Assembly (NCBI RefSeq): GCF_900107095.1 | Contig: NZ_FNOR01000016.1 | Location: forward strand, 62,001 to 126,000 | DNA length: 64,000 bases | Reading direction: 5' to 3' | DNA from: Collimonas sp. OK242 | GTDB lineage: Bacteria > Pseudomonadota > Gammaproteobacteria > Burkholderiales > Burkholderiaceae_D | Shown here: one piece after another, positions 1-64,000 of the stretch | How positions within the stretch are numbered: position 1 is the stretch's first letter | Layout of the letters: every line of letters begins with the position of its first letter | Made by a program: the position numbers and the translations under genes | Notes under the pieces: generated by a model | The model's database searches: none | What the model was told of the DNA's origin: nothing | The model's input: the letters and a program-made list of their open reading frames with translations, nothing else

Positions 1-762
1 ATGGCTATCAGCGGTCAGCAAGCCAGTTTCCTGTCGGGCGGCAAGATCTTCATTCCGGTATCGCAAACCAACAACAATGGCATACCCACGATTACGTTGG
101 AAGAAAAGGAATTCGGTATCGGTGTGAAGTTCATGCCCACCGTGCTGGACGGCACCCGTATCAACCTGAAGATGGTGTCGGAAGTGTCGGACCTGTCGCA
201 GGTAGGCTCGCCGTTCACCACTGTCGGTGGCGTCACGGCTGTGCTGCCGTCGCTGACGGTACGTCGGGCCGACACCACGGTGCAGCTCAACGATGGACAA
301 AGCTTCGCCATTGCCGGCCTGATCAAGAACAACGTCACTGAATCCATCAAGCGCTATCCCGGCTTGGGCGAGGTGCCGGTCCTGGGCGCGTTGTTCAGGA
401 GTTCCGAGTTTCAGACCGACCAGACGGAACTGCTGTTCGTGATCACGCCGCACCTGGTGAAGCCGCTGGCAGAAGCGCCTACGCTGCCGACGGATAATCA
501 TGTTGTACCTAGTCGCGCTGGAGTTTATTTCAACGGCAGCCTGGAAGGCTCCGCTCCGGCGCCTGCCGCAGCACCGGCCCCGGCCGCTGCCGCAACACCG
601 CTGCCAGCTCCTGCGGCGGCACCAGTTCCAACCGCTGTCGCAGCACCAGTTCCAACCGCTGCCGCAGCACCAGTTCCGGTCGCTGTCGCAGAAGCAGTAC
701 CAGTTCCAGCGGCAGAAGTGGAAGTTAGTTCTGTTGCCGCCGTCACCCCTGAAATCAAATAA
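1..762 (+). CDS. rcpA: Tad/Flp pilus outer-membrane secretin (RcpA/CpaC), C-terminal part
   Basis: This is the C-terminal portion of a type II/III-type secretin that forms the outer-membrane channel of a Tad pilus. The visible part begins in the secretin core (AISGQQASFLSGG, normally preceded by several hundred residues) and includes the conserved end of the domain around residues 90-155 (NDGQSFAIAGLI, PGLGEVPVLGALF, ELLFVITPHLV). The ATG at position 1 is internal, so the true start lies left of the window. After residue 180 comes an unusual Ala/Pro/Val-rich tail of about 65 residues built from AAPVPTA-like repeats. This tail is low complexity and may be a periplasmic or peptidoglycan-proximal spacer. 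The following lipoprotein starts 11 bases downstream, so the genes form one operon. Confidence 0.9.
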   Translation: MAISGQQASFLSGGKIFIPVSQTNNNGIPTITLEEKEFGIGVKFMPTVLDGTRINLKMVSEVSDLSQVGSPFTTVGGVTAVLPSLTVRRADTTVQLNDGQSFAIAGLIKNNVTESIKRYPGLGEVPVLGALFRSSEFQTDQTELLFVITPHLVKPLAEAPTLPTDNHVVPSRAGVYFNGSLEGSAPAPAAAPAPAAAATPLPAPAAAPVPTAVAAPVPTAAAAPVPVAVAEAVPVPAAEVEVSSVAAVTPEIK

Positions 763-773
763 AAGGAAAGTCC

Positions 774-1061
774 ATGAACAAGCTCGCAATCGCACTGTTG
801 CTCGTCCTGACGGCGGGCTGCTCAACGATGACCCCCCAGTACGACACCAAGTTCGGCGACGCCGTACGCGCGGCCAAACTCAAGATGACCATCAATCCTG
901 ACGCCGGCAAGAATCCCGATCAGGTGGCAGGCATGGATGGCAAGGCGGCCAGGGAGACCATGAATCTTTATCACGACAGTTTCAAGTCGCCGTCGCCGGT
1001 AGTCAACGTTATCAATATTGGTGGCAGCCTGAGTGGTAACGGCAGTAGCGGTAACCAGTAA
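774..1061 (+). CDS. small Tad-locus lipoprotein
   Basis: A 95-residue predicted lipoprotein. The signal peptide ends in a lipobox (LTAGC, Cys16), followed by a short soluble domain containing FGDAVRAAK and YHDSFKSP. The C terminus is Gly/Ser/Asn rich. Small lipoproteins of this type commonly sit between the secretin and the assembly genes of Burkholderiales tad loci and probably act as pilotin or accessory factors of the secretin; that role is inferred from position. A ribosome site (AAAGGAAAG) precedes the ATG. The spacing from the secretin is 11 bases. Confidence 0.8.
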   Translation: MNKLAIALLLVLTAGCSTMTPQYDTKFGDAVRAAKLKMTINPDAGKNPDQVAGMDGKAARETMNLYHDSFKSPSPVVNVINIGGSLSGNGSSGNQ

Positions 1062-1224
1062 GGTCCTGAGGACGGAACAATGATTTTATCGATGAAGGCA
1101 GCAGAATAAGCTGCCAGTGGGAAAGGCGGCATTCGTTTTTGCAAGTCAGTAGCAGAAATCAGTAGTGCCCAGGCAGTACCGGCGCAGTAGATTTTGATTA
1201 ACAACTATCTTCAAGAGGAAAAAA

Positions 1225-1431
1225 ATGAACACATTTTTCAATACGCTCAACCAATCCGTCCGTTCCTTTGCTAACGACGAAGATGGCGCTCAAGTTATCG
1301 AGTATGCGTTGATCATCGCTGTCGTGTCGATCGCGCTGGTTCTCGCATTGCAGGGGCTTACCAAGGGGGGCTACTTCGCAACATTTATTACCCGCGTAGC
1401 AAACTGCCTGACAACAGCGACATGCACCTGA
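1225..1431 (+). CDS. flp: Flp type IVb pilin, copy 1
   Basis: A 68-residue Flp-family prepilin, the major subunit of Tad pili. After a basic leader it shows the conserved core DGAQVIEYALIIAVVSIAL: the Glu/Tyr pair that follows the processing site and a single hydrophobic helix. It ends in a cysteine-containing segment (ANCLTTATCT) that could form a disulfide. The ribosome site AAGAGGAAAAAA precedes the ATG. The neighbouring pilin is nearly identical. A prepilin peptidase (TadV/CpaA) is not in the window and should lie upstream. Confidence 0.93.
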   Translation: MNTFFNTLNQSVRSFANDEDGAQVIEYALIIAVVSIALVLALQGLTKGGYFATFITRVANCLTTATCT

Positions 1432-1496
1432 TATCAGCTTGCATCGACGGGGCGGCCGCATGGCCGCTCTCCCATCCAGTTAAAAAGGAGATTGTC

Positions 1497-1673
1497 ATGC
1501 TTCATCAATTCTTGAGAGAGGAAGACGGCGCTCAGGTTATCGAGTATGCGTTGATCATCGCTGTCGTGTCGATCGCGCTGGTTCTCGCATTGCAGGGACT
1601 TACCACCGGTGGCTACTTCGCAAATTTCATTACTCGCGTAGCAAATTGTCTGACAACAGCGACATGCACCTGA
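1497..1673 (+). CDS. flp: Flp type IVb pilin, copy 2
   Basis: A 58-residue second Flp prepilin. I chose the ATG at 1497 because AAAGGAG lies at 1484-1490; upstream in-frame starts have no such site and give a non-leader extension. From DGAQVIEYAL to the C-terminal TATCT it differs from copy 1 at only a few residues, and the DNA is almost unchanged over about 160 bases, indicating a recent tandem duplication. The leader is shorter and different (MLHQFLREE). Either copy could supply the major pilin. Confidence 0.9.
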   Translation: MLHQFLREEDGAQVIEYALIIAVVSIALVLALQGLTTGGYFANFITRVANCLTTATCT

Positions 1674-1736
1674 TTTTATTCACTGACTTGGTATTAGGAA
1701 AATTCTTGTTGTAACCATTCTAAAAAAGGCATCATC

Positions 1737-3005
1737 GTGAACCTTGTTGTCCGCCATCGCCAGGACGGGGCTGTGATAGTCACCGTATCGCTCGTCCTGC
1801 TATTCTTGCTGGGATTCATGGCAATTGCCTTGGATTTTGGCCACCTGTTCGTCGTCAAGACAGAGCTGCAAACGGCGATGGACAGCTGTGCCCTGGCGGC
1901 CGCGCAGGAGCTTGATGGCGAAAGCACGGCTTTGACGCGCGCCACCAATGCCGGCATTACCGCCGGCAACCTGAATAACGTCAATTTCCAGTCCGTCACA
2001 TGGAGCAGTCAAGGCAAGGTGACTGCGGCGGATATCACTTTCAAGGACTCGGCCTATGCCGCCACTACCGTTGCGGCGAACGCCAGGTATGCGCAGTGCC
2101 AGCATACGCAGTCAGGCGTGCATATGTGGTTGCTGCAGTCCATGGGCGCTTTTGCCGCCGACACGGCAGCATTCCCGAATACGCAAAATGTATTGGCGCT
2201 CGCGGTGGCGACCCGTGCCAGCGCCCAAACCGCTTGCCCAATCCCGGTTGGACTGAAGCCCAAGGCGGGCGGAACCGCACCGAATTACGGATTCCAGATC
2301 GGCGAATGGGTCAACATGGTCGGCAATGGCATGCAGTCTAATGGAGAAATGGGTTGGTACAACCTGGACGGCAGCACGAGCGCCAGCGAGACCAGAAATG
2401 AACTTGGAGAACCGGGATATTGCGGCACCAAGCTAGGCGACAAATTAGGAACGCCAGGCGCCCAGACTACCGTGGATACCCCATGGAATTACCGCTTCGG
2501 TATTTACAAGAACAGTGATCCCGGTCCCAGCGTCAATCATCCCGATTTTTCAGGTTATGCGTATACCTCGAAAAACTGGACCAACGCGGTTCCACAAAAC
2601 GCCTGGTCGGGAACGCCGGCAGCGGGCTCAGCTCCGAGCGCAGCTAACTTCGTCACGAAACGCGCGGCCTTTGCGTCTTATGACGATACAGGAACCAGCC
2701 TGAGCGCGGGAGATGGCATTACAGGTTTGAAATTGAACAGTTTCAAGACATTGGCTACGCCGGGCACCGGAGGCCAGCACAATATGTATGGCTTTAGCAG
2801 AAGATTGGTGACTGCGCCTGTCGTCGATGCCTCGAATAAGGTGATTGATTACGCATGCTTGTTCATGTTGCAGCCGTTAAGCGGGCCTACAGTCACCGTG
2901 CAATTGGAGTTCCGAGGCAATGCCGGCGCCACGAGCAGCCCATGTACAACGAATGGGTTGGCAGGCGGTGCGGCCGGCCCGCTAGTCCCGGCTTTAGTCC
3001 GCTAA
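1737..3005 (+). CDS. tadG: TadG-like pilus assembly protein
   Basis: A 422-residue protein with an N-terminal Flp/TadE-like hydrophobic helix (GAVIVTVSLVLLFLLGFMAI) and the typical segment FVVKTELQTAMDSCALAAAQELDG that opens TadG-like proteins. The remainder is a secreted domain rich in Gly, Thr and aromatic residues with several cysteines. I do not see the MIDAS motif of the von Willebrand domain found in some TadG proteins. The start is GTG with AAAAAAGG upstream. It is the first of three minor pseudopilin-like genes in tandem, 10 bases before the next. Confidence 0.8.
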   Translation: MNLVVRHRQDGAVIVTVSLVLLFLLGFMAIALDFGHLFVVKTELQTAMDSCALAAAQELDGESTALTRATNAGITAGNLNNVNFQSVTWSSQGKVTAADITFKDSAYAATTVAANARYAQCQHTQSGVHMWLLQSMGAFAADTAAFPNTQNVLALAVATRASAQTACPIPVGLKPKAGGTAPNYGFQIGEWVNMVGNGMQSNGEMGWYNLDGSTSASETRNELGEPGYCGTKLGDKLGTPGAQTTVDTPWNYRFGIYKNSDPGPSVNHPDFSGYAYTSKNWTNAVPQNAWSGTPAAGSAPSAANFVTKRAAFASYDDTGTSLSAGDGITGLKLNSFKTLATPGTGGQHNMYGFSRRLVTAPVVDASNKVIDYACLFMLQPLSGPTVTVQLEFRGNAGATSSPCTTNGLAGGAAGPLVPALVR

Positions 3006-3015
3006 GAGGATAGCT

Positions 3016-3456
3016 ATGAAAACCAGACAGAAAGGCACGGCGATCGTCGAATTTGCCCTGGTACTGCCGCTGCTGTTGCTGCTAACTTTCATTACAACGG
3101 AATTTGGCCGGGCAATGTACCAGTACAACATCATTACCAAGTCGGTGCGGGATGCGGTGCGTTACCTGTCCGTGCAGACGCCGGGAACCAATACCGCCGC
3201 AGCGAAAAATTTGGTGGTTTACGGAAATACCGCCGGAACCGGAACGCCTTTGGCGCTTGGCCTTACCTTGGCAAACGTGGCGACGCCGACCTGGCAAACG
3301 GCGGGCTCCGATCCTTTGATCAACACTGTGACAGTAACAGTGACGGGTTACAAATTCACCCCTTTGTACGGAAACGTGTTTGGCGTTGCGTTCGCTGACG
3401 CGACAGGCAAGATTACTTATAGCAATATCAGCGCAACCATGCGGAGCGCGCTATGA
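3016..3456 (+). CDS. tadE: TadE-like minor pilin 1
   Basis: A 146-residue TadE-family protein. It opens with the characteristic sequence KGTAIVEFALVLPLLLLLTF, in which Glu follows the processing site, and continues with a GRAMYQYN segment. Such pseudopilins are processed by TadV and prime or regulate Flp fibre assembly. Start ATG at 3016 follows AGAGGATAGCT. The stop overlaps the next start by four bases (ATGA), suggesting translational coupling. Confidence 0.88.
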   Translation: MKTRQKGTAIVEFALVLPLLLLLTFITTEFGRAMYQYNIITKSVRDAVRYLSVQTPGTNTAAAKNLVVYGNTAGTGTPLALGLTLANVATPTWQTAGSDPLINTVTVTVTGYKFTPLYGNVFGVAFADATGKITYSNISATMRSAL

Positions 3457-3881
3457 AAAATCAATCCGGAGCCACCGTCGTCGAGTTCGCGCTGGTGCTG
3501 ATTATCTTCCTGACTTTTCTGCTGGGAATAACCGATTTCAGCCGCATGCTGTTTACCTGGGCGGCGGCGGCTGAGGCTACACGCGCTGGGGCGCGCTATG
3601 CGGTTGTATGCGACGACACCGGCCAGAAGGCGAAAGTTCTGGCGAAAATGCAGGCGCTTCTGCCGCAGGTCGCTGACATCAATCTGGCGTGGGCTCCCGC
3701 TGGCTGTACCGCCGCTACCTGTGCAGGGGTGACGGTGACGATCACCAGTCTCAATTACCAATGGATATCGCCCATCGCAGGCAGCGCAAAACTTGCCGCC
3801 ATGGCGATGCCTGTTTTCTCCACCTATTTGCCGCGGGAAGTCATGCGACAAGATCCGAACAGTGCGGCAATTTGTTCCTAA
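3453..3881 (+). CDS. tadF: TadE-like minor pilin 2
   Basis: A 142-residue protein with the same N-terminal signature as its upstream neighbour (SGATVVEFALVLIIFLTFLLG) followed by a soluble domain with three or four cysteines (VCDDTG, GCTAATC, AICS). It occupies the place of TadF. It overlaps the preceding gene by four bases and ends 17 bases before TadZ. I assign TadF by position only; sequence alone supports no more than TadE family. Confidence 0.8.
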   Translation: MKNQSGATVVEFALVLIIFLTFLLGITDFSRMLFTWAAAAEATRAGARYAVVCDDTGQKAKVLAKMQALLPQVADINLAWAPAGCTAATCAGVTVTITSLNYQWISPIAGSAKLAAMAMPVFSTYLPREVMRQDPNSAAICS

Positions 3882-3898
3882 CGCTCAGGGAAATAAAA

Positions 3899-5050
3899 AT
3901 GAAAATCGCGGTGATTTCTCCCAATATCAATAACCTGCAAGAGATGGGCAGGATCCTGGGTATGCACTCGCACTCGGCTACGCTGGTGGAAGGCGGTAAA
4001 AGCCGGATGCGCAGCGTCGCCGAACTGGAGCAGCCTGACCTGATGCTCGTCGAGGGCATGTGCTGCGATCCGACCGAACTGGCCCAGGTCGAATATGTCA
4101 CTACCCACCACCCGAGCATTGCGGTGATCCTGCTCTGCGCCACGCACACGCCGGAATTCCTGATCAACTCGATGCGTGCCGGCGTGCGGGAAGTGCTGCC
4201 TTCGCCGGTGACCGCCAGTGCGCTGGAAGCCGCTGTCAGCCGCATCGCGGCCAAGCGTATCGGCGGCCACGCCAGGGCTCTCGGCCGGATACTGGCGTTC
4301 ATGCCATGCAAAGGCGGCAGCGGCGCTACTTTCCTGGCGACCAATCTCGGCTACCAGCTGGCGGAAGCCAAGTCTGTCTTGCTGATAGACCTGAATCTGC
4401 AATTCGGCGAAGCGCTGTCGTTTGTACACGATGGCACGCCCACCTCGACTCTGGCTGACGTCGCTCGTGACATCAGCCGGCTGGACGCCACGTTTCTGGC
4501 GGCCAGTACGGTCAAGGTGGCGCCGAACTACAGCATACTTGCGGCGCCGGAAGACCCGGCGCAAGCCATGGAGATGAAGCCTGAGCATATTGACGCCATC
4601 CTCAACCTGGCGGTAACCCAATACGACTTCATATTGCTCGATGTCGGCCGGACCCTGGACACGCTGACGATCAAGGCGCTGGACCGCGCCGACCGGATTT
4701 TCCCGGTATTGCAGGCAGGGCTGCCATACATTCGGAATGCCAAGAAACTGCTGACAATATTCAAATCGCTGGGCTATCCGATGAACAAGGTCGAACTGAT
4801 AGTCAACCGCTACGAGAAGAGCGGCGAAGTCGGCATCGACAATGTACGGAATTCGTTAGGGGCTGTCACTTTGCACACTGTTCCCAATTCGTATAAAGAG
4901 GTCAATGCATCGATCAATCACGGTGACCCGATGATTGAAGCGGCGCGCTCGAATGCGGTGACCAAGAATCTCGCTGCGTTCGCACTATCGCTCAGCCCCA
5001 GGGAGGAAGAAAGCCGCAGTTTGTTAGGCCGGCTGTTCAGGCGAGCGTAA
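3899..5050 (+). CDS. tadZ: TadZ/CpaE pilus-localising ATPase
   Basis: A 383-residue protein. Residues 1-120 form a receiver-like (CheY-fold) domain and the rest is a ParA/MinD-type ATPase with a deviant Walker A (CKGGSGATF, residues 137-145) and [12 protein letters not shown]. TadZ/CpaE proteins mark the pole or site at which the Tad machine is built and recruit TadA. The ATG at 3899 is the start typical of the family (MKIAVISPN) with AGGGAAATAAA before it. The frame stays open upstream, but that extension overlaps the previous gene. Confidence 0.9.
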
Positions 5051-5114
5051 GCAAAGCTGTAAATTTTCAACCAGGCCCCAGCGTCAACCAGCAAGCCTAA
5101 CCGGAGCATATAGC

Positions 5115-6467
5115 ATGTCTTTTCGAGAAAAATTAAACGCCGTCAGGATAGAGCCGGTCGAACAACCTCAGGGTCAGGGACAGGTCGCAAGCGATGCGTA
5201 CAAGATATTGAAGGGCAGGATGCATCTCAAGCTGCTGGATAAGTTCGATTTGACGGTGCTGGAAACCCTGGCTCCGGAAATGCTGCGGCAAGAAATCACT
5301 ACGATGATTGAACGCTTGCTGCAGGAAGAGCAAGCGGTGATCAATGATCTCGAACGACGCTCGCTGATTCGCGACATCCAGCATGAAATGCTTGGATTCG
5401 GTCCGCTTGAATTGCTGATGGCCGATCCAACCGTATCCGACATTCTGGTCAACTCCTATGAACAGATCTATGTGGAGCGCAGGGGCAAGCTGGAACTTAC
5501 CAACGTCACCTTTACCGATGAGAAGCACCTGCTGCGCATCATTGACAAGATCGTGTCGCTGGTGGGGCGGCGGATTGATGAGTCCAGCCCTATGGTAGAC
5601 GCCAGGTTGCCTGACGGTTCCCGGGTCAATGCAGTCATTCCGCCAGTGGCGTTGGATGGCCCCATGATGTCGATACGCCGATTCGCGCATATTCCGCTCA
5701 AAATGGACAATCTGGTCAGCGAGCTCAAGAGCTTGACGCCGGAGATGGCGTTCATGCTGGAGGGTTTGAGCAAGGCGAAAGTCAACATGATCATCTCCGG
5801 CGGCACCGGCGCCGGCAAGACGACCTTGCTGAACATCCTGTCCGGCTACATTCCGGTCTCGGAGCGCATTGTCACTCTCGAAGATGCAGCCGAGCTGCAG
5901 ATGCAGCAGCCGCATGTGGTGCGTATGGAAACGCGGCCAATGAATATTGAGGGCAAAGGCGAGATCACCCAGCGTGCTTTGGTGCGTAACGCGCTGCGGA
6001 TGCGGCCCGACCGTATCATCATTGGCGAAGTACGCGGCGCCGAAGCAGCCGATATGCTGCAAGCGATGAATACCGGCCATGAAGGATCGCTCACTACCAT
6101 CCATGCCAATACGCCGCGAGATGCGCTATCCAGGCTAGAAAACATGGTCGGCATGGCAAATCTCAATCTGCCGCACAAAGCCGCGCGACAGCAAATTGCA
6201 TCAGCCATTACGGTAATTATCCAGGCTATCAGGCTGACCGACGGCAAGCGGAAAATAACCAGCATTCAAGAGATTACCGGCATGGAGGGCGACGTGATCA
6301 CCATGCAAGAAATATTCGCTTTCAAGCAAACCGGTATTGGCGGCGGCGGCGAGGTCGAAGGCTATTTCCATGCGACAGGCGTGAGGCCGAAGTTTACGGA
6401 ACGTCTGCGCTCGTTCGGTGTGGCATTGCCGGACGCCATGTTCGATCCCGCTAAACATTATCAATGA
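5115..6467 (+). CDS. tadA: TadA/CpaF secretion ATPase of the Tad pilus
   Basis: A 450-residue hexameric ATPase that drives pilus extension, and in some systems retraction. The N-terminal helical domain is followed by the GspE/VirB11 core. Visible motifs are Walker A ([14 protein letters not shown], about residues 230-245), the Asp box ([10 protein letters not shown]), Walker B ([19 protein letters not shown]) and the His box ([12 protein letters not shown]). The length matches the family. It lies between tadZ and the two platform genes; the next ATG is 13 bases downstream. Confidence 0.95.
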
Positions 6468-6480
6468 AAGGAGCGGCATC

Positions 6481-7473
6481 ATGCTGCAATCAATCGGTGG
6501 CAACGCCTTCCTGATCATGACGGTACTTGTGTTCGTCGCCGTGGTCCTGCTGCTGGAAGGCGGCTATATGATGTGGAAATCATATAGGGGACCGCAAGCA
6601 AAAAAAATTGCGAAGCGGCTGCAAGCACTCTCGGCTTCTCTTGATAAAACCAAGCAATCGCAACTATTGAAACAACGTATGCTGAGCGAGATCCCGGTAT
6701 TCGAGCGGATATTGCTGAACCTACCCAGAGCGCGCAGATTGGATAGGCTCATCCTCCAGGCGGGCCTGGACTGGACCGTATTCAAACTCCTGCTGTCATG
6801 CCTGGCATTGGGCGTAGCGGCTTGCCTGACGATGACTTTTCTGCTTCGTCAATCCATGCTGATGGGGGTGACGGCTGGCATTGCGCTGGCTGTTTTACCA
6901 CTACTGTATGTGAGTCGTAAGCGGAGTCGCCGTTTGACCAAGATTGAACAACAGTTGCCTGATGCGCTTGATCTGATGACAAGGGCATTGCGTTCCGGGC
7001 ATGCATTTTCGTCCGGCTTGCAAATGATCGGGGATGAAATGGCGGAGCCGATTGCCGGTGAATTTCGCATCGTCCACGATGAGGTCAATTTCGGCGTATC
7101 GATGCAGCAGGCCTTGACTAACCTGAGCGAACGCATACCGATTACCGATCTGCGCTACTTCGTGGTCGCGGTGCTGATTCAACGCGATTCAGGCGGCAAC
7201 CTGACCGAAGTACTCGGCAATCTGAGCCGCTTGATTCGTGAACGCCTGAAGCTGTTTTCCAAGATAAGGGTGTTGTCATCCGAGGGACGCTTATCGGCCT
7301 GGATTTTAGGGATCATGCCATTCGCATTGGGCGCGATCATGAGTCTCTTGAATCCGGATTTCATGGCGCCCTTGTGGCACGATCCTATCGGCATCGCGAT
7401 AATCAAATACATGCTCATATTGATGGTGATCGGCGTTCTTGTCCTAAGAAAAATAATCAGAATCCGGGTATAA
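6481..7473 (+). CDS. tadB: TadB inner-membrane platform protein
   Basis: A 330-residue GspF/T2SSF-family integral membrane protein, one of the two platform proteins on which TadA acts. It has an N-terminal helix, two central helices around residues 100-140 and two at the C terminus. Conserved cytosolic motifs include LPDALDLMTRALRSGHAF and RDSGGNLTEVL. The ATG at 6481 follows AAAGGAGCGGCATC. Confidence 0.92.
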   Translation: MLQSIGGNAFLIMTVLVFVAVVLLLEGGYMMWKSYRGPQAKKIAKRLQALSASLDKTKQSQLLKQRMLSEIPVFERILLNLPRARRLDRLILQAGLDWTVFKLLLSCLALGVAACLTMTFLLRQSMLMGVTAGIALAVLPLLYVSRKRSRRLTKIEQQLPDALDLMTRALRSGHAFSSGLQMIGDEMAEPIAGEFRIVHDEVNFGVSMQQALTNLSERIPITDLRYFVVAVLIQRDSGGNLTEVLGNLSRLIRERLKLFSKIRVLSSEGRLSAWILGIMPFALGAIMSLLNPDFMAPLWHDPIGIAIIKYMLILMVIGVLVLRKIIRIRV

Positions 7474-7485
7474 GGGAGAACGAAA

Positions 7486-8394
7486 ATGCTAATACTATCC
7501 GTACTTATTTTCTTCACCGTGACGTTGGCACTGACAGGATTGTTTTTCTGGCTGGCGCCAACCAAAACGGAACAGCGGCTGCAAGCAATGTCCAGTCCGG
7601 CTGAGAAACCGCAATGGACTGAAACCATGGTGAATCTGGTTGGTCCCTTTGCCCGGCTGTCTTCGCCAACCGGTAATTGGGAAGCATCGCCGCTACGCAT
7701 CAAATTTCTCAATGCAGGAATCCGGCATGACGATGCGCGGCTGGTTTATTTTGGCATCAAGACAATACTGCCGCTTGCCTTTGCGGCGCTGGCATTCATG
7801 GCGCTGAAAACAATGCGCTATGACGGCCTGACGTTTTTGCTGTACCTGATGCTGGCAGCCATGATCGGCTGTTACCTGCCCAACTTTTTGCTCAACTGGA
7901 AGATCAGCATGCGCAGACGGGAAATTTTCGAAAGCTTTCCTGATGCGACTGATTTGATGCTGGTTTGCGTCGAAGCAGGTTTAGGATTGGATGCGGGCCT
8001 CACCAAAGTGGCTGATGAAATCAGGATGAAAAGTGTCGCCCTGGCAGAAGAGCTGCACCTGACTAATCTGGAAATGAGAGCGGGGGGTACGCGAGAGAAG
8101 TCCTTGCGTAATCTCGCGCTGCGTACAGGGGTTGAGGAAATAAGCGTATTTGCCACCATGCTGACTCAGGCAGATAAATTCGGAACAAGCATTGGCGAGT
8201 CCTTGCGGGTATTTTCCGATGACCTGCGGCACACGAGGCAAGTGCGTGCCGAAGAAATGGCGGCAAAGATCCCCACAAAAATGCTGTTTCCCTTGGTGGT
8301 TTTCATATTTCCGTCAATTATCATGGTCATCATGGGGCCGGCGGTTATTCAAATCATCAGAACCATACTGCCAATGCTCACCGGCGGACACTAA
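7486..8394 (+). CDS. tadC: TadC inner-membrane platform protein
   Basis: A 302-residue T2SSF-family protein that pairs with TadB. The family segment FPDATDLMLVCVEAGLGLDAGL and the downstream LRVFSDDLRHTRQVRAEEMAAKIPTK-like region are present, with hydrophobic helices at the N terminus, the centre and the C terminus. It starts 12 bases after tadB with GGGAGAACGAAA upstream. It is the last tad gene here: TadD and other TPR proteins often found next are absent. Confidence 0.92.
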   Translation: MLILSVLIFFTVTLALTGLFFWLAPTKTEQRLQAMSSPAEKPQWTETMVNLVGPFARLSSPTGNWEASPLRIKFLNAGIRHDDARLVYFGIKTILPLAFAALAFMALKTMRYDGLTFLLYLMLAAMIGCYLPNFLLNWKISMRRREIFESFPDATDLMLVCVEAGLGLDAGLTKVADEIRMKSVALAEELHLTNLEMRAGGTREKSLRNLALRTGVEEISVFATMLTQADKFGTSIGESLRVFSDDLRHTRQVRAEEMAAKIPTKMLFPLVVFIFPSIIMVIMGPAVIQIIRTILPMLTGGH

Positions 8395-8754
8395 GAGTTT
8401 GAAACGATGCCAGAAGGAGCGGGCGCAATAGAAGGCAATTGGCCCGTGAGTCCGCCTTGCCGCTTGCATTGCGTGAGGAATGTGAATTTTCCAGTTACTG
8501 CTTGTTAAGCTTCACAAGATCGCTTGTGTTGATTTATTTCAGAACGGCTTCTCCCGCCGACAGCTCTGGCCAGCGTCGAGCCTATCGAAGAGGTCGCTGA
8601 GAAATTGGTTGGGTCGCGGACGCGAAGCTGCAACCAGACGATATGTTAAAGCGCGGCGCGTTAAAAAACGTGAGATCGGGACATGGAGATATAGCCACAA
8701 GGATCGGCCATGGGTGTCCTTCCGGCATTCGGCGCATCGTCCCTTACCTTGCAA
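8395..8754. other. intergenic region at the end of the tad operon
   Basis: This 360-base gap separates the tad operon from the convergent two-component genes. I see no convincing gene or strong terminator hairpin. A degraded FNR-like palindrome (TTGATTTATTTCAG at 8529-8542, two mismatches) is present but is not upstream of either neighbour. Confidence 0.4.
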
Positions 8755-9441
8755 TCAAGGATCGGGATTCCCCAATTGATGCTTGATCGCATACACGTAC
8801 AACTCAAGGCGATTGCTCACGTCCAGCTTGTGGTAGATCGAGGTCAAATGGTTGCACAGGGTGTGTTCGGAGATGAACAGCCGCTGCGCCAGCGTTTTAT
8901 TCGAAGCGCCGCTGCCCTCGACAATCGTGTGAATGATTTTTTGTTCCTTGGCGGTCAGGGTTGCTTTCTTTTCCGCTTCAGAGTCAGGCTTGCGCGCGGC
9001 CGCTGGGGTCATGAGCTCACCGAATACCCTGCCGAGCGCCTCGCGGTCAAGCCAGAGTTCGCCGCGATGGGTTTTTTCTATTGCCTTCAGCACCTGTTCC
9101 GCCGATGCGTCCTTGTGCACTATCCCTCTGGCGCCGCTCAGAACCGCGACATCCAGCGTCGCTTGCCTGCGCTCGCCGGTCAGGATCAATACACGTGATA
9201 TGCCATTCGCCAGCAGGGTCGGAAGGATGTCAAGGCCGTTTTTTCCATCCAGGTCGAGATCCAGCAAAACGACATCCGGAACCAGTTGTTCAATTTTGGC
9301 AAGCGCTTCTTCACAACCTCGTGCGGTCCCGACCACCTCCATCCGTGGTTTTTCACCGTCGATCAATTTACCCAATCCCCACAGCATGGTCTGATGATCG
9401 TCGATCAGCATTACGCGAATGGTTTGTTCTGCCGGCTTCAT
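8755..9441 (-). CDS. NarL/LuxR-family response regulator
   Basis: A 228-residue two-component response regulator. The N-terminal receiver has the acidic pair Asp14-Asp15, the phosphoacceptor Asp61 (VLLDLDLDG) and the conserved Thr and Lys positions (LILTGE, VHKDAS). The C-terminal LuxR helix-turn-helix covers about residues 155-220 (LTAKEQKIIHTIV, SEHTLCNHLTSIYHKL). It lies 12 bases downstream of the kinase gene on the same strand, so the two form one operon. Its targets are unknown. Proximity to the tad locus and to the low-oxygen island suggests either. Confidence 0.92.
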   Translation of the reverse strand: MKPAEQTIRVMLIDDHQTMLWGLGKLIDGEKPRMEVVGTARGCEEALAKIEQLVPDVVLLDLDLDGKNGLDILPTLLANGISRVLILTGERRQATLDVAVLSGARGIVHKDASAEQVLKAIEKTHRGELWLDREALGRVFGELMTPAAARKPDSEAEKKATLTAKEQKIIHTIVEGSGASNKTLAQRLFISEHTLCNHLTSIYHKLDVSNRLELYVYAIKHQLGNPDP

Positions 9442-9453
9442 GTTTTCACCTAT

Positions 9454-11160
9454 TCAAACTGGTATCTCGACATATACGGATGTGCCGCCGTCCGGCCCAG
9501 AGTTCACTTGCGTCCTTCCGCCCAGCGCGGCAGCCCGCTCGGTAATCGAGCGCGGTATGAAGTCGGCTGCCGGCGTGCCGGCGCCTTCATTCTCGATTTG
9601 AATCTTCAGCCATCCGTGTGCACAGCGGAGTTTGACGGATCCCCGTTGCGCGACGGTGTGCTTGCATATATTGCTCAATCCCTCGCGCACGACTTGCACC
9701 ACTTCCGCAATCAGGCGATCGCTGACGTTGAGTTCGCCCTCCATGCTGACGTCGATATCGATTCCGTAGAATTCTCTGACTTGCGCTGCCTGCTGACGCA
9801 GGACCACGAGAAATATCGGTTCAATCTTTCCTGATGCGTTTTTAAATGTTCCGGCATAGCGGCGTAAATCGCCGATGACCTGTGCCGCCATTGCCATCAA
9901 TTTGTCGATATCCTCGATCAGCGGATTGTCGGCAGCAGCTTTATTGCGCACGGCGCTGAGTCCCATTTTCAAGCCGATATACGGTTGGATCGCAGTATCG
10001 TGAATATCCAGCGCAATCTTTTTCCGTTCTTGCGTGACGGCCTCCGAGGCCATCCTGTCGAGAATTTCGATGTTCTCGATAACAGGAAATGCCTGTTCAG
10101 CGATATGACTCAAAAACAGGGCGTCCGCCTTGCTGAATCTGTTCTTCCGTGAGACGACATAAATACGGCCGTCGCCTTTTCGCAATGACAAGGGAACGCT
10201 GATGAAGGAATCTGTCTCCAGAAGCTCGGCCATGTTCTGGCTAGTTTCCTCATCGCGTTTGATCCATCTGCCGCTCGCACTGTCATACGTCAAAGAGCCG
10301 CCGAGTATGGGCGTGGCCGGCCCGAGCAGGCGGGTGTATGCAACGATATGGTCTTGGGGAAAGGCCATGAGCTGGGATGCCGCTTCTGCACTAACTTCTA
10401 TGGCATTGATCGATTGCTCCGCATCGCCTTCTTTTATCGTCCGCAATGAATAGGTCGCGGAATCCTTGTCCCGCATCACCAGAATGCAGCTGCCGCCCTT
10501 GAAAAACGCCAAGGTTTTTTTCAGGACAGAGGTAATGGTGTGATCGACCCCGAAACGAGGATTTGACAGACGGCTGACATCGCGCAGCAAGGCAATGCGG
10601 CGCTTCAGTTCTATTTTTGACTCCCCCCAGCGCGCGCTCATGTAGCCGAACGTCAGCAAGAAGGTGGTGCGCAACAAGAGCCGGGGAAGATCTTGCCCGG
10701 TCTCGGTGATCAAGCCGCTGAGGATGAGCATTAGCGCTGAAGCGATGGTGATTCGCGCGCCTTCTTCGAAACCCCAGCGAAAAGATGCGGTGAGAATGGC
10801 GAAAAAGAAGAGCAGGTAGAAGAAACTGTTGATGCCGCCGGTAAATAAAACGATCAATGCATACCAGCAGATATCCAGCCAGTGGATCAGCTTGCTTTGC
10901 GAGAAGGGACGGTTAAGCAGTGAAAAAATGTAAATGGCGGTACTGTGAAGGATATATCCGGAAAAGACGAGCCAGGTGAAATGGCCAACGCCGCTCAAGC
11001 CGGAAGGATCGATAAAAATCGCCGTTAAACCGGAAATAGCCAGGACCAGCCGCATCCGGGCAACCATCAGCGCATCAGCGGCATCTGTGGTCAGGCTCGC
11101 CGCGATTTCGTTTTGCTCGTCCAGCCTGGATGCCGGCATAGTGTTTTCGCGCCAAGACAT
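9454..11160 (-). CDS. membrane sensor histidine kinase (HisKA_3/NarX-DegS type)
   Basis: A 568-residue sensor kinase. The N-terminal third carries about five or six hydrophobic helices with very short loops, suggesting sensing within or near the membrane. A GAF-like domain follows, then a HisKA_3 dimerisation region whose phospho-His lies in KIALDIHDTAIQPY, and a HATPase_c domain (REGLSNICKHT, GGTSVYVEIPV at the end). I chose ATG 11160 because GGGAGAGGA precedes it; a longer frame to 11268 lacks a ribosome site. It is the partner of the adjacent response regulator. Confidence 0.9.
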   Translation of the reverse strand: MSWRENTMPASRLDEQNEIAASLTTDAADALMVARMRLVLAISGLTAIFIDPSGLSGVGHFTWLVFSGYILHSTAIYIFSLLNRPFSQSKLIHWLDICWYALIVLFTGGINSFFYLLFFFAILTASFRWGFEEGARITIASALMLILSGLITETGQDLPRLLLRTTFLLTFGYMSARWGESKIELKRRIALLRDVSRLSNPRFGVDHTITSVLKKTLAFFKGGSCILVMRDKDSATYSLRTIKEGDAEQSINAIEVSAEAASQLMAFPQDHIVAYTRLLGPATPILGGSLTYDSASGRWIKRDEETSQNMAELLETDSFISVPLSLRKGDGRIYVVSRKNRFSKADALFLSHIAEQAFPVIENIEILDRMASEAVTQERKKIALDIHDTAIQPYIGLKMGLSAVRNKAAADNPLIEDIDKLMAMAAQVIGDLRRYAGTFKNASGKIEPIFLVVLRQQAAQVREFYGIDIDVSMEGELNVSDRLIAEVVQVVREGLSNICKHTVAQRGSVKLRCAHGWLKIQIENEGAGTPAADFIPRSITERAAALGGRTQVNSGPDGGTSVYVEIPV

Positions 11161-11819
11161 TGACGTGATCCTCTCCCTATGTTTCCTCGCGCGCTCCTGA
11201 TTTATCGGATGTGCCAATAGGGGGCGCTTATATTTGGAAACCACCACACAAAAAATGTCTTCTGACAATGTTTTCAGGTTTGTATTTTTTTGTTAAACAT
11301 TGTTGGTGTTGGTTTCTATAGTGCACATCTATTATGGGATTGTCAATGTAGCGATGGGTTATTCGCAAAGCGGTGTTGCGCCGAATTCAAAATTAAAAAC
11401 AGGCGAGGGGGATAGTTCGGGCACTTAATCAGGATTGCTTGTCGACTAACGCTTATTTATGCGAAAACCGCATATATACAAGCAAGTTATGATTATTTTC
11501 ATGAATCTGGTCGTATTCGTTTACCCGAAGCGCGCCAGCAAGCGGTTCGCTTGTGCGTATTTGGCGGAGAACGAAGCATGATGGTGGTCAAAGCGTGGGC
11601 CGTGGAACCGGAAAAAAATAGGGCCGGCTTTCCGGCCTGGAGCGATGCGCCGGGTTTGTCTGATATCCATCCAGGTGCTCTCACCAACAATCACCGACAA
11701 TCACCGGTAATCAGGGAAGACAACTTGCGTTATCCGCTCTGGCGGCGGTGCCGACGCAAAATCACAGCGCGGCTCCATGACATCGAACGGACCTGCCAGA
11801 CTATACGGGGAGCGTCCAA
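11161..11819. other. gene-free region upstream of the sensor kinase
   Basis: About 660 bases, AT-richer near the kinase start and holding its promoter. At 11687-11706 two exact tandem copies of ACAATCACCG occur, followed by the related GTAATCAGGG. A short open frame at 11551-11832 shows no protein-like features. I see no FNR-type palindrome here. Confidence 0.4.
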
Positions 11820-12644
11820 CTACATCGAGTAAGCCATCGGGCCATTTCTTTTCATGACATAGACGGCATTGCCCTGAATTTCCGCATCATAGAAGCATTT
11901 TGAAATAAATGCCGGAATTTCATACATCCCGAGTTCTACCGACGCCTCCAGCAGGGAAATTTTTTGCTGGACCTGATACCCGGCAGACAGGAATACCGTT
12001 TCAGGTTCATCTACAGGCTTGAACAGCGCTCCCATGCCCATAACAATTTCATGCAGCCTGGCACCATATGTTTCAACCATCTGCCGATTTACAAGATCAC
12101 AAATAAGTTGATGTTGCGGGAAAAGTCTACGGAGTAAATCAAGCAGGCTCTTAATTTCCGATTCGGCCAGATAGATGAAGATTCCTTCCAGAAGGAAAAC
12201 GATCGGCCCCATATGGTCGATCCGAGTGAGGCTGTCTTCCAATGGATCGGCAAGAAAATCTATCGGGATGCGGCGTAGAGGATTGGAACATTCACTGATC
12301 GGCAATCGTTCGTTTTTGTATGTAATCACGTCGGGTTCATCCAGTTCAAACCACGCACCGCCAATCAAGCGGTAAGGGCGGCTATCGAAGCCCGATCCTA
12401 TGATCACCACTCCCAAATCAGGAGTGAGGCGCAGCATCTTACGTAAAACGTCATCAATCGTGCGATGACGGACAATGATACTCACGCCGGAAAATGTCTC
12501 ATCTTTGAATTTATCGCAAATACGTTGTGCGCAATCATCCATGAACCATTTTGCGTATCCGTCGCCGCACACCGGATTGGCGCACTCGGCATCGTTGGCT
12601 CTTACGCCGCAGCAATAGAAAGCCATATTCGAAATCGGTTTCAT
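11820..12644 (-). CDS. SAM-dependent methyltransferase, leucine carboxyl methyltransferase-like (LCM/PPM1 superfamily)
   Basis: A 274-residue class I methyltransferase. The SAM-binding signature VVIIGSGFDSRPYRL, the acidic strand end WFELDEPDVITYK and FLLEGIFIYLAESE are those of the bacterial LCM/PPM1 family, whose members methylate carboxylates or hydroxyls of polyketides and small metabolites. The substrate cannot be told. The ATG at 12644 has AAGAGATGCC upstream; the in-frame ATG at 12668 lacks a site. The N terminus is cysteine rich (CCGVRANDAECANPVC), which is unusual. The perfect FNR box at 12879-12892 lies upstream in the correct orientation for this gene. Confidence 0.82.
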   Translation of the reverse strand: MKPISNMAFYCCGVRANDAECANPVCGDGYAKWFMDDCAQRICDKFKDETFSGVSIIVRHRTIDDVLRKMLRLTPDLGVVIIGSGFDSRPYRLIGGAWFELDEPDVITYKNERLPISECSNPLRRIPIDFLADPLEDSLTRIDHMGPIVFLLEGIFIYLAESEIKSLLDLLRRLFPQHQLICDLVNRQMVETYGARLHEIVMGMGALFKPVDEPETVFLSAGYQVQQKISLLEASVELGMYEIPAFISKCFYDAEIQGNAVYVMKRNGPMAYSM

Positions 12645-12878
12645 GGCATCTCTTTTAGACGATTTCAAAAAAAATCACGGATGCACCAGGGGTTTCCGTA
12701 ACAGCTCGTTGCACAGGAGGAGGCAACTCTGCGGGATTCAACTTAGGGATATTACTCAAACGCGATGAGGCTCTTAGTCAGGATCAACGAATACCTGGCG
12801 TCGACGCGCCATTGCAACTGAACCACGGAAATCTCCTAACGCGATTGTTACTGATATCAGTAAAGAATATCCTTATTC

Positions 12879-12892
12879 TTGATGCAGATCAA
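12879..12892. promoter_or_regulatory. FNR-type box TTGATGCAGATCAA
   Basis: Perfect match to TTGAT-N4-ATCAA. A leftward -10-like TATCAG (reverse strand, 12851-12856) is centred 32 bases from the box centre, consistent with class II activation of the methyltransferase. The rightward counterpart (TAACTT, 12915-12920) is weaker. Confidence 0.8.
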
Positions 12893-13038
12893 AATGCGAA
12901 GCCTCTCCCATTTCTAACTTGAAAAAGCAGGAAGAAATATTGACGATCTCATTTCAAAGGAGAAAAACGTGCGCACAAATCCTGGAATTTTCCTGGTCGA
13001 TATGAGCAAGGAGATAGGGGGGGAATCGCTTTCCTTAT

Positions 13039-13052
13039 TTGATCTATCTCAA
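13039..13052. promoter_or_regulatory. FNR-type box TTGATCTATCTCAA
   Basis: One mismatch to the FNR palindrome. Rightward TAGACT (13074-13079) is centred 31 bases from the box centre. It would therefore drive the phosphoribosyltransferase / hydrolase / erythromycin-esterase operon. Confidence 0.75.
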
Positions 13053-13197
13053 ATTGTGACCATGCACAGTGAGTAGACTTAAGCAAACAGAGTGTCGCTG
13101 AACGCTGCTCAAATTGACAAAAGGCTGTATCAGCCGCTGTATGCCGGCGTCGTTGAGGAGGTCAGCTTCAGATTCGCCCATGAGATCGGGGTTGCCT

Positions 13198-13872
13198 ATG
13201 TATGAGACGGAACGTTTTAAGAATCGCATGGACGCCGGAGCGCGACTGGCGCAGCGGCTTGGCGCCTATGCCGGGCGTCCGGATGTGCTTGTGCTGGCGC
13301 TGCCGCGTGGCGGTGTTCCAGTCGGTTTTGCGGTTGCCCAGGCGTTAGACGTCCAGCTCGACATCCTACTGGTACGCAAGCTGGGCGTCCCCGGAAACGC
13401 AGAGTTGGCGATGGGGGCCATCGCCAGTGGCGGCGTGTATGTATTGCAAGCTGATGTACTGAAGCAACTTGATATCCCGATGGAGATAGTCGAGGCAACG
13501 GCGCAGCGCAAACTCGAAGAATTGGCTCAGCGTGAAAAGCTGTATCGGGCTAGCCACCCCGCCGCGCAGTTGGAAGGCCGGGTTGTCATCATCGTTGACG
13601 ACGGTCTGGCGACCGGATCGACCATGCTGGTCGCCATCAAAGCGGCGCGCGAGGCCAAAGCGGCGCGCATTATCGTTGCCGTTCCCGTTGCAGCGTCGGA
13701 AGGAATCCGGCAGATTGAATCGCAGGTCGATGAAGCCATTTGCCTGATGACTCCCGAACCTTTTTATGCGGTCGGTCTGTGGTATGACGACTTCGGTCAA
13801 ACCAGTGATGACGAAGTGGTGGAACTACTTGATAAAGCTGCTAATTTGCGGGCGCAACACAAACCGGCTTGA
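13198..13872 (+). CDS. phosphoribosyltransferase-domain protein
   Basis: A 224-residue type I PRTase-fold protein (COG1926-like). It has an N-terminal ALPRGGVPVGFAVA segment and LLVRKLGVPGNAELAMGAI, and the PRPP-binding loop VIIVDDGLATGSTM near residue 145. The true substrate is unknown. Mycobacterial homologues are fused to hydrolase or erythromycin-esterase domains and belong to the DosR dormancy regulon. I chose ATG 13198 because the MYETERFKNR start is typical; the frame is open to 13114. A class II FNR promoter lies about 120 bases upstream. Confidence 0.88.
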   Translation: MYETERFKNRMDAGARLAQRLGAYAGRPDVLVLALPRGGVPVGFAVAQALDVQLDILLVRKLGVPGNAELAMGAIASGGVYVLQADVLKQLDIPMEIVEATAQRKLEELAQREKLYRASHPAAQLEGRVVIIVDDGLATGSTMLVAIKAAREAKAARIIVAVPVAASEGIRQIESQVDEAICLMTPEPFYAVGLWYDDFGQTSDDEVVELLDKAANLRAQHKPA

Positions 13873-13986
13873 ACAATCAGCCGGTCACTTCCAGGCTGAA
13901 CCGATCAAGAACGATGGCAGGCTGAAACTAGCCTTCATCGACCAGCAAGCAGGTGGCGGCCAAAGCGGAAACATGAGGAGATTTTG

Positions 13987-14649
13987 ATGATGCAAGCAAT
14001 GCAAAGAGGACTGATCGGCATCAAAGTTGACGGGGTCCGCCTGGAAGGCATGTTGGATATACCGCAAGATGCCGTCGGCACAGTTCTGTTCGCTCACGGC
14101 AGCGGCAGCAGTCGCTTTAGCCCTCGCAACAATTATGTGGCGGAACGGCTGCGGCAGGCCCATCTGGGCACATTGCTCGTCGATCTTCTCACTCCGCATG
14201 AAGATCAGATCACCTCGACGCGCTTCAATATCGCCTTGCTTACGCAGCGCCTGAGCGCCGCCTGCGATTGGCTGCGGCAGAATAAAAGCACTGCCGGCCA
14301 CCCGCTAGGACTATTCGGCGCCAGCACGGGTGCGGCGGCAGCGTTGCAAGTGGCAGCCATGCATGGTGCCGGCATAGCGGCGGTTGTCTCCCGTGGCGGC
14401 CGCCCTGATCTGGCGGGCAGCCATGCACTGGATCAGGTCCGCGCACCAACGCTATTGATCGTCGGCGGCAATGACGTCGCCGTCATCGAACTGAATCGCA
14501 ATGCTTACGCCACGCTGAACTGCGAAAAACGGTTGGAGATCATTCCAAATGCAACTCATCTGTTTGAGGAGCCGGGCGCCCTGGAAGCGGTTTCTGTGTT
14601 GGCGTCGGCGTGGTTCACACAGCATTTGATCCGGCCGGCCAGCGCTTGA
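13987..14649 (+). CDS. alpha/beta hydrolase, dienelactone-hydrolase-like
   Basis: A 220-residue alpha/beta hydrolase. Visible features are the oxyanion region LFAHGSGSSRFSPRN, the nucleophile elbow GLFGASTGAAAAL (Ser in GAST), an acid in VGGNDVAV and the catalytic His in PNATHLFEEPG. Such small hydrolases often follow or are fused to the COG1926 phosphoribosyltransferase. AGGAG at 13976-13980 precedes the ATG. It lies 114 bases after the PRTase gene and 27 before the erythromycin-esterase gene. Confidence 0.88.
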   Translation: MMQAMQRGLIGIKVDGVRLEGMLDIPQDAVGTVLFAHGSGSSRFSPRNNYVAERLRQAHLGTLLVDLLTPHEDQITSTRFNIALLTQRLSAACDWLRQNKSTAGHPLGLFGASTGAAAALQVAAMHGAGIAAVVSRGGRPDLAGSHALDQVRAPTLLIVGGNDVAVIELNRNAYATLNCEKRLEIIPNATHLFEEPGALEAVSVLASAWFTQHLIRPASA

Positions 14650-14676
14650 GCAGCCACAAAAGAGAAGGAATCTGTC

Positions 14677-16017
14677 ATGAAATCGGAATCCGTAAATAAA
14701 GCCATCGGATCATCTGCAACCGTTCTGACCGGCGCCGATACCGATTATGACTCTTTGCTGGCGCTAATCGGCGATGCGCGCTTCGTTTTGCTCGGTGAGG
14801 GAAGTCATGGCACACGGGAGTTCTACCGGGAACGCGCGCGCATTACGCAACGGCTCATCACCGAACGACATTTTACGGCTGTTGCGGTCGAAGCCGATTG
14901 GCCGGATGCCTACCGGGTCAATCGCTATGTCTGCAATCAGAGCGACGATTCGAATGCCGAACAGGCACTGGGGGGATTTAAACGCTTTCCGACCTGGATG
15001 TGGCGCAATGTGGAGGTGCTTGATTTTGTCGACTGGCTGCACGACTACAATGGCACCTTAATGCCGCAGCTCCCCAAAGTCGGCTTTTATGGCCTCGACC
15101 TTTACAGTCTGTTCACGTCAATCGACGAGGTGCTGCATTACCTTGACAAAGTTGACCCGGAAGCTGCACGCCGCGCCCGGACACGTTATGCCTGCTTCGA
15201 CCACTTCCGGAAGGATAGTCAGCGCTATGGCCATGCCGTTGGCATCGGCATGTCAGCCTCTTGCGAGGAAGCTGTCGTGACGCAGTTGCGAGAGCTGCAT
15301 GTACAGGCTGAAAAATATTTGCAGCACAACGGAGCGGATGCTACCGATGCATTTTTTTACGCGCGGCAGAATGCTCGTCTCGTCATGAACGCCGAGCAAT
15401 ATTACCGCACCATGTTTTCCGGACGTGTCTCATCCTGGAATCTGCGTGACCGGCACATGACGGAGACGCTCGATGCGCTCGCGCAACACCTTTCGCATGC
15501 ATTGCCCGAACCGGCCAAGATCGTGGTCTGGGCGCACAACTCACACCTTGGCGATGCACGTGCCACGGAAGTCGGCCAGCTTGGCGAATGGAACGTAGGT
15601 CAACTGGCGCGCCAGTTATACGGGGAACGGGTTGTTCTGGTCGGCTTTACGACCTATCAGGGAACGGTGACCGCCGCTTCCGATTGGGATGCGCCAGCGC
15701 AACGCAAGCGCGTCCGGCCGGCGCTGGCAGGCAGTTACGAAGAACTGTTTCACCAGACCGGCATTGCGCGCTTCATGTTACCGTTGCGCGGAAACAATCA
15801 AGCGACGCAAGCGCTCTCGCAACCGCATCTGGAACGCGCCATCGGCGTGATCTATCTGCCGGAAACCGAGCGGCAGAGCCACTATTTTCATGCAAACATG
15901 CCCCAGCAATTCGATGCCATACTGCATTTTGATGAAACCCACGCAGTCAAGCCGCTGGAACTCGGCAGTCATTGGGAAACCGGGGAAGCGCCCGAGACAT
16001 TTCCGGTTGGCGTCTAG
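14677..16017 (+). CDS. erythromycin esterase-family protein
   Basis: A 446-residue member of the erythromycin esterase / succinoglycan biosynthesis family. The conserved catalytic-fold motifs LLGEGSHGTREFYRERA, AVEADWPDAYRVNRYV and VVWAHNSHLGDARATE are present. True macrolide esterases (EreA/B) are a small branch. Chromosomal copies next to PRTase genes, like the C-terminal domain of mycobacterial Rv2030c, are associated with dormancy and have unknown substrates, so I would not call this a resistance gene. AGAGAAGGAA precedes the ATG. It is the last gene of the three-gene operon and is convergent with the fusion ligase. Confidence 0.9.
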   Translation: MKSESVNKAIGSSATVLTGADTDYDSLLALIGDARFVLLGEGSHGTREFYRERARITQRLITERHFTAVAVEADWPDAYRVNRYVCNQSDDSNAEQALGGFKRFPTWMWRNVEVLDFVDWLHDYNGTLMPQLPKVGFYGLDLYSLFTSIDEVLHYLDKVDPEAARRARTRYACFDHFRKDSQRYGHAVGIGMSASCEEAVVTQLRELHVQAEKYLQHNGADATDAFFYARQNARLVMNAEQYYRTMFSGRVSSWNLRDRHMTETLDALAQHLSHALPEPAKIVVWAHNSHLGDARATEVGQLGEWNVGQLARQLYGERVVLVGFTTYQGTVTAASDWDAPAQRKRVRPALAGSYEELFHQTGIARFMLPLRGNNQATQALSQPHLERAIGVIYLPETERQSHYFHANMPQQFDAILHFDETHAVKPLELGSHWETGEAPETFPVGV

Positions 16018-16024
16018 CGCCGCG

Positions 16025-18814
16025 TCAATCCAGGCAATCGAACTCACCTGAAAGCGGCACCATCGCCTTGCGTGCCGCATTCGACAGGCGGACCGTCGCT
16101 GCCCAGTCATTGCCGGCGGGATGCATTATCTGGCCAACTTCGAATGCGATCGCGGCACGGCGAGGCAGCCAGGTTTCATCCCGCAATGCGATGCGCGTGC
16201 CGCGCAGGCCGGCGACAACAACTGATGCATCGGCCTTGGCCGCCGCTGCGAAAGCGCCTGAATGAAACGACTTGAGACCCGGCTCGCGACTGAATGTTCC
16301 CTCCGGAAATACCAGCAGATTGTCACCGCGCATTAATGCCGCTGTCATCAACTCCACATCTTCACTGCTGCGCTCGATATTGGAACGATCAATGAACACG
16401 ACCCCCAGTCCGCATAGCAAGGTATGGATCAGTCGTTGATTGGCGAATTCGCGCTTGGATGCGAAAGCATAGCCGGGAACAGGAGGCAGCACGGCCGTCA
16501 ATATGATGCTGTCAAGATAGCTCGCGTGGTTGATCAGCAGCACGTGAGGCTGCCGAGGCAGCCGATCAAGCCCGCTGACTGCCGGCGCGGTTGCCGTCAA
16601 ACGTAACAGCAGGCGCGCTGCGAAGTGAGCGATACGCCGCCCCACTGACGGCCGTTGCAACAGCGCGATCAAGGAACCGCAAGATAGCGCAAGTGCGCCA
16701 AAGATTATCCAGGTATAGCAAGCGTAGGCCCATCTGCCGGCTTTTCTTGCCATGATCGTCAAACGTGCCCATGCCGTCGCGGCCGTGAAGCGGGCGGCGG
16801 TCAACCAAGGCAGGGGGGCGCGATTCAGCATCCTTCCGTTTTCATAAGCCTGCTTGCAGGCGAGGCGCCGGATCTTTCCGCTCGACGTCTTCAGCACCCA
16901 ATGCGGCGCGACGAATACAACGTCGTCGGCAGGCTGCCCGATGATATTGATAGACGCTTGATTGACGCTGCGCCGCAATGCTGTCTGCATCGCCGCATCA
17001 CGTTCCCTGGTCTCGGCTACGATCACCAGACGCTCGCTGCCGGTAGCCGGATCGCTGCTGGCAAAGGCAGCGACACATCCTTTGCGAATACCGGGAAGAT
17101 TGCCGATCGCCTGTTCCAGATCGTATGGATACAAATTACGTCCGCCGCGTTTGATCAGATCCTTGATGCGTCCGGTAATAAAGACTTCGCCGTCTGCCAT
17201 GTAGGCATAATCGCCTGAATCGAGCCATCCATCGCGAAACAGCTTCGCCGTCGCCTCCGGATTGCGATAGTAGCCTGAGGTCGCGGAAGGGCCGCGAAAC
17301 TCCAGGCGGCCGACGCGACGCTGGGGCGACTCGTAACCGGCATCGTCCACAACTCTGATCTGATGCCCCGGCAGTGCCCGGCCGCACGAAGGCATGGCTA
17401 GTGCATCGGCATCCTTTGCCGGCACAGCCTTGCCTTCATGGTCAAACGATGCACGTGAAATGAAATCGATGCGCGGACCGCGTCCCAGAGGTGGAAAGGC
17501 CAGTCCGACCGACGACTCGGCCAAACCGTATACCGGCGTGATGGTCTGATAGCGCAGGCCACAGCGCGCAAAGCGCGTTGCGAACGACGTCAAGGTGACA
17601 GTGCTGACAGGTTCTGCGCCGTTTAGCGCCAGTCTCCATGCGGACAAATCCAGCGATGGCAGAATCGCGTCGGCGGTGTGGCGAACGCACAATTCGTAGG
17701 CAAAGTTCGGCGCTGCGGAAATGGTACCCCGGTGGCGTGACAGCATTTGCAGCCAAATCGACGGTTGCGCCAGAAAAGTAAGCGGCGACATCAAGATCAA
17801 CGGAATGCCATGGTACAGAGAGCCTAACCAGGCACCGATCAGTCCCATGTCATGGTAGAGCGGCAACCAGGACACAAAGATATCATTCGCATCAACCTGC
17901 GAGGCTTGTCCCAGTGCGCATATGTTGGCAAGCAGATTTGCGTGCGTGAGCATGACGCCTTTGGGATCGCCTGTGCTGCCGGATGTATATTGGAGAAATG
18001 CGATGTCCTCCCGACGAGGGCGATAGCGGGGTGCTGCAGATGCGTTGCTTAGATCCTCCGGCGTGAGGATGGCGACCATACTCGGCACCTGTGCCTGCAG
18101 CATACGGGCAAACGGCTTGGCCTGGGCTATGGCAATGATGAAGGTCGCTTCAGCGTTGGACAAGATGTGTACATGGCGCTTCAAATGTTCTTCAAGCTGG
18201 GCCAGACGCGCAGGCGGGTAAATCGGCACCGGTATGCCGCCGGCGAACATGACGCCAAAGAAACATGCAAGGTAATCGTGGCCGGTAGGCAACATCAACG
18301 CGACCGGCTGTCTTGGCTGAAGTCCTTGCGACACGAGACCAGCCGCGACGGCGTGTGCAGCTTCAAGCAGATCGCGGTAGCGAATTGCATGTTCCTGATG
18401 CTGTTCGTCATGCAGCAGAATGTGCACCCGATCAGGCTGCTGCGCAACGTGCCACTCCAGCACCTCCAATAGAGTCTGCGCGTTTTCGGGAACGCCGATA
18501 GTCTGCGTCTTGTCCAATGTCGCTGAAAATTGCGGCGTCAGCGATTGCGCCTGCCCCAAAAAACGCAGAAGATCATTCGGCGTATCCGCTTCCGATAGTG
18601 AGGCGCTGGATAGTTCCACGTCGAAAGCACGCCCCACGCGCAACATCAGTTCGACGCGCGCCAGGCTGTCGAGCGCAAGGTCTTTTTCAAAAGATGTGTG
18701 CGACGTGATTGTATGTGGACGATCAGGATAGGTCTCATCCGCCATTTTCTGCACGACCGCCAATAAGCGATCAATCGCCGGCTCGTCCATAGATCGGGTT
18801 GTGGTTTCGGTCAC
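16025..18814 (-). CDS. trifunctional ACP / fatty acyl-AMP ligase / PlsC acyltransferase fusion
   Basis: A 929-residue fusion. Residues about 10-95 are an acyl-carrier domain with the phosphopantetheine Ser50 in LALDSLARVEL. Residues about 115-660 are an adenylate-forming ligase of the fatty acyl-AMP-ligase type (LQYTSGSTGDPKGVMLTH, YGLAESSVGLAFP, DSGDYAYMADGEVFITGRIKD-like). A hydrophobic stretch follows, then a C-terminal 1-acylglycerol-3-phosphate acyltransferase domain with NHASYLDS (HX4D) and FPEGTFS. The protein could activate a fatty acid, load it on its own carrier and transfer it to a lysolipid at the membrane. I chose GTG 18814 (AAAAAGAG before it); ATG 18790 is the alternative. The longer frame overlaps the Nudix gene. 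Confidence 0.85.
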   Translation of the reverse strand: MTETTTRSMDEPAIDRLLAVVQKMADETYPDRPHTITSHTSFEKDLALDSLARVELMLRVGRAFDVELSSASLSEADTPNDLLRFLGQAQSLTPQFSATLDKTQTIGVPENAQTLLEVLEWHVAQQPDRVHILLHDEQHQEHAIRYRDLLEAAHAVAAGLVSQGLQPRQPVALMLPTGHDYLACFFGVMFAGGIPVPIYPPARLAQLEEHLKRHVHILSNAEATFIIAIAQAKPFARMLQAQVPSMVAILTPEDLSNASAAPRYRPRREDIAFLQYTSGSTGDPKGVMLTHANLLANICALGQASQVDANDIFVSWLPLYHDMGLIGAWLGSLYHGIPLILMSPLTFLAQPSIWLQMLSRHRGTISAAPNFAYELCVRHTADAILPSLDLSAWRLALNGAEPVSTVTLTSFATRFARCGLRYQTITPVYGLAESSVGLAFPPLGRGPRIDFISRASFDHEGKAVPAKDADALAMPSCGRALPGHQIRVVDDAGYESPQRRVGRLEFRGPSATSGYYRNPEATAKLFRDGWLDSGDYAYMADGEVFITGRIKDLIKRGGRNLYPYDLEQAIGNLPGIRKGCVAAFASSDPATGSERLVIVAETRERDAAMQTALRRSVNQASINIIGQPADDVVFVAPHWVLKTSSGKIRRLACKQAYENGRMLNRAPLPWLTAARFTAATAWARLTIMARKAGRWAYACYTWIIFGALALSCGSLIALLQRPSVGRRIAHFAARLLLRLTATAPAVSGLDRLPRQPHVLLINHASYLDSIILTAVLPPVPGYAFASKREFANQRLIHTLLCGLGVVFIDRSNIERSSEDVELMTAALMRGDNLLVFPEGTFSREPGLKSFHSGAFAAAAKADASVVVAGLRGTRIALRDETWLPRRAAIAFEVGQIMHPAGNDWAATVRLSNAARKAMVPLSGEFDCLD

Positions 18815-18842
18815 AGCGGCTCTTTTTTTGCGAGACAAATCA

Positions 18843-19259
18843 CTAACAACCGGACAGCACATGTGCCCAGTCCAGCACTGGCACCAAGCGCTCAGATAAA
18901 AGTACGCGCGCGTCACGGTAGGATAACCAACGGAATTCCTCATGTTCGGGGCGTCCCAGCTGCGGATTGATTTTTAGTTCCACGCTGTCCGTATGCGTTA
19001 TCGCCAGATAATAACGAGCTACTTTGCCCGCCCCATATGGCGGTGTCTCGAAAAACGCCTGTCCCCATATGAAATCGAGGTCATCGAGCGCCGTTTCTTC
19101 GCGCACTTCGCGGCAGGCCGCTAATTGCGGTGTCTCGCCCGGCTCGACCATTCCTTTGGGGAAATCCCAATAGCTATACGCGCGTAGTAACAGATAGCGG
19201 CAGCGCGCATGTTCTCGATGCATGAGCACTACACCAGCGGAAAGAAATTTCTGTTTCAT
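18843..19259 (-). CDS. Nudix hydrolase
   Basis: A 138-residue Nudix protein. The Nudix box reads G-MVEPG-E-TPQLAAC-RE-V-REE, followed by TAL where most members have TGL. Such small enzymes hydrolyse nucleoside diphosphates linked to another group, for example Ap4A or CoA derivatives; the substrate is not determined. Its start overlaps the stop of the upstream small gene (ATGA) and its stop lies 28 bases before the acyl-ligase fusion, so the three form one leftward operon headed by the FNR box at 19520. Confidence 0.9.
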   Translation of the reverse strand: MKQKFLSAGVVLMHREHARCRYLLLRAYSYWDFPKGMVEPGETPQLAACREVREETALDDLDFIWGQAFFETPPYGAGKVARYYLAITHTDSVELKINPQLGRPEHEEFRWLSYRDARVLLSERLVPVLDWAHVLSGC

Positions 19260-19453
19260 GGCAGCGCGGGCCGTGATCCTGAAAGCACGTCTTGGCTATC
19301 CAGACTGACATCCCGGTCACTGAAGTCGCGGCTGGGTTGACGCAATTGCAGCAGCGGATTCCTTAGATCCGATACCACCGCATCGAATGCAACAGGAACA
19401 GGAGGCGTCAATCTCAATGTGGTCTGGTCGACGGCTTCAAGCGGGGCGGTCAT
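19256..19453 (-). CDS. small conserved-looking protein, first gene of the FNR-driven operon
   Basis: A 65-residue protein that I do not recognise (MTAPLEAVDQTTLRLTPPVP...). It has a strong ribosome site (GGAGGAAACCCGCC before ATG) and is translationally coupled to the Nudix gene by an ATGA overlap, which supports a real gene. It is proline rich at the start and polar at the end, with no membrane segment. An FNR box lies 67 bases upstream with a TATGCT -10. Confidence 0.6.
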   Translation of the reverse strand: MTAPLEAVDQTTLRLTPPVPVAFDAVVSDLRNPLLQLRQPSRDFSDRDVSLDSQDVLSGSRPALP

Positions 19454-19519
19454 GGCGGGTTTCCTCCACAGTCAGTTTCGTGACGTAGAAAAGCATAGCG
19501 TTTTCGCTGCGGCCGGCGC

Positions 19520-19533
19520 TTGATCCATGTCAA
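19520..19533. promoter_or_regulatory. FNR-type box TTGATCCATGTCAA
   Basis: One mismatch to the palindrome. The leftward -10-like TATGCT (reverse strand, 19492-19497) is centred 32 bases from the box centre. It would drive the small protein / Nudix / acyl-ligase operon. Confidence 0.78.
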
Positions 19534-19672
19534 ACGCCAGGCGGATCGTCTTTCCCCTCAGGCCGCGCCGCCCAGCGGCGCCAGCGCAACCAATCTTTCG
19601 CCATGAAAGGGGTACAGCGAGCGTCAGCACCAACCGCCGGTATTGGGGCCTCCTCTACAGTCTCTGCCATCT

Positions 19673-19686
19673 TTGATGTAGATCAA
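19673..19686. promoter_or_regulatory. FNR-type box TTGATGTAGATCAA
   Basis: Perfect palindrome. Rightward CAGAAT (19709-19714) is centred 32 bases away. It would drive the glyoxalase-domain gene and the lipoprotein behind it. Confidence 0.8.
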
Positions 19687-19880
19687 GCTCTGACGGCAGT
19701 CGGAACTTCAGAATCGTTGTCATGGTGCTGATCGCGGCTTGGATTTATCCGCGCATCGCCACATGAGGCCAGGTTGCCATGACCATGCATCCATTTCTCA
19801 CCCATTGCGATACAGCACTGACGATAGAACAGCGTGTTCGTATCGACAATCTTGACAGGAACAACCAGGTGGAGGTCACA

Positions 19881-20864
19881 ATGCACTCACAACGCAACAC
19901 AAAGCTGATCGACGTCATCGCATTGCATGAGGTCGGGCCGCGAAAGCGGCTGGCCAGGCGAGTCCGACATTGTTTCTGGCAAGGCTTGCTCGCAGTGCTG
20001 CTGGGCGTTGCCGGCGCGGCGCAGGTCATGGCGGCGCCGCTCCAGTTGCCGGCGCTGCTCACCCCCGCCAGCCAGGAGCATCATGTCGGCAAGGTGATCT
20101 TCGTGGAACTGTTGACGCCAGACCTGGCCGCCGCCAAGCGCTTCTACGGGGGATTGTTTGGCTGGACATTCCGCGATATTCAGACTGGCGGGATAGCATA
20201 CGCCGAGGCATCTCTCGAAGATCATCCGGTCGCAGGGCTGATTCACAGGGATTTACCGGCGGGCGCGCAGCGGCAGCCAGCGTGGCTTACCTTCATCGCA
20301 GTGCGTGATGTCGACGCCGCACAAGCGGCTGCATTACAACATGGCGCGAAAGTGCTGTACCAGCCGCATAGCATCCCTGATCGTGGCCGCGAAGCAGTCT
20401 TCGCGGATCCGCAGGGGGCCGTTTTTGCAGTCCTCGCCTCGAGCAGCGGCGATCCGCCCGACGTCCTGGCCGCGCCCGGGGAATGGATCTGGAGTTCGCT
20501 CATGACGACCGAACCGGATACCGCTGCCGAGTTCTACCAGACGCTATTCGACTACGAAGTCTTTGACTTTCCAGCTGACAAGCCCGCTCGGCATCTGATG
20601 CTCGCCTCCGACAGTTATGCGCGCGCGAGCGCTAACAGATTGCCTGCGAGCAGGCCCGATGCCCATCCCCACTGGCTCAATTACGTCCGCGTCGACGATA
20701 CGGTGAAGATGACTGAAAAAGTCGTGTCGCTCGGCGGCCGCGTGCTAGTTGAGCCGCGGGTCGATCGTCACGGCGGCAGGATTGCGGTTGTCGCCGATCC
20801 TCAGGGAGCTGTCTTCGGACTGCTTGAATGGCCGACCGCTGAAACTAAAAAGGTGACCAAGTGA
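19881..20864 (+). CDS. exported protein with two VOC (glyoxalase-like) domains
   Basis: A 327-residue protein with a long signal peptide (basic stretch PRKRLARRVRH, then a hydrophobic core ending near MAAP, about residue 53). Two tandem VOC/glyoxalase-bleomycin-resistance domains follow: residues about 65-185 (VIFVELLTPDLAAAKRFYGGLFGW) and 195-320 (WSSLMTTEPDTAAEFYQTLFDY, DPQGAVFGLLEW). The enzymatic role is unknown. The ATG at 19881 follows GGTGGAGGTCACA; an earlier in-frame ATG at 19779 lacks such a site. An exported VOC protein is uncommon. Confidence 0.85.
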   Translation: MHSQRNTKLIDVIALHEVGPRKRLARRVRHCFWQGLLAVLLGVAGAAQVMAAPLQLPALLTPASQEHHVGKVIFVELLTPDLAAAKRFYGGLFGWTFRDIQTGGIAYAEASLEDHPVAGLIHRDLPAGAQRQPAWLTFIAVRDVDAAQAAALQHGAKVLYQPHSIPDRGREAVFADPQGAVFAVLASSSGDPPDVLAAPGEWIWSSLMTTEPDTAAEFYQTLFDYEVFDFPADKPARHLMLASDSYARASANRLPASRPDAHPHWLNYVRVDDTVKMTEKVVSLGGRVLVEPRVDRHGGRIAVVADPQGAVFGLLEWPTAETKKVTK

Positions 20865-21208
20865 ATATCTTCCTCTTGCGCTGGCCGGCGGCTGCCTTCG
20901 TAGCCGGGCTCTTCACGGGCTGCGCCGTCACTGGTGACGGCTATCTATACGATGGCGGCACGAGTGTCGGAGTCGATTACTATGAGCCCTACGGTGTGTT
21001 CTACGATGGCTGGGGACCTGACTACTTCGTCGCGCCGTTTCGCGGCGGTGACCATCGTCCGGACCACGGTAGCCGCCGTCCAGACCGCGGTGACCACCGC
21101 CCAGACCATGACGAGGGCCGCTCTTCTCCACATTTTTACAGACCGGCGCCGGCATCCCGCCCGATGCCGTCTATTCCGTCGCGCTCTGGCGGCTTTCGAT
21201 CGCATTAG
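20861..21208 (+). CDS. small lipoprotein with charged tandem repeats
   Basis: A 115-residue predicted lipoprotein starting with GTG that overlaps the preceding stop by four bases. The lipobox is LFTGC (Cys21). A Gly/Tyr/Asp-rich stretch (YEPYGVFYDGWGPDYF) is followed by Arg-Pro-Asp-His/Arg-Gly repeats (RPDHGSRRPDRGDHRPDH) at residues 65-85. I do not recognise a function. It is probably anchored in the outer membrane and co-transcribed with the exported VOC protein. Confidence 0.7.
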   Translation: MNIFLLRWPAAAFVAGLFTGCAVTGDGYLYDGGTSVGVDYYEPYGVFYDGWGPDYFVAPFRGGDHRPDHGSRRPDRGDHRPDHDEGRSSPHFYRPAPASRPMPSIPSRSGGFRSH

Positions 21209-21317
21209 CCGCTGGCACGACAGGCAATGATGCCTGCGCCACGATAAGAAGGGCCGCCATGCATGGCAAGCACTGACGGCCTAGTCCTCCGGGTGCGGTG
21301 TATCGGCTTTGCGGCAA

Positions 21318-23240
21318 TTACTTGTCCTTGACTTCCTTGAATTCCGCATCCACCACTTCGTCTTCCGGCGGCTTGGCTGCGTCCGCCTCCGGCGCAGCAT
21401 TCGACGCTTGCTGCGCCTGACTGTCGGGATACATTTTTTCGCCCAGCTTCTGGGCCGCGCTTGACAGCGCCGCGACCTGGGCGTCGATGCCGGACTTGTC
21501 ATTGCCTTGGAGAGCAGTTTCCAGGGCGCTGATCGCAGCTTCGATCTTCTGTTTTTCACCGGCATCGAGCTTGTCGCCGTATTCGGCCAGCGCCTTGCGG
21601 GTCGAGTGCACTAGCGCGTCGCCATGGTTGCGGCTCTCCGCCAGTTCCCTCAGGCGCTTGTCTTCAACTGCGTTGGCTTCCGCATCGCGCACCATCTTCT
21701 GGATTTCTTGCTCGGTCAGGCCGGAATTGGCCTTGATGGTGATCTTGTTTTCCTTGCCGCTGGCCTTGTCTTTCGCGCTCACATGCAAGATGCCGTTGGC
21801 GTCGATATCGAAGGTCACGTCGATCTGCGGCAAGCCGCGCGGGGAGGGCGGGATACCTACCAGATTGAATTCGCCCAGCAGCTTGTTGCCGCTGACAATT
21901 TCGCGTTCGCCTTGGAACACTTTGATCGTCACCGCCGGCTGATTGTCGTCCGCGGTTGAGAAAACCTGGCTGAACTTGGTCGGGATGGTGGTGTTCTTCT
22001 GGATCATCTTGGTCATCACGCCGCCCAGCGTTTCGATACCGAGGGACAAGGGCGTCACGTCCATCAGCAGTACGTCCTTGCGCTCGCCCGACAATACCGC
22101 GCCCTGAATCGCGGCGCCGACGGCCACCGCCTCATCCGGATTGACATCCTTGCGCGCTTCCTTGCCAAAGAATTCCCTGACCTTTTCCTGCACTTTCGGC
22201 ATCCGCGTCATGCCGCCAACCAGAATCACGTCGCCGATCTGGCTGATGTCCATAGCGGCATCCTTCAGGGCGATGCGGCAGGGTGCTATGGTTTTTTCTA
22301 TCAGGTCTTCGACCAGCGATTCCAGTTTGGCGCGTGTCATCTTCAGGTTCAGATGAACCGGTGCGCCGTTCGCCATGGCGATGTAAGGCTCGTTGATTTC
22401 GGTTTGCTGAGTCGAGGACAGCTCGATCTTGGCGCGCTCCGCCGCGCTCTTGATGCGTTGCAGCGCAATGGCATCCTTGCCGAGGTCGATGCCATTGATC
22501 TTCTTGAACTCGCCGATGATATGGTCGATGATGCGCTGGTCGAAATCTTCGCCGCCGAGAAAGGTGTCGCCATTGGTCGACAATACTTCGAATTGCTTGT
22601 CGCCTTCCATGTCGGCAATTTCGATGATGGAAATATCGAAGGTGCCGCCGCCGAGGTCGTACACCGCGATCTTGCGCTCACCCTTGCCGCTCTTGTCGAG
22701 GCCGAAGGCCAGCGCCGCGGCGGTCGGCTCATTGATGATGCGCTTGACCTCGAGGCCGGCGACGCGGCCCGCGTCCTTGGTGGCCTGCCGCTGCGCATCG
22801 TTGAAGTACGCCGGCACCGTGATGACCGCTTCCGTTACCGGTTCGCCCAGATAATCCTCGGCGGTTTTTTTCATCTTGCGCAGCACCTCCGCCGAAATTT
22901 GCGGCGGCGCCATATTTTTGCCGCGCACTTCAATCCAGGCATCGCCGTTATCAACCTGGATGATTTTATAGGGCATCAGGCGCAGGTCTTTCTGCACCTC
23001 CTTTTCCTCAAATTTGCGACCGATCAGGCGCTTGACTGCATACAGCGTGTTGAATGGATTGGTCACAGCTTGGCGCTTGGCCGGTGCGCCGACCAGAATT
23101 TCGCCATCTTCCTGATACGCCACGATTGACGGCGTGGTGCGGGAACCTTCCGAATTTTCAATCACTTTTGGCTGGCCGCCTTCCATGATGGCGACGCAGG
23201 AATTGGTTGTGCCGAGGTCGATGCCGATGATCTTGCTCAT
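21318..23240 (-). CDS. dnaK: DnaK (Hsp70) chaperone, stand-alone copy
   Basis: A 640-residue Hsp70. The ATPase domain has [19 protein letters not shown] and [14 protein letters not shown]. The linker ([14 protein letters not shown]), the substrate-binding domain and the acidic C-terminal end ([15 protein letters not shown]) are intact. The ATG at 23240 has GGAGGAAGTC upstream. No grpE, dnaJ or other co-chaperone gene is adjacent, so this is likely an accessory DnaK beyond the housekeeping grpE-dnaK-dnaJ set, controlled by the FNR box at 23388. Whether another dnaK exists cannot be seen here. Confidence 0.95.
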
Positions 23241-23625
23241 GACTTCCTCCATTGAAGGTATTGGCGTTCCGTTTGTTAGCCGGTTCACGGGCTGAAATTT
23301 CGTGTGAGTACAAAAATAGCGCCGCGCAGGCCAGACGTCGCCCTTTACGTCTTTATGTTCAAGATAGCAGTTCGCATCCGGTCGATTTTGATTTATATCA
23401 AAAGCAGGAAATTAGCCGGGGTTACGATAACAAGGAACAGCTGCATTGCCACGCAGTCGAAGCAGTGAAGCGGCCGCATGTCAGTTGATCATGTAGACGT
23501 AGCGGCAATATTCGATCAAACCGCCGCTGTGCAACGGGTTAGGCTGTTTAACGGCGCTTCGAGCAGCGGGCGATCGTCGATGTTGTTGCCACTCTCACAT
23601 TTTTTTACTTTTTGGAGCAGAAGTC
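23241..23625. other. regulatory region between dnaK and the DUF5335 gene
   Basis: This 385-base divergent gap holds a perfect FNR box (23388-23401) with possible -10 hexamers on both sides. No additional gene is seen. Confidence 0.5.
23388..23401. promoter_or_regulatory. FNR-type box TTGATTTATATCAA
   Basis: Perfect palindrome. Leftward TATCTT (reverse strand, 23361-23366) is 31 bases from the centre and would drive dnaK. Rightward TACGAT (23423-23428) is also 31 bases away and could drive the DUF5335 gene. Confidence 0.82.
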
Positions 23626-23976
23626 ATGACTACTCGCGACATAAAAAAAGAAGAATGGAAATCTTTTTTTGATGGTGTTTCAAAATTTGGAGATTTGGAT
23701 AGCAAATGCGCGGATATCGAGGTGATCAGCTTGCATCTCGGTGATCAGATTGCAGCAGAATGGATCCCCATGCTCGGCATCGTCTACGAACCCAGGAGCA
23801 ACATACTTGAGATCGGGCTGGAAGGCCTGAACCATCTGATTCATCGGCCCAAGACGATACACGTGGAGGAGAGGGGCAGCGAATTGCTCAGCATTCACGT
23901 CACCGACGAGGATGAGGTGCAGCACATCATTCGCTTGCGAAGCCCGCTTATGCTGGCGCCCCCTGCCAAGTCTTGA
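23626..23976 (+). CDS. DUF5335-like protein
   Basis: A 116-residue soluble protein resembling DUF5335 in its opening (DIKKEEWKSFFDGVSK) and its HVTDEDEVQHIIRL end. It has no signal peptide or membrane segment. Function is unknown; homologues often sit beside stress genes. TTTTGGAGCAGAAGTC precedes the ATG. A MITE-like element begins two bases after the stop codon. Confidence 0.75.
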   Translation: MTTRDIKKEEWKSFFDGVSKFGDLDSKCADIEVISLHLGDQIAAEWIPMLGIVYEPRSNILEIGLEGLNHLIHRPKTIHVEERGSELLSIHVTDEDEVQHIIRLRSPLMLAPPAKS

Positions 23977-23978
23977 TA

Positions 23979-24227
23979 TTAGGGCGTGTTGACATATGAT
24001 TTGGGAGATGCGTTCAAACCAGAACGTGCGCTGGCAAGCCATGCAACGCGGCCAGCGCACGTTCTGGTTTGAACCCTCCGGGAACGGCTGCAGGCGTCAC
24101 ATGCCGTTGTTGCTGGGGGCGGCCATCCGCATCCTTGCCGTAGCACCGCTACGTCGCGTCGCAGCGCCTAGGCCTGTAACGCCTGCCGCGCGTTCGCACT
24201 CCCAAATCATATGTCAACACGCCCTAA
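23979..24227. mobile_element. MITE-like element with 29-bp perfect terminal inverted repeats
   Basis: The 249-base segment is bounded by perfect inverted repeats at 23979-24007 and 24199-24227, reading inward from TTAGGGCGTGTTGACATATG. It has no transposase frame. Inside lies a second perfect 24-bp inverted repeat (24012-24035 and 24051-24074, 15-base loop). The flanks are compatible with a TA target duplication. The composition fits a non-autonomous miniature element mobilised in trans; the parent family is not assigned. Confidence 0.8.
24012..24074. repeat. long perfect hairpin inside the MITE-like element
   Basis: Two 24-base arms, GTTCAAACCAGAACGTGCGC plus CTGGC and its exact complement, flank a 15-base loop. 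If transcribed, this folds into a very stable stem and could end or stabilise transcripts of the DUF5335 gene. Confidence 0.8.
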
Positions 24228-24307
24228 ATAAACGCTGGAAAGGGAAACGCATGACTGGCGTAATCAGCACTTTCCAGGCCGTCATCTGATCATCCTCGCG
24301 CCCGAAC

Positions 24308-24874
24308 TTAACCATTACCGATCCAGTGGATCACAGGCTCCTTGCGTGGGGTGGCAGGAGCCTTGTTGCCCGGATACCCGACGATGATGGGAGCAACCGT
24401 AAGCCATTCCGGAGGAAGATTCAACATGGCTTTCCCGGCCTCCGTGTTCAGGTAATGTTGTGCAAAGCCGATCCAGCACGAGCCCAACCCTATGCCATGG
24501 GCAGCAAGCATCAAATTTTGCGCAGCGAGCGCACAATCTTCGGCGGCCCAAGGTCCCTTGTCCACCGACGAAATCACAATCAGCGCCGGCGCATGGTAAA
24601 AAATCTGAAAATCAGGCGATTCCAGGTGCGCGCGGAAATGCTGCGCCCTTGGGTCATCTGACATCGTCTTTAGCATGTATGCCTTTGCCTGGACGGACAA
24701 CTCATCGAGTTTGGCTTGATCGCGCACAATGGCAAATGTCCAGGGCTGCTCATTGACTGCGCTCGGAGCATGAATTGCCGCATCGATCAGCTGTCGAACG
24801 GTGCCGTCATCCACGTCTTGGGCGGTGTATTCGCGAATCGCGCGACGATTTTGGATTGCATCAAATAATTCCAT
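24308..24874 (-). CDS. nitroreductase-family protein
   Basis: A 188-residue FMN-dependent nitroreductase-fold oxidoreductase. It opens with MELFDAIQNRRAIREYT and continues with HAPSAVNEQPWTFAIVRD and LAAHGIGLGSCWIGFAQHYL, the usual flavin-binding elements. Natural substrates are probably quinones or other electrophiles. The mycobacterial dormancy protein Acg (Rv2032) belongs to the same superfamily. The start is ATG with AGGGGAAGAC upstream. No FNR box is seen directly before it. Confidence 0.88.
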   Translation of the reverse strand: MELFDAIQNRRAIREYTAQDVDDGTVRQLIDAAIHAPSAVNEQPWTFAIVRDQAKLDELSVQAKAYMLKTMSDDPRAQHFRAHLESPDFQIFYHAPALIVISSVDKGPWAAEDCALAAQNLMLAAHGIGLGSCWIGFAQHYLNTEAGKAMLNLPPEWLTVAPIIVGYPGNKAPATPRKEPVIHWIGNG

Positions 24875-25004
24875 GTCTTCCCCTCATTTGAAAATTCTCG
24901 CTACGGCTTGCGTTACGATGCAGACGCCGCGTGCAAAGGCCAATATGTGACGACAATAATGTTGACGGCTATCCCGCCGACAGATGGCATGCGTGAATGG
25001 CGCT

Positions 25005-25316
25005 CTATGTACGATTACTGATATTTTTCCGATGGCTCAATAGTGCTTCGATTTCTGCTGCCATTGCAGTTCGCGAAGCGCTTTCAGCATCAACCCTATC
25101 CTTATTTATTTTTGCATTGCGGATTTTTTCCACCGCATTTTTCCTTCCTGCAGCAGGTATTCCCTTCAATTCAGAAATGGTCTTACGCAGATCGTCGAAT
25201 GCATCTTGCGCCGGGCTCCCACAATCAATGAGCGCGATTGCGCGCTCAACAGAAGCATCGATTTTTTCCTGACACTCCAGGTACGTTCGCAGATCTTGCA
25301 ATTTTGCTGTTCCCAT
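25005..25316 (-). CDS. uncharacterised ~100-residue stress-island protein, paralogue A
   Basis: A 103-residue, helical, highly charged protein. I do not recognise the family, but it is clearly paralogous to the product at 36730-37035. Shared segments include LRDLR/LQDLRTYLE, IDASVERAIALIDCG, AFDDLRKTISEL and KIRNAK-KDR. The ribosome site GGAGACGACG resembles that of its paralogue (GGAGACGATA). A single Cys lies in IDCGSP. An FNR box lies 92 bases upstream, although the best -10 there points to the divergent DUF1488 gene. Confidence 0.7.
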   Translation of the reverse strand: MGTAKLQDLRTYLECQEKIDASVERAIALIDCGSPAQDAFDDLRKTISELKGIPAAGRKNAVEKIRNAKINKDRVDAESASRTAMAAEIEALLSHRKNISNRT

Positions 25317-25407
25317 CGTCGTCTCCTATGGCACTTATAACAGGCTACCTGATGGAGAAACAGTGTGGCACAGGCGGGGAGTGGCGAACTTCTTAAGTCA
25401 CGCGAGT

Positions 25408-25421
25408 TTGATCTGCATCAA
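25408..25421. promoter_or_regulatory. FNR-type box TTGATCTGCATCAA
   Basis: Perfect palindrome. Rightward TATTCT (25444-25449) is centred 32 bases away, a class II arrangement for the DUF1488 gene. No good -10 lies leftward at that distance. Confidence 0.82.
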
Positions 25422-25515
25422 ATCCACTTGGGCCGACGGGAAATATTCTGTCGCGAAGGGTGCCGGCCAGGCGCGAGACGTAATGGTTCCGTAGATACTA
25501 CTTCGAAGAGACGAT

Positions 25516-25788
25516 ATGCAAATTTCCTTTCCTGCTTCTGCCGTGCATGACACGAATTCCGGCGGAATTGTTATTCCAGTCGTCGTCAATGACAAGCTAA
25601 GCAAATGCAAAGTTAGCAGGGAGTGCCTGAACAACACATTTTACGCCGGGCCTCATCCAGACGATCGGCTTGCCACGTATAGGGGGCACAGCGTCGAGAT
25701 ACAAACGGCCATCGCCCGCAAGCTCCGGACATTGGAGAATTGCGATGATTTGATTCTGTTTTCCGCGGATTTCAGAGAAAAAAGATAG
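25516..25788 (+). CDS. DUF1488-like protein
   Basis: A 90-residue small protein matching the DUF1488 pattern: a FPA...GIVIPVVVNDKLSKCKVSRECL opening in which a short beta sheet is followed by a helix, then IARKLRTLENCDDLILFSADF. Function is unknown. It is preceded by a class II FNR promoter (box at 25408, TATTCT -10), giving a leader of about 60 bases. It is convergent with the FNR regulator gene. Confidence 0.72.
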   Translation: MQISFPASAVHDTNSGGIVIPVVVNDKLSKCKVSRECLNNTFYAGPHPDDRLATYRGHSVEIQTAIARKLRTLENCDDLILFSADFREKR

Positions 25789-25803
25789 TCGTGTTTTCGC
25801 CTC

Positions 25804-26640
25804 CTATTTAACTATCTTTTCTCGATCTTCGTTGCCGGTGGCATCACTTATGTTTTTACTGCCCTTTTTACTTTTGTCGGACAAGCGCGGCACTTCACCA
25901 CCGAGAGCCATCTCTGTCAATTTCGCGAGATCGAGAATATGCAGCTCCCGTTTCTCGACAGTGACTAAGTTGTGCGCTCGGAAGTGGGAGGTGAGGCGAC
26001 TGATACTTTCTATGGTCAATCCAAGATAATTTCCAATGTCCGTCCGCGACATGCGCAATCCGAAACTGTTGGAAGAATAGCCGAGTGCTGCATAGCGTGA
26101 GGACAGACTGACCAGAAACGCAGCAAATTTCTGCTCTGCGTGCATGTTTCCGAGCATGAGCATGTTGCCTTGGTCGCGGATGATTTCCTGGCTCATGACT
26201 TGGTGAAAATGGTGCAGCAGGATTGGCATGTGGCCGAATAACGTTTCCAGCCGCGAGAATGGAATTTCGCATACTTCGCTGTCTTCCAGGGCAATGGCGT
26301 CGCAGCTGTGCTCACCTGAGCCGATGCCATCCATCCCGAGCAATTCACCCGCCATCTGGAATCCGATAATCTGCTGCTCTCCATTGTGGTTGACTTGGCT
26401 AGTCTTGAAGTGCCCGAAGCGAATCGCGTAAAGATTCTTGAAGGAATCCCCCATGCGGTAGAGGCGCTTGTCCTGTGATACACGGCGTCCGTGTCCGATG
26501 ATCTGGTCAAGTTGCGCCATGGCGGCGTTATCGAGGCCCATCGGCAAACATAATCGATGCAAGCCGCAACCCGCGCATCCAGGCCTTAGGGCGATAACAT
26601 TCTTTGCCGGGAAGGGCAAGAGTGCAAGGACGTGTTTCAT
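25804..26640 (-). CDS. fnr: FNR/ANR-type oxygen-sensing transcription regulator
   Basis: A 278-residue Crp/Fnr protein. Cys22, Cys25 and Cys31 form the C-x2-C-x5-C pattern of E. coli FNR, and Cys124 in EVCEIPF aligns with its fourth cluster ligand. An oxygen-labile [4Fe-4S] cluster is therefore expected. After the cyclic-nucleotide-fold domain and dimer helix, the helix-turn-helix RTDIGNYLGLTIESISRL carries the E-S-x-S-R contacts that read TTGAT. The C terminus extends about 30 charged, Lys/Ser-rich residues beyond E. coli FNR. This is the obvious candidate regulator of the many TTGAT-N4-ATCAA boxes in the window. No FNR box lies before the gene itself. Confidence 0.93.
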   Translation of the reverse strand: MKHVLALLPFPAKNVIALRPGCAGCGLHRLCLPMGLDNAAMAQLDQIIGHGRRVSQDKRLYRMGDSFKNLYAIRFGHFKTSQVNHNGEQQIIGFQMAGELLGMDGIGSGEHSCDAIALEDSEVCEIPFSRLETLFGHMPILLHHFHQVMSQEIIRDQGNMLMLGNMHAEQKFAAFLVSLSSRYAALGYSSNSFGLRMSRTDIGNYLGLTIESISRLTSHFRAHNLVTVEKRELHILDLAKLTEMALGGEVPRLSDKSKKGSKNISDATGNEDREKIVK

Positions 26641-27254
26641 GGGAAGCCACCGTTTCTGTGATCAGGCGTAGTACATGGACAGGCGTAGCCAAGTCGCCTT
26701 TGCGGCGCCCACAGCCGCTCTACTCACAGGAAGGATCGGCCTGGAAGACAGCCAAGAACTTGCGATGAAGCATGTCATCAATCCTTATTTTTCCCTTGAT
26801 GCGCGCCCTTTGCATGCATCCCAACAGAAAGAGCTTAGCTCTCTTTTTGCACAGATTGGATGAACTGGTCTAGCTGAATATGCGGCATCGCCGCATGATT
26901 TCGGATTGTTACCCACCTTGTAACTATATGTCGTGACACGGCGAAATGCGAGTTTATTTGCAAATCTATTATATTTATGAAAATTATTTCTGTTTTGAAA
27001 AAAATGCTTCCTATCCATCTAAGACAGCATGCCCAGTGACTAGGCGCATTGACGGATTCGCGATTCTTAGTCTTACAGTAGGGTCGAAATAGTTGTCGTT
27101 ATCCTATGTGGATAATGTTGCGCGATTACAAAATTCATTGACCCGGTTTTCAAGTTTTTTTTAGAACACGATTTCTTCCCCCTTCAATGAAAAAAAACAT
27201 CGATAGGAATCTCATTCGTTCTGGAAGCTGGAATGTCATGAATATTGTCGAAGG
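26641..27254. other. AT-rich gene-free region upstream of the FNR gene
   Basis: About 610 bases, notably AT-richer than the surroundings from 26880 onward. A short frame ending at 26863 is not convincing. The promoter of the FNR gene should lie at the left. No FNR palindrome or strong hairpin is seen. Confidence 0.4.
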
Positions 27255-27659
27255 CTAAACAGAAAAATGTTCTTTGACCTTCATCTCGATTTGAACATCC
27301 GTCATCTTGTCCGTGGTTTCAATAGCTGTGATCTTCCCATCCAGGCGATGCATTTCAAGACGGCTTTTCAGCTCGACCTTTGCCTCCCCGGGGCCAAAGA
27401 TAAAGATGGAGTCAGCATCTCGAATCGATGCGATAAGCGCATCATAGTAGACATTGAGATGTTCGGAATAGGCTCTCTGCTGGGCAGAGTCTGCAGGCAC
27501 TTCTTGTGCTTCGTAGGGGCCTTTAAGGGGCGAGTCTCCGGAACGTTGAAGCTGTCTTTCTACGTTCGATAAAACACGCCGTAACTCGGCAGCATTTTTA
27601 TTAATGGTCACGACTATGGCTTCTCTATGGTCTATCCACAGACCCACTTCGGTTTTCAT
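27255..27659 (-). CDS. bacterial eRF1/Pelota-like (baeRF-type) small protein
   Basis: A 134-residue protein starting KTEVGLWIDHREAIVVTI, with IFIFGPGEAKVELKSRL and TTDKMTDVQIEMKVKEHF at the end. This pattern belongs to small proteins distantly related to the release-factor eRF1/Dom34 domain, often annotated as translational machinery proteins. Action on stalled ribosomes is an inference. ATG 27659 was chosen because GGAGATACTG precedes it. An FNR-type box lies about 150 bases upstream. Confidence 0.7.
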   Translation of the reverse strand: MKTEVGLWIDHREAIVVTINKNAAELRRVLSNVERQLQRSGDSPLKGPYEAQEVPADSAQQRAYSEHLNVYYDALIASIRDADSIFIFGPGEAKVELKSRLEMHRLDGKITAIETTDKMTDVQIEMKVKEHFSV

Positions 27660-27809
27660 CAGTATCTCCTTGTTCGGCAATGACATTTGTCAGGAATATA
27701 AGAACATCTGAAGCATCTTAGATCAGCAGGGGGAGTCATGATTTTCCCTGAAGTCATTATTCTGTCCCGAGTTGCCTTTTAACTGTATGTCCCGACGTCG
27801 CGATGTAGC

Positions 27810-27823
27810 TTGATCTAAGTCAA
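27810..27823. promoter_or_regulatory. FNR-type box TTGATCTAAGTCAA
   Basis: One mismatch. Leftward TACAGT (reverse strand, 27782-27787) is centred 32 bases away and would drive the eRF1-like gene. The box sits just past the end of the upstream kinase gene. Confidence 0.75.
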
Positions 27824-27848
27824 ATCGCTGCGCTTTGGCATAGCTCAA

Positions 27849-29387
27849 TTAGTTCGGAACTGTAGCCACGTCTAACGTTGCCAGCGCACGTTCAGCTATG
27901 GCATCTAAGGAAGCGTCGGTTTGAATCACTGTCCAGCCTATCTCGCAAACAGCTTGCGCCAACTGCGCCCGCACTACCTCCACGTTCGCATCGGAAGGAT
28001 TGCCGTATCTGTTTGCCACACGCGCCAGCATAATCGCGGGCGGCGCCACCAGTCGCAATCCGGAAAACCGTACGGCAACCTCCGCTGCGCTTCTTTCGAT
28101 GCGTTGACAGTCTGATTTGCGACTGAATACGGCATCGGCAATCGCTCCCCAGCCGCTGGCAACTATTTTCTGCGCCTCGCCTGCCTGGATCGCATAAATA
28201 CGCTCGGAAATCTCCGGCAAGTAAGCGTCTGCAGGCAGATGCGTCTCAGGGGACACGCCATATAAGCGCTTGCGAATGCGGTCACTCGACAATATTCGCG
28301 CACCGGGAGGCGGGCCGATGCGATCCGCAATTTGCGTGGCAAGCGCCGACTTTCCTGTTCCGCTCAATCCGCCAATCGCCACCAGATGCGGCGGAGCAGT
28401 TTTCAGGAGTTCCGCAGCCAGCGAGAAATATGCATGGGCTTCGGCAGCGAGCTTTTCTCTAGCGACCCCGGCGCCGGTTTCCGCTTCGGTTGCCGTGACA
28501 TGCGCGCGGATGGAGGCGCGTAATGCCATGAAAAACGGCAGGAGCGGCAGCCCATCGGTTTCGTCGCATTCATCCAGGTATCGATTGAGAAGCAGATTCG
28601 CGGCGGATCTCAAGCCGAGACGCCAAAGATCCATGAGCAGGAAGGACAGATCATAAAGTATGTCGATGGTGGCGATAGCGTCATCGAACTCAATGCAGTC
28701 AAAAAATACCGGAGCGCCATCGATCAGGCAGATGTTTCGAAGATGCAGATCGCCGTGGCATCGACGCACCTTGCCCGCTTTGGCGCGGGAATCAAGCAAC
28801 ACGGCATGGCGCTGAAACGCCTCACGTAAGGCACTATTCAGATTGCTGACATCTTGTTCGGAAAACCCTCGGACTGCACGGAAGGCGCGCTCGTTCATTT
28901 CCAGTACAGACAGCATTTGACTGGTCAAACCGTATTCGATCGCAGCATCTGCGTGAAACCTTGCAGCTGCGTGCGCTAGTGCGCTTAGCAGTGACTCAGT
29001 CAGTTTCCCGCGTTCAGCCAATTTGTCAAACAGGGCATCCTGATCGAAACGCGTCATTTCCACCACGGCGTCGACCAATTCTCCGTCGCCGTCGAACATC
29101 AGATGCCCGTCAGATTCTCGTGTGATACGCCGCACCGCCAGATATACGGTCGGTGCGGTACGGCGATTCAAAGCAAGTTCCCGCATGCATGCGGACAGGC
29201 GCAGGCTGCAAGTCGAGAAATCGACGTATGGGAGGTGAACCGCAAGCTTGAGCTTGAAGGCGCGCAAACCGGCGAGCACGATGTACGAAATATGCGTTTG
29301 AATGACGACGATCTCAGCCGCCGATACGCCGTGCGTGCCAGGATCTGTCAAAAATTCGCGAGTCTGCGCTTGGATATCATCTTGCAT
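27849..29387 (-). CDS. bifunctional aminoglycoside-phosphotransferase-like / AAA kinase protein
   Basis: A 512-residue two-domain protein. The N-terminal 300 residues are an APH/choline-kinase-like fold with the catalytic loop RRCHGDLHLRNICL and metal-binding FFDCIEFDD. The C-terminal part (about 345-512) is a P-loop kinase-like domain with AIGGLSGTGKSALA. This COG2187 + COG0645 layout is that of the mycobacterial DosR-regulated Rv2004c; the substrate is unknown. I chose ATG 29387 as the start near the first conserved residues, though its ribosome site is weak (CGGATAGC); the frame opens to 29483. Confidence 0.85.
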   Translation of the reverse strand: MQDDIQAQTREFLTDPGTHGVSAAEIVVIQTHISYIVLAGLRAFKLKLAVHLPYVDFSTCSLRLSACMRELALNRRTAPTVYLAVRRITRESDGHLMFDGDGELVDAVVEMTRFDQDALFDKLAERGKLTESLLSALAHAAARFHADAAIEYGLTSQMLSVLEMNERAFRAVRGFSEQDVSNLNSALREAFQRHAVLLDSRAKAGKVRRCHGDLHLRNICLIDGAPVFFDCIEFDDAIATIDILYDLSFLLMDLWRLGLRSAANLLLNRYLDECDETDGLPLLPFFMALRASIRAHVTATEAETGAGVAREKLAAEAHAYFSLAAELLKTAPPHLVAIGGLSGTGKSALATQIADRIGPPPGARILSSDRIRKRLYGVSPETHLPADAYLPEISERIYAIQAGEAQKIVASGWGAIADAVFSRKSDCQRIERSAAEVAVRFSGLRLVAPPAIMLARVANRYGNPSDANVEVVRAQLAQAVCEIGWTVIQTDASLDAIAERALATLDVATVPN

Positions 29388-29493
29388 GCTATCCGTTTTG
29401 CCGGCTATTCCTGAGCGCGTAAATTTCAATTTGTTAGTAAATTCGACAATAAGCGCCGCACAGGCGAATAGGGAATCGGGCAAGCAACAGCGG

Positions 29494-29832
29494 TCATTTA
29501 CTGAGGGGATTCGTTATTTTTTTGCTACGTTGATTTTCTTCGAAATCATGCAGCTTCCTGCGAGCCGCGAAGAAGGCATCGCGAAGCGCAATATATGCAT
29601 CTTCGTTGGACTGATGATCTACGATGAAATCAACTCCGAACATGGCGGCGTGGAGTCGCACTTCGTATTTGACCCCATGGTGCTGATGTTTGTGCGGTAG
29701 ATCAAACGTCACGTCACAACTCTGCAATTTCGGAAAGAGATGCTCAAGCTGCTGAATCTCTTTGCGGGCTTGGGTTTCAAGCGCGGCAGAACGTTCGAGA
29801 TTGGTAAATTTTATTGTTGTCACGCATTGCAT
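29494..29832 (-). CDS. HPF/RaiA-family ribosome-associated protein (short form)
   Basis: A 112-residue protein. Weak but recognisable hibernation-factor features are the N-terminal strand TIKFTNLERSAALETQARKEI and the later YEVRLHAAMFGVDFIVDH, then a helix NEDAYIALRDAFFAARRKLHDF with basic residues. Such proteins bind the 30S decoding region in stationary phase or hypoxia; the mycobacterial counterpart in hypoxia is Rv0079/HPF. AAAAAGGGGTTGAGCC precedes the ATG. It is immediately upstream of the APH/AAA kinase. Confidence 0.75.
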   Translation of the reverse strand: MQCVTTIKFTNLERSAALETQARKEIQQLEHLFPKLQSCDVTFDLPHKHQHHGVKYEVRLHAAMFGVDFIVDHQSNEDAYIALRDAFFAARRKLHDFEENQRSKKITNPLSK

Positions 29833-29994
29833 GGCTCAACCCCTTTTTTGATAATCGTATTTATCCCGGAAAAACGCGCTACCAAGAGAAAACGCCGATG
29901 ATGCCGGTCAATTTATTTGGCTCACGGCTTCTCGCTTGCAAAAGAACTCTGATAATCAATGACACTATGGCATTTTATTTAAAATGCCAAGCTG

Positions 29995-30216
29995 CTACTC
30001 ATCCATACCGATAAGCTCCTCGATATCCGCTATCGCGGTGCGCAGCATTAGTTCCGGTGTCGCCTCATGTGGCGCTATTCCCATCACGATGGCGTCAGGG
30101 ACGGATTTTTTGAGTATGCCGTCGCGCAGAATAAAGTATTCTCCTTGGTCGTATTCGATCATGTATAGGAGACGTTGTCCTTTTCTGCGTTGATACTCTT
30201 CTTTTAGCATTGTCAT
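29995..30216 (-). CDS. small uncharacterised protein
   Basis: A 73-residue protein, unrecognised, beginning MTMLKEEYQRRKGQRLLYMIEYDQGEYFILRDGIL. An acidic, helical C terminus (TAIADIEELIGMDE) suggests a soluble protein. The start at 30216 follows AGGAGACGACA. A perfect FNR box lies 128 bases upstream. Confidence 0.6.
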   Translation of the reverse strand: MTMLKEEYQRRKGQRLLYMIEYDQGEYFILRDGILKKSVPDAIVMGIAPHEATPELMLRTAIADIEELIGMDE

Positions 30217-30343
30217 TGTCGTCTCCTGATAGATATTCCCCAGCAATGTTTCGTCAGATGCGTGTCAGGCTGTGGAGTCAACGTTAGCGCAATTTTCGGA
30301 CGCCGTACTTTGATTCATTTTCCAACATATTCCACCGCATCTC

Positions 30344-30357
30344 TTGATATATATCAA
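30344..30357. promoter_or_regulatory. FNR-type box TTGATATATATCAA
   Basis: Perfect palindrome. Leftward GAAAAT (reverse strand, 30317-30322) is 31 bases from the centre. It would drive the small protein at 29995-30216. Confidence 0.78.
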
Positions 30358-30431
30358 ATGAGCGTCCTAATCGCGCCCGTACATGCGATTTGCTTGTTCG
30401 ATCTATGCCAACCGCAAAAAATTTGAGGAAA

Positions 30432-30445
30432 TTGATTTAAGTCAA
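30432..30445. promoter_or_regulatory. FNR-type box TTGATTTAAGTCAA
   Basis: One mismatch. It lies 88 bases to the right of the perfect box at 30344, upstream of the same leftward gene. No good -10 lies at class II distance, so it may be an auxiliary site. Confidence 0.6.
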
Positions 30446-30486
30446 ACCGCAGCTCACCACGGACGCCAGGAATGACTCGGTTAAAA

Positions 30487-30873
30487 CTAGTCATCATGAA
30501 TGAAGCGTTTGACGAAATCGAATGAGGAGACTATCCCCTTGACCAGCTTGTTGTCCGTAACGACGATATGATGCATTCCGTGCGTCACCATGAGCTTGGC
30601 GACCTCGCTGACGGGAGTGTCGGAGCTGACTTCAATCGGCCGATATGAACATATTTCCCATGCAAGCAATGCCGCAGGGTCCCTTTTCTCCGCATGAAAT
30701 CGCAGCAGGTCGCGCGCACTGATGATGCCGATGACAGCCCCCGTTTTTCCTTCGATGACAGGAACCGCCGATACGTTATTGATGCGCAACTTGGCTTCTA
30801 CTTCTTCCACGCTATCGTCCATGTCGACAGTGCTGATCAATTTTTGCATCATGATGGAAATCGGTTCGTTCAT
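30487..30873 (-). CDS. two-CBS-domain protein
   Basis: A 128-residue protein made of two CBS motifs: residues about 8-60 (VEEVEAKLRINNVSAVPVIE ending GIISARDLLRF) and 75-125 (DTPVSEVAKLMVTHGMHHIVV). CBS pairs bind adenine nucleotides. Stand-alone forms such as mycobacterial Hrp1 (Rv2626c) are hypoxia-induced. GGGAGAGAAAA precedes the ATG at 30873. It lies 47 bases after PEP synthase and is probably the last gene of that operon. Confidence 0.88.
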   Translation of the reverse strand: MNEPISIMMQKLISTVDMDDSVEEVEAKLRINNVSAVPVIEGKTGAVIGIISARDLLRFHAEKRDPAALLAWEICSYRPIEVSSDTPVSEVAKLMVTHGMHHIVVTDNKLVKGIVSSFDFVKRFIHDD

Positions 30874-30920
30874 TTTTCTCTCCCGGAAATTTGCAACTGA
30901 AGCATTGCGCTGCAATGCTA

Positions 30921-33353
30921 TTACCTGTTTTCACGCGGTGGGCGACCCAGGCGCCGTTCCACATCCAATACCTGTCTGCTTGTCTTGAGTAGTGTGTCGG
31001 GATTAAGGCTGATCGAATCGATTCCCATCTCCACCAGATATTGCGCCACCTCAGGATAGTCGGAAGGAGCTTGGCCGCAAATGCCAACGTGGCGGCCATT
31101 ACGCTGTCCGCCTTCGACGGCCAGTCTGATCATCTCCCTGACGCCGGCATCGCGTTCATCGAAATCGAATGCGACGATTTCTGAATCGCGATCGACGCCA
31201 AGCACTAATTGCGTAAGGTCATTTGATCCGATGGAAAAGCCATCGAAAAGTTTGGAAAATGCGTCAATCTGAATCACATTGTTCGGAATTTCACACATCA
31301 CATAAATTTCGAGACCATCCGCGCCGCGTACCAGACCGTGATTCGCCATGGCCTGCAGCACGTTTTCAGCCTCTTGTATTCGACGGCAAAACGGAATCAT
31401 CAATTTGATGTTGCTCAATCCCATATCTTGGCGGACCCTCTTCATGGCCAGGCACTCAAGAGCAAAGCCTTCCGCATAAGCCGGGTGCGTATAGCGTGAC
31501 GCGCCGCGAAAGCCCAGCATCGGATTTTCTTCATGCATTTCGAAGCAACGACCGCCCAGCAAGCTGGCATATTCATTGGTCTTGAAGTCCGACATGCGCA
31601 CAATGACCGGCCGCGGATAGAAGGCTGCAGCGATAGTGCCAACGCCTTCGGAAAGTCGCCGCACGAAATAGTCGCTCGGGGAAGCAAAACAGCGAGTTAG
31701 CAATTTGATTGCATCAAGCGTTTTTTTATCGGAGATTTTTTCCGGATGAAGCAGGGCCATTGGATGAATCTTGATATGCTCAGCCACGATAAATTCGATG
31801 CGGGTCAGTCCTACGCCATCGCAGGGCAGAAAGCTGGTCTGGAACGCGATATCCGGATCGCCGATGTTGACCATCAAACGGGTTTTCGGCTTTTGCAAGG
31901 ACGACAGGTCAGTGCTGATCTTATTAAACGGAATACTACCGGCGTAGATGTGGCCAAGGTCGCCTTCCGCGCAAGAAACGGTGATTTCGTCACCAGTCTT
32001 GATCAGATCGGTGGCTGTTCCGCAACCGACGACAGCAGGGATGCCTAGTTCACGTGCCACGATTGCCGCATGACAGGTGCGTCCCCCTCGATTCGTCACC
32101 ACGGCCGCCGCTATCTTCATGACGGTGCCCCAGTCGGGCATGGTCGTATCCGCGATCAGTACCTCTCCTGCCTGAAACAGATTGAGCTGCATCACGTCGC
32201 TAATAAGCCGCGCTTTCCCGGACGCCACCTTGCCGCCTACCGCGCGACCAGCAATAAGAGGCTTGCCCGCGTTTTGCAGTTTATACTCGTCGAACGTTGC
32301 AGGATTTTTTTGCGATGCAACCGTCTCAGGGCGCGCCTGAACAATATACAGACAGCCGTCAATGCCGTCCTTGGCCCACTCCACGTCCATAGGCATAGCC
32401 CGCTTGGCCTGCGCACTGTAATGGTCTTCGATGTTGATCGCCGCCTCTGACAACGCCAGCACTTCGGCATCGTCCAGGCAAAATTTTTCTCTATCTTCTT
32501 CAGGCGTTGCTTCATTGTGTGTAGTTTCACGTTCGCCGCCCTGCGAATACACCATCCTGCTTTCCTTCTTGCCTAGCGTTCTGCGCAAAATCCTTCGATG
32601 CCCTAGCCGAAAGGTCGGCTTGAACACATAGAATTCGTCCGGATCAACCGTGCCTTGCACGACATTTTCACCCAGGCCGTAGGCGCCGGTGACAAACACT
32701 ACGTCGCGAAAGCCGGTTTCGGTATCGAGTGTGAAAATCACTCCGCTGGACGCGAGGTCGGAGCGCACCATTTTCATCACGCCAACCGACAGGTAGACAC
32801 TAAAATGATCGAAGCCATTGTCGACCCTATACGTGATAGCCCTGTCTTTAAACAGGCTGGCAAAACAACGCCGCACCGAATCCAATAATTTTGCTTCTCC
32901 GCTAATATTCAGGAAAGTTTCATGCTGGCCTGCGAAGCTGGCAGTGGGCAAATCTTCGGCCGTCGCAGAACTGCGCACTGCCACTGTCAGTTGCGGCCCA
33001 TACTCGTCAACCAGTTGTCTATAGGCTGCAATAATTTGACGAGCAAGATCGTCCGGCAACATCGAACCATAGACAATGTCGCGCGCCTGTTGGGCGCGCC
33101 GCGCCAGATCATCAACGTCCTTGATGTCCAGGCCGTCAAGCGCTGCATGCAAGCGTGGCCACGCGTCAGCCTGATCAAGCACGTAGCGGTATGCTTCCGC
33201 AGTGATGGCGAAGCCGTTCGGCACCCGGATGCCTTGCGACTTCAATTCACTTACCATTTCCCCCAGTGAGGCATTCTTGCCACCCACCAGATGGACGTCG
33301 CTGGCGCTCAGAGTGGAAAACCAGCGCACATAATTCTTTGATGCATCGTTCAC
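30921..33353 (-). CDS. ppsA: phosphoenolpyruvate synthase
   Basis: An 810-residue PEP synthase, which converts pyruvate and ATP to PEP, AMP and phosphate. The N-terminal ATP-grasp domain starts HLVGGKNASLGEM; the swivelling phospho-His domain is seen as GGRTCHAAIVARELGIPAVV (His about 425); the C-terminal TIM barrel ends GICGQAPSDYPEVAQYLVE with the catalytic Cys. GTG 33353 was chosen (AAGGAAAG upstream and match to the family's start); the frame reaches 33431. In an FNR-driven operon it suggests gluconeogenic or redox rerouting under low oxygen. Confidence 0.92.
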   Translation of the reverse strand: MNDASKNYVRWFSTLSASDVHLVGGKNASLGEMVSELKSQGIRVPNGFAITAEAYRYVLDQADAWPRLHAALDGLDIKDVDDLARRAQQARDIVYGSMLPDDLARQIIAAYRQLVDEYGPQLTVAVRSSATAEDLPTASFAGQHETFLNISGEAKLLDSVRRCFASLFKDRAITYRVDNGFDHFSVYLSVGVMKMVRSDLASSGVIFTLDTETGFRDVVFVTGAYGLGENVVQGTVDPDEFYVFKPTFRLGHRRILRRTLGKKESRMVYSQGGERETTHNEATPEEDREKFCLDDAEVLALSEAAINIEDHYSAQAKRAMPMDVEWAKDGIDGCLYIVQARPETVASQKNPATFDEYKLQNAGKPLIAGRAVGGKVASGKARLISDVMQLNLFQAGEVLIADTTMPDWGTVMKIAAAVVTNRGGRTCHAAIVARELGIPAVVGCGTATDLIKTGDEITVSCAEGDLGHIYAGSIPFNKISTDLSSLQKPKTRLMVNIGDPDIAFQTSFLPCDGVGLTRIEFIVAEHIKIHPMALLHPEKISDKKTLDAIKLLTRCFASPSDYFVRRLSEGVGTIAAAFYPRPVIVRMSDFKTNEYASLLGGRCFEMHEENPMLGFRGASRYTHPAYAEGFALECLAMKRVRQDMGLSNIKLMIPFCRRIQEAENVLQAMANHGLVRGADGLEIYVMCEIPNNVIQIDAFSKLFDGFSIGSNDLTQLVLGVDRDSEIVAFDFDERDAGVREMIRLAVEGGQRNGRHVGICGQAPSDYPEVAQYLVEMGIDSISLNPDTLLKTSRQVLDVERRLGRPPRENR

Positions 33354-33433
33354 TTTGGAACTTTCCTTGAAGAAATGTGCGGCTTGCCAAATGGCGAGAT
33401 GTTGGCGTTTGCTTAGCGGCGAAAACGGCAAGA

Positions 33434-34354
33434 TCAGCTGCGAGTGAATTTGAGTGCTGATATATCTTCCAAAAGCTTGATGGTGTGATTCAGTGGGTTC
33501 AATACATTGACCTTGAGCTCGGCCCGTACACGAGTGAGATCGAGATTACGTTCTTCTTCGAGCGATTTTTTTAATTGTGCGTCGGTGCTGCCCCCGTCTG
33601 TCGAATGGCGAGAACGCTCACGCCTGACGCCGTCCACGGTATACACAAAACGGTGGAACCACCAGCATTCGCGCTTCTCGCCAATACTTTGGCAGCCGCC
33701 GGCGCTGCGTTGAAAGTCGATTGCTGTGACGCGTTCATCGTTGATGCCAGGCAAGACGTTAACTGCCGCACGTCCGGTTTTTGCCGCATATGCGGCAAAG
33801 TCGGTGAAAGCCTTGAAATCTTTGGCGTCATGACTGCGCAGTGCGTATTCCTGAAGTGCGGTAAGACGCAGAAGAGCGGCGGCTAAGTATGCCTGGGCCG
33901 CTACCGGAAAATTGCGTTCCAGCGCTTCCAGCCGGCCGACCGGAAACACCGTGTTATCGGCCACCATCTTCAATGTGGTTAAGTTGTCCTGAGGCGATGC
34001 GTTATATTCGCGGATCAAGCGCAAGAACGAGTGTACATCCGCGATGAATAATTGCATTTGTTCGTCGTCGATGTGTTGCTTGACCACGTCTCTGATGCCT
34101 GCGATCAGCTCCGTAATATAGGTTTCCAGAGCCAGGTTTGTCGTCTCGAAAATGCTGTCGACACCGCTTGTTCCAATCGAGTGAAGAATATCTTTAGCTA
34201 TTTCCCATGTCTGCGAACATGCAAAAGCCCACGTTGAGGGACTCAGCATGACAATGACGGATCCGTTGTTGACCATCTTGTCCGCAAAATAGATGATCTT
34301 CACGCCATTGTCGGCATCCAGTTCATGGAGCCGAATTTCCTGAGCGTCATTCAT
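33434..34354 (-). CDS. uncharacterised protein preceding PEP synthase
   Basis: A 306-residue soluble, largely helical protein that I do not recognise. It opens MNDAQEIRLHELDADNGVKI. The middle is helical (TLKMVADNTVFPVGRLEAL), and the end carries a charged helix (LKKSLEEERNLDLTRVRAEL). No catalytic motif is apparent. It lies 80 bases upstream of ppsA on the same strand and behind an FNR box at 34462, so it is probably the first gene of the ppsA-CBS operon. Confidence 0.65.
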   Translation of the reverse strand: MNDAQEIRLHELDADNGVKIIYFADKMVNNGSVIVMLSPSTWAFACSQTWEIAKDILHSIGTSGVDSIFETTNLALETYITELIAGIRDVVKQHIDDEQMQLFIADVHSFLRLIREYNASPQDNLTTLKMVADNTVFPVGRLEALERNFPVAAQAYLAAALLRLTALQEYALRSHDAKDFKAFTDFAAYAAKTGRAAVNVLPGINDERVTAIDFQRSAGGCQSIGEKRECWWFHRFVYTVDGVRRERSRHSTDGGSTDAQLKKSLEEERNLDLTRVRAELKVNVLNPLNHTIKLLEDISALKFTRS

Positions 34355-34461
34355 TGCTGCCTCTCAAAATGTCGCGGCTGGATGTTTGAAAATGTCCCGG
34401 AATATCTCTTAATAAGATTATCAGATGGGAAAAATTAAGCCATTGGAAAAGCCATGGACGT

Positions 34462-34475
34462 TTGATCTAAGTCAA
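34462..34475. promoter_or_regulatory. FNR-type box TTGATCTAAGTCAA
   Basis: One mismatch and identical to the box at 27810. Leftward CTTAAT (reverse strand, 34434-34439) is 32 bases from the centre. It would drive the 306-residue gene, ppsA and the CBS gene. Confidence 0.75.
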
Positions 34476-34524
34476 TTGCGTGGCGAGCTTGCGTAGGTTC
34501 TCCTCCGAATGCGCATGATCGACC

Positions 34525-35871
34525 CTATCGCAACCATCCCTTAGCCATAAACGTATAAAGTACGCCGAGAGTCAATACCAGCGTGCCGAAAGCGACCTGC
34601 CCGAGAGTGACCGACCAGGGGGCCTCACCAAGATTCATGCCAAGTAAGCCGCCAATAACTGCCGGGATAAGAGCAAGTGTTGTGACGATAGCAAGCAAGC
34701 GCATAAAGCGGTTTGTGTCGTGCGCCGCAATGTCGAGATGCAGCTCGATCAGCGAAAGTACGGATTCGCGGGCGTTGTCGATGGTCTCGTAAAGATACTC
34801 CGCCTCTTCAGCCAGAGGGACGACAGAGGCGCGCTGGTCCGGGGTGAGCCCGGGCAATTGACGCCGGCCGTCGGCAAGCATCTCGAGCAGTCCGCGCAAG
34901 CGCCAGAGATCTCCTTTGGCCGTTGACAATAGACGTTTGAGATGAAAGGTCTCCCTGAAAAAACTCTCGGGGCTTTCAATCACTGGCAGCGCTTCAAGTT
35001 GGCGTACCATTTGTTCCATCCTGCCAGCCAGTTCCTCGTGCCGGGTGAGCACTTGGCCGATAATGTGAAGCACGCAGCGCGGCCCCCAGGAAAGTGTGCT
35101 GGCCTTCATATGCAGTCGCCGCAGATCGAACGGATGCCGGGAGAGCGACAGTATGCTGTTCTCGGAAATCAGTAGTAAAACCGGTATTCGGTGAGTAACT
35201 TCCTCGGCAGAGGGGAGCGAAATAGTGAAAGCAGTCCAGATCGGGCCCGATTCGATGCGCGGGAAACTCGATTCCAGCAGAGCTGTCTCGATCGTTATCT
35301 GGGAAACTCCCAATGCTAAGGCAATCGCTTTCAAGTGTTCCGGTGAAAGGTTCGACGCGTGAATCCAATCATTTGTCGGCGCGGCAAGCCATTTCCGTAG
35401 CTCATCCCAGCCACATTTGCTGCGCACGGTAGCATCGGACCTCAATATGGAAATTTGTGATTTGCCATCCGCAACGGCAATCGGCGACAGCATGGATGGT
35501 GGTCGCAGGCTGCGCAGAATCCGCGGCCCGAACAGGAGAATGCGAAACAGCCGGAGGATACGCAACGCCGGCGTCGAGCGTGCCCCATGTGAAGCGGCGG
35601 GAATCAAGAAAAGTAGCGGAGCAATGACGATAGCGGCATCCAGCAAGTGCCATGGCTCAAGCGCGAATGCATATCGATTGCTAGATAACATGAAATTCAC
35701 ACCGTACTCGAGTGCGAACAGTCCGATGATCAACCAATTTGCAATATTGAAACTTTGTATGATGCCATGCGGCAGCTTAAACAGGAGCGGGGCGACTCCA
35801 ATACTCAACGACGCGAGCGCCAGGAAGCCCATCGTGGATTCGTTCAATACATCCGAAAGTCGACGTAACAT
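34525..35871 (-). CDS. CorA-family cation channel fused to a voltage-sensor-like domain
   Basis: A 448-residue membrane protein. Residues 10-125 resemble S1-S4 of voltage-gated channels: four hydrophobic helices, Glu55 in the second, Asp78 in the third, and a fourth with Arg at 104, 107, 110, 117, 120 and 123. The rest is CorA-like: an alpha/beta cytosolic domain, a long helix, and two C-terminal helices with the GMN selectivity motif at residues 411-413 (GGLLGMNLGEAPW). No pore helix of a K+/Na+ channel is present. It probably conducts Mg2+ or another divalent ion, perhaps gated by membrane potential. The ATG at 35871 has a weak ribosome site; it follows a universal stress gene by 73 bases. 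Confidence 0.85.
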   Translation of the reverse strand: MLRRLSDVLNESTMGFLALASLSIGVAPLLFKLPHGIIQSFNIANWLIIGLFALEYGVNFMLSSNRYAFALEPWHLLDAAIVIAPLLFLIPAASHGARSTPALRILRLFRILLFGPRILRSLRPPSMLSPIAVADGKSQISILRSDATVRSKCGWDELRKWLAAPTNDWIHASNLSPEHLKAIALALGVSQITIETALLESSFPRIESGPIWTAFTISLPSAEEVTHRIPVLLLISENSILSLSRHPFDLRRLHMKASTLSWGPRCVLHIIGQVLTRHEELAGRMEQMVRQLEALPVIESPESFFRETFHLKRLLSTAKGDLWRLRGLLEMLADGRRQLPGLTPDQRASVVPLAEEAEYLYETIDNARESVLSLIELHLDIAAHDTNRFMRLLAIVTTLALIPAVIGGLLGMNLGEAPWSVTLGQVAFGTLVLTLGVLYTFMAKGWLR

Positions 35872-35944
35872 GGCAGGTCATAATGCATTCATTGAAATGA
35901 ACCGGCGCTGCGGCATGCCGGTCAATTATCCGTCAACGGATTTT

Positions 35945-36400
35945 TCAGGCATGCGGCGGATGCCTCACTAGCAAGACCGGTACAGGAGAAGTACGGGCTA
36001 CCAATTCTGCATCGCTGCCCATCAGCATGCGTTCGATACCACGCCGGCCATGCGTGCCCATCACGATCAGATCGGCGCCCGCCGCTAGGGCACGTTCCAC
36101 AATGATGTTCGCCACGCGCCCTCCTGTGATCTCGCGCAGTTCTGTATCAATCGGGACACCCGAAAACGCCATTTTAGCCTGCGCCTTGGCAAGCAATTCT
36201 TCGGCTGCCCTTAATGCATGCGGCCGTATTTGATCGAAGTAGATTGCTGCCTGCTCAAAGCCGTTTGCATAAGCTGTCATATCGAGTACATGCAGCAATT
36301 GCACGCGTGCCGAGCACGTCACGGCAAGTTTTGCCGCTTCCGCGACGGCGCGATCTGAGGTCGGGCTGCCATCAACCGGAACTAGAATTTTTGTGTACAT
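35945..36400 (-). CDS. universal stress protein, ATP-binding UspA/MJ0577 type
   Basis: A 151-residue single-domain universal stress protein. It starts YTKILVPVDGSPTSDRAV and contains the ATP-binding signature MGTHGRRGIERMLMGSDAE (G-x2-G-x9-G-S). The ATG at 36400 follows AAGGAACTTTGATC; longer in-frame starts lack a site. An FNR box 81 bases upstream with a strong TATTAT -10 should control it and the channel gene behind it. Confidence 0.93.
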   Translation of the reverse strand: MYTKILVPVDGSPTSDRAVAEAAKLAVTCSARVQLLHVLDMTAYANGFEQAAIYFDQIRPHALRAAEELLAKAQAKMAFSGVPIDTELREITGGRVANIIVERALAAGADLIVMGTHGRRGIERMLMGSDAELVARTSPVPVLLVRHPPHA

Positions 36401-36480
36401 GATCAAAGTTCCTTGTATAAAAGGCGGTGAACCGGTATGAAGGGCGTATGGAAATAATATCGAGTAATGCCTTGGCAAGC

Positions 36481-36494
36481 TTGATTTGGATCAA
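36481..36494. promoter_or_regulatory. FNR-type box TTGATTTGGATCAA
   Basis: Perfect palindrome. Leftward TATTAT (reverse strand, 36454-36459; five of six to consensus) is 31 bases from the centre, the best class II arrangement in the window. It would drive the universal stress protein and channel genes. Confidence 0.87.
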
Positions 36495-36635
36495 GCTGAG
36501 CTGATTGCCAGTTCATCCGGATCTATCCGATCATCGGCTGCGGAATCATTAATGAATAACGGACCGCAAGGATTCCCTCGCTACGAAAATCCTATCTCCT
36601 TTTGGAGAGGGTATTTTCTATGTGTGTTAGCCGGT

Positions 36636-36649
36636 TTGATACAGATCAA
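36636..36649. promoter_or_regulatory. FNR-type box TTGATACAGATCAA
   Basis: Perfect palindrome lying 80 bases before the paralogue B start. No convincing -10 at class II distance was found, so the promoter geometry is unclear. Confidence 0.72.
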
Positions 36650-36729
36650 AGCCGCGCCATTTAGCGCATTCTTGTCTTCCTGCTTATGTCACACTGGTCC
36701 TTGCCCTTTAAGTGCCATGGGAGACGATA

Positions 36730-37035
36730 ATGGGGACGACAAGTTTGCGGGATCTACGAAATCTTCTGGAGTATCAGGACGAAATCGATGCATCGGTTCG
36801 GCGTGGAATTGAGCTTATTAATTGCGGAGGATCTGTGCAAGATGCGTTCGATGATCTGCATAAAACCCTTTCTGAACTGAGTAACGTGCCAGTTGCAGTG
36901 CAGCAAAATGCTGTGGCAAAAATCCATAACGCGAAAGCCGATAAAGACAGGGCTGACGCTGACGCCGTTGGGGACGCGGCTTCAGCGGCAGAGATTTCGG
37001 CCTTGCTGAATCATGGAAAAAGACGCCCTTTATGA
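36730..37035 (+). CDS. uncharacterised ~100-residue stress-island protein, paralogue B
   Basis: A 101-residue, charged, helical protein clearly paralogous to the product at 25005-25316 (shared LRDLRNLLEYQDEIDASV, IELINCGGSVQDAFDDLHKT, KIHNAKADKDRADAD). The single Cys is conserved in the same place. GGGAGACGATA precedes ATG 36730. Function is unknown. A perfect FNR box lies upstream. It ends two bases before the convergent PolX gene ends. Confidence 0.75.
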   Translation: MGTTSLRDLRNLLEYQDEIDASVRRGIELINCGGSVQDAFDDLHKTLSELSNVPVAVQQNAVAKIHNAKADKDRADADAVGDAASAAEISALLNHGKRRPL

Positions 37036-37037
37036 AG

Positions 37038-38756
37038 TCATGGGCGCGAAATGGCGGAAAGCAACTGCTTGATTGGCAGTGTGTTCAGCACGTCTTTTTT
37101 TTCCAGCCATCCGCGTCGGGCCTGAGCAATGCCAAAGCGGAGATCGTCAAAATCGAAGATGCTGTGGGCATCTGAATTCACGCTGATCAAGACGCCTTCA
37201 TTTTTCGCCATCATGCAGTGGGTATCGGTCAAGTCCAGGCGACTTGGCTGCGCGTTCAATTCTAAAAAACAACCGCGCTGCCGGGCATGCAGAATGATCT
37301 GGTGCATGTCAACGTCATACGGTTCTCGCTCAAGAATCAAACGTCCTGACGGGTGGGCCAGCAGAGTGAAGCAAGGATGATCCATCGCTCGCAAGATACG
37401 TTTTGTTTGGCGTTCTCTGGACAAGCCGAATTTGCTGTGAACCGCACCGACGACAATCTCCAGGCGCTCAAGAATGTTGTCTGGCAAATCGAGGCTGCCA
37501 TCCTCATTGATTTCAACTTCACAGCCTTTCAGGAGCTTGATGCCGAGCTCTGCATTCAATTGGTCGATTTCATCCATCTGCCTTGTCAAGCCTTCAGCAT
37601 CTAAACCGTGCGCAATGGTCAAACTGCTTGAATGATCGGTGATGGCGAGGTAAGACAAGCCACGTTTCTTTGCTTCCATCGCCATTTCACGCAAGCTGTT
37701 CCGTCCGTCCGAGGCTTTGGTGTGCGCATGCAAATCTCCTGTCAGATCCGCTAACTGAATCAGCTGCGGCAATTTTCCTGCCTGAGCGGCGGCAATTTCA
37801 CCGCGATTCTCGCGCAGCTCCGGTTCGATATACGGCAATCCTATGGCCTGGAACACAGCAAGCTCTGTCTCGGCTGCAATCCGCTGCGTACCGGAGAATA
37901 CGCCGTATTCGTTCATCTTCAATCCGCGCTTCTGGGCTAATACTCTCACCGCGATATTGTGCGCTTTGGATCCGGTGAAATAATACAATGCAGCGCCAAA
38001 ACTCACGCTGGCCACAACCCGTAAATCCACTTGCATGCCTTGGCGCAGGACGACGCTAGCGCGTGTCGTTCCCTGCGCCAGAATCTGCGTGACATCTTCA
38101 AACTGGATGAACTGTTGAATCACCAGGCTTGGGCGAGACGAACTGATTACGATATCCAGGTCGCCGACGGTTTCCTGGCGGCGCCGAAAACTGCCTGCGA
38201 TCTCGATTTTCTTGACGTCCGGTAACGCCTGTAAATACCTCAACAGCGCGCTGGCCACCGATTCCGCCAGATCAAGCCGATAGCGTTTCTTTTTTGATTG
38301 TTGTGTGCGGATCGCCTCCAGGATGCGTTGCTCGCTACGGATGCCGAAGCCCGGGATGTTCCTGATCTGGCCATTGCGAGCAGAGTTGAATAGCTGATCC
38401 AATGTCTGGATATTGCGTTGCTGGTACAGCGCCTTGACGCGCTTGGGGCCCAATCCGGGTACTGTCAGCAGCTCATGAATCGACGGCGGCAACTGACGGT
38501 GCAACTGCTCGCGCAGGGCGCAGGTTCCGGTTGTCACTATCTCGCTGATTTTTCCAGCCAAATCGATGCCGATGCCCGGTAATTCCGTCAGGTCGCTTTT
38601 TTCCGCCACCATAGTCTGCACGCTGAAGGCCAGCGCATTCAGCGTTCTTGCGGCATTGCGATATGCGCGTATGCGAAAAGGGTTGTCACCCTTGATTTCA
38701 AGCAAATCGGCGATTTGATTAAAAACGATGGCCACATCTGCATTGTGGATAAGCAC
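37038..38756 (-). CDS. polX: bacterial family X DNA polymerase with PHP domain (PolX)
   Basis: A 572-residue PolX used in base-excision and gap repair. The N-terminal helix-hairpin-helix region (TELPGIGIDLAGKI, VPGLGPKRVKALY) binds DNA; the polymerase palm has GDLDIVIS with its catalytic Asp pair; the C-terminal PHP exonuclease starts GDLHAHTKASDGRNS and includes HPSGRLILEREPYD and SDAHSI. GTG 38756 (AAAGGAG upstream) matches the usual family start at IHNADVAIVF. An FNR-type box lies about 100 bases upstream. Confidence 0.92.
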   Translation of the reverse strand: MLIHNADVAIVFNQIADLLEIKGDNPFRIRAYRNAARTLNALAFSVQTMVAEKSDLTELPGIGIDLAGKISEIVTTGTCALREQLHRQLPPSIHELLTVPGLGPKRVKALYQQRNIQTLDQLFNSARNGQIRNIPGFGIRSEQRILEAIRTQQSKKKRYRLDLAESVASALLRYLQALPDVKKIEIAGSFRRRQETVGDLDIVISSSRPSLVIQQFIQFEDVTQILAQGTTRASVVLRQGMQVDLRVVASVSFGAALYYFTGSKAHNIAVRVLAQKRGLKMNEYGVFSGTQRIAAETELAVFQAIGLPYIEPELRENRGEIAAAQAGKLPQLIQLADLTGDLHAHTKASDGRNSLREMAMEAKKRGLSYLAITDHSSSLTIAHGLDAEGLTRQMDEIDQLNAELGIKLLKGCEVEINEDGSLDLPDNILERLEIVVGAVHSKFGLSRERQTKRILRAMDHPCFTLLAHPSGRLILEREPYDVDMHQIILHARQRGCFLELNAQPSRLDLTDTHCMMAKNEGVLISVNSDAHSIFDFDDLRFGIAQARRGWLEKKDVLNTLPIKQLLSAISRP

Positions 38757-38856
38757 CACGCGCTCCTTTATTGATGGAACAGACAAGCATCCTATGAATA
38801 CTGTGCTATGACCCAAGCGCTTCGGCAAGGAAAATACATAACAACTTGATCAAATC

Positions 38857-38870
38857 TTGATGTATATCAG
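38857..38870. promoter_or_regulatory. FNR-type box TTGATGTATATCAG
   Basis: One mismatch at the last base. Rightward TAGCAT (38892-38897, 31 bases from centre) could drive the rhomboid gene. Leftward TATTTT (reverse strand, 38831-38836, 30 bases) could drive polX. Confidence 0.68.
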
Positions 38871-39008
38871 TTTCTCTGCTGCAGAACGATTTAGCATCGA
38901 ACGGTCCTTTGGCAATCGCGGCCGCACTCCAAAATTAGTTGATAACAGGCCCTTGCCGGACAGTATTAAAGTTGAGACCGATTGGCCACGACGCAAATGA
39001 GGTAAACA

Positions 39009-39596
39009 GTGCATACCAGACCATCCGCCATACAAATTCTCATCTTCGCCAATGCCATGGGGTTCTTGATGGAACTCTCGGGTAGCGACGTGCTTGTCGG
39101 CGAACTGGCGCTGTGGCCGTTACATGCGGGTTTCATGCCATGGCAACTCGTCACCTATGCATTTTTGCATGCCGACATCCTGCATCTGATGCTGAACATG
39201 TTTGGCCTGTGGATGTTTGGCCGAGAGTTGGAGCAGTTGCTAGGGCGACGCGCTATCTTCATGCTCTATTTCTGCAGTGTTCTGTCTGCGGGCGGAATGC
39301 AGTTGCTCGTTACCATGCTCAGCAGCAGTATTTATCCGACGATAGGCGCGTCAGGCGGGGTATTTGGAGTCCTGCTTGCATATGGGATGTATTTCCCGAA
39401 ACGGATCATTATCTTGCTATTCCCTCCCATACCACTGCCGGCATGGCTGTTTGTGACGCTGTATGCGGGCGTCGAGCTGGTCTTCGGGGTAACCGGAACA
39501 CAGGCGGGAGTCGCTCATTTTGCCCATCTTGGCGGCATGATAGGGGCATATTTCATGGTTCGACGCTGGCGTCATCATTCCCGCTACCGCGAATGA
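39009..39596 (+). CDS. rhomboid-family intramembrane serine protease
   Basis: A 195-residue polytopic membrane protein with six hydrophobic helices. The catalytic Ser lies in PTIGASGGVFGVLLAY (about residue 118) and the catalytic His in AHFAHLGGMIGAYF. HADILHLMLNMFGLWMFG is the conserved second helix with its two His/Asn residues. The start is GTG with AATGAGGTAAACA upstream. The substrate is unknown. Confidence 0.92.
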   Translation: MHTRPSAIQILIFANAMGFLMELSGSDVLVGELALWPLHAGFMPWQLVTYAFLHADILHLMLNMFGLWMFGRELEQLLGRRAIFMLYFCSVLSAGGMQLLVTMLSSSIYPTIGASGGVFGVLLAYGMYFPKRIIILLFPPIPLPAWLFVTLYAGVELVFGVTGTQAGVAHFAHLGGMIGAYFMVRRWRHHSRYRE

Positions 39597-39668
39597 AAAA
39601 TTAAAGGCGCATGGGCCAAAGCCCGGTACTACGAAATGCGGAGCCAGATCAGCCCGGTAGCGACGACT

Positions 39669-42065
39669 TCAGAATGCCGGGACAGTGGCGTCATCCGGAT
39701 AGAGCAGATAGCGGGCTCGCATCAGCAAGAATTCTGCAATTCCAGCCTGCGATAGGGTAGCCAGTTGTTGTTTATCGGCGCCGGCGCGAATGGCGTCCAG
39801 CAGCTTTGCCGAGCCTATCATCGCCACAGTCTGGTCGAGCTGGAACTGCTGCGGGTACAGACGCCACAAGGCCGAAGCCAGCAAGATTCCCAGGTACGGC
39901 GCTGCGGCCGAAGGTTTGTCAACCGGCTTTATTTTGACACCGTGACATAGCAAGCCACGATATCGATCCTCGGTCGGCACAAAATCCACCGCCTCGAAAC
40001 GCCACTCATCCGTAGCATCGCCGAGTTCCGATGCAAGCTGCTGGCCATTTATCCAGGGGGCACCAATCAGCTGGAACGGTGTCGGCGTGCCGCGTCCGAC
40101 ACTGACATTGGCTCCTTCCACCAAAGATACGCCGGGATAGAGTGCAAGTTGATCCATGCTGCGGAGATTGGGTGACAAGCGTATCCATGGCAGGCCGCTT
40201 TGCTTGAACGTCGTCTGGCGGGCGTAGGCTTGCATCGGCACAATCCGCAAATCGGCGCCGATGTGCATTTCCGCATTAAACAGGCGCCCTAGCTCGCCTA
40301 TGGTCATTCCGTGCTGGACCGGCAAAGGGAAAAAGCCGGTGAAGGAAAGACGTCCGGGATCGAGCATGGGGCCTGCCACCACATCTGCCCCCAAGGGATT
40401 GGGCCGATCCAGCAACAGCACCGGGATGCCTTGTTGCGCCGCGGCTTCAAGCACGTAGCCAAGCGATGTTTCAAAAGTGAAAAATCGTACGCCGGCATCC
40501 TGCACGTCCCATACCAGCAGATCCAGTCCTGCCAGCATCGACGGCGTCGGCCGTTTTACCGTTCCATACAGGCTGTGCACCGGCAGACGGGTGGCGGGAT
40601 CCATGCCGGATGAGAATTCCTGGTTCTGGCGGCCATACAGACCATGTTCGAGCGCGAACAGGGCTGCCAGATGCACGCCTGGCGCCTGCTGCAGGATTTC
40701 TATCGTGCTTCTTCCGTTGTGGTCGATGCCGCTCTGGTTGGTGATCAGGCCGATGCGTTGCCCCGCCAATTGTGAGAAGCCGTCTGCTTCCAGCACGTCG
40801 ATGCCGCTCCTGGTTGAGCCGTTGGCGATCAGCGGACTTGCGAATTGCCCCAGTATGGGAGCCAGCTGCGGAGCGATGCGGGCAATATCGGCGACAGCGC
40901 TGTCTGAACTCACGCTGGAGACGACCGCCAATATTTGCTCACGCAGAGCTGCGGCATCTCCCAGTCCGTCAGGATGGACCCGATTGCTGAGGATGATCAC
41001 GAAGCGTTGCGTCACCGGATCTATCCACAAGCCGGTGCCGGTGAATCCAGTGTGCCACAGCATGCCGATCGGCGGCAGCTGATCGCGATTCGCGCTCAAA
41101 GGTCGGTCTAGCGCCCAGCCGAGGCCGCGCAACGGAGCGGCATCGGGCGGACTGTCAGGCAGCAGCAAACGCGCGACCGTGGCGCGGCGCAGGATGCGTA
41201 CGTCGCCGAGTGCTCCGCCATTCAATATCATGCGGGCAAATCGCGCCAGGTCTGCAGCGCTGCTGAACAAGCCGGCATGCCCGGCAATCCCTCCCATCCG
41301 GGCTGCGCTGGGATCATGCACCTGGCCGCGCAACATGTGTTGGAGATTGCCTTGGGTAGGCGCAACGCGTTCCAGTACGGATATTTGCGGTGAAAATGCA
41401 GTGTCGTGCATGCCGAGCGGCGCAAATATATATTTCTCGCAATACCGGTCCAGGGTCATATGCGATGTTCGTTCTATCAGTACGCCCAGCACCTCGAAAT
41501 TGATGTCGCTATAGATGACGCGCTGACCAGGCAGAGCGAGCGGCGACAGGGCGACGATACGTTGCATGGCAGCCTGCTTGCCTTGCCAATCATCGGAAAG
41601 ATTGAGATCCGGCGCCAAGCCCGATGTGTGACTTAACAACTCCCTGACGGTGATATATGCTTTGCCGTGCGCGCCGAACGCCGGCCAATATCGCGCAACC
41701 GGGGCGTCCAAGTCGATACGGCCCTGTTCAGCGAGCTGCAGTATCGCCGTGGTGGTGGCAACCACCTTGGTCAGCGAGGCCAGGTCGAATATCGTATCGT
41801 CGCTCATTATTTCTACATCCGGTACTGTCGCCCGATTGCCGAAATGTTGCTGATAGAGGATGCGCGACCGATTGCCGATGACGATCACCGCTCCGGGGAT
41901 ATTTTTGTTTGCAATCTGCAGCTCGGCGATCTGCGCGATGGAAGTGCGGGCGGCATCCGTTATCTCAGATGTCCCTGTCATTTCTGCACGAGCGACGCTG
42001 CACGACAACAGCAATGCCAGCATCTGGCATGAAAGTGTGGTTGCGATAGCCGGTAGCCGTCTCAT
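39669..42065 (-). CDS. exported serine hydrolase fused to NamZ-like (DUF1343) domain
   Basis: A 798-residue exported fusion. After a signal peptide (cleavage near ARAE, residue 28) comes a class C beta-lactamase-type hydrolase with S97-L-T-K100 and YSDINFEVLG (Y-x-N). From about residue 430 the DUF1343 region begins (GLITNQSGIDHNGRSTIEIL, FALEHGLYG, LLLDRPNPLGADVVAGPML). DUF1343 includes NamZ, an exo-N-acetylmuramidase that trims MurNAc from peptidoglycan ends. The fusion likely works on cell-wall fragments in the periplasm. It overlaps the upstream glycoside-hydrolase-like gene by four bases. Confidence 0.9.
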   Translation of the reverse strand: MRRLPAIATTLSCQMLALLLSCSVARAEMTGTSEITDAARTSIAQIAELQIANKNIPGAVIVIGNRSRILYQQHFGNRATVPDVEIMSDDTIFDLASLTKVVATTTAILQLAEQGRIDLDAPVARYWPAFGAHGKAYITVRELLSHTSGLAPDLNLSDDWQGKQAAMQRIVALSPLALPGQRVIYSDINFEVLGVLIERTSHMTLDRYCEKYIFAPLGMHDTAFSPQISVLERVAPTQGNLQHMLRGQVHDPSAARMGGIAGHAGLFSSAADLARFARMILNGGALGDVRILRRATVARLLLPDSPPDAAPLRGLGWALDRPLSANRDQLPPIGMLWHTGFTGTGLWIDPVTQRFVIILSNRVHPDGLGDAAALREQILAVVSSVSSDSAVADIARIAPQLAPILGQFASPLIANGSTRSGIDVLEADGFSQLAGQRIGLITNQSGIDHNGRSTIEILQQAPGVHLAALFALEHGLYGRQNQEFSSGMDPATRLPVHSLYGTVKRPTPSMLAGLDLLVWDVQDAGVRFFTFETSLGYVLEAAAQQGIPVLLLDRPNPLGADVVAGPMLDPGRLSFTGFFPLPVQHGMTIGELGRLFNAEMHIGADLRIVPMQAYARQTTFKQSGLPWIRLSPNLRSMDQLALYPGVSLVEGANVSVGRGTPTPFQLIGAPWINGQQLASELGDATDEWRFEAVDFVPTEDRYRGLLCHGVKIKPVDKPSAAAPYLGILLASALWRLYPQQFQLDQTVAMIGSAKLLDAIRAGADKQQLATLSQAGIAEFLLMRARYLLYPDDATVPAF

Positions 42066-43327
42066 GGCAGCAAGCCGGCATCGGTATATTCGTTACGCGG
42101 ATTCCACAGCATCCAGCCATCGGCGCCAGCTGCTTCCGCCGCGTCGATTTGGGCGCGGATTTCTTTGGCGCCGAATGGGCGGCGGTCGAAGGCATAGTCG
42201 CGGAAGGCCTGCAGCCACGGCCGGAAGCGGATTGCGGGCACGCCGGTGCGTCGTATTGCGTATTGCAATGTGCGAAGGACGATCTGCTTGGTATCTGCGA
42301 GCGGATTGGGGCACCCTGGAATGCCAAAGGAAAATCCCGACGGATACAGCATTGGCGAGATATAGTCCAACACCGGAGCGAGGGCTTCCAGTTGCTGGCC
42401 GATGTCGGTATCGTCAGCATTCCAGCAAACATAGCCGAAGATATCGGCAGCGACAAATACATTGTAGCCGGCAAGTCTTTTCTTGGCCGCTTGCAGGAAG
42501 CCGGTGACGGCGGCAACGCGGTTCTTTGCGGTATTTTGTTGCGAGAATTGCAGTCCTTTGGCATCGGGAAAGCGCACATAATCAAACTGAATTTCATCGA
42601 ACCCCATTTGCGCCGCCTCAGCCGCAATGTCGAGGTTGTATTGCCAGACCGCCGGCGTGAACGGGTCAACCCAAGCAAGCGATTCCCGGTCATGCCATGG
42701 TTGCCCATGCTCGTCCCGCACCGCGAATTCCGGATGAGCAAGCGCTAAAGGATTGTCCTTGAATACGACAATGCGCGCGATCAGATAGATACCCTTGACG
42801 TGCAGCTGCGCCAGCAATGCCGGCATGTCAGGTGTGGTGATGACTTTCTGCGCCCCGATTTCATGCGCCAGCGCGATATTGCTTGGAAAAGGAATCAAGC
42901 CGCGATCGCCCTTGACGTCGATGACCAATGCATTCAGCTGGGTCTTGCTGATCAGCTCCAGCGCATTCTCGCGTAGTGTTTTATCGCCAATTCCATAAAC
43001 CGATAAATACAAGGCCTTCGGTCTAAAGGGGGTTAATGCTATCGTGTTTTTTTCGTCGATGCCATTGGCGTTGGAGTAGGTGCTTCTCAGATAACCCGGG
43101 GCACGCACGCTGGCCGATCCAGGTGCGGCGGCGATCTGAAAGTGGCCTTTCTCATCCGTCTTGATTTCTTCGCCGGCGACTCTCACAACGGCGCCTGCTA
43201 TCGGAGCCTGGGTTTTCGCATCCACCACGATGCCTTCCATGGCATGCGCCAAACCGGCGCCGGCATAAATGAGGATAAGGAGCCAGTAAGATAATATGCA
43301 CAAGATGCGGGAAATGGGGCGGCTCAT
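42062..43327 (-). CDS. putative exported glycoside hydrolase (DUF4015/GHL13-like)
   Basis: A 421-residue exported protein. The signal peptide is followed by a carboxypeptidase-regulatory-like beta domain (EGIVVDAKTQAPIAGAVVRV) and a TIM-barrel-type glycoside-hydrolase-like domain with QFDYVRFPDAKG, the hallmark of DUF4015, related to GHL13 and the hydrolase domain of PgaB. Cleavage of a glucosamine-containing polymer is inferred. It overlaps both neighbours by four bases, which indicates a tight three-gene operon. Confidence 0.85.
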   Translation of the reverse strand: MSRPISRILCILSYWLLILIYAGAGLAHAMEGIVVDAKTQAPIAGAVVRVAGEEIKTDEKGHFQIAAAPGSASVRAPGYLRSTYSNANGIDEKNTIALTPFRPKALYLSVYGIGDKTLRENALELISKTQLNALVIDVKGDRGLIPFPSNIALAHEIGAQKVITTPDMPALLAQLHVKGIYLIARIVVFKDNPLALAHPEFAVRDEHGQPWHDRESLAWVDPFTPAVWQYNLDIAAEAAQMGFDEIQFDYVRFPDAKGLQFSQQNTAKNRVAAVTGFLQAAKKRLAGYNVFVAADIFGYVCWNADDTDIGQQLEALAPVLDYISPMLYPSGFSFGIPGCPNPLADTKQIVLRTLQYAIRRTGVPAIRFRPWLQAFRDYAFDRRPFGAKEIRAQIDAAEAAGADGWMLWNPRNEYTDAGLLP

Positions 43328-44145
43328 CGTGTTCCTAGTTTACCAGGCAAAGCGGTTTCCGCAGCGGTGCTGCCGGCCAGGAGAATGCGTTCGAGCTGAT
43401 GCGTGCCGCCGTCGTCCACCATCAGGAAACGGGGCAGGGAAAATAATTCGTCGCCCGGCATGACTGGCCTGGGCGACAACGTGAATGCTGCAGCGTATCC
43501 GGTTTCTTGCGCGACCGCAGCAAGTTCCTCGTTATAAATGCCAAAGGGCCAGGCCAGCATCGACACCGGCGCCTTGAGTTCAGATTGCAGCCGTTGCCGT
43601 GACTGGGACAGTTGCCAACGCACGAAATCATGATATGCCTGGGCAGACAGTTTCGCTTTTTCATGGTTGAAATTCGGATGCCAATAGCTATGGGACTGGA
43701 TATCGAAGCATCCGCTTTGCTGCAGTGCCTGCAGTTGAGCCCAAGTCATCGCATACGGCGCGTTGGAAATCGCCGACGGGTAAATGAATGCTGTCATGTG
43801 GATTCCGCGCTGGCGGACCAGCGGCAGCATGATGTCAAACACCGAACGATGACCGTCATCCGCGCAGAGGGAAACGGTCTTTTTTGGCAACGATGTGATT
43901 CCCTGCTGCAGGGATTGCACCAGCTGGTCCAGCGGCATAATTGCGTATCCGCGGGAATCCAGCAGATTCAGGTGCGCTTCGAAAACCGGTGTGCGTATTG
44001 TCATGCTGTCGGCGACGCTTGACCCAAGCCGATGATAGAGCAGGATCGGGATCCCGTGCTTTGGGGCCGGAACACCCATTCCAGGCAATGAAAGCATGCC
44101 GAGCGAACCCGCGGCAATCTGTTTCAAGCAGGTGCGACGCAACAT
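43324..44145 (-). CDS. exported polysaccharide deacetylase
   Basis: A 273-residue NodB-type deacetylase with a twin-arginine-like N terminus (MLRRTCLKQIAAG). It has GIPILLYHRLG, the catalytic acid motif SLCADDGHRSVFD and the metal His motif QSHSYWHPNF. The first motif reads ADDG instead of the usual FDDG. ATG 44145 follows CGGGAGCACATC; an in-frame start at 44196 lacks a site. With the next two genes it resembles a split PgaB-like plus NamZ system for amino-sugar polymers. Confidence 0.87.
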   Translation of the reverse strand: MLRRTCLKQIAAGSLGMLSLPGMGVPAPKHGIPILLYHRLGSSVADSMTIRTPVFEAHLNLLDSRGYAIMPLDQLVQSLQQGITSLPKKTVSLCADDGHRSVFDIMLPLVRQRGIHMTAFIYPSAISNAPYAMTWAQLQALQQSGCFDIQSHSYWHPNFNHEKAKLSAQAYHDFVRWQLSQSRQRLQSELKAPVSMLAWPFGIYNEELAAVAQETGYAAAFTLSPRPVMPGDELFSLPRFLMVDDGGTHQLERILLAGSTAAETALPGKLGTR

Positions 44146-44331
44146 GATGTGCTCCCGCAAGGAATATGACGTCGCGGCAGGCATGATTCCTGACATGCAA
44201 AATCAGACAGGTAGATTCCTCGTCCAAGAAAAATCGCGTCTATCCACGCAGATTGCGAGCCCGGAAGAAATGGTTCCCTGTATCTTGCCGAATCCAGGAT
44301 TGCACCTGCACCTCTGTTCTGCAGCCAACGG

Positions 44332-44538
44332 CTACTGCGCTTCCTGGATATTGGAAGCTTGCTTGCCTTTCGGCCCCTGCGTTATTTCAAACCGGACTTT
44401 CTGTCCTTCCTTCAACGTTTTAAATCCGTTCATCTGGATGGCGGAGAAATGGGCGAATAAATCTTCGCCGCCGTCGTCCGGAGTGATGAAGCCGAATCCT
44501 TTGGAATCGTTGAACCACTTGACTGTACCTGTAGCCAT
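44332..44538 (-). CDS. cspA: CspA-family cold-shock protein
   Basis: A 68-residue cold-shock domain protein with RNP1 ([10 protein letters not shown]) and RNP2 (LFAHFSAIQ). It binds single-stranded RNA or DNA and relaxes mRNA structure. The 5' leader runs back to an FNR box 126 bases upstream, so this copy may be induced by low oxygen rather than by cold. Confidence 0.95.
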
Positions 44539-44663
44539 AATGCACCTTTAAAAAAAAATGCGCTAATTGCAAAAAATAGGATGCTGGGAAACAGCAAATT
44601 TTCATTTCAAGTTGAACAATCTCATATCAGCGGCCATTCTGGAATTTTCTGCATTCGTCGAGG

Positions 44664-44677
44664 TTGATGTACATCAA
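44664..44677. promoter_or_regulatory. FNR-type box TTGATGTACATCAA
   Basis: Perfect and fully symmetric palindrome. Leftward CAGAAT (reverse strand, 44636-44641) is 32 bases from the centre and would drive the cold-shock gene. Confidence 0.82.
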
Positions 44678-44718
44678 ATCCGTGCCACAAATCACGCCGC
44701 TTGTGCATGACCATGTGT

Positions 44719-45255
44719 TCATTTCATCTTTGACGGGAATTTGACGGCTTCGCCAGCTATCATGAAATTGCCATGTCCTCGATGGTGCAGTGTTTGCGGA
44801 TTGCTGCACTTGGAGACTATCCAGGCTTTGACAACTTCCAGTATGAAAAAATTATAGCGATTCACCAAACGCATATCGACTGCCCGGCATTCAAGGCTGG
44901 CGTAGCATTGGGCGATCAGAGGCGCATCAACCATAGACGCCGGCATCGGCATCAGGCCGAAAGCCGCAAATTTATCCAGCGCGCGGCCGGAGACGTTACC
45001 GCATTGCACTACCTGCGCGGCGATTTCCCGGGTCGGAATATTGAGCACGCATTGACGCGTGGAGCGCAGGGCGGTAAAGCTGAAATTACGCGCGCTGACG
45101 ACGCAACCCAGCAGGGGCGGCTCGAAGTCCATCATGGTGTGCCACGACATCGTCATGACGTTGTTTTTGCCTTGATGGGCAGTACTGAGAAGCACAACCG
45201 GGCCTGGTTCCAGCAAGCTATACACCTTGCCCAGTGGCATTGACCGCTTGCGCAT
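44719..45255 (-). CDS. flavin reductase-like / flavoredoxin-family protein
   Basis: A 178-residue FMN-binding split-barrel protein. GPVVLLSTAHQGKNNVMTMSW at the start and PPLLGCVVSARNFSFTALRST followed by CVLNIPT are the usual flavoredoxin-type motifs. The electron partner is unknown. ATG 45255 was chosen (CCGGAAGCACA upstream); the frame opens further to 45300. It follows the coiled-coil lipoprotein gene by 28 bases. Confidence 0.85.
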   Translation of the reverse strand: MRKRSMPLGKVYSLLEPGPVVLLSTAHQGKNNVMTMSWHTMMDFEPPLLGCVVSARNFSFTALRSTRQCVLNIPTREIAAQVVQCGNVSGRALDKFAAFGLMPMPASMVDAPLIAQCYASLECRAVDMRLVNRYNFFILEVVKAWIVSKCSNPQTLHHRGHGNFMIAGEAVKFPSKMK

Positions 45256-45283
45256 TGTGCTTCCGGCACAAAAACGGGAACTG

Positions 45284-45706
45284 TCAGCCGGCAGCATCAT
45301 GGATCGATTTCTTCAATTTTTCTATGGACGCGCTGAATGACAGTTTGAACTCTTGCCAGCCGCTCTCGCTGGCGCCCTTTACCTGTTGCCATTTGTCTTC
45401 GAGATTTTTGAGGTCCACCTGGAAGCCTTGTATTTTCCGTTCGAGATCGGTTTTCAGTTCAGCGCCAGAGTGGTCAGCCTTGACCTTCAAGGCATCAATC
45501 TCGCTGCGCAGCTGATCCAGTTCCTGGCGTGTCGTTTTCAAATATTCATTGCGTTCGACCTGGAACGGGCCGCCCGGTTTTTCATTGGCGGATGGCGCAT
45601 CCTGTTGTTGCGTCGATTTAGTCCTGGGCAGATTCCATTCGTTTCTGTCGCAGCCGGCAATCAGCAGAATGCCAATCACCAGTGCCGCCGATGGCCATTT
45701 GATCAT
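45284..45706 (-). CDS. lipoprotein with coiled coil
   Basis: A 140-residue predicted lipoprotein (lipobox LLIAGC, Cys19). From residue 50 it is a continuous coiled coil (LKTTRQELDQLRSEIDALKVK, DLERKIQGFQVDLKNLEDKW). CACGGGGAGCTCGAA precedes ATG 45706. It lies 31 bases after the BON-domain gene, suggesting an envelope partner. The precise role is unknown. Confidence 0.8.
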   Translation of the reverse strand: MIKWPSAALVIGILLIAGCDRNEWNLPRTKSTQQQDAPSANEKPGGPFQVERNEYLKTTRQELDQLRSEIDALKVKADHSGAELKTDLERKIQGFQVDLKNLEDKWQQVKGASESGWQEFKLSFSASIEKLKKSIHDAAG

Positions 45707-45737
45707 TTCGAGCTCCCCGTGATAACTGAATGGGCAA

Positions 45738-46388
45738 TCATTCGACTTGCAGCCGGTCCACGACGGCGACAATTCCCGGCGCACTCCACGCCGCACCCTT
45801 CGCGGCATCGCGTTCGGCAATCGAGTGCACTGTGCCGGTCAGCGTGGCGATGTTGCCGGAGATCGTCACTTCGATCCGATGCGCTTCCCGCTGTGCCTGA
45901 CGCTGCAAGGCCCCCGAGATCTTCCGGCGGACGTCCTCGGGTGCGGCCCGCGGTCTGACTTCAATCTGGTTGGTTACGCCGGTAACGCCATGCAGGGGCG
46001 CCACCACTTGTTTGGCCAGCAATTTCTGATATGGCCAATCGACCTCGCCCGAGAGAGTGACCCAGCCGTCTTCGACTGTTACGCCGAGATTGGCTTCCAG
46101 CAGGCCGGCATGCCAGATAAACCCGGATCTGGCGGCCGCTGTGATTTCGGAGTCAGTCCGTTTACTGTCGTTGGGCAGGGAAACTGTAATATCGACCAGC
46201 GTCCCCTTGACCCCTCTCACGCGCTGCGCAGCCTGCTCGGCGGCTTGCTTGTCGATAAAACTCTCGACATGCCCGCTGAGCGTCACAATCCCATCCTTGA
46301 CGTCGACCCCGATCCGCGTTTCCTTGACGGCCGGTTCCCATGCCAATTCTTCCATCACATCTTGTCGCAGCTGCGCGTCGTCCTGCAT
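45738..46388 (-). CDS. triple BON-domain protein, copy A
   Basis: A 216-residue protein of three BON domains (residues about 5-70, 78-145, 150-216); each has the IxVxVxDGxVTLSG strand pattern. BON domains bind phospholipids or envelope components. There is no clear signal peptide, so the location is uncertain. It is paralogous to the product at 50685-51335 (shared LRQDVMEELAWEPAVK, TVEDGWVTLSGEV). Confidence 0.88.
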   Translation of the reverse strand: MQDDAQLRQDVMEELAWEPAVKETRIGVDVKDGIVTLSGHVESFIDKQAAEQAAQRVRGVKGTLVDITVSLPNDSKRTDSEITAAARSGFIWHAGLLEANLGVTVEDGWVTLSGEVDWPYQKLLAKQVVAPLHGVTGVTNQIEVRPRAAPEDVRRKISGALQRQAQREAHRIEVTISGNIATLTGTVHSIAERDAAKGAAWSAPGIVAVVDRLQVE

Positions 46389-46477
46389 TGCGTGCTCCCG
46401 GTAGCGCTCATTGACACTTCATGCGAAATGCCAATATGCCGTTGTCATATCTGTAATCTGCTGGTCAAGGAAAGGAC

Positions 46478-46927
46478 TCAACTCACCGTCAATTGCTTGG
46501 CGCTGGCACGTGCCTTCTTAGGCAGCGACAAGTCCAACACGCCATCTTGATATTTGGCGACTGCGTTGGCTTCATCGATCTCATGTGCCAAGGTGAAGCT
46601 GCGGAACAGGCGTCCGAAATAGCGTTCGCTGCGGACTACCGTTTCGCCCTCTTTTTGTTCGCTTTCCTGTCTGGTTTCCGCGGTAATCGACACCTGGTTG
46701 CCGTCGATGTCGATCTTGATATCTTCTTTCTTCATGCCGGGAATTTCGGCCTTGACCGTGTAGGCCTGGTCGGTTTCCGTTACATCCATCTTCATGCTTG
46801 GCCGCACTTCCAGTTCACGGAGGCTCGGGGCGAGCCGGAAATCGCGTAAGAGATCTTCGAAGCCGCGCAGCGGCTCGAAGTGTGCAATGTCGTTAAACGG
46901 GGCAAAACGCATCAGATTATTAGCCAT
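46478..46927 (-). CDS. Hsp20/alpha-crystallin small heat-shock protein
   Basis: A 149-residue small heat-shock chaperone. The alpha-crystallin domain (residues about 40-140) has MDVTETDQAYTVKAEIPGMKK and the hallmark DGVLDLSLPKK. It holds unfolding proteins for refolding by DnaK. The gene has an FNR-type box 132 bases upstream with TATGCT at -10. HspX has the comparable role in the mycobacterial hypoxia regulon. Confidence 0.94.
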   Translation of the reverse strand: MANNLMRFAPFNDIAHFEPLRGFEDLLRDFRLAPSLRELEVRPSMKMDVTETDQAYTVKAEIPGMKKEDIKIDIDGNQVSITAETRQESEQKEGETVVRSERYFGRLFRSFTLAHEIDEANAVAKYQDGVLDLSLPKKARASAKQLTVS

Positions 46928-47058
46928 GATTGTTCTCGCATTTCATCGGTCATATTTGGAAAATGCCAGGGCGAACAACATCGATCAGCCGTTGCGGCCT
47001 CTGGGCCCAAGTACTGCTAACACGGTATCCAGCATAGGTTGATGAATATTTTCTTTCA

Positions 47059-47072
47059 ATGATCTATATCAA
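47059..47072. promoter_or_regulatory. FNR-type box ATGATCTATATCAA
   Basis: One mismatch at the first base. Leftward TATGCT (reverse strand, 47031-47036) is 32 bases from the centre and would drive hsp20. No rightward -10 is seen. Confidence 0.75.
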
Positions 47073-47190
47073 ATAGGGCCGCGATTGGCAGCCGCAAAAC
47101 TTGACATGCCACGGCGTTTCACCCACTACTGGTATATGCAACGGTAATGCAGCCGGTGCCGTACGCGTAGCTTCTCGAATTGGAAATTTC

Positions 47191-47808
47191 ATGGACCAGA
47201 AAATCAGGGATCTGCTTGGCCAGATAACCTTGCTTGAAGATAAACTACGGACTCTGCTGCAGGAAAAGGAATCCAAGCTTTTTTATCAGGTCAACGGGAA
47301 ACGGGTGGAATTCACCGGAGCTATCCGCGCCTCTCATCGGCGCCTGAAGATAAACGTGTTTCGCTGGATTGCCAGGGACCGGCCGCAAAATGTTTTCATG
47401 GCGCCGATTATCTACAGCGTGATCTTGCCGCTGTTGTTCCTTGATCTGTGCATCACGATCTACCAGGCAACCTGCTTCCCGGTTTACCGGATAGCGAAGG
47501 TGCGGCGCGCCGGCTATATTGTTATCGACCGGCAACATCTGGAATATCTGAATGTATTTGAACGCTTCCATTGCACTTACTGCGCCTACGCCAACGGCTT
47601 GCTAGCCTATTCCTGCGAAATTGCCGCACGCACAGAACAGTATTTTTGTCCTATCAAGCATGCGCGCAAGATATTGGGGTCTCATGCGCGGTACGCCCGT
47701 TTTCTGGATTATGGCGACGCTGACGACTATCACGCCGAGCTTGAGGCGTTCCGCACTTCGCTGGCCGGCGAGGATAAGCAAAATGGCGAATCGGGATCGC
47801 GAAACTGA
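47191..47808 (+). CDS. membrane protein with CxxC motif, upstream of nrdJ
   Basis: A 205-residue protein. Residues about 68-95 are strongly hydrophobic (APIIYSVILPLLFLDLCIT), followed by a domain with HCTYCAYANGLLAYSCE: a C-x2-C pair plus a further Cys that could be redox active or bind metal. I do not recognise a named family; such a gene often precedes the B12-dependent ribonucleotide reductase in Burkholderiales, as here (32 bases apart). A role as reductant or in activation is a guess. Confidence 0.68.
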   Translation: MDQKIRDLLGQITLLEDKLRTLLQEKESKLFYQVNGKRVEFTGAIRASHRRLKINVFRWIARDRPQNVFMAPIIYSVILPLLFLDLCITIYQATCFPVYRIAKVRRAGYIVIDRQHLEYLNVFERFHCTYCAYANGLLAYSCEIAARTEQYFCPIKHARKILGSHARYARFLDYGDADDYHAELEAFRTSLAGEDKQNGESGSRN

Positions 47809-47840
47809 CGGCGCCTTTGTTGCCGATTGAGTGGGGGGGG

Positions 47841-49652
47841 ATGATGCAAAGCGCGATTTTCACGGAACCGATCTCGACTTATGTCTGGAACACCAGGTAT
47901 CGCCTGTCAGAAGGCGCCGTCTCGCGCGAACCGGATATGCGTGAAACCTGGTCACGCGTTGCCTTGGCGTTGAGCAAGCCAGAATTGTTCCACCGTGACG
48001 AATGGCGTGTGGGTTTCGAGGCTGCGCTGGCCGCATTCCGATTCATTCCCGGCGGCCGCATCCTGGCAGGTGCGGGAACGCAGCGTCGCGTGACTTTGTT
48101 CAACTGCTTTGTAATGGGAACTATTCATGATTCCGTGGATGCTATCTTTTCGGCGCTGGGCGAGTCGATGGTGACGATGGCGGAAGGCGGCGGCATCGGC
48201 TGCGACTTTTCCACCTTGCGGCCGGCGCGTATGGCGGCGGGCGGTTCGGGGAATGCCGCGCCCGGGCCGGTGTCCTTCATGCGCCTATGGGACCGGGCAT
48301 GCGCAACATTGACTTCAAGCGGCATCCGCGGCGGGGCGATGATGGCGACCCTGCGCTGTGATCATCCGGATATTGAACGATTTGTCGAGGCCAAGTGCCA
48401 TGAGCGCGGCTTACAGCATTTCAATTTGTCGGTATTGATCAGCGACGAGTTCATGCGCGCAGTCGATGAGGACGCGCCCTGGGCGCTGGTATTCCCGCTT
48501 GCCGGTCATCCGATACCGCCCGGCGGGCGCGTCTGCCAGCGTGTCTGGTCCGGCGGCAGCGAGGCGGAACCGTGCCTGGTCATGAAGACTGTCGGCGCAC
48601 GCGATCTTTGGAAAAAGCTGCTGAGGGCGGCATTTGCCTGCGGTGACCCGGGTGTGATTTTCATCGACCGCGTGCAACAAGCCGATAACCTTTGGTATGC
48701 CGGGCAGATCAGCGCTACCAATCCCTGCGGCGAGGTGCCAATGCCGGCGCACGGTGCTTGCAATTTAGGTTCAATCAATCTGACGCAGTTTGTGCGCGAT
48801 CCGTTCGGCCGACATCCGCATCTGGATCTGCACGGGATTGCCGATGTCGCCAGGATTGCCGTGAGAATGCTGGATAACGTGATTGACGTATCGCACTTCC
48901 CGCTGGCGGCGCAGGCCAGGAACGCAAGGGTAAACCGTCGCATCGGCCTGGGAATTACCGGATTGGCTGACATGTTTGCCATGCTGGGCGTGCGGTACGG
49001 AGCGGAATCGTCGCTGGAAATCGCGGAAACTGTGATGCAGACAATTTGTTATTCCGCCTATCGCACATCAATTGCGCTGGCCGAGGAGCGCGGCGTGTTT
49101 CCTGCGTATCGTGCCAAGGATTACCTGAGCGGGATTTTCATTGCGGCGCTGCCGCGCGATATCCTGCAAACGCTTCAGCGGCACGGTATCCGCAACAGTC
49201 ATCTGACGGCGATTGCTCCTGCAGGCTCGATCAGCCTCCTGGCCAATAACGTCTCCAGCGGCATAGAGCCGATCTACGCATGCCAGGCAGAGCGAACAGT
49301 CAGGATGCCGAATGGCAGCTACACCACGTTCGCCGTGCACGACTATGCGTGGTCTCTTTTTCGAAAAATCCACGGAGACAGCGCAGCGCTGCCCGCGTAT
49401 TTTGTCGAAGCCCACGATGTGGATGCATTAGCACAGCTGAAGTTGCAGGCCCGCTTGCAGAACTACGTCGATCAATCGATTTCCAAGACCATCAATTTCC
49501 CGGCCAATGCAACATTCGATCACTGTGAAAACGTATTCACGCAAGCCTATAGGCTTGGCTTGAAAGGCTGTACTTCATTCTGCGACGATCCGTCGGGAAA
49601 AACCGTTTTGTCGGCATCCTGCAAGAGTCCAGCCAGCCAGGCGTGTGCGTAA
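47841..49652 (+). CDS. nrdJ: adenosylcobalamin-dependent (class II) ribonucleotide reductase
   Basis: A 603-residue class II enzyme that makes deoxynucleotides with adenosylcobalamin and needs no oxygen. Redox and catalytic cysteines are seen in LFNCFVMG and NPCGEVPMPAHGACNLGSINL, with GGIGCDFSTLRP and radical-site motifs. It is compact and lacks an N-terminal ATP cone and long C-terminal tail; the end has GLKGCTSFCDD and ASCKSPASQAC, giving the C-terminal cysteines. ATG 47841 directly follows a run of eight G. The mycobacterial DosR regulon also contains such an enzyme (NrdZ). Confidence 0.92.
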   Translation: MMQSAIFTEPISTYVWNTRYRLSEGAVSREPDMRETWSRVALALSKPELFHRDEWRVGFEAALAAFRFIPGGRILAGAGTQRRVTLFNCFVMGTIHDSVDAIFSALGESMVTMAEGGGIGCDFSTLRPARMAAGGSGNAAPGPVSFMRLWDRACATLTSSGIRGGAMMATLRCDHPDIERFVEAKCHERGLQHFNLSVLISDEFMRAVDEDAPWALVFPLAGHPIPPGGRVCQRVWSGGSEAEPCLVMKTVGARDLWKKLLRAAFACGDPGVIFIDRVQQADNLWYAGQISATNPCGEVPMPAHGACNLGSINLTQFVRDPFGRHPHLDLHGIADVARIAVRMLDNVIDVSHFPLAAQARNARVNRRIGLGITGLADMFAMLGVRYGAESSLEIAETVMQTICYSAYRTSIALAEERGVFPAYRAKDYLSGIFIAALPRDILQTLQRHGIRNSHLTAIAPAGSISLLANNVSSGIEPIYACQAERTVRMPNGSYTTFAVHDYAWSLFRKIHGDSAALPAYFVEAHDVDALAQLKLQARLQNYVDQSISKTINFPANATFDHCENVFTQAYRLGLKGCTSFCDDPSGKTVLSASCKSPASQACA

Positions 49653-49710
49653 CCGGGATTGTTTTGATCGATTTAATGAAACCATGGAGCACCTTGCAGA
49701 TCAGCCGATG

Positions 49711-50127
49711 TTATCGATCTCGTTTGTCGAGCCAATATTGAATGCGTGCCTTGGGATTTTCCAGCAATTTCTGGCATAAGTCACCGTACTGCAGGGTGAG
49801 TCGCGACCAGCCCTCTTTTTTAATGACGCCCGCGAACTGTTTCAGAGACGAATCGATGTCAGCTTCGATTTTCGGAATTTCTTCTTTTTGCGGGCGCAGT
49901 GCAACCAGCAATTCCAGAGAATAATTTTTCGACGTGACAGCCGCTGCTTCGATATCTTTACGATTTCCCTCTTTTGCACTTAATGCATCAAATTGATAGT
50001 AAACGGTGCAATGGACCAGGTCGTCGGAAAGGTGTGCCTTGACCCGCTCCGCATCGTAGGCTGCGGAATAATTCGGTGTCAACGTCAGGGCGGCGAGTAA
50101 CGAGCCAAGCAACAGATTTCCGCGCAT
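49711..50127 (-). CDS. exported uncharacterised protein
   Basis: A 138-residue secreted protein with a signal peptide (LLLGSLLAALTLTPNYSAAY). The mature part has two Cys (VHCTVYY, GDLCQKL) that may pair, and is mostly helical. Family not recognised. GGGAGGTTAACA precedes the ATG. A perfect FNR box (50328) with TAACAT at class II distance lies about 200 bases upstream. Confidence 0.68.
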   Translation of the reverse strand: MRGNLLLGSLLAALTLTPNYSAAYDAERVKAHLSDDLVHCTVYYQFDALSAKEGNRKDIEAAAVTSKNYSLELLVALRPQKEEIPKIEADIDSSLKQFAGVIKKEGWSRLTLQYGDLCQKLLENPKARIQYWLDKRDR

Positions 50128-50327
50128 TGTTAACCTCCCGATATATCCAATTTTATAGAAGCACCTTGTCTGAACGGCCACGCTCATAATCGCCCCGATA
50201 TGGAAATCTTGCTTTGCGATGCGGCATCGTCATCGCCGGTGATTCCGGATCGAGAGAATAGGGGAGAGTATGTGGAAGACCTGTTTATAGACATAAACTG
50301 ATGTTATGCAATTTAAACAAGCCGACG

Positions 50328-50341
50328 TTGATTTCAATCAA
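50328..50341. promoter_or_regulatory. FNR-type box TTGATTTCAATCAA
   Basis: Perfect palindrome. Leftward TAACAT (reverse strand, 50301-50306) is 31 bases from the centre and would drive the exported-protein gene. Confidence 0.78.
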
Positions 50342-50450
50342 ATAACTGCGCAATTTAAGGCATTGAAAAATTGACTTGATATTATTAAATGAGTTCTTCA
50401 GAGGTAAATGTCGGTGGGCCAACAGGGATGTCCAAGTCAATCTGTCGATT

Positions 50451-50492
50451 GCCGATGCCGATGCCGATGCCGATGCCGATGCCGATGCCGAT
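50451..50492. repeat. (GCCGAT)7 hexanucleotide microsatellite
   Basis: Seven exact head-to-tail copies of GCCGAT followed by one GCCAAT variant. Such tracts change length by slipped-strand mispairing. It lies between two FNR boxes, 16 bases from the right one. Confidence 0.9.
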
Positions 50493-50507
50493 GCCAATGC
50501 ACAAGCT

Positions 50508-50521
50508 TTGATTTGCATCAA
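50508..50521. promoter_or_regulatory. FNR-type box TTGATTTGCATCAA
   Basis: Perfect palindrome. Rightward TAATAT (50543-50548) is 31 bases from the centre and would drive the BON-domain gene with a leader of about 130 bases. Confidence 0.82.
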
Positions 50522-50684
50522 GTACCAGGTTTTTAGAGCACCTAATATGGACATGACACTGTTCGGCCGATAGCGGGCCATCCATCATCGCTGCCATCCG
50601 GCTGCGAGCATGCGGTGGTATTGAATGCGGAGGCAGAGCGGTTGTGAGGATGCCAATTTTAGAAACCGATAATGGAGAGATGAA

Positions 50685-51335
50685 ATGAAAAGCGATCGCC
50701 AGTTGAAACAGGACGTCATGGATGAGCTGGAGTGGGATCCAGCCGTAAAGGACACCGAGATCGGGGTTGAGATCAAGGACGGCGTGGTGACCTTGGTTGG
50801 CCATTTGAGCAGCTATGCCGAAAAATATGCCGCCGAACATGCCGCTCTGCGCGTGGTCGGCGTCAAGGGCGTGGCAGTGGAGATCGACGTGCACTTGCCT
50901 GGGACCAGCGAACGCAGCGATGCCGACGTCGTGCGGGCCGCAGAGTTTGCATTGGAGTGGAATGTGCTGGTGCCGAAAAACACGGTCAAGGTCATGGTGG
51001 AAGATGGCTGGGTAACGCTTTCCGGCGAGGTGGAGCGGGGCTATCAGCGCAGCGCTGCGGAAAGCGCAATCCGCAACCTGATGGGCGTCACAGGAATCAG
51101 CAACCAGATCGCGGTAAAGCCGAGCGTATTGCCCTCTGACGTCAAGGTCAAGATCGAAGCCGCATTGCAACGGCGGGCTCACATCGAGACGCAGCGTCTG
51201 ACGGTCATCGTCAATGGCGATCAGGTTACCCTGACAGGGCCGGTGCGTTCCTGGTCGGAACGTTACGCGGCATTGCAGGCGGCGGCAGCGGCGTCCGGTG
51301 TGGCGCGGGTCGTCGACAAGATGGTGATTGCCTGA
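50685..51335 (+). CDS. triple BON-domain protein, copy B
   Basis: A 216-residue protein with three BON domains, paralogous to the product at 45738-46388 and the same length. It starts MKSDRQLKQDVMDELEWDPAVKDTEI and includes MVEDGWVTLSGEV. ATGGAGAGATGAA precedes the ATG. It likely binds an envelope or lipid component under stress. A perfect FNR box controls it and a strong terminator ends it. Confidence 0.9.
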   Translation: MKSDRQLKQDVMDELEWDPAVKDTEIGVEIKDGVVTLVGHLSSYAEKYAAEHAALRVVGVKGVAVEIDVHLPGTSERSDADVVRAAEFALEWNVLVPKNTVKVMVEDGWVTLSGEVERGYQRSAAESAIRNLMGVTGISNQIAVKPSVLPSDVKVKIEAALQRRAHIETQRLTVIVNGDQVTLTGPVRSWSERYAALQAAAAASGVARVVDKMVIA

Positions 51336-51357
51336 GTTCTCGCAAATGGCGAACGAC

Positions 51358-51395
51358 CAGCTTGCCTGTCATTGTTGACAGGCAAGCTGTGTTTT
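51358..51395. terminator. strong intrinsic terminator, probably bidirectional
   Basis: A perfect 14-bp stem (CAGCTTGCCTGTCA / TGACAGGCAAGCTG) with loop TTGT, followed on the + strand by TGTTTT. It sits between the convergent BON and universal-stress genes. Confidence 0.88.
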
Positions 51396-51407
51396 AGCTG
51401 TGTTCTA

Positions 51408-52256
51408 TTAATGCGACATAAAGACCGGAACGGTCATCGAAGCCAGGACCGTGCGTGTCACGCCGCCCAATATGACTTCGCGGAAGCGGGTGTGGCCGTA
51501 GCCGCCCATCACGATCAAATCGGCGCCGAAATCGGTCGCGCGGGATAGCAGCGCGTTGCCTACATCAATGTCGCCGGCCATTTTTTGTTTCGATACTTCA
51601 ACCTTCACACCATGACGCGCAAGGTAAAGGGCAATATCCGCGCCCGGCTGCTGGCCGTGGGCAGAAAGCGGCTCTCCGGTGTCGAACACCAATACCTGGA
51701 CCAGGTCCGCCTGCTGCAGCAGTGGAATCGAGGCGGTGACCGCCCGCGTGGCCTCCATGCTGGCGTCCCAGGCGACTAGCACTCTCTTGCCCACATGAGT
51801 AAACTTGCCGGCATAGGGAATGATCAGCAGCGGTCGTCCCGCATTCATCAGCACGTATTCGGGGAAATCAGCGCGCATCACAATGGAGAAATCGGCTGGA
51901 TTGATTTGCCCGATCACCACCAGGTCGCTGTAGCGTGCCTGCAGGCTGAGGCCAGCTCCGGCATCGTCGTCGATCAGACGCTTTTCAAATGATTTGACAT
52001 CCATTTTCCAAACCGTTGCCTCGAATTCCGTCAGCAGGCTGGCTGCGTGTTCGCGCAACTCGCTGAGCGCCGGACCGAGCAACGCCAGGTTGCTCTCGCC
52101 GATTGCTCCCGGCATGAAGAACTGCGGGGTGACGCCGGTTACCGCAGCGCCGATCAGGTGCGCATCATATTTTTGCGCAAGGGTGGCCGCAATTCTTATC
52201 TGCTCGTGGGCGCGCCTCGCTTCATCCACATGCACGAGTATGGTTTTATATTCCAT
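51408..52256 (-). CDS. two-domain universal stress protein
   Basis: A 282-residue tandem UspA protein. The first domain starts YKTILVHVDEARRAHEQI; the second starts KRVLVAWDASMEATRAV and ends MGGYGHTRFREVILGGV, a variant of the G-x2-G-x9-G motif with Gly instead of Ser/Thr. Closely related to the partial gene at the right end of the window. An FNR-type box lies 129 bases upstream with TATGCT at -10. It follows the Mg2+ ATPase gene on the same strand. Confidence 0.92.
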   Translation of the reverse strand: MEYKTILVHVDEARRAHEQIRIAATLAQKYDAHLIGAAVTGVTPQFFMPGAIGESNLALLGPALSELREHAASLLTEFEATVWKMDVKSFEKRLIDDDAGAGLSLQARYSDLVVIGQINPADFSIVMRADFPEYVLMNAGRPLLIIPYAGKFTHVGKRVLVAWDASMEATRAVTASIPLLQQADLVQVLVFDTGEPLSAHGQQPGADIALYLARHGVKVEVSKQKMAGDIDVGNALLSRATDFGADLIVMGGYGHTRFREVILGGVTRTVLASMTVPVFMSH

Positions 52257-52384
52257 GTGATTCTCCTTCGGTTGGTCAACGCAGAAGATCTGCTTTGAAT
52301 ACCGTCGACCGCTGGGTGGTCTCGTAGCCGGTGCGGCATGACGGGTTCACAGGGCACAGCATATTTCGCCGGCGGAGCAAGGCG

Positions 52385-52398
52385 TTGATGTATGTCAA
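52385..52398. promoter_or_regulatory. FNR-type box TTGATGTATGTCAA
   Basis: One mismatch. Leftward TATGCT (reverse strand, 52358-52363) is 31 bases from the centre and would drive the two-domain universal stress gene. Confidence 0.78.
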
Positions 52399-52435
52399 AA
52401 AACATTGAATCCGCCAGCACTGGCGCCAAGGACGG

Positions 52436-55147
52436 TTAGTTCAAACCGAAACGCCGTATCACCCAGGATTTGAGCAATTGCGTCGCCAACAAATAGCCGC
52501 CCAATATGCCCAATAGCGCTAGCCAATAGCCGTGCGGCATCGTTGTCAGGCCGAGTGCGCCGGCCAGCGGCGACCACGGCAGCCACAGCCCCAGCATGCA
52601 AATCGAGACGGTGGTCGCCAGTAGCGGCAAACTGGGCCGGCTTTGGATGAACGGGATTTTGGCGGTACGAATGACATGCACAATCAGCGTCTGCGACAGC
52701 AGCGATTCGACGAACCAGCCAGTCTGGAACATCCGGGGATTCTGCGCCGCACCAAAACCGTACCAGAGGATGCCGAATGTCAGGTAGTCGAACAGGGAGC
52801 TGACCGGTCCCAGGACCAGCATGAAGCGGCCGATGCTGACGATGTCCCATCGGCGCGGCTGTTTCATGTATTCCTCGTCGACGTGATCGGTGGCAACCGT
52901 GGTCTGGGAAAAGTCGTATAAGAGGTTGTTCAACAGGATTTGCACCGGCGCCATCGGCAGGAACGGCAGGAAGCTGCTGGCGCCGAGCACGCTCAGCATG
53001 TTGCCGAAATTGGAGCTGGCGCTCATCTTGATGTATTTGATGATGTTGCCGAACACCTTGCGGCCTTCAAGGACGCCGTCTTTCAAGGTGATCAGACTTT
53101 TCTTCAATAAGATGATGTCGGCGGACTCCTTGGCGATGTCAACCGCACTGTCGACTGAAATGCCGACATCGGCGGCTTTCAGGGCCGGACCGTCGTTGAT
53201 GCCGTCGCCCAGGTAGCCGACCACGTGGCCTCTGCCTTGCAACAGGTGGATGACGCGGGCCTTTTGCTGCGGCGCCAGCTTGGCGAAGATCACGGTGGAT
53301 TCGGCCTTGACGGCAAGCTCCTCGTCGGACATCGCATCCATTTGCCCGCCGAGCAGGATTTGGTCCACGGCCAATCCGACATGGCGCCCGACATTGCAGG
53401 TCACGGCGGCGTTGTCGCCGGTGAGCACCTTGACGGCGATTCCACGCTTGTTCAATGCCTTGATGGCTTCGGCCGCACTGTCCTTGGGCGGATCGAGAAA
53501 GGCGATATAGCCGACCAGGACCAGATCGGCCTCGTCGGCAACGCCGAAGGCGATTTCGCCGGCTGGCAGTTCCCGATAGGCGACGGCGATCACCCTGAAA
53601 CCATCGCTGTTGAGATCTTGCACCGTTTTCCCCAATGCCGCGCCATGATGCTCTTCCAGCGAGATCGCTTGCCCCGCTTGATCGGCTCTGGTGCAAACGC
53701 TCAGGATTTCTTCCACGGCGCCCTTGCAGATCAGGATGCGCGAGCCGTCCCTTTTTTCGACGATGACGGACATGCGGCGCCGCTGGAAATCGAATGGGAT
53801 TTCGTCGACTTTCGTGAACTCCGTATCGGCCTGGATCTTTTCGTGTATGTCGACATATTTCAGTATCGCCACGTCCAGCAGGTTCTTCAGGCCGGTCTGG
53901 TGATAGCTGTTCAGGTAAGCGTATTCCGTCACTTTTTGCGAGTCGTTGCCGAAGATGTCAATGTGCTTTTCCAGGATGACCAGGTCTTGTGTCAACGTTC
54001 CGGTCTTGTCGGTGCATAGTATGTCCATCGCGCCGAAATTCTGGATTGCGTTCAGGCGCTTGACGATCACTTTTTTTCTCGACATTGCCAAGGCGCCTTT
54101 GGCCAGGTTGATCGTCACTATCATCGGCAGCATTTCGGGCGCCAATCCGACCGCCACCGCGACGGCGAACAGCAGGGCTTCCAGCCAATTTCCCTTGGTA
54201 AAACCGTTGACCAAGAAGACCAGCGGCACCATGATCAGCATGAAGCGCATGATCAGCCAGATGAATTTGTTGATGCCGCGATCGAAACTGGTCAATGCCC
54301 GCTGGCCGGCGATATCGGTAGCGACGTGACCGAAGCAAGTCTGGCCGCCGGTGATCGCCACTACCGCGGTGGCGGTGCCGCTGAGGACATTGGTACCCAT
54401 CAGGGCGACATTGCCGAGATCCGTGGCGACACCTGCATGAGAGGGAATGGCCTGGCTGAATTTCTCGACCGGCAAGGACTCCCCGGTGAGGGATGCCTGG
54501 CTGACAAAGAAGTCCTTGCTGGCCAGGATGCGTACATCTGCCGGCACGATGTCGCCAACCGACAGGAAGATGATGTCGCCTGGGACAATCTGAGAAAGCG
54601 CTATGTCGCGCCTGAGGGGAGCGTGCGCCGGCACGGGTTTCGGAGCAGATCCTGGGACCAAGCCTTGCTTCGGCACGTCGCGCCTCAAGACTGTGACCTT
54701 GGTCGCAACCAGGGAGCGCAGGCTTTGAGCCGCCTTGTCCGAGCGATATTCCTGTATGAACGACAAGAGCGAGGAGAGCACCACCATGACGGCGATGACC
54801 AGCGCGCCCCAGCTTTCACCGGTGAAGAAATTGACGACCGCCAGCGCCAGCAGCATGAGCGACAAGGGGCTGGCAAGCAGGCCGAGGAATCGCAGGAAAG
54901 CGCCTTTCCGCACTTCATGCGCCACCAGATTGGGCCCGTATTGCGCCAATCGCCGGCGCGCCTCGCCGTCAAGCAAGCCGTCTGCGGACGATTGCAGGTG
55001 TTTCAGTAGAGCATCGTGATCCAGCGCCGCAATCTGGAACAAGGTATCGCTGGCGCTTTGAGCCGGTGACGGGGTGCCGTGAGAGCCATTCGAGCTGAAT
55101 AGCGGCATTCCTTTTACTATCCTCTGAAGCAACGAAGGGCTTTCCAT
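52436..55147 (-). CDS. mgtA: P-type ATPase, Mg2+ transporter (MgtA/MgtB type)
   Basis: A 903-residue P3B-type ATPase that imports Mg2+. Seen are the phosphorylation motif CTDKTGTLTQD, the hinge GDGINDGPALKAADVGISVD, KVLTGDNAAVTCNVGRHVGL, and the N-terminal Asp/Glu-rich actuator TGESLPVEKF. The C-terminal region has the usual set of helices. ATG 55147 was chosen over 55156 because GGAG is correctly spaced before it. It lies 80 bases behind phaC and may be read from the phaC promoter. Confidence 0.93.
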   Translation of the reverse strand: MESPSLLQRIVKGMPLFSSNGSHGTPSPAQSASDTLFQIAALDHDALLKHLQSSADGLLDGEARRRLAQYGPNLVAHEVRKGAFLRFLGLLASPLSLMLLALAVVNFFTGESWGALVIAVMVVLSSLLSFIQEYRSDKAAQSLRSLVATKVTVLRRDVPKQGLVPGSAPKPVPAHAPLRRDIALSQIVPGDIIFLSVGDIVPADVRILASKDFFVSQASLTGESLPVEKFSQAIPSHAGVATDLGNVALMGTNVLSGTATAVVAITGGQTCFGHVATDIAGQRALTSFDRGINKFIWLIMRFMLIMVPLVFLVNGFTKGNWLEALLFAVAVAVGLAPEMLPMIVTINLAKGALAMSRKKVIVKRLNAIQNFGAMDILCTDKTGTLTQDLVILEKHIDIFGNDSQKVTEYAYLNSYHQTGLKNLLDVAILKYVDIHEKIQADTEFTKVDEIPFDFQRRRMSVIVEKRDGSRILICKGAVEEILSVCTRADQAGQAISLEEHHGAALGKTVQDLNSDGFRVIAVAYRELPAGEIAFGVADEADLVLVGYIAFLDPPKDSAAEAIKALNKRGIAVKVLTGDNAAVTCNVGRHVGLAVDQILLGGQMDAMSDEELAVKAESTVIFAKLAPQQKARVIHLLQGRGHVVGYLGDGINDGPALKAADVGISVDSAVDIAKESADIILLKKSLITLKDGVLEGRKVFGNIIKYIKMSASSNFGNMLSVLGASSFLPFLPMAPVQILLNNLLYDFSQTTVATDHVDEEYMKQPRRWDIVSIGRFMLVLGPVSSLFDYLTFGILWYGFGAAQNPRMFQTGWFVESLLSQTLIVHVIRTAKIPFIQSRPSLPLLATTVSICMLGLWLPWSPLAGALGLTTMPHGYWLALLGILGGYLLATQLLKSWVIRRFGLN

Positions 55148-55226
55148 ATTCTCCATCTCTGCACCCTTAGTAATCTGCTGCTGCGCTCATCCGGAAGTGT
55201 ATGGATTACGTCTTCGCCATTCATCG

Positions 55227-57017
55227 TCAAGGTTGCAATACGTAGAGCCCGGGCGCATCCAATTGTCGTTGGTCGAGGATGGGGGGACGGATTTTTTCCC
55301 CGGCATGGGCTGCCAGCCAGGCTTCCCAGGCGGGCCACCAGGAACCCTCATGTTGCGGGGCTTCCTGCTGCCAGCTGTCGGCGTCCACATAAGCACCGTC
55401 GCCAGCACGAACCGCCATCTGGTAACTGCGGTGCGGGTGGCCCGGCGGTGAAACAACGCCGGCATTGTGGCCGCCGGAGGTCAGTAGGAAGGTTATTTCG
55501 GTGTCGCTAAGCAGATGTATCTTGTATACCGACCGCCACGGCGCCACGTGGTCGGTCAGCGTGCCGACCGCAAATACCGGGACATGGATGTCGGTCAGGG
55601 CAATTGGCCGGCCATTCGTGCGATAGCGTCCTTCGGCGAGGTCGTTTTGCAGGAACAACTGGCGCAGGTATTCGCTGTGCATGCGATAGGGCAAGCGGGT
55701 AGCATCGGCGTTCCAGGCCATCAGGTCGCTCTTGGTCTCGGGGATTCCGAGCAAATACTGGTTCAGGCGGCGCGACCAGATCAGGTCGTTCGAACGTAGC
55801 AGCTGGAATGCGCCAGCCATCTGCTTGCCATCCAGATAACCCCGGTTCCACATCGAGGCTTCCAGGAAGCTGATCTGGCTTTCGTCAATGAATAATGACA
55901 GTTCGCCCGGTTCCTTGAAGTCGGTTTGCGTTGCGAACAAGCTCATGCTTGCCAGGCGTCGATCGTCGTCGCGCGCCATGGTGGCGGCGGCAATGGCCAG
56001 CAGGGTGCCGCCCAGGCAATAGCCGACGGCATTGACCTGGTTTGCTCCTGTGCAGCGGGTAACGGCATCGATTGCCGCCATGACTCCCAGCTTGCGATAG
56101 TCCTCCATCCCAAGGTTGCGGTCCGCTGCAACCGGATTTTTCCAGGAAATCATGAATACCGTATGGCCTTTGTCGACCAGATACTTGACCAGCGAATTCT
56201 GCGGCGACAAGTCGAGGATGTAGTACTTCATGATCCAGGCCGGCACGAATAATACCGGGATGGCGTGAACGCTGCCGGTGGCAGGCGCATATTGGATCAA
56301 TTCGATCAATTCGTTTTGGAACACGATCTTGCCTGGCGTGATAGCCACCGTTTCGCCTGCCTTGAACGGCTGGTCGGCAATTTTCCCGCTGGCGGCCTGC
56401 GCGATGTCTTTTAGCGCCATTTCAGCGCCGCGCAGCAGATTCAGGCCGCCGCTGCGCAAGGTTTCCTGTTGGACTACCGGATTGGTCGACAGGAAATTCG
56501 ACGGCGCCAGCATATCCAGCAACTGGCGCACCGTAAATGTCATCACCTCCTCGTGATGCCGGGACACGCCATGTATGCCGGTCGTCGCCCGATGCCACCA
56601 TTGCTGGTTCAACAAGAACCCTTGGGCTAGCAGATTGAAAGGCCAGCGTTCCCATGCCGCATCGGAAAAACGCCGGTCCTGTGGCAATGGCTCGATGCAG
56701 TGCTCGGCTTCCGCCTGGTTGGGCAGGCCTGCATTCAAGGCGTAAAGATCCCAGCGCCAGAAATTCTTCCATGCATTTTGTAGCAGAAGCTCTTGTTTGG
56801 CCGGAGACAACTCCAGGTGCGCCAGCCAGTCGAAATAGGCATTGGCAAGGGCCGCAGGCGACAGGTTTCCGGTGAGCTTGGCCAGTTCTGCGTTGGCGAT
56901 CAGATCGAGCTGGGCCAAGGGCGGGCATTGTTCTTCCGGCCCTTTCGGCAAATGGCCCAGCCAAGCGCTTCCCAGGCGTTCTTTGCTGACGGGTTTCGAA
57001 CGCAGCTTGCTATCCAT
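55227..57017 (-). CDS. phaC: class I polyhydroxyalkanoate synthase
   Basis: A 596-residue PHA synthase that polymerises 3-hydroxyacyl-CoA into storage granules. The catalytic Cys lies in NAVGYCLGGTLLAIAAA; the other members of the triad lie in LTDHVAPWRSVYK (Asp) and SGGHNAGVV (His). VPAWIMKYYILDLSPQNSLV is a strong family marker. GGGAAGCAAACC precedes the ATG. A divergent perfect FNR box separates it from an acetoacetyl-CoA reductase gene. Confidence 0.95.
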   Translation of the reverse strand: MDSKLRSKPVSKERLGSAWLGHLPKGPEEQCPPLAQLDLIANAELAKLTGNLSPAALANAYFDWLAHLELSPAKQELLLQNAWKNFWRWDLYALNAGLPNQAEAEHCIEPLPQDRRFSDAAWERWPFNLLAQGFLLNQQWWHRATTGIHGVSRHHEEVMTFTVRQLLDMLAPSNFLSTNPVVQQETLRSGGLNLLRGAEMALKDIAQAASGKIADQPFKAGETVAITPGKIVFQNELIELIQYAPATGSVHAIPVLFVPAWIMKYYILDLSPQNSLVKYLVDKGHTVFMISWKNPVAADRNLGMEDYRKLGVMAAIDAVTRCTGANQVNAVGYCLGGTLLAIAAATMARDDDRRLASMSLFATQTDFKEPGELSLFIDESQISFLEASMWNRGYLDGKQMAGAFQLLRSNDLIWSRRLNQYLLGIPETKSDLMAWNADATRLPYRMHSEYLRQLFLQNDLAEGRYRTNGRPIALTDIHVPVFAVGTLTDHVAPWRSVYKIHLLSDTEITFLLTSGGHNAGVVSPPGHPHRSYQMAVRAGDGAYVDADSWQQEAPQHEGSWWPAWEAWLAAHAGEKIRPPILDQRQLDAPGLYVLQP

Positions 57018-57073
57018 GGTTTGCTTCCCTAAGAATGATTGCGATCAGCATAGCAATGCTTCGGCAGAAATAT

Positions 57074-57087
57074 TTGATCCAAATCAA
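57074..57087. promoter_or_regulatory. FNR-type box TTGATCCAAATCAA, divergent
   Basis: Perfect palindrome between phaC and phaB. Leftward TATGCT (reverse strand, 57047-57052) is 31 bases from the centre and rightward TAGACT (57110-57115) is 32 bases, so one box could activate both genes. Confidence 0.85.
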
Positions 57088-57153
57088 TTCGGCTGGAGAG
57101 ACATGCAACTAGACTGATTGCACCTTCCAACCCAAAACCAGCAAGGACATGAT

Positions 57154-57876
57154 ATGAAGCGCGTCGCCATTGTCACCGGAGGTACCCGCGGCCTGGGGAA
57201 AGCCATTTCGATTGCGCTGCATGAGCAAGGTTATCGCGTCGCAGCCGTGTATCATTCTAACGCTGACTCGGCACAGGCGTTCCGGGAAGCGACCGCTATC
57301 GATATCTATCAGTGGGATGTCAGCGATCCAGAGGCATGTCAGGCGGGCATCGCCCAAGTTCAAGGCGAGCTGGGCCAGGTCGATATTCTGGTCAACAATG
57401 CCGGCGTCACCAGCGACGCTGTCCTGCACAAGATGACGGTGCAGCAATGGTCGAATGTGATCCAGACCAATCTGGGATCCATGTTCAACATGTGCCATGG
57501 CGTGATTTCCGGCATGCGTGAGCGCGCCTTCGGACGCATAGTCAACATCAGCTCCGTGAATGCCCAGAAAGGCCAGTTCGGGCAAGCCAATTATGCCGCA
57601 GCCAAGGCAGGAATCCTTGGCTTCACCAAGTCTCTGGCGCTGGAAAGCGCACATAAGAACATCACGGTAAACGCCGTCGCCCCAGGTTATTGCGATACGG
57701 ACATGGTTGCCAAGGTTCCGAAGGAAACGCTGCAGGCTATCATTGCCGGTATCCCGGTAGGGCGTCTGGGCAAGCCGGAAGATATCGCTCGCATGGTGGC
57801 GTTCCTGGTCCATGAAGACGCCGGATTCATCACCGGGGCGACGTTTTCAATCAACGGCGGACAACATATGGAATAG
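57154..57876 (+). CDS. phaB: acetoacetyl-CoA reductase
   Basis: A 240-residue short-chain dehydrogenase that makes (R)-3-hydroxybutyryl-CoA for PHB. The cofactor motif is TGGTRGLGKAI, with NNAG and the active site SSVNAQKGQFGQANYAAAKAG (Ser and Y-x3-K). It is of the PhaB/FabG type; the divergent partner phaC favours PhaB. GCAAGGACATGAT precedes the ATG. A beta-ketothiolase gene is not nearby. Confidence 0.9.
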   Translation: MKRVAIVTGGTRGLGKAISIALHEQGYRVAAVYHSNADSAQAFREATAIDIYQWDVSDPEACQAGIAQVQGELGQVDILVNNAGVTSDAVLHKMTVQQWSNVIQTNLGSMFNMCHGVISGMRERAFGRIVNISSVNAQKGQFGQANYAAAKAGILGFTKSLALESAHKNITVNAVAPGYCDTDMVAKVPKETLQAIIAGIPVGRLGKPEDIARMVAFLVHEDAGFITGATFSINGGQHME

Positions 57877-57907
57877 GCGAGGGACGCGCAAAGCCTGTTG
57901 CTCCGAA

Positions 57908-59050
57908 TTAACCCCTGAAAATATCAAAAGGCTCGATCCTCAGAACTTTGCGCACGCCGAAATAGCTGGAGATGCCGGCGATCAGCAGCACCATCCCGAA
58001 CGCCAGTTCCAGATTCCAGAAAGTGATCATCGCTGCATAGTTCGGAATCCTGGTGCGCGCGATCGAAATCACCAGCGTCACCAAGCCGATGCCTAAGCCG
58101 TAACCCGTCAATGAAGTAAACGTGGCCATGAACAGTATCATGTAGATCAGCTCGCGTCCTTTTGCCCCGATCGCCTTCAATGCGCCGAATTTGTCGACAT
58201 TTTCCAGCACGAAGGTATAAAACGTCTGGCCAGAGATCGACAATCCGACGATGAAGCTGATCGCGGTCATCAGCAGGATATTGGTGCCGATGCCGGTCTG
58301 ATAGGTGTAATAGTCGGTGATGTGCGTGTTGAACTCGCTCTTGGTCATGGCGCGATAGCCTAGCTTGGCCACCTGCCGCTTGATGCCGGGGATCGCTGCG
58401 TCATTCTTTGCCTGCGCCAGCACGTAGGAGATGGTGAAGCGGGTGGAAGGGATGTACTGGATGGCGCGGCGATACGTTGTGTACAGTGTCGGCACGCCGT
58501 TCAGGCCGTTGGCGTTGACTTTGGCAATCCCAACGATCACGCCACGATGGTCATTCAGTTCAAACGACGTACCGATCTGCGGATTTTCCAGCTTGGGGAA
58601 CTCAACGTCATCGACAACTATGAAGGAGTTATCCGCATAGATATCCAGGATATTGCCTTTTTCAAGCGCCGGCCGGCCAAACAGGCTCGTGTCATCCAGG
58701 CCGACGATAGAGACGGATTGATTGGTGCCGTTGCTGAGCTTAAGCTGTGCGCCGCCGATAAACAGCGGTACGGCATAGCTCACGCCATCAATGCTGCGCA
58801 CCGCATCCAGCAGATAATCCGGCATGGGAATGGAACCGGTCGGCGTATTGACAGCCGGATCCATGATCCAGATGTCGGCACCGATATTGGTGACGGTCGA
58901 ATAGGCGCGGTTCAGAATGCCGGAAAAGATCGCGGTCATCTGCACCATCAGAAACACGGCGAAGGTAATCCCGATCAGCAATGCGGAGAATTTGGCCTTG
59001 TCGTTGACCAGCAACTTGAAACCGATGCGCAGGATTCCGCTGTGCTTCAT
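57908..59050 (-). CDS. ABC transporter permease, DevC/FtsX type
   Basis: A 380-residue permease of the MacB/DevC class. One N-terminal transmembrane helix (FSALLIGITFAVFLMVQM) is followed by a periplasmic domain and three C-terminal helices (ILLMTAISFIVGLSISGQ, LIYMILFMATFTSLTGYG). It forms an inner-membrane pair with the ATPase at 61616 and probably exports a lipid-like or peptide substrate through the HlyD and outer-membrane genes. Confidence 0.88.
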   Translation of the reverse strand: MKHSGILRIGFKLLVNDKAKFSALLIGITFAVFLMVQMTAIFSGILNRAYSTVTNIGADIWIMDPAVNTPTGSIPMPDYLLDAVRSIDGVSYAVPLFIGGAQLKLSNGTNQSVSIVGLDDTSLFGRPALEKGNILDIYADNSFIVVDDVEFPKLENPQIGTSFELNDHRGVIVGIAKVNANGLNGVPTLYTTYRRAIQYIPSTRFTISYVLAQAKNDAAIPGIKRQVAKLGYRAMTKSEFNTHITDYYTYQTGIGTNILLMTAISFIVGLSISGQTFYTFVLENVDKFGALKAIGAKGRELIYMILFMATFTSLTGYGLGIGLVTLVISIARTRIPNYAAMITFWNLELAFGMVLLIAGISSYFGVRKVLRIEPFDIFRG

Positions 59051-60537
59051 AATGCCTTCCCTTCTTGGCTGCTATCCGGCGCGTTGCGCCAACCGCCGCC
59101 GAGGGCGACGAACAATGCCACGGTGTCTTGCTGGCGCAGGGCGACTGCCTGCAGATAGCTGATGGTTGCTTGCTGATACTGGACGTCCGCTGCCAGCACG
59201 TCCAGATAAGCGGCCAGCCCGGCGCGATAGCTAACCTGTAATAGATGCAATGCTTCGCCGGCGGCACGTTGCGACTCAGCCTGGGCCTCCAACGCCTCGG
59301 CGTCGTGCTGCAACGCTTTGAGGGAATCTGCAACCTGTGCAAATGCGGAAAGCACAACCTGCCGGTAAGTGGCCAGCGAGGCCTGGTAAGCGTCGATGGC
59401 AGCCTTGCGGCCGAACCACAGGCTGCCGCCTCGAAACAGCGGGATCGACAGCGCCGGGCCGATACTCCAGAACTTGCCGCTTGCCGCCGACAAATTGCCG
59501 AAACTGCTGCCCGCTACCCCGTAGCTGCCGTTCAAGCTGAAACTGGGAAACATGGCTGCGGTGGCGACACCGATATTGGCGCTGGCCACGTGCAGCTGCG
59601 CCTCCGCCGATAGGATGTCAGGCCGTTGCCGTACCAGGTCGGATGGCAGGCTTAGCGGCAAGTCCGCCGGCAATGCGAGCTGGTTCAGATCGACGTCGGG
59701 CAAACTGGCCTGGGATGGCATGCGGCCTTGCAGGATCGCCAGCAAATGCTCAGCCTGGTCCATCCTTTGCCTCAAGGGCGCGAGGGCGGCGCGATTGGCC
59801 GCAATCAGGCTTTGCAGGCCCAATACGCTCGAATAGGCAGAAGTGCCAGCGCGAAACTGAGCCTTGGTGGCGTCCAGTTGCTGGTTCTCCATCTCGATGA
59901 GCTGCTCCGTGGCGCGCACCTGCGCCGCATAGCCGGCGCGGGCGATGGTGGTATTGACGACATTGGCAGACAAGGTCAGGTAAGCCGCCTGGCCGGCATA
60001 GCGCTGATTGTCTGCTTGCGCCCGCAGGCCTTCGACCGTGCGGCGCTGGCCGCCAAACACGTCCAGTGCATAGCTGATGCTGCCGCTTAAGGTGACCACA
60101 TTGAAGATCGACCCCGATGACTGCAAGCCATTCGTCACCGGTGCGTTGCGTTCACGGACGGCGTCCAAGCCGGCGCTGATCTGCGGGAAGAACACGCCAT
60201 AGCCGGCCCGCAGGTTGTCCTGACTCTGGCGCAAGGTCGCCTGGGATGCTTCCAGGGTCGGATTGTTGGCGATAGCCTGGCTGACCATGGTATCGAGTTG
60301 CGCCGAGTTGAACATGCGCCACCAGTCGGCGGGGACTGCGGCGCCAGGAATGACGTGCTGCACATTGCCGTCGGCCGCCATGGCGGCCGGCATCGGTTCA
60401 CGGGTATAGCGATCGACCTCAGGCGGAGCAGGGCGGACAAAATCCGGCCCTACCGTGCAGGCTGCCAGCGCCAGTGCGGCCAGCAGAGCGGCGCATGTGC
60501 GCAGCTGGCTGTATAAGTGTGCATTGATACACATCAT
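59047..60537 (-). CDS. outer-membrane efflux lipoprotein, NodT/OprM family
   Basis: A 496-residue TolC-like channel. The signal peptide ends in the lipobox LALAACT (Cys26). The paired repeats are evident as NNPTLEASQATLRQSQDNL and RPDILSAEAQLHVASANIG, the family's fingerprint. ATG 60537 overlaps the stop of the HlyD gene by four bases; the frame is open further up but lies inside that gene. It probably completes the tripartite exporter. Confidence 0.93.
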   Translation of the reverse strand: MMCINAHLYSQLRTCAALLAALALAACTVGPDFVRPAPPEVDRYTREPMPAAMAADGNVQHVIPGAAVPADWWRMFNSAQLDTMVSQAIANNPTLEASQATLRQSQDNLRAGYGVFFPQISAGLDAVRERNAPVTNGLQSSGSIFNVVTLSGSISYALDVFGGQRRTVEGLRAQADNQRYAGQAAYLTLSANVVNTTIARAGYAAQVRATEQLIEMENQQLDATKAQFRAGTSAYSSVLGLQSLIAANRAALAPLRQRMDQAEHLLAILQGRMPSQASLPDVDLNQLALPADLPLSLPSDLVRQRPDILSAEAQLHVASANIGVATAAMFPSFSLNGSYGVAGSSFGNLSAASGKFWSIGPALSIPLFRGGSLWFGRKAAIDAYQASLATYRQVVLSAFAQVADSLKALQHDAEALEAQAESQRAAGEALHLLQVSYRAGLAAYLDVLAADVQYQQATISYLQAVALRQQDTVALFVALGGGWRNAPDSSQEGKAL

Positions 60538-61619
60538 TTCTGTCCAATATAGACGTCCACTTGCTGTCCCGGATAGACCATGTCGAGGCCTTTTTTCGGA
60601 AAGCGGAAAATGACGGGCAAGACACGCAGGTCGACTTTTTCCTGGCGCTGATTGGACAGTTCGATCTTGGGTGATACATACGGCTGGACACGTACGAATT
60701 CCAGCGGCACCTTGAGATCGGTGCCGCGGATCGACATCTGCGCCCGTATATGCGCGGCGGCCGGCAAGCGCGCAACCAGGATTTCGTCGATATAGCAACG
60801 CACCGCAAGATAGTCTTGCGGCGTCCCCATGATGAGCAGCGGATTATTGCCCTGGGTATAGCTGTCATAGCTGCCTAGCGCCGATACGTAACTGCCTGGC
60901 GCGGCATTGACGGTAAGAACGACGCCATCGGCTTGCGCCTTGATCACATATTTTTGCAACAAGGCACTTGCCGCCAGGTAGGCCTGGTTTGCCGCCTCAT
61001 ACTGTTTCTGCTGGTTGGCGACGTCATAACTCCAGCTGCCAGCCTTGGTCAACGCGTATTGCCGGTTCGCTACCTCAAGGCTGGTTGCCGCCTGACCGAC
61101 TGCATCCATGGCTGTATCGACGACATCCTTGCTGACCGATTTCGGGTCCATCTCAAAGGCGGCGCGGCGTTTGTCATATTGGTCGCGCGCGGCTTTCAGG
61201 TTAGCCTGGGCCTGGTCCACTTGGGCTTTGGTAATCGCCAGCGTTTCCCTGCGCGGCTGAGCCTTCAGTTCTTGCAGCAGGCTCAACGCCGCTTCAGACT
61301 GCAGGCGCAGCTGCTCGGTGCTGGCCTTCTGTACGGTAGCGTCGATGGCCAGCAGCGGGGTGCCGGCAGAGACCTGTTGTCCCTCGTGCACCAGCACCTG
61401 GCTGACCGCCCCGGCAACCTCAGGGAAGATATTGATGTTCTGGCCGGCAATCTGGCTGCTCTCGATGATGCCATTGGAATAGATGGCGCTCTCGTAAGGG
61501 CTGCTGACCGGTTTGAACAGCGGCGTCTGAGCCGGATGCTGAATGCCCAGGATATAAGCGCTTAACAGGCCGATGATGATGCCGCCTAGCGCCAATCCAA
61601 AGATGATCTTGTTTCTCAT
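60534..61619 (-). CDS. HlyD-family membrane fusion protein
   Basis: A 361-residue periplasmic adaptor (HlyD/EmrA/DevB type) with an N-terminal membrane helix (IIFGLALGGIIIGLLSAY), the lipoyl-type halves around residues 55-90 and 210-245, a coiled-coil hairpin between them, and a C-terminal barrel. Start ATG 61619 overlaps the ATPase stop by four bases. It links the inner-membrane permease to the outer-membrane channel. Confidence 0.92.
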   Translation of the reverse strand: MRNKIIFGLALGGIIIGLLSAYILGIQHPAQTPLFKPVSSPYESAIYSNGIIESSQIAGQNINIFPEVAGAVSQVLVHEGQQVSAGTPLLAIDATVQKASTEQLRLQSEAALSLLQELKAQPRRETLAITKAQVDQAQANLKAARDQYDKRRAAFEMDPKSVSKDVVDTAMDAVGQAATSLEVANRQYALTKAGSWSYDVANQQKQYEAANQAYLAASALLQKYVIKAQADGVVLTVNAAPGSYVSALGSYDSYTQGNNPLLIMGTPQDYLAVRCYIDEILVARLPAAAHIRAQMSIRGTDLKVPLEFVRVQPYVSPKIELSNQRQEKVDLRVLPVIFRFPKKGLDMVYPGQQVDVYIGQK

Positions 61620-62395
61620 TCCGTTCCCTTGTCCAGGCCGGTGATGCGACCGTCTTCCATGTGGATGATGCGGTCTGCGTATTCGTTGATGCGTGCATCG
61701 TGTGTGACGATGACGATGCAACGGTTCTGATTGAGTATTTTTTCCTTGATGAAGGCAATGATCATCCTACCGGTGTCGCCGTCCAGCGAAGCGGTAGGCT
61801 CATCCAGGATCAGTATTTCGGGAGAACCGATGATTGCCCGCGCGATCGCCACGCGCTGTTGCTCCCCGCCCGACAGCTTGACCGGAAGTATCTCGCTGCG
61901 TCCCGTCAGGCCGACAATGTCGACGTACTTCTTCGCTTCGGCAATCGATTCATTCCAGTTGCGCTGCCTCAGGATCAGCGGGATGGCGATATTTTCCGCC
62001 GTTGTCAATCGCGGAAACAGATGGTAGTCCTGGAATACGAAGCCGACCTTGGTGAGGCGGAAATCTGCCAGGCGGTCGTTATTAAATTCCCAGATATCGG
62101 CGCCATCGACCGTCACTTTGCCGGCATTGGGGCGCAGGATGCCTGAAATAATGCTCAGCAATGTGGTCTTGCCGCTGCCCGACGGGCCGACCACGAACAG
62201 GATTTCACCGAAATAGGCGACAAAGTCCACATTATTGACAGCAGTCATCCTGGCGTCGCCTTCGCCAAACCATTTGGTCAGGCCGGTGGCAACGATGGCT
62301 TCTTTTTGACTGGCATGGCGCTGGGTATCCACTTTTTTATGCAATTCTCTGGCGTATCTGTTGTGAATCGGCCGCTGCAAACGTGCGGCATTCAT
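61616..62395 (-). CDS. ABC transporter ATP-binding protein, DevA/LolD type
   Basis: A 259-residue ATPase with Walker A GPSGSGKTTLL, the Q loop VFQDYHLFPRL, signature LSGGEQQRVAIARAI and Walker B ILILDEPTASLDGD. It powers the permease at 57908. ATG 62395 was chosen with a weak ribosome site (AGGCGGC). The four-gene operon ATPase-HlyD-TolC-permease has an FNR box 76 bases upstream of this gene. Confidence 0.93.
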   Translation of the reverse strand: MNAARLQRPIHNRYARELHKKVDTQRHASQKEAIVATGLTKWFGEGDARMTAVNNVDFVAYFGEILFVVGPSGSGKTTLLSIISGILRPNAGKVTVDGADIWEFNNDRLADFRLTKVGFVFQDYHLFPRLTTAENIAIPLILRQRNWNESIAEAKKYVDIVGLTGRSEILPVKLSGGEQQRVAIARAIIGSPEILILDEPTASLDGDTGRMIIAFIKEKILNQNRCIVIVTHDARINEYADRIIHMEDGRITGLDKGTE

Positions 62396-62470
62396 GCCGC
62401 CTGTCGAAGCAGCGATACCGGTATGCGGCTGTGATCTGTCTGTAGTGTAAGGATTCGGTTCATGGATCGG

Positions 62471-62484
62471 TTGATCCAGATCAA
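62471..62484. promoter_or_regulatory. FNR-type box TTGATCCAGATCAA
   Basis: Perfect palindrome. Leftward TACACT (reverse strand, 62444-62449) is 31 bases from the centre. It would drive the four-gene exporter operon. Confidence 0.84.
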
Positions 62485-62540
62485 GGCGCACCGCTTCATC
62501 CAGGAAAAACAAGCCTGGTCTGGAAGGTTTGCTGGACAGC

Positions 62541-63566
62541 TTAGTCGGAATTCAGCAGCACTGCGGCGCCGTCGAAGCTGCCGTCGCGCAATGCGGAAAG
62601 TGCCTGGTTGGCATCCTGCATGGCAAACGGAACCGGCGTGGTCTGCACATCGAACTGTTGCGCCAGCCGAAAAAACTCTTCGCCATCGGCGCGCGTCAGG
62701 TTGGCAACCGAGCGCACGCTTCGTTCCCCCCATAGCAGCGAATAGGGAAATTGCGGAATATCGCTCATGTGAATGCCCGCGCAGACCACGGTGGCGCCTT
62801 TCCTTGTGGCGGAAAGCGCCTGCGGCACCAAGGCGCCGGCCGGGGCGAAAATAATCGCAGCATCGAGCGCCGCCGGCGCTGCGGCATCGGCAGCGCCGGC
62901 CCAGGCCGCCCCCAGTGAACGGGCAAACTGCTGCGAGCGGACATCCCCTGGCCGGGTAAACGCAAAAATTTCCTTCCCTTGATGACGCGCCAGCTGGGCA
63001 ATGATATGGGCGGCGGCGCCAAAACCATATAAGCCAATGCGATTGGCGTCGCCGGCCATCTTGTAGGCGCGGTATCCAATCAGGCCTGCGCATAGCAAGG
63101 GCGCTGCATGCGCATCGTCATAGCGGTCCGGCAAGTGGAAGCCGTAGCGGGCATCGGCCACCATGTATTCGGCATAGCCGCCATCCTGGTCATAGCCGGT
63201 GAAGAGCGCGGCATCGCACAGATTTTCCCGTTGCACGCGGCAAAACGAACAGCCGCCGCAGCTGTGGCCGAGCCACGGCACGCCGATCCGGTCGCCAACC
63301 CGGAAGCCTTGCGCCTGGCTCCCCAGAGCGACGACGATGCCGACTACTTCGTGACCGGGGATGAGCGGCAATTTATGCGGCGCCAGCTCGCCGTCAACGA
63401 TATGCAGGTCGGTGCGGCAAACCCCGCACGCAAGAACCTTGATCAGCACCTGATGGGTGGCGGCAGATGGCATGGGGACGCGCTGCGCCGCCAGCGGCCG
63501 GCGCGCCTGTTCCAGCACCATCGCGAGCATGGTTGGCGCGCCGGCTCTGCTTGGCGTGACAACCAT
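62541..63566 (-). CDS. zinc-dependent alcohol dehydrogenase
   Basis: A 341-residue medium-chain dehydrogenase. The catalytic zinc ligands lie in ACGVCRTDLH and PGHEVVG; the structural zinc site is CGGCSFCRVQRENLC. The cofactor-binding loop is GLYGFGAAAH. It resembles the AdhA-type enzymes that use ethanol or other alcohols and would reoxidise NADH under low oxygen. CCGGGAAGCGGAC precedes the ATG. It lies 18 bases after a universal stress gene and is probably in its operon. Confidence 0.92.
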   Translation of the reverse strand: MVVTPSRAGAPTMLAMVLEQARRPLAAQRVPMPSAATHQVLIKVLACGVCRTDLHIVDGELAPHKLPLIPGHEVVGIVVALGSQAQGFRVGDRIGVPWLGHSCGGCSFCRVQRENLCDAALFTGYDQDGGYAEYMVADARYGFHLPDRYDDAHAAPLLCAGLIGYRAYKMAGDANRIGLYGFGAAAHIIAQLARHQGKEIFAFTRPGDVRSQQFARSLGAAWAGAADAAAPAALDAAIIFAPAGALVPQALSATRKGATVVCAGIHMSDIPQFPYSLLWGERSVRSVANLTRADGEEFFRLAQQFDVQTTPVPFAMQDANQALSALRDGSFDGAAVLLNSD

Positions 63567-63584
63567 GTCCGCTTCCCGGCTATT

Positions 63585-64000
63585 TTAGTGCGACATCAGC
63601 ACCGGAATCGTCATCGATTTCAAAACGGTACGGGTCGCTCCGCCGAGCAGCGTTTCGCGGAAACGCGAGTGCCCGTAGCAACCCATCACCAGCAAGTCGG
63701 AGTTCAAATTTTTGGCCAGCGACAACAGGGCGTCGCCGACATCGGATCTGATTGCTTCCTGCTTGACTTCGACTTTGATGTCATGCCGTGCCAGGTACAA
63801 GGAAATGTCGGCGCCAGGCAATTGACCGTGGGCGTCCGGGTCCGCAGACGGATTGAATACCGCCACTTCGACTATCTCCGCCTGTCGCAGCAGGGGAATC
63901 GCGTCGTGTACGGCACGCCTGGCTTCCATGCTGCCGTTCCAGGCAATCAGTACCCGCCGCACAGGCTGCGCGCGGGCGCCTGCGTACGGCACAAGCAGCA
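63585..64000 (-). CDS. two-domain universal stress protein, C-terminal part
   Basis: Partial gene running off the right end. The visible 138 residues correspond to the second domain of the 282-residue universal stress protein at 51408, with clear similarity (RRVLIAWNGSMEARRAV, PGADISLYLARHDIKVEV, MGCYGHSRFRETLLGGA). The start and first domain lie outside the window. The alcohol dehydrogenase gene follows directly. Confidence 0.9.
   Translation of the reverse strand, partial: LLVPYAGARAQPVRRVLIAWNGSMEARRAVHDAIPLLRQAEIVEVAVFNPSADPDAHGQLPGADISLYLARHDIKVEVKQEAIRSDVGDALLSLAKNLNSDLLVMGCYGHSRFRETLLGGATRTVLKSMTIPVLMSH

Follow-up and report, generated by a model that had tools for sequence, protein, structure and literature searches.

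The 64,000-nt stretch analysed here (the window; Collimonas sp. OK242, assembly GCF_900107095.1, contig NZ_FNOR01000016.1, positions 62,001-126,000 of the forward strand) very probably holds an lxa-type low-oxygen survival locus outside Burkholderia, in which about 22 transcription units would be switched on together by FNR at low oxygen. TTGAT-N4-ATCAA is the established site of FNR/ANR, and the island defined by such boxes in the window is real.

The 12 perfect palindromes counted in the initial annotation, which run from 12879 to 62471, were recovered in full, against a mean of 0.13 and a largest value of 1 in 100 dinucleotide shuffles of the window. With up to one mismatch allowed there are 24 sites (12 perfect and 12 one-mismatch; 2.57 expected, largest 7); eight one-mismatch sites had been listed, evidently the eight that are intergenic, but four more lie within genes (14011, 31405, 38692 and 60524). 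The host genome, at 4.98 Mb, carries 36 perfect sites, of which 12 fall in the 1.3% covered by the window (binomial P 2e-14), making the window about 38-fold denser than the rest of the genome. In 20,000 random placements of the 36 sites no 64 kb received more than 7, and the reversed pattern, used as a control, occurs once genome-wide. The genome-wide enrichment that the annotation had proposed as its own test is therefore present, and no comparable density was found over the chromosome. Its extent of about 50 kb fits the boxes from 12879 to 62471, but the run is slightly longer and reaches about 67.4 kb, with two further boxes just past the window, at 64558 (one mismatch) and 67415 (perfect), both in window numbering.

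Over 11.8-62.5 kb, 22 of the 23 transcription units drawn are preceded by a box at 20-280 bp; only the FNR gene lacks one. Random placement of the 24 sites gave a mean of 2.2 of 25 units, and at most 9. Unit borders are our own: genes were joined over gaps of up to 163 bp and once over 248 bp, before ORF 23680-24060, whose membership of the nitroreductase unit is doubtful because of that gap; with this ORF counted apart, 22 of 24 units are boxed. Small ORFs without homology support (e.g., 20945-21223, 23996-24289 and 25516-25788) were excluded as units, and three gene starts (36400, 36730 and 62428) were revised by homology or domain limits ahead of the count. For the ABC ATPase, homology to the sister genome G009 begins at residue 29, which places the start near 62428 and box 62471 upstream rather than within the gene. 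The boxes had been described as lying 50-210 bases upstream of starts; they do lie upstream of genes, but the nearest box per unit is 36-268 bp from the first gene once the three starts are corrected.

In an FNR class II promoter the box is centred near -41.5, which puts the first base of the -10 hexamer 28-29 bases beyond the box centre. A -10-like TANNNT starts at this distance in 14 of 23 gene-facing pairings, a spacing that matches class II architecture, compared with a mean of 0.37 (largest 2) when other offset pairs are taken, a mean of 0.83 (largest 7) in shuffles and 3 of 15 on non-facing sides (12879, 23388 and 25408). The other nine pairings, including those of boxes 30344, 34462 and 44664, have no TANNNT there; box 30432, the second box of one promoter, was excluded. 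Genome-wide, the combination of a perfect box and a -10 element occurs 21 times; 11 of these cases, at 9 boxes, are in the window, and the reversed control gives none. Sequence evidence thus suggests that most island promoters follow the FNR class II design.

Table 1. Features of the window, in window numbering (1 mm, one mismatch; -10, TANNNT at class II spacing)
Feature	Position	Strand	Box and remarks
HisKA_3 sensor kinase, LuxR-type response regulator	8755-11268	-	Pfam; no FNR box; left edge, may or may not belong
LCM-type methyltransferase	11820-12668	-	12879
Perfect FNR box	12879-12892		-10 on + side, towards phosphoribosyltransferase operon
Phosphoribosyltransferase, alpha/beta hydrolase, erythromycin-esterase-family protein (operon)	13114-16017	+	12879, 13039
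AMP-ligase/acyltransferase, NUDIX	16025-19259	-	19520 (1 mm), -10
Perfect FNR box	19673-19686		100 bp from glyoxalase-family gene 19779-20864
DnaK/Hsp70	21318-23288	-	23388 (perfect), -10
Small protein 25005-25316, nitroreductase 24308-24874, ORF 23680-24060	23680-25316	-	25408 (perfect)
FNR-type regulator (cluster cysteines C22, C25, C31, C124)	25804-26640	-	No upstream box
Protein without assigned family	27255-27686	-	27810 (1 mm), -10
Small protein, HPF/S30AE ribosome hibernation factor, APH/AAA kinase-like protein (operon)	27849-30246	-	30344 (perfect), 30432 (1 mm)
306-aa protein, PpsA (pyruvate, water dikinase), CBS protein (operon)	30487-34354	-	34462 (1 mm)
Usp, CorA/ion-channel-like protein	34525-36478	-	36481, 36636 (both perfect, -10); usp start probably ~36400
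Small protein, paralogue of 25005-25316	36712-37035	+	36636
Divergent PolX-type polymerase (-) and rhomboid protease (+)	37038-39596		38857 (1 mm), common to both
Cold-shock-like protein 44332-44538, polysaccharide deacetylase, DUF4015, beta-lactamase-fold/NamZ muramidase (operon)	39669-44538	-	44664 (perfect)
Hsp20, BON protein, sll1863-family stress protein, flavin reductase (operon)	44719-46927	-	47059 (1 mm; identical mismatch in G009)
Protein without assigned family, adenosylcobalamin-dependent ribonucleotide reductase (NrdJ)	47101-49652	+	47059
Protein without assigned family	49711-50187	-	50328 (perfect), -10
Three-BON-domain protein	50685-51335	+	50508 (perfect), -10; box before it in 4 sister genomes too
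Tandem Usp	51408-52256	-	52385 (1 mm), -10
Class I-like PHA synthase (PhaC), magnesium-type P-type ATPase	52436-57017	-	57074 (perfect), -10
Perfect FNR box between divergent phaC and phaB	57074-57087		-10 on both sides
Acetoacetyl-CoA reductase (PhaB)	57118-57876	+	57074 (perfect), -10
ABC ATPase, HlyD, outer-membrane factor (OEP), MacB/FtsX permease (exporter operon)	57908-62428	-	62471 (perfect), -10
Zinc alcohol dehydrogenase, partial Usp-like gene (63585-64421, 5' part beyond window)	62541-63992	-	64558 (1 mm), beyond window

The genes named at the outset (Usp, Hsp20, DnaK, CBS, the adenosylcobalamin-dependent ribonucleotide reductase NrdJ, PhaC/PhaB, PpsA, the ABC/HlyD/OEP/MacB exporter and FNR) are all there. 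In the mechanism proposed, the FNR protein would gain a 4Fe-4S cluster as oxygen falls, dimerise and bind TTGAT-N4-ATCAA; bound at a box whose centre lies about 41 bases upstream of the transcript start, it would contact RNA polymerase (class II activation), and some 22 transcription units could be activated together. The products would include chaperones, Usp proteins, a ribosome hibernation factor, envelope enzymes and an exporter, while PHB synthesis and PEP synthase may serve carbon and redox balance and the B12 ribonucleotide reductase would work independently of oxygen. Oxygen-dependent expression of the island genes, like FNR binding, the survival function and which of three FNR proteins acts, is what we infer from established knowledge of FNR or from gene names.

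Within the genus, several boxes are kept ahead of orthologous genes in sister species despite scrambled gene order. In sister genomes or paralogous loci the box lies 63, 59 and 57 bp from phaC, 171, 167, 164, 79 and 80 bp from the BON gene, and 138 and 128 bp from hsp20, and usp is boxed in five copies; the tandem Usp, boxed in the window, has no box within 350 bp in its five closest relatives. Of the 10 genomes in the genus that have an FNR match, 9 carry a box with a -10 element (G011 does not), and of the 5 that have no FNR match, 0 do (Fisher P 0.002, kinship ignored). DNA searches of the genus covered 26.7-46.6 and 46.4-63.9 kb. Beyond CorA, usp, csp, PpsA-like and short pieces, 26.7-44.2 kb gave no DNA match in any of the 14 other genomes of the genus (best 20 candidates per genome), and 46.4-63.9 kb is partly common to G009, G008, G026 and G002 among the matches listed. 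This distribution points to a patchy presence among close relatives, as for lxa.

The lxa locus of the Burkholderia cepacia complex, BCAM0275A-BCAM0323, was reportedly described by Sass in 2013. As set out in excerpts of the papers on it, this low-oxygen-activated locus has about 50 genes and a patchy presence (PMC4981469, PMC6127331, PMC3759415); its gene list names Usp, heat-shock and phospholipid-binding proteins (the latter BON-like in our reading), PhbB, PHA polymerase, ADH, FtsH-like and RNR-like proteins, a polysaccharide deacetylase, a cation ATPase and the CRP-family gene BCAM0287, and extended forms add PpsA and an HlyD/ABC exporter (PMC4981469). Compared by product name with that excerpted list, the window likewise has a Usp group, the heat-shock protein Hsp20, PhbB/PHA polymerase, ADH, RNR-like and FtsH-like proteins, a polysaccharide deacetylase, a cation ATPase and two-component genes, with a CRP/FNR-family gene inside the locus (25804-26640, as BCAM0287 in lxa). 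The window differs in genus and gene order. Its DnaK, PolX, cold-shock protein, HPF, CBS, DUF4015 and NamZ are unnamed in the excerpted lxa table, where many entries are 'hypothetical', and the phosphofructokinase and acetate kinase of that table are not among the window proteins scanned. Since both gene set and resident regulator match, the window probably represents a further lxa-type locus, which would extend a type already known from Burkholderia to another betaproteobacterial genus. Among plasmid-collection records, the 16S gene of the host is 93.0% identical to that of Cupriavidus campinensis and about 92% to that of Burkholderia, which places the host in the betaproteobacteria.

Related loci lie on five named replicons, chosen for holding relatives of window genes; each has Usp and a CRP/FNR-family gene and 6-13 of 42 window proteins, together with various of BON, PhaB/PhaC, ADH, Hsp20, P-type ATPase and APH/AAA, although gene order and many genes differ from the window. 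Perfect boxes in or adjoining the locus number 6 of 6 in 65 kb in Cupriavidus necator p1, 12 of 15 in 83 kb in Paraburkholderia phytofirmans pOLGA1 and 4 of 8 in 26 kb in Burkholderia stagnalis; the figures are 3 of 4 in 26 kb for Variovorax paradoxus and 8 of 10 in 60 kb for Sinorhizobium fredii pSF45436d, where the locus regulators have no CxxCx5C match. The B. stagnalis locus holds 13 of the 42 proteins at 23-54% identity, the two-component matches being generic, and other plasmid-collection records gave no near match covering most of it. Most of the replicons examined outside the host, these five included, thus have box clusters in or adjoining related-gene loci, with two clear exceptions: a Caballeronia locus whose 41 kb, as read, contain no perfect box (no 65 kb holds more than 2 of the 5 sites, P 0.77), and an Azospirillum locus with no perfect boxes. 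Eight loci found with NrdJ as query (34-57%), six from Rhodoferax MAGs and one each from an uncultured betaproteobacterium and an archaeal bin, were rejected as relatives of the island: none of the eight holds a perfect box, and no locus has more than 6 of the 42 window proteins. A term-limited literature search, which did surface the lxa papers, gave no box-defined island of this kind elsewhere in titles or abstracts. DosR is a two-component regulator with another DNA site than FNR. Its dormancy regulon in Mycobacterium tuberculosis, with which an excerpt of one paper compares lxa (PMC6127331), is similar in working (hypoxia, many Usp, alpha-crystallin), by analogy only.

The FNR-type regulator gene predicted inside the island lies at 25804-26640. 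Its protein scores 229.7 bits against the NCBIfam Fnr subfamily (cut-off 228), its cysteines align with those of a solved FNR structure, which we take to be that of Aliivibrio fischeri, and with four cluster cysteines and a recognition helix that retains E-S-R it has the features expected of a 4Fe-4S FNR protein. Two further FNR genes, at 279244 and 291116 on contig C26, adjoin a second box cluster, so the resident protein need not be the sole or main regulator; a fourth CRP-family match, on C32, is weak (E 2e-5, 23% identity). The boxes may thus be real and yet mainly serve the two C26 proteins, the resident FNR being a diverged copy with another role, a reading to which we give appreciable weight, if less than an even chance: the resident protein forms a long branch (0.6) inside the genus clade and its own gene is unboxed, but it keeps all four cysteines and E-S-R and is encoded inside the densest cluster. 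The C26:291116 copy lacks a match to the fourth-cysteine pattern and is the less certain oxygen sensor.

It is unlikely that another member of the CRP/FNR family (FixK- or Dnr-type), or a succession of such proteins, reads the sites, with a signal that is not simply oxygen. This would agree with the common DNA target ascribed to FixK, FNR and Dnr in an excerpt of one paper (PMC2908626), and the best FNR-like genes of some related loci (L063, L066, L049 and L065) have no CxxCx5C match; all three FNR genes of the host genome, however, match it. That stress genes are merely clustered by function, with incidental boxes and no co-regulation, is highly improbable, being contradicted by box density, unit coverage, -10 spacing and conservation. 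The single co-regulated island predicted in the initial annotation is instead supported by density, spacing, conserved boxes, the co-occurrence of FNR and promoters in the genus and the clusters at related loci.

More tentatively, and with less than an even chance, the FNR regulon of these bacteria may be a travelling collection of gene-plus-box modules with their own FNR copy, gathered in islands that are acquired, lost and rearranged as whole units; if so, oxygen control arrives with the DNA and needs no rewiring at the new site. On this reading the window island would stand in one genome beside an older island on C26, with the cbb3 oxidase and two FNR genes. Genes of both islands lie in a single block of about 53 kb in G009. 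As regards the marks of a mobile genomic island, no tRNA was found in the window or in sampled stretches of contig C12, and GC is 0.554 against 0.577 in nine sampled loci. The window offers a good case for studying how a regulon can cluster and be exchanged as an island. Its 22 boxed units and one regulator family also give a map, open to direct testing, of how these bacteria might persist when oxygen is absent. As an example of a survival locus it is unusually clear, with a box ahead of nearly every gene group.

The FNR recognition palindrome TTGAT-N4-ATCAA occurs 12 times without mismatch in the window, exactly as the initial annotation had counted, against a mean of 0.13 in 100 dinucleotide shuffles, and allowing up to one mismatch raises the number to 24, where 2.57 are expected. 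The eight one-mismatch sites previously described correspond to the intergenic members of a set of 12, the other four being coding. The window corresponds to C12:62001-126000 of the host genome (4.98 Mb, 56 contigs), which has 36 perfect sites; a third of them (12/36) fall in 1.3% of the sequence (binomial P 2e-14), which bears out the enrichment that had been proposed; outside the window the rate is 0.31 per 64 kb, 20,000 rounds of random placement never put more than 7 sites in any 64-kb stretch, and the reversed pattern matches once genome-wide. One further perfect site lies 3.4 kb to the right of the window, and a second cluster of 6 occupies 269-297 kb of contig C26. Boxes continue to the right beside a Usp-like gene, FtsH and another Usp-like gene, and a right-hand variant, TTGTTCCATATCAA, is identical to the box before a Usp gene in two other Collimonas genomes (G009 and G002). 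To the left the island is flanked by genes whose products carry ATPase domains and domains of type II/IV secretion (AAA_31, T2SSE, T2SSF), probably a Flp/Tad pilus set; this flank contains no boxes.

Grouping same-strand genes across short gaps by our own assignment, with three gene starts revised, gave 25 units, of which 22 have a perfect or one-mismatch site lying 20-280 bp upstream of their first gene; 24 randomly placed sites reach a mean of 2.2 units and a maximum of 9. Between 11.8 and 62.5 kb, 22 of 23 units are boxed, the sole exception being the resident FNR gene, upstream of which a 700-bp scan found no site even with two mismatches. In FNR class II promoters the box centre lies near -41.5, and the -10 hexamer is therefore expected to start 28-29 bases beyond it. 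The -10-like element TANNNT begins at exactly this distance in 14 of 23 gene-facing pairings (19 boxes), compared with a mean of 0.37 (max 2) at other offset pairs, a mean of 0.83 (max 7) in 20,000 shuffles, 3/15 on sides without an assigned gene and 0/8 sides of the four coding one-mismatch sites. With TTGAY allowed, box and -10 element together have 14 matches in the window, against none in 100 shuffles; in its strict form this combination is found 21 times genome-wide (11 in the window, from 9 boxes; 6 on C26, 2 on C24, and 1 each on C15 and C30), and its reversed control is absent from the genome. At boxes 23388 and 25408, TANNNT stands at class II spacing on the plus side as well, opposite the assigned gene, which hints at unannotated plus-strand small genes or RNAs.

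Features of the window and its right-hand continuation (window numbering)
Feature	Position	Strand
Left flank, secretion-type genes	3689-8394	
Candidate ORF near box 23388	23626-23976	+
Small-protein gene, first copy	25005-25316	-
Candidate ORF near box 25408	25516-25788	+
Resident FNR gene	25804-26640	-
Small-protein gene, second copy	36712-37035	+
Putative cold-shock gene	44332-44538	
Right-hand box (L017)	64558	
Right-hand box (L017)	67415	

Pfam and NCBIfam scans recovered every gene type listed initially (Usp, Hsp20, DnaK, CBS, PpsA, PHA enzymes, ribonucleotide reductase, exporter), specifying two complete Usp genes, an acetoacetyl-CoA reductase, an adenosylcobalamin-dependent ribonucleotide reductase, an ABC/HlyD/OEP/MacB exporter and a PHA synthase whose best match is the class I model, but below its cut-off. 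They added a ribosome hibernation factor (S30AE), BON proteins, an APH/AAA kinase-like protein, a NamZ muramidase with DUF4015 and polysaccharide deacetylase, PolX, a rhomboid protein, a nitroreductase, a flavin reductase and a magnesium-type P-type ATPase. The box at 44664 is accounted for by a downstream small-protein gene, which has a DNA match in every genus genome and whose product, judging from its sequence, we take to be a cold-shock protein. A different small protein is encoded in two copies, 60% identical and each preceded by a perfect box; neither has an NCBIfam match.

This gene set resembles the low-oxygen-activated (lxa) locus of the Burkholderia cepacia complex. Table 2 of PMC4981469 lists Usp, a heat-shock protein, a phospholipid-binding protein (BON-like in our reading), alcohol dehydrogenases, PhbB, PHA polymerase, and PpsA and an outer-membrane/HlyD/ABC exporter set, these last without J2315 orthologues; the locus also includes a ribonucleotide-reductase-like protein, a polysaccharide deacetylase, a cation ATPase, two-component genes, a "cell division-related metallo peptidase" (FtsH-like in our reading) and the CRP-family gene BCAM0287, BCAM0049 and BCAM1483 being further predicted regulators elsewhere. 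Against that published list, the likeness extends to gene number (about 46 in the window by our count), a resident regulator and patchy presence. According to PMC6127331 and PMC3759415, lxa is induced by low oxygen, needed for anoxic persistence and absent in strain H111, and H111 lacking both anr genes is reported not to survive anoxia (PMC9104464); in alphaproteobacteria, core FNR targets are often grouped and adjoin the fnr gene (PMC2908626). The kind of locus is thus already known, and the window is a new member with an unusually complete promoter map.

Within the genus, 10 of 15 genomes have an FNR match, and the strict box plus -10 occurs in 9 of these (G011 being the exception) versus none of the other five (Fisher P 0.002, uncorrected for kinship), which hold 1-7 bare palindromes each and include one genome only 86% complete and one of 1.7 Mb. 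Boxes keep company with several genes despite reshuffled order: they lie 63, 59 and 57 bp from phaC, 171, 167, 164, 79 and 80 bp from BON genes, and before usp in five copies, and the boxes 138 and 128 bp from hsp20 share one mismatch. In the window a box precedes the tandem Usp by 135 bp, but its five closest relatives have none within 350 bp, and G007 has FNR but no box cluster. A DNA search that scored at most 20 candidates per genome matched 26.7-44.2 kb elsewhere in the genus only at CorA, usp, csp, a PpsA-like stretch and some short fragments. In G009, 13 of 27 perfect sites fall within 52 kb, in a counterpart of C26 (cbb3 oxidase, FixG, FNR) that also mixes in window genes (Hsp20, CorA-like, BON, PhaC, PhaB, exporter) and C24 genes. 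G009 also conserves the region of the exporter box (87% over 54 bp; near 70936-71436 in the joined stretch, at 2311 kb), with about 500 bp to the ABC start versus 50 bp in the window, which may reflect inserted DNA or one more small gene. The island may conceivably move as a unit.

Beyond the genus, related loci came from eight named replicons, a non-random set because picked for relatives of window genes; each encodes homologues of 6-13 of 42 window proteins, with Usp and a CRP/FNR-family gene. When each replicon is taken in full, clusters of perfect boxes lie within or beside the locus in C. necator p1 (6/6 in 65 kb; 0/20,000 placements), B. stagnalis (4/8, P 0.003), V. paradoxus (3/4, P 0.008), V. 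boronicumulans (5/10, P 0.017, only one inside the stretch read) and S. fredii (8/10, P 0.04), weakly in P. phytofirmans (9/15 in 65 kb, P 0.06) and not in Caballeronia (2/5, P 0.77); the Azospirillum replicon has a single perfect site, far from its locus. The best FNR-like genes of four stretches from Variovorax, Azospirillum and Sinorhizobium (L063, L066, L049, L065) lack a CxxCx5C match, so islands of this kind may have come under the control of another sensor there.

In the resident FNR, cysteines 22, 25, 31 and 124 align with those of a solved FNR, and its NCBIfam Fnr score passes narrowly (229.7, cut-off 228). The host has two additional FNR genes on C26; CxxCx5C is present in all three proteins, and their recognition helices are almost identical; the one at C26:291116 does not match our pattern for the fourth cysteine. 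Judged by sequence, any of the three could regulate the window. A tree built from 26 proteins puts the resident FNR on a long branch within a genus clade of Usp-adjacent FNRs (98/100), the positions of long branches being unsure by the tool's own warning. Around the second cluster (C26:260-300 kb; L018, L019), the two other FNR genes are accompanied by a cbb3-type oxidase subunit, FixG, PTA-MaoC and an AMP-ligase.

Follow-up and report, generated by a model that had tools for sequence, protein, structure and literature searches.

The 64,000-nucleotide stretch of DNA analysed here (the window, positions 1–64000) carries an ORF encoding 448 aa in which an N-terminal domain of the S1–S4 type found in voltage sensors is followed by a CorA domain. 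The ORF that had been predicted at 34525–35871 is real, but its strand had to be corrected: the plus strand of this segment is interrupted by stops, and the fusion reads on the minus strand. Judging from its sequence, the gene codes for a metal-ion channel of the CorA type that carries a four-helix, voltage-sensor-like domain at its N-terminus. The features of the locus, all on the minus strand, are the following.

34525–35871, minus: whole fusion ORF (S1–S4 domain and CorA domain), 448 aa; supported by Pfam and by 11 further intact homologues
35497–35871, minus: S1–S4 voltage-sensor-type domain (residues 1–125); supported by Pfam Ion_trans, a profile search of the PDB and the predicted fold
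35782–35841, minus: S1 helix (residues 11–30), with invariant G15, F16, L17, A18, P28 and F31 and no acid within the helix
35686–35769, minus: S2 helix (residues 35–62), with the charge-transfer centre motif F52-x-x-E55
35605–35655, minus: S3 helix (residues 73–89), with W74 and D78
35509–35571, minus: S4 segment (residues 101–121), with R104, R107 and R110, then G115 and R117; low model confidence
35458–35508, minus: cytoplasmic linker (about residues 122–138), variable
34528–35457, minus: CorA domain (residues 139–448), comprising the cytosolic alpha/beta domain, the stalk and two TM helices
34645–34821, minus: stalk helix continuing into TM1 (residues 351–409)
34633–34641, minus: GMN signature (residues 411–413), invariant
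34543–34605, minus: TM2 (residues 423–443)
35945–36400, minus: universal stress protein gene (usp), with its ATG at 36400, upstream of the fusion gene across a 74-bp gap; probable operon partner
36454–36459, minus: -10-like TATTAT, which by its sequence would put the FNR box at about -41
36481–36494, minus: perfect FNR box TTGATCCAAATCAA upstream of usp

Both halves of the protein were recognized by Pfam, with Ion_trans matching residues 39–113 (31.1 bits, cut-off 25; E 1.7e-7) and CorA (PF01544) matching residues 168–441 (97.1 bits, cut-off 27; E 1.5e-27), and the same two families were matched by 11 of 11 members of the family alignment (A3). In NCBIfam, CorA and a voltage-gated K+ channel family were hit weakly and below the cut-off. 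Thus, the original prediction of an S1–S4-type domain joined to a complete CorA domain with GMN is borne out by two above-threshold Pfam domains in one ORF. S4 is followed by the linker and the CorA cytosolic domain, and the S5-P-loop-S6 pore of 6-TM channels is absent.

The fusion is not confined to this locus. We counted 12 distinct intact fusion genes (the window, L003, L048–L053, L055, L056, L057 and L059) and 2 damaged ones, a number of intact genes that rules out an assembly or frameshift artefact. The other 11 are full-length and 34–79% identical to the window protein, a recurrence beyond what chance would give. Among 15 genomes of the genus, one other full-length copy was found (L003, 79% identity); 393 genomes of the family yielded no further copy, 399 genomes of the order two more (66% and 55% identity), 369 genomes of the class one (43% identity in the voltage-sensor domain, VSD), and 299 genomes across the phylum only the fusion of the window itself. 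Across 84,980 species genomes, 12 fusion loci came up, three of them genes already found in the narrower scans. These counts are lower bounds, as short peptide patterns that must match exactly are the starting point of the scan. The sources are mostly metagenome bins, and the hosts include Betaproteobacteria (Burkholderiales, Nitrosomonadales, Sterolibacterium), Chromatiales, Planctomycetota, Limisphaerales/Verrucomicrobia and a deltaproteobacterial bin; L048, labelled Acetobacteraceae and located on a 3.7-kb contig, may be misbinned. Two further candidates were discarded, L068 (a 550-aa frame) being an ordinary CorA and L060 a K+ channel.

In a maximum-likelihood tree of the CorA parts of the 12 fusions and 26 ordinary CorA proteins, all fusions fell on one side of a single branch (100/100), with 1 label change compared with a mean of 10.4 after shuffling. 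None of the 26 CorA proteins, a limited sample mostly from one order, was an unfused close relative placed inside the fusion clade. Most likely, the fusion goes back to a single, old origin and has since been retained or handed on sporadically. No match was found in plasmids, nor in viral contigs searched with two queries, which speaks against a plasmid- or virus-borne gene. The fusion gene is rare and in one bin it is broken by two early stops and a frameshift (L054, 6001–7300), so it is dispensable; the second damaged copy (L058) is truncated or misassembled. L052, a close relative of the L054 bin, carries an intact gene. Two side observations from a look at the sequence concern other fusion loci: in Limisphaerales the fusion gene (L056, 5804–7036, minus strand) is directly followed by an ORF reading like acetate kinase, and in island G009 an acetate-kinase-like gene lies ~11 kb from the fusion.

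The S1–S4 domain retains much of what characterizes a voltage sensor. The residues invariant in the 11 aligned members, down to 34% identity, include F52, E55, Y56, W74, D78, L103, R104, R107, G115 and R117. In voltage sensors, an F-x-x-E motif in S2 and an Asp in S3 make up the gating-charge transfer centre. The centre as such is described in PMC13095418, and PMC10620092 cites Tao et al. 2010 for it. The Ion_trans match spans S2–S4 only; the assignment of S1 rests on conservation and on the predicted fold. In S4 of voltage sensors, Arg or Lys recurs at every third residue, usually four times or more. The fusion protein has three Arg in this spacing, R104, R107 and R110, the last kept in 9 of the 11 members and replaced by Ser in L051 and L052; R117 is out of register, and Pro101 stands where Kv channels have their first Arg. 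R120 and R123 drift among the 11 members and are not to be counted as gating charges. Of the charges named in the original prediction, E55, D78, R104, R107, R117 and, with its two exceptions, R110 thus hold, whereas the series of six S4 arginines shrinks to three in regular spacing and R117 beyond them.

A profile of the S1–S4 domain searched against the PDB retrieved Cav, Nav and Kv chains, with a best whole-chain E-value of 3.8e-18, which is summed over four repeats, and a best single-repeat i-E of 2e-6. The domain predicted alone (pLDDT 67.5) superimposed on Kv4.2 (Z 12.2, rmsd 2.9 A, 119 residues), Nav1.7 (Z 11.9, rmsd 2.7 A, 118 residues) and Ci-VSP (Z 11.2, rmsd 2.9 A, 118 residues), and all 50 matches listed (VIA) were VSD proteins. 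Foldseek returned the same kinds of protein with modest E-values (best 0.022); we drew no conclusion from families missing in the fold lists. The models place a short helix (residues 66–71) between S2 and S3 and S4 at about residues 102–121; S4 is their least certain part, with pLDDT of 35–45 in the full-length model and about 49–62 in the domain alone. Z-scores below 13 are weak evidence by themselves for a helical bundle, but together with the sequence evidence the predicted S1–S4 fold is convincing. Thus, profile and predicted fold both point to the voltage-sensor domains of Kv, Nav and Cav channels, and the anticipated likeness of residues 1–130 to such domains was recovered as a four-helix VSD fold, with moderate model confidence overall and low confidence in S4.

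Several S1–S4 domains of the same fold do not sense voltage, and the main rival explanation is that the one described here is among them, serving as an additional membrane anchor, as a module for assembly or for binding a partner, or as a lipid, pH or ligand sensor on an otherwise ordinary CorA. The few regularly spaced S4 charges, the Pro at the first Arg position, the R110S replacement in two members and the low-confidence S4 of the models would all suit such a module. It would, however, have no need, as an anchor, for the invariance of F52, E55, D78, R104 and R107 in all 11 members, which held while other charged positions near the same helix drifted. The pattern of conservation favours voltage sensing, whereas the small number of charges does not, and we regard a non-sensing module as possible, if doubtful.

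The CorA part is conventional in architecture and divergent in several details. A profile of residues 131–448 matched Thermotoga CorA over the whole length (E about 2e-22), the best matches being the CorA proteins of Thermotoga and Methanocaldococcus. The model of residues 127–447 aligned with Thermotoga CorA over 313 residues (Z 23.9; rmsd 8.8 A overall), and the model of the CorA part fitted the soluble domain of M. jannaschii CorA with an rmsd of 3.0 A over 237 residues. In Thermotoga CorA, D89 and D253 form the M1 metal site (PMC3629940), and D253K is reported to abolish Mg2+ regulation, as cited in PMC4504495. The equivalents of these two aspartates are not conserved in the 12 fusion proteins, where they are T, A or K and P, S, R, Q, I, D, L or V, respectively; the D277 position is acidic in all 12 members, and 10 of them retain N288. 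The loss of D89 and D253 fits a changed control of the gate, although it is no proof of one, since these positions may vary in other CorA subgroups as well. The GMN signature is followed by a family motif, PWxxTLxQVxF (x-x-x-P-W-x-x-T-L-x-Q-V), in place of the acidic loop of Thermotoga CorA. The genome encodes one other CorA, of the ordinary type (GMNFIEMP) and on a different contig; the fusion is thus an extra copy.

This family-specific loop, so unlike the acidic Thermotoga type, and the matches of the CorA part to ZntB and CmaX leave room for a second alternative, in which voltage would modulate the protein but its CorA part would serve for export or for a different metal (Zn2+, Co2+ or Ni2+), as ZntB-type members do. 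The ZntB and CmaX matches are far weaker than those to CorA itself (2e-4 for ZntB vs 2e-22), and the island that holds the gene also encodes an MgtA/MgtB-type Mg2+ P-type ATPase (52436–55156, minus strand; 1148 bits). We consider this alternative unlikely. The ATPase suggests that Mg2+ handling is part of the programme of the island.

The surroundings of the gene bear on when it would be expressed. No terminator-like site lies between usp and the fusion gene on their common strand. A box centred at about -41, as placed here from the -10-like TATTAT, lies where FNR usually activates. The usp promoter was not reported by a consensus sigma-70 scan; because promoters activated by FNR can do without a -35 element, we read this promoter from the box and the -10 only. 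The window contains 12 perfect TTGATNNNNATCAA FNR boxes, compared with about 0.08 expected, together with genes for an Fnr/Crp regulator, a NarX-like kinase, Hsp20, PHA synthase, PEP synthase, an S30AE ribosome factor, DnaK and Usp, and is, on this gene and motif content, an FNR-rich island of the anoxia/starvation type. Between the fusion gene and the PEP synthase gene lies a 306-aa ORF (33434–34354, minus strand) that matched nothing in Pfam or NCBIfam; an FNR-like box with 1 mismatch (34462–34475) is found ahead of it. The L003 locus similarly has 10 perfect FNR boxes in 40 kb and adjoins genes for an Fnr-type regulator and Hsp20. In contrast, no perfect FNR box was found near the distant fusion members, which moreover share no conserved neighbour that could serve as a functional clue. 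Thus, the proposed link with anoxia is supported by the FNR boxes at the window locus and around L003 and does not extend to the distant members, and expression of the fusion under anoxia is likely a feature of the genus rather than of the whole family.

Taken together, these observations lead us to propose, with a probability of about 0.5, that the fusion gene encodes a divalent cation channel of the CorA type that is modulated by voltage and produced under anoxia. FNR would probably switch the gene on when oxygen is lacking, together with that of the universal stress protein. The product would be a pentameric divalent-cation channel of the CorA superfamily, probably for Mg2+, whose opening the membrane potential may modulate through the N-terminal VSD. 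S4, with R104, R107 and R110 and with R117 at its inner end, would move through the centre formed by F52 and E55 of S2 and D78 of S3. The short linker (about residues 122–138) would couple the cytoplasmic end of S4 to the CorA cytosolic alpha/beta domain, and the motion of S4 could push or pull the cytosolic ring, in a manner similar to that in which the VSDs of Ci-VSP and SLC9C1 act on effectors other than a 6-TM pore. The topology fits such coupling: a VSD of four helices begins and ends on the cytoplasmic side, which is also where the N-terminal domain of CorA belongs. In ordinary CorA, whether the cytosolic domain opens or closes the pore depends on the Mg2+ bound to it; with the Mg-sensing aspartates missing, voltage may partly replace this feedback. 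Because cation entry is driven by the inside-negative potential, opening and closing on depolarisation are both plausible.

The selectivity Asp of the proton channel Hv1 sits in the middle of S1. That the S1–S4 domain is itself an Hv1-like proton (or omega-current) pathway, with CorA as a separate channel or regulator, would accord with its lack of an S5-S6 pore of its own and with the ability of VSD-only proteins to conduct protons (PMC13095418), but is very improbable given that the 11 members have no conserved acid inside S1 (helix 11–30) except E/D11 at its cytoplasmic end, and hence none where Hv1 has its selectivity Asp.

Tentatively, and at somewhat less than even odds, we envisage a pentameric CorA pore placed under five VSDs, instead of or besides cytosolic Mg2+, which in some bacteria would set divalent-cation flux by the membrane potential when respiration stops. 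If voltage gating is true, the fusions would form a new class among voltage-gated channels, and CorA would be a new effector of VSDs, with five-fold vs four-fold symmetry. The fusion would then offer a simple bacterial system in which to study the control of an unrelated pore by a VSD, and would allow direct tests of whether Mg2+ entry is linked to the membrane potential in bacteria short of oxygen. Should the domain turn out not to sense voltage, the family still reveals which VSD residues persist without a canonical pore.

Known voltage sensors belong to 6-TM channels, a phosphatase and one Na+/H+ exchanger, or function as proton channels. Each half of the fusion protein belongs to a known family, and what would be new is the combination. 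In agreement with the original prediction, which knew of no such protein, no paper describing a VSD-CorA layout was found among the open-licence papers searched; an automatic listing of Ion_trans with CorA may exist somewhere.

The fusion resembles the CorA Mg2+/Co2+ channels of T. maritima and M. jannaschii in its cytosolic alpha/beta domain, the stalk leading into TM1, GMN, TM2 and a basic C-terminus, but differs from them in the additional N-terminal S1–S4 domain, the absence of D89/D253, the other post-GMN loop and its placement in a clade of its own. Among unfused matches, its nearest VSD sequences are those of bacterial voltage-gated K+ channels (such as L060 and L062, with the TVGYG filter), with which it shares F-x-x-E-Y in S2, W..(x)D in S3 and the R-x-x-R-x-x-R register in S4; the first S4 Arg of these channels and the Lys after the third have been lost, and their S5-P-S6 pore is replaced by CorA. 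Like Hv1, the fusion has a VSD with no S5-S6 pore domain; unlike Hv1, it has no conserved acid inside S1, and its VSD is joined to CorA. According to PMC10620092, no transporter other than SLC9C1 is known to be under the control of voltage-sensing domains. As in Ci-VSP and SLC9C1, the VSD of the fusion is attached to an effector other than a 6-TM pore and, as in Ci-VSP, a short linker joins S4 directly to a cytosolic domain. Unlike in these two proteins, the effector belongs to a pentameric channel family rather than being an enzyme or an exchanger, S4 carries fewer charges, and the protein is bacterial.
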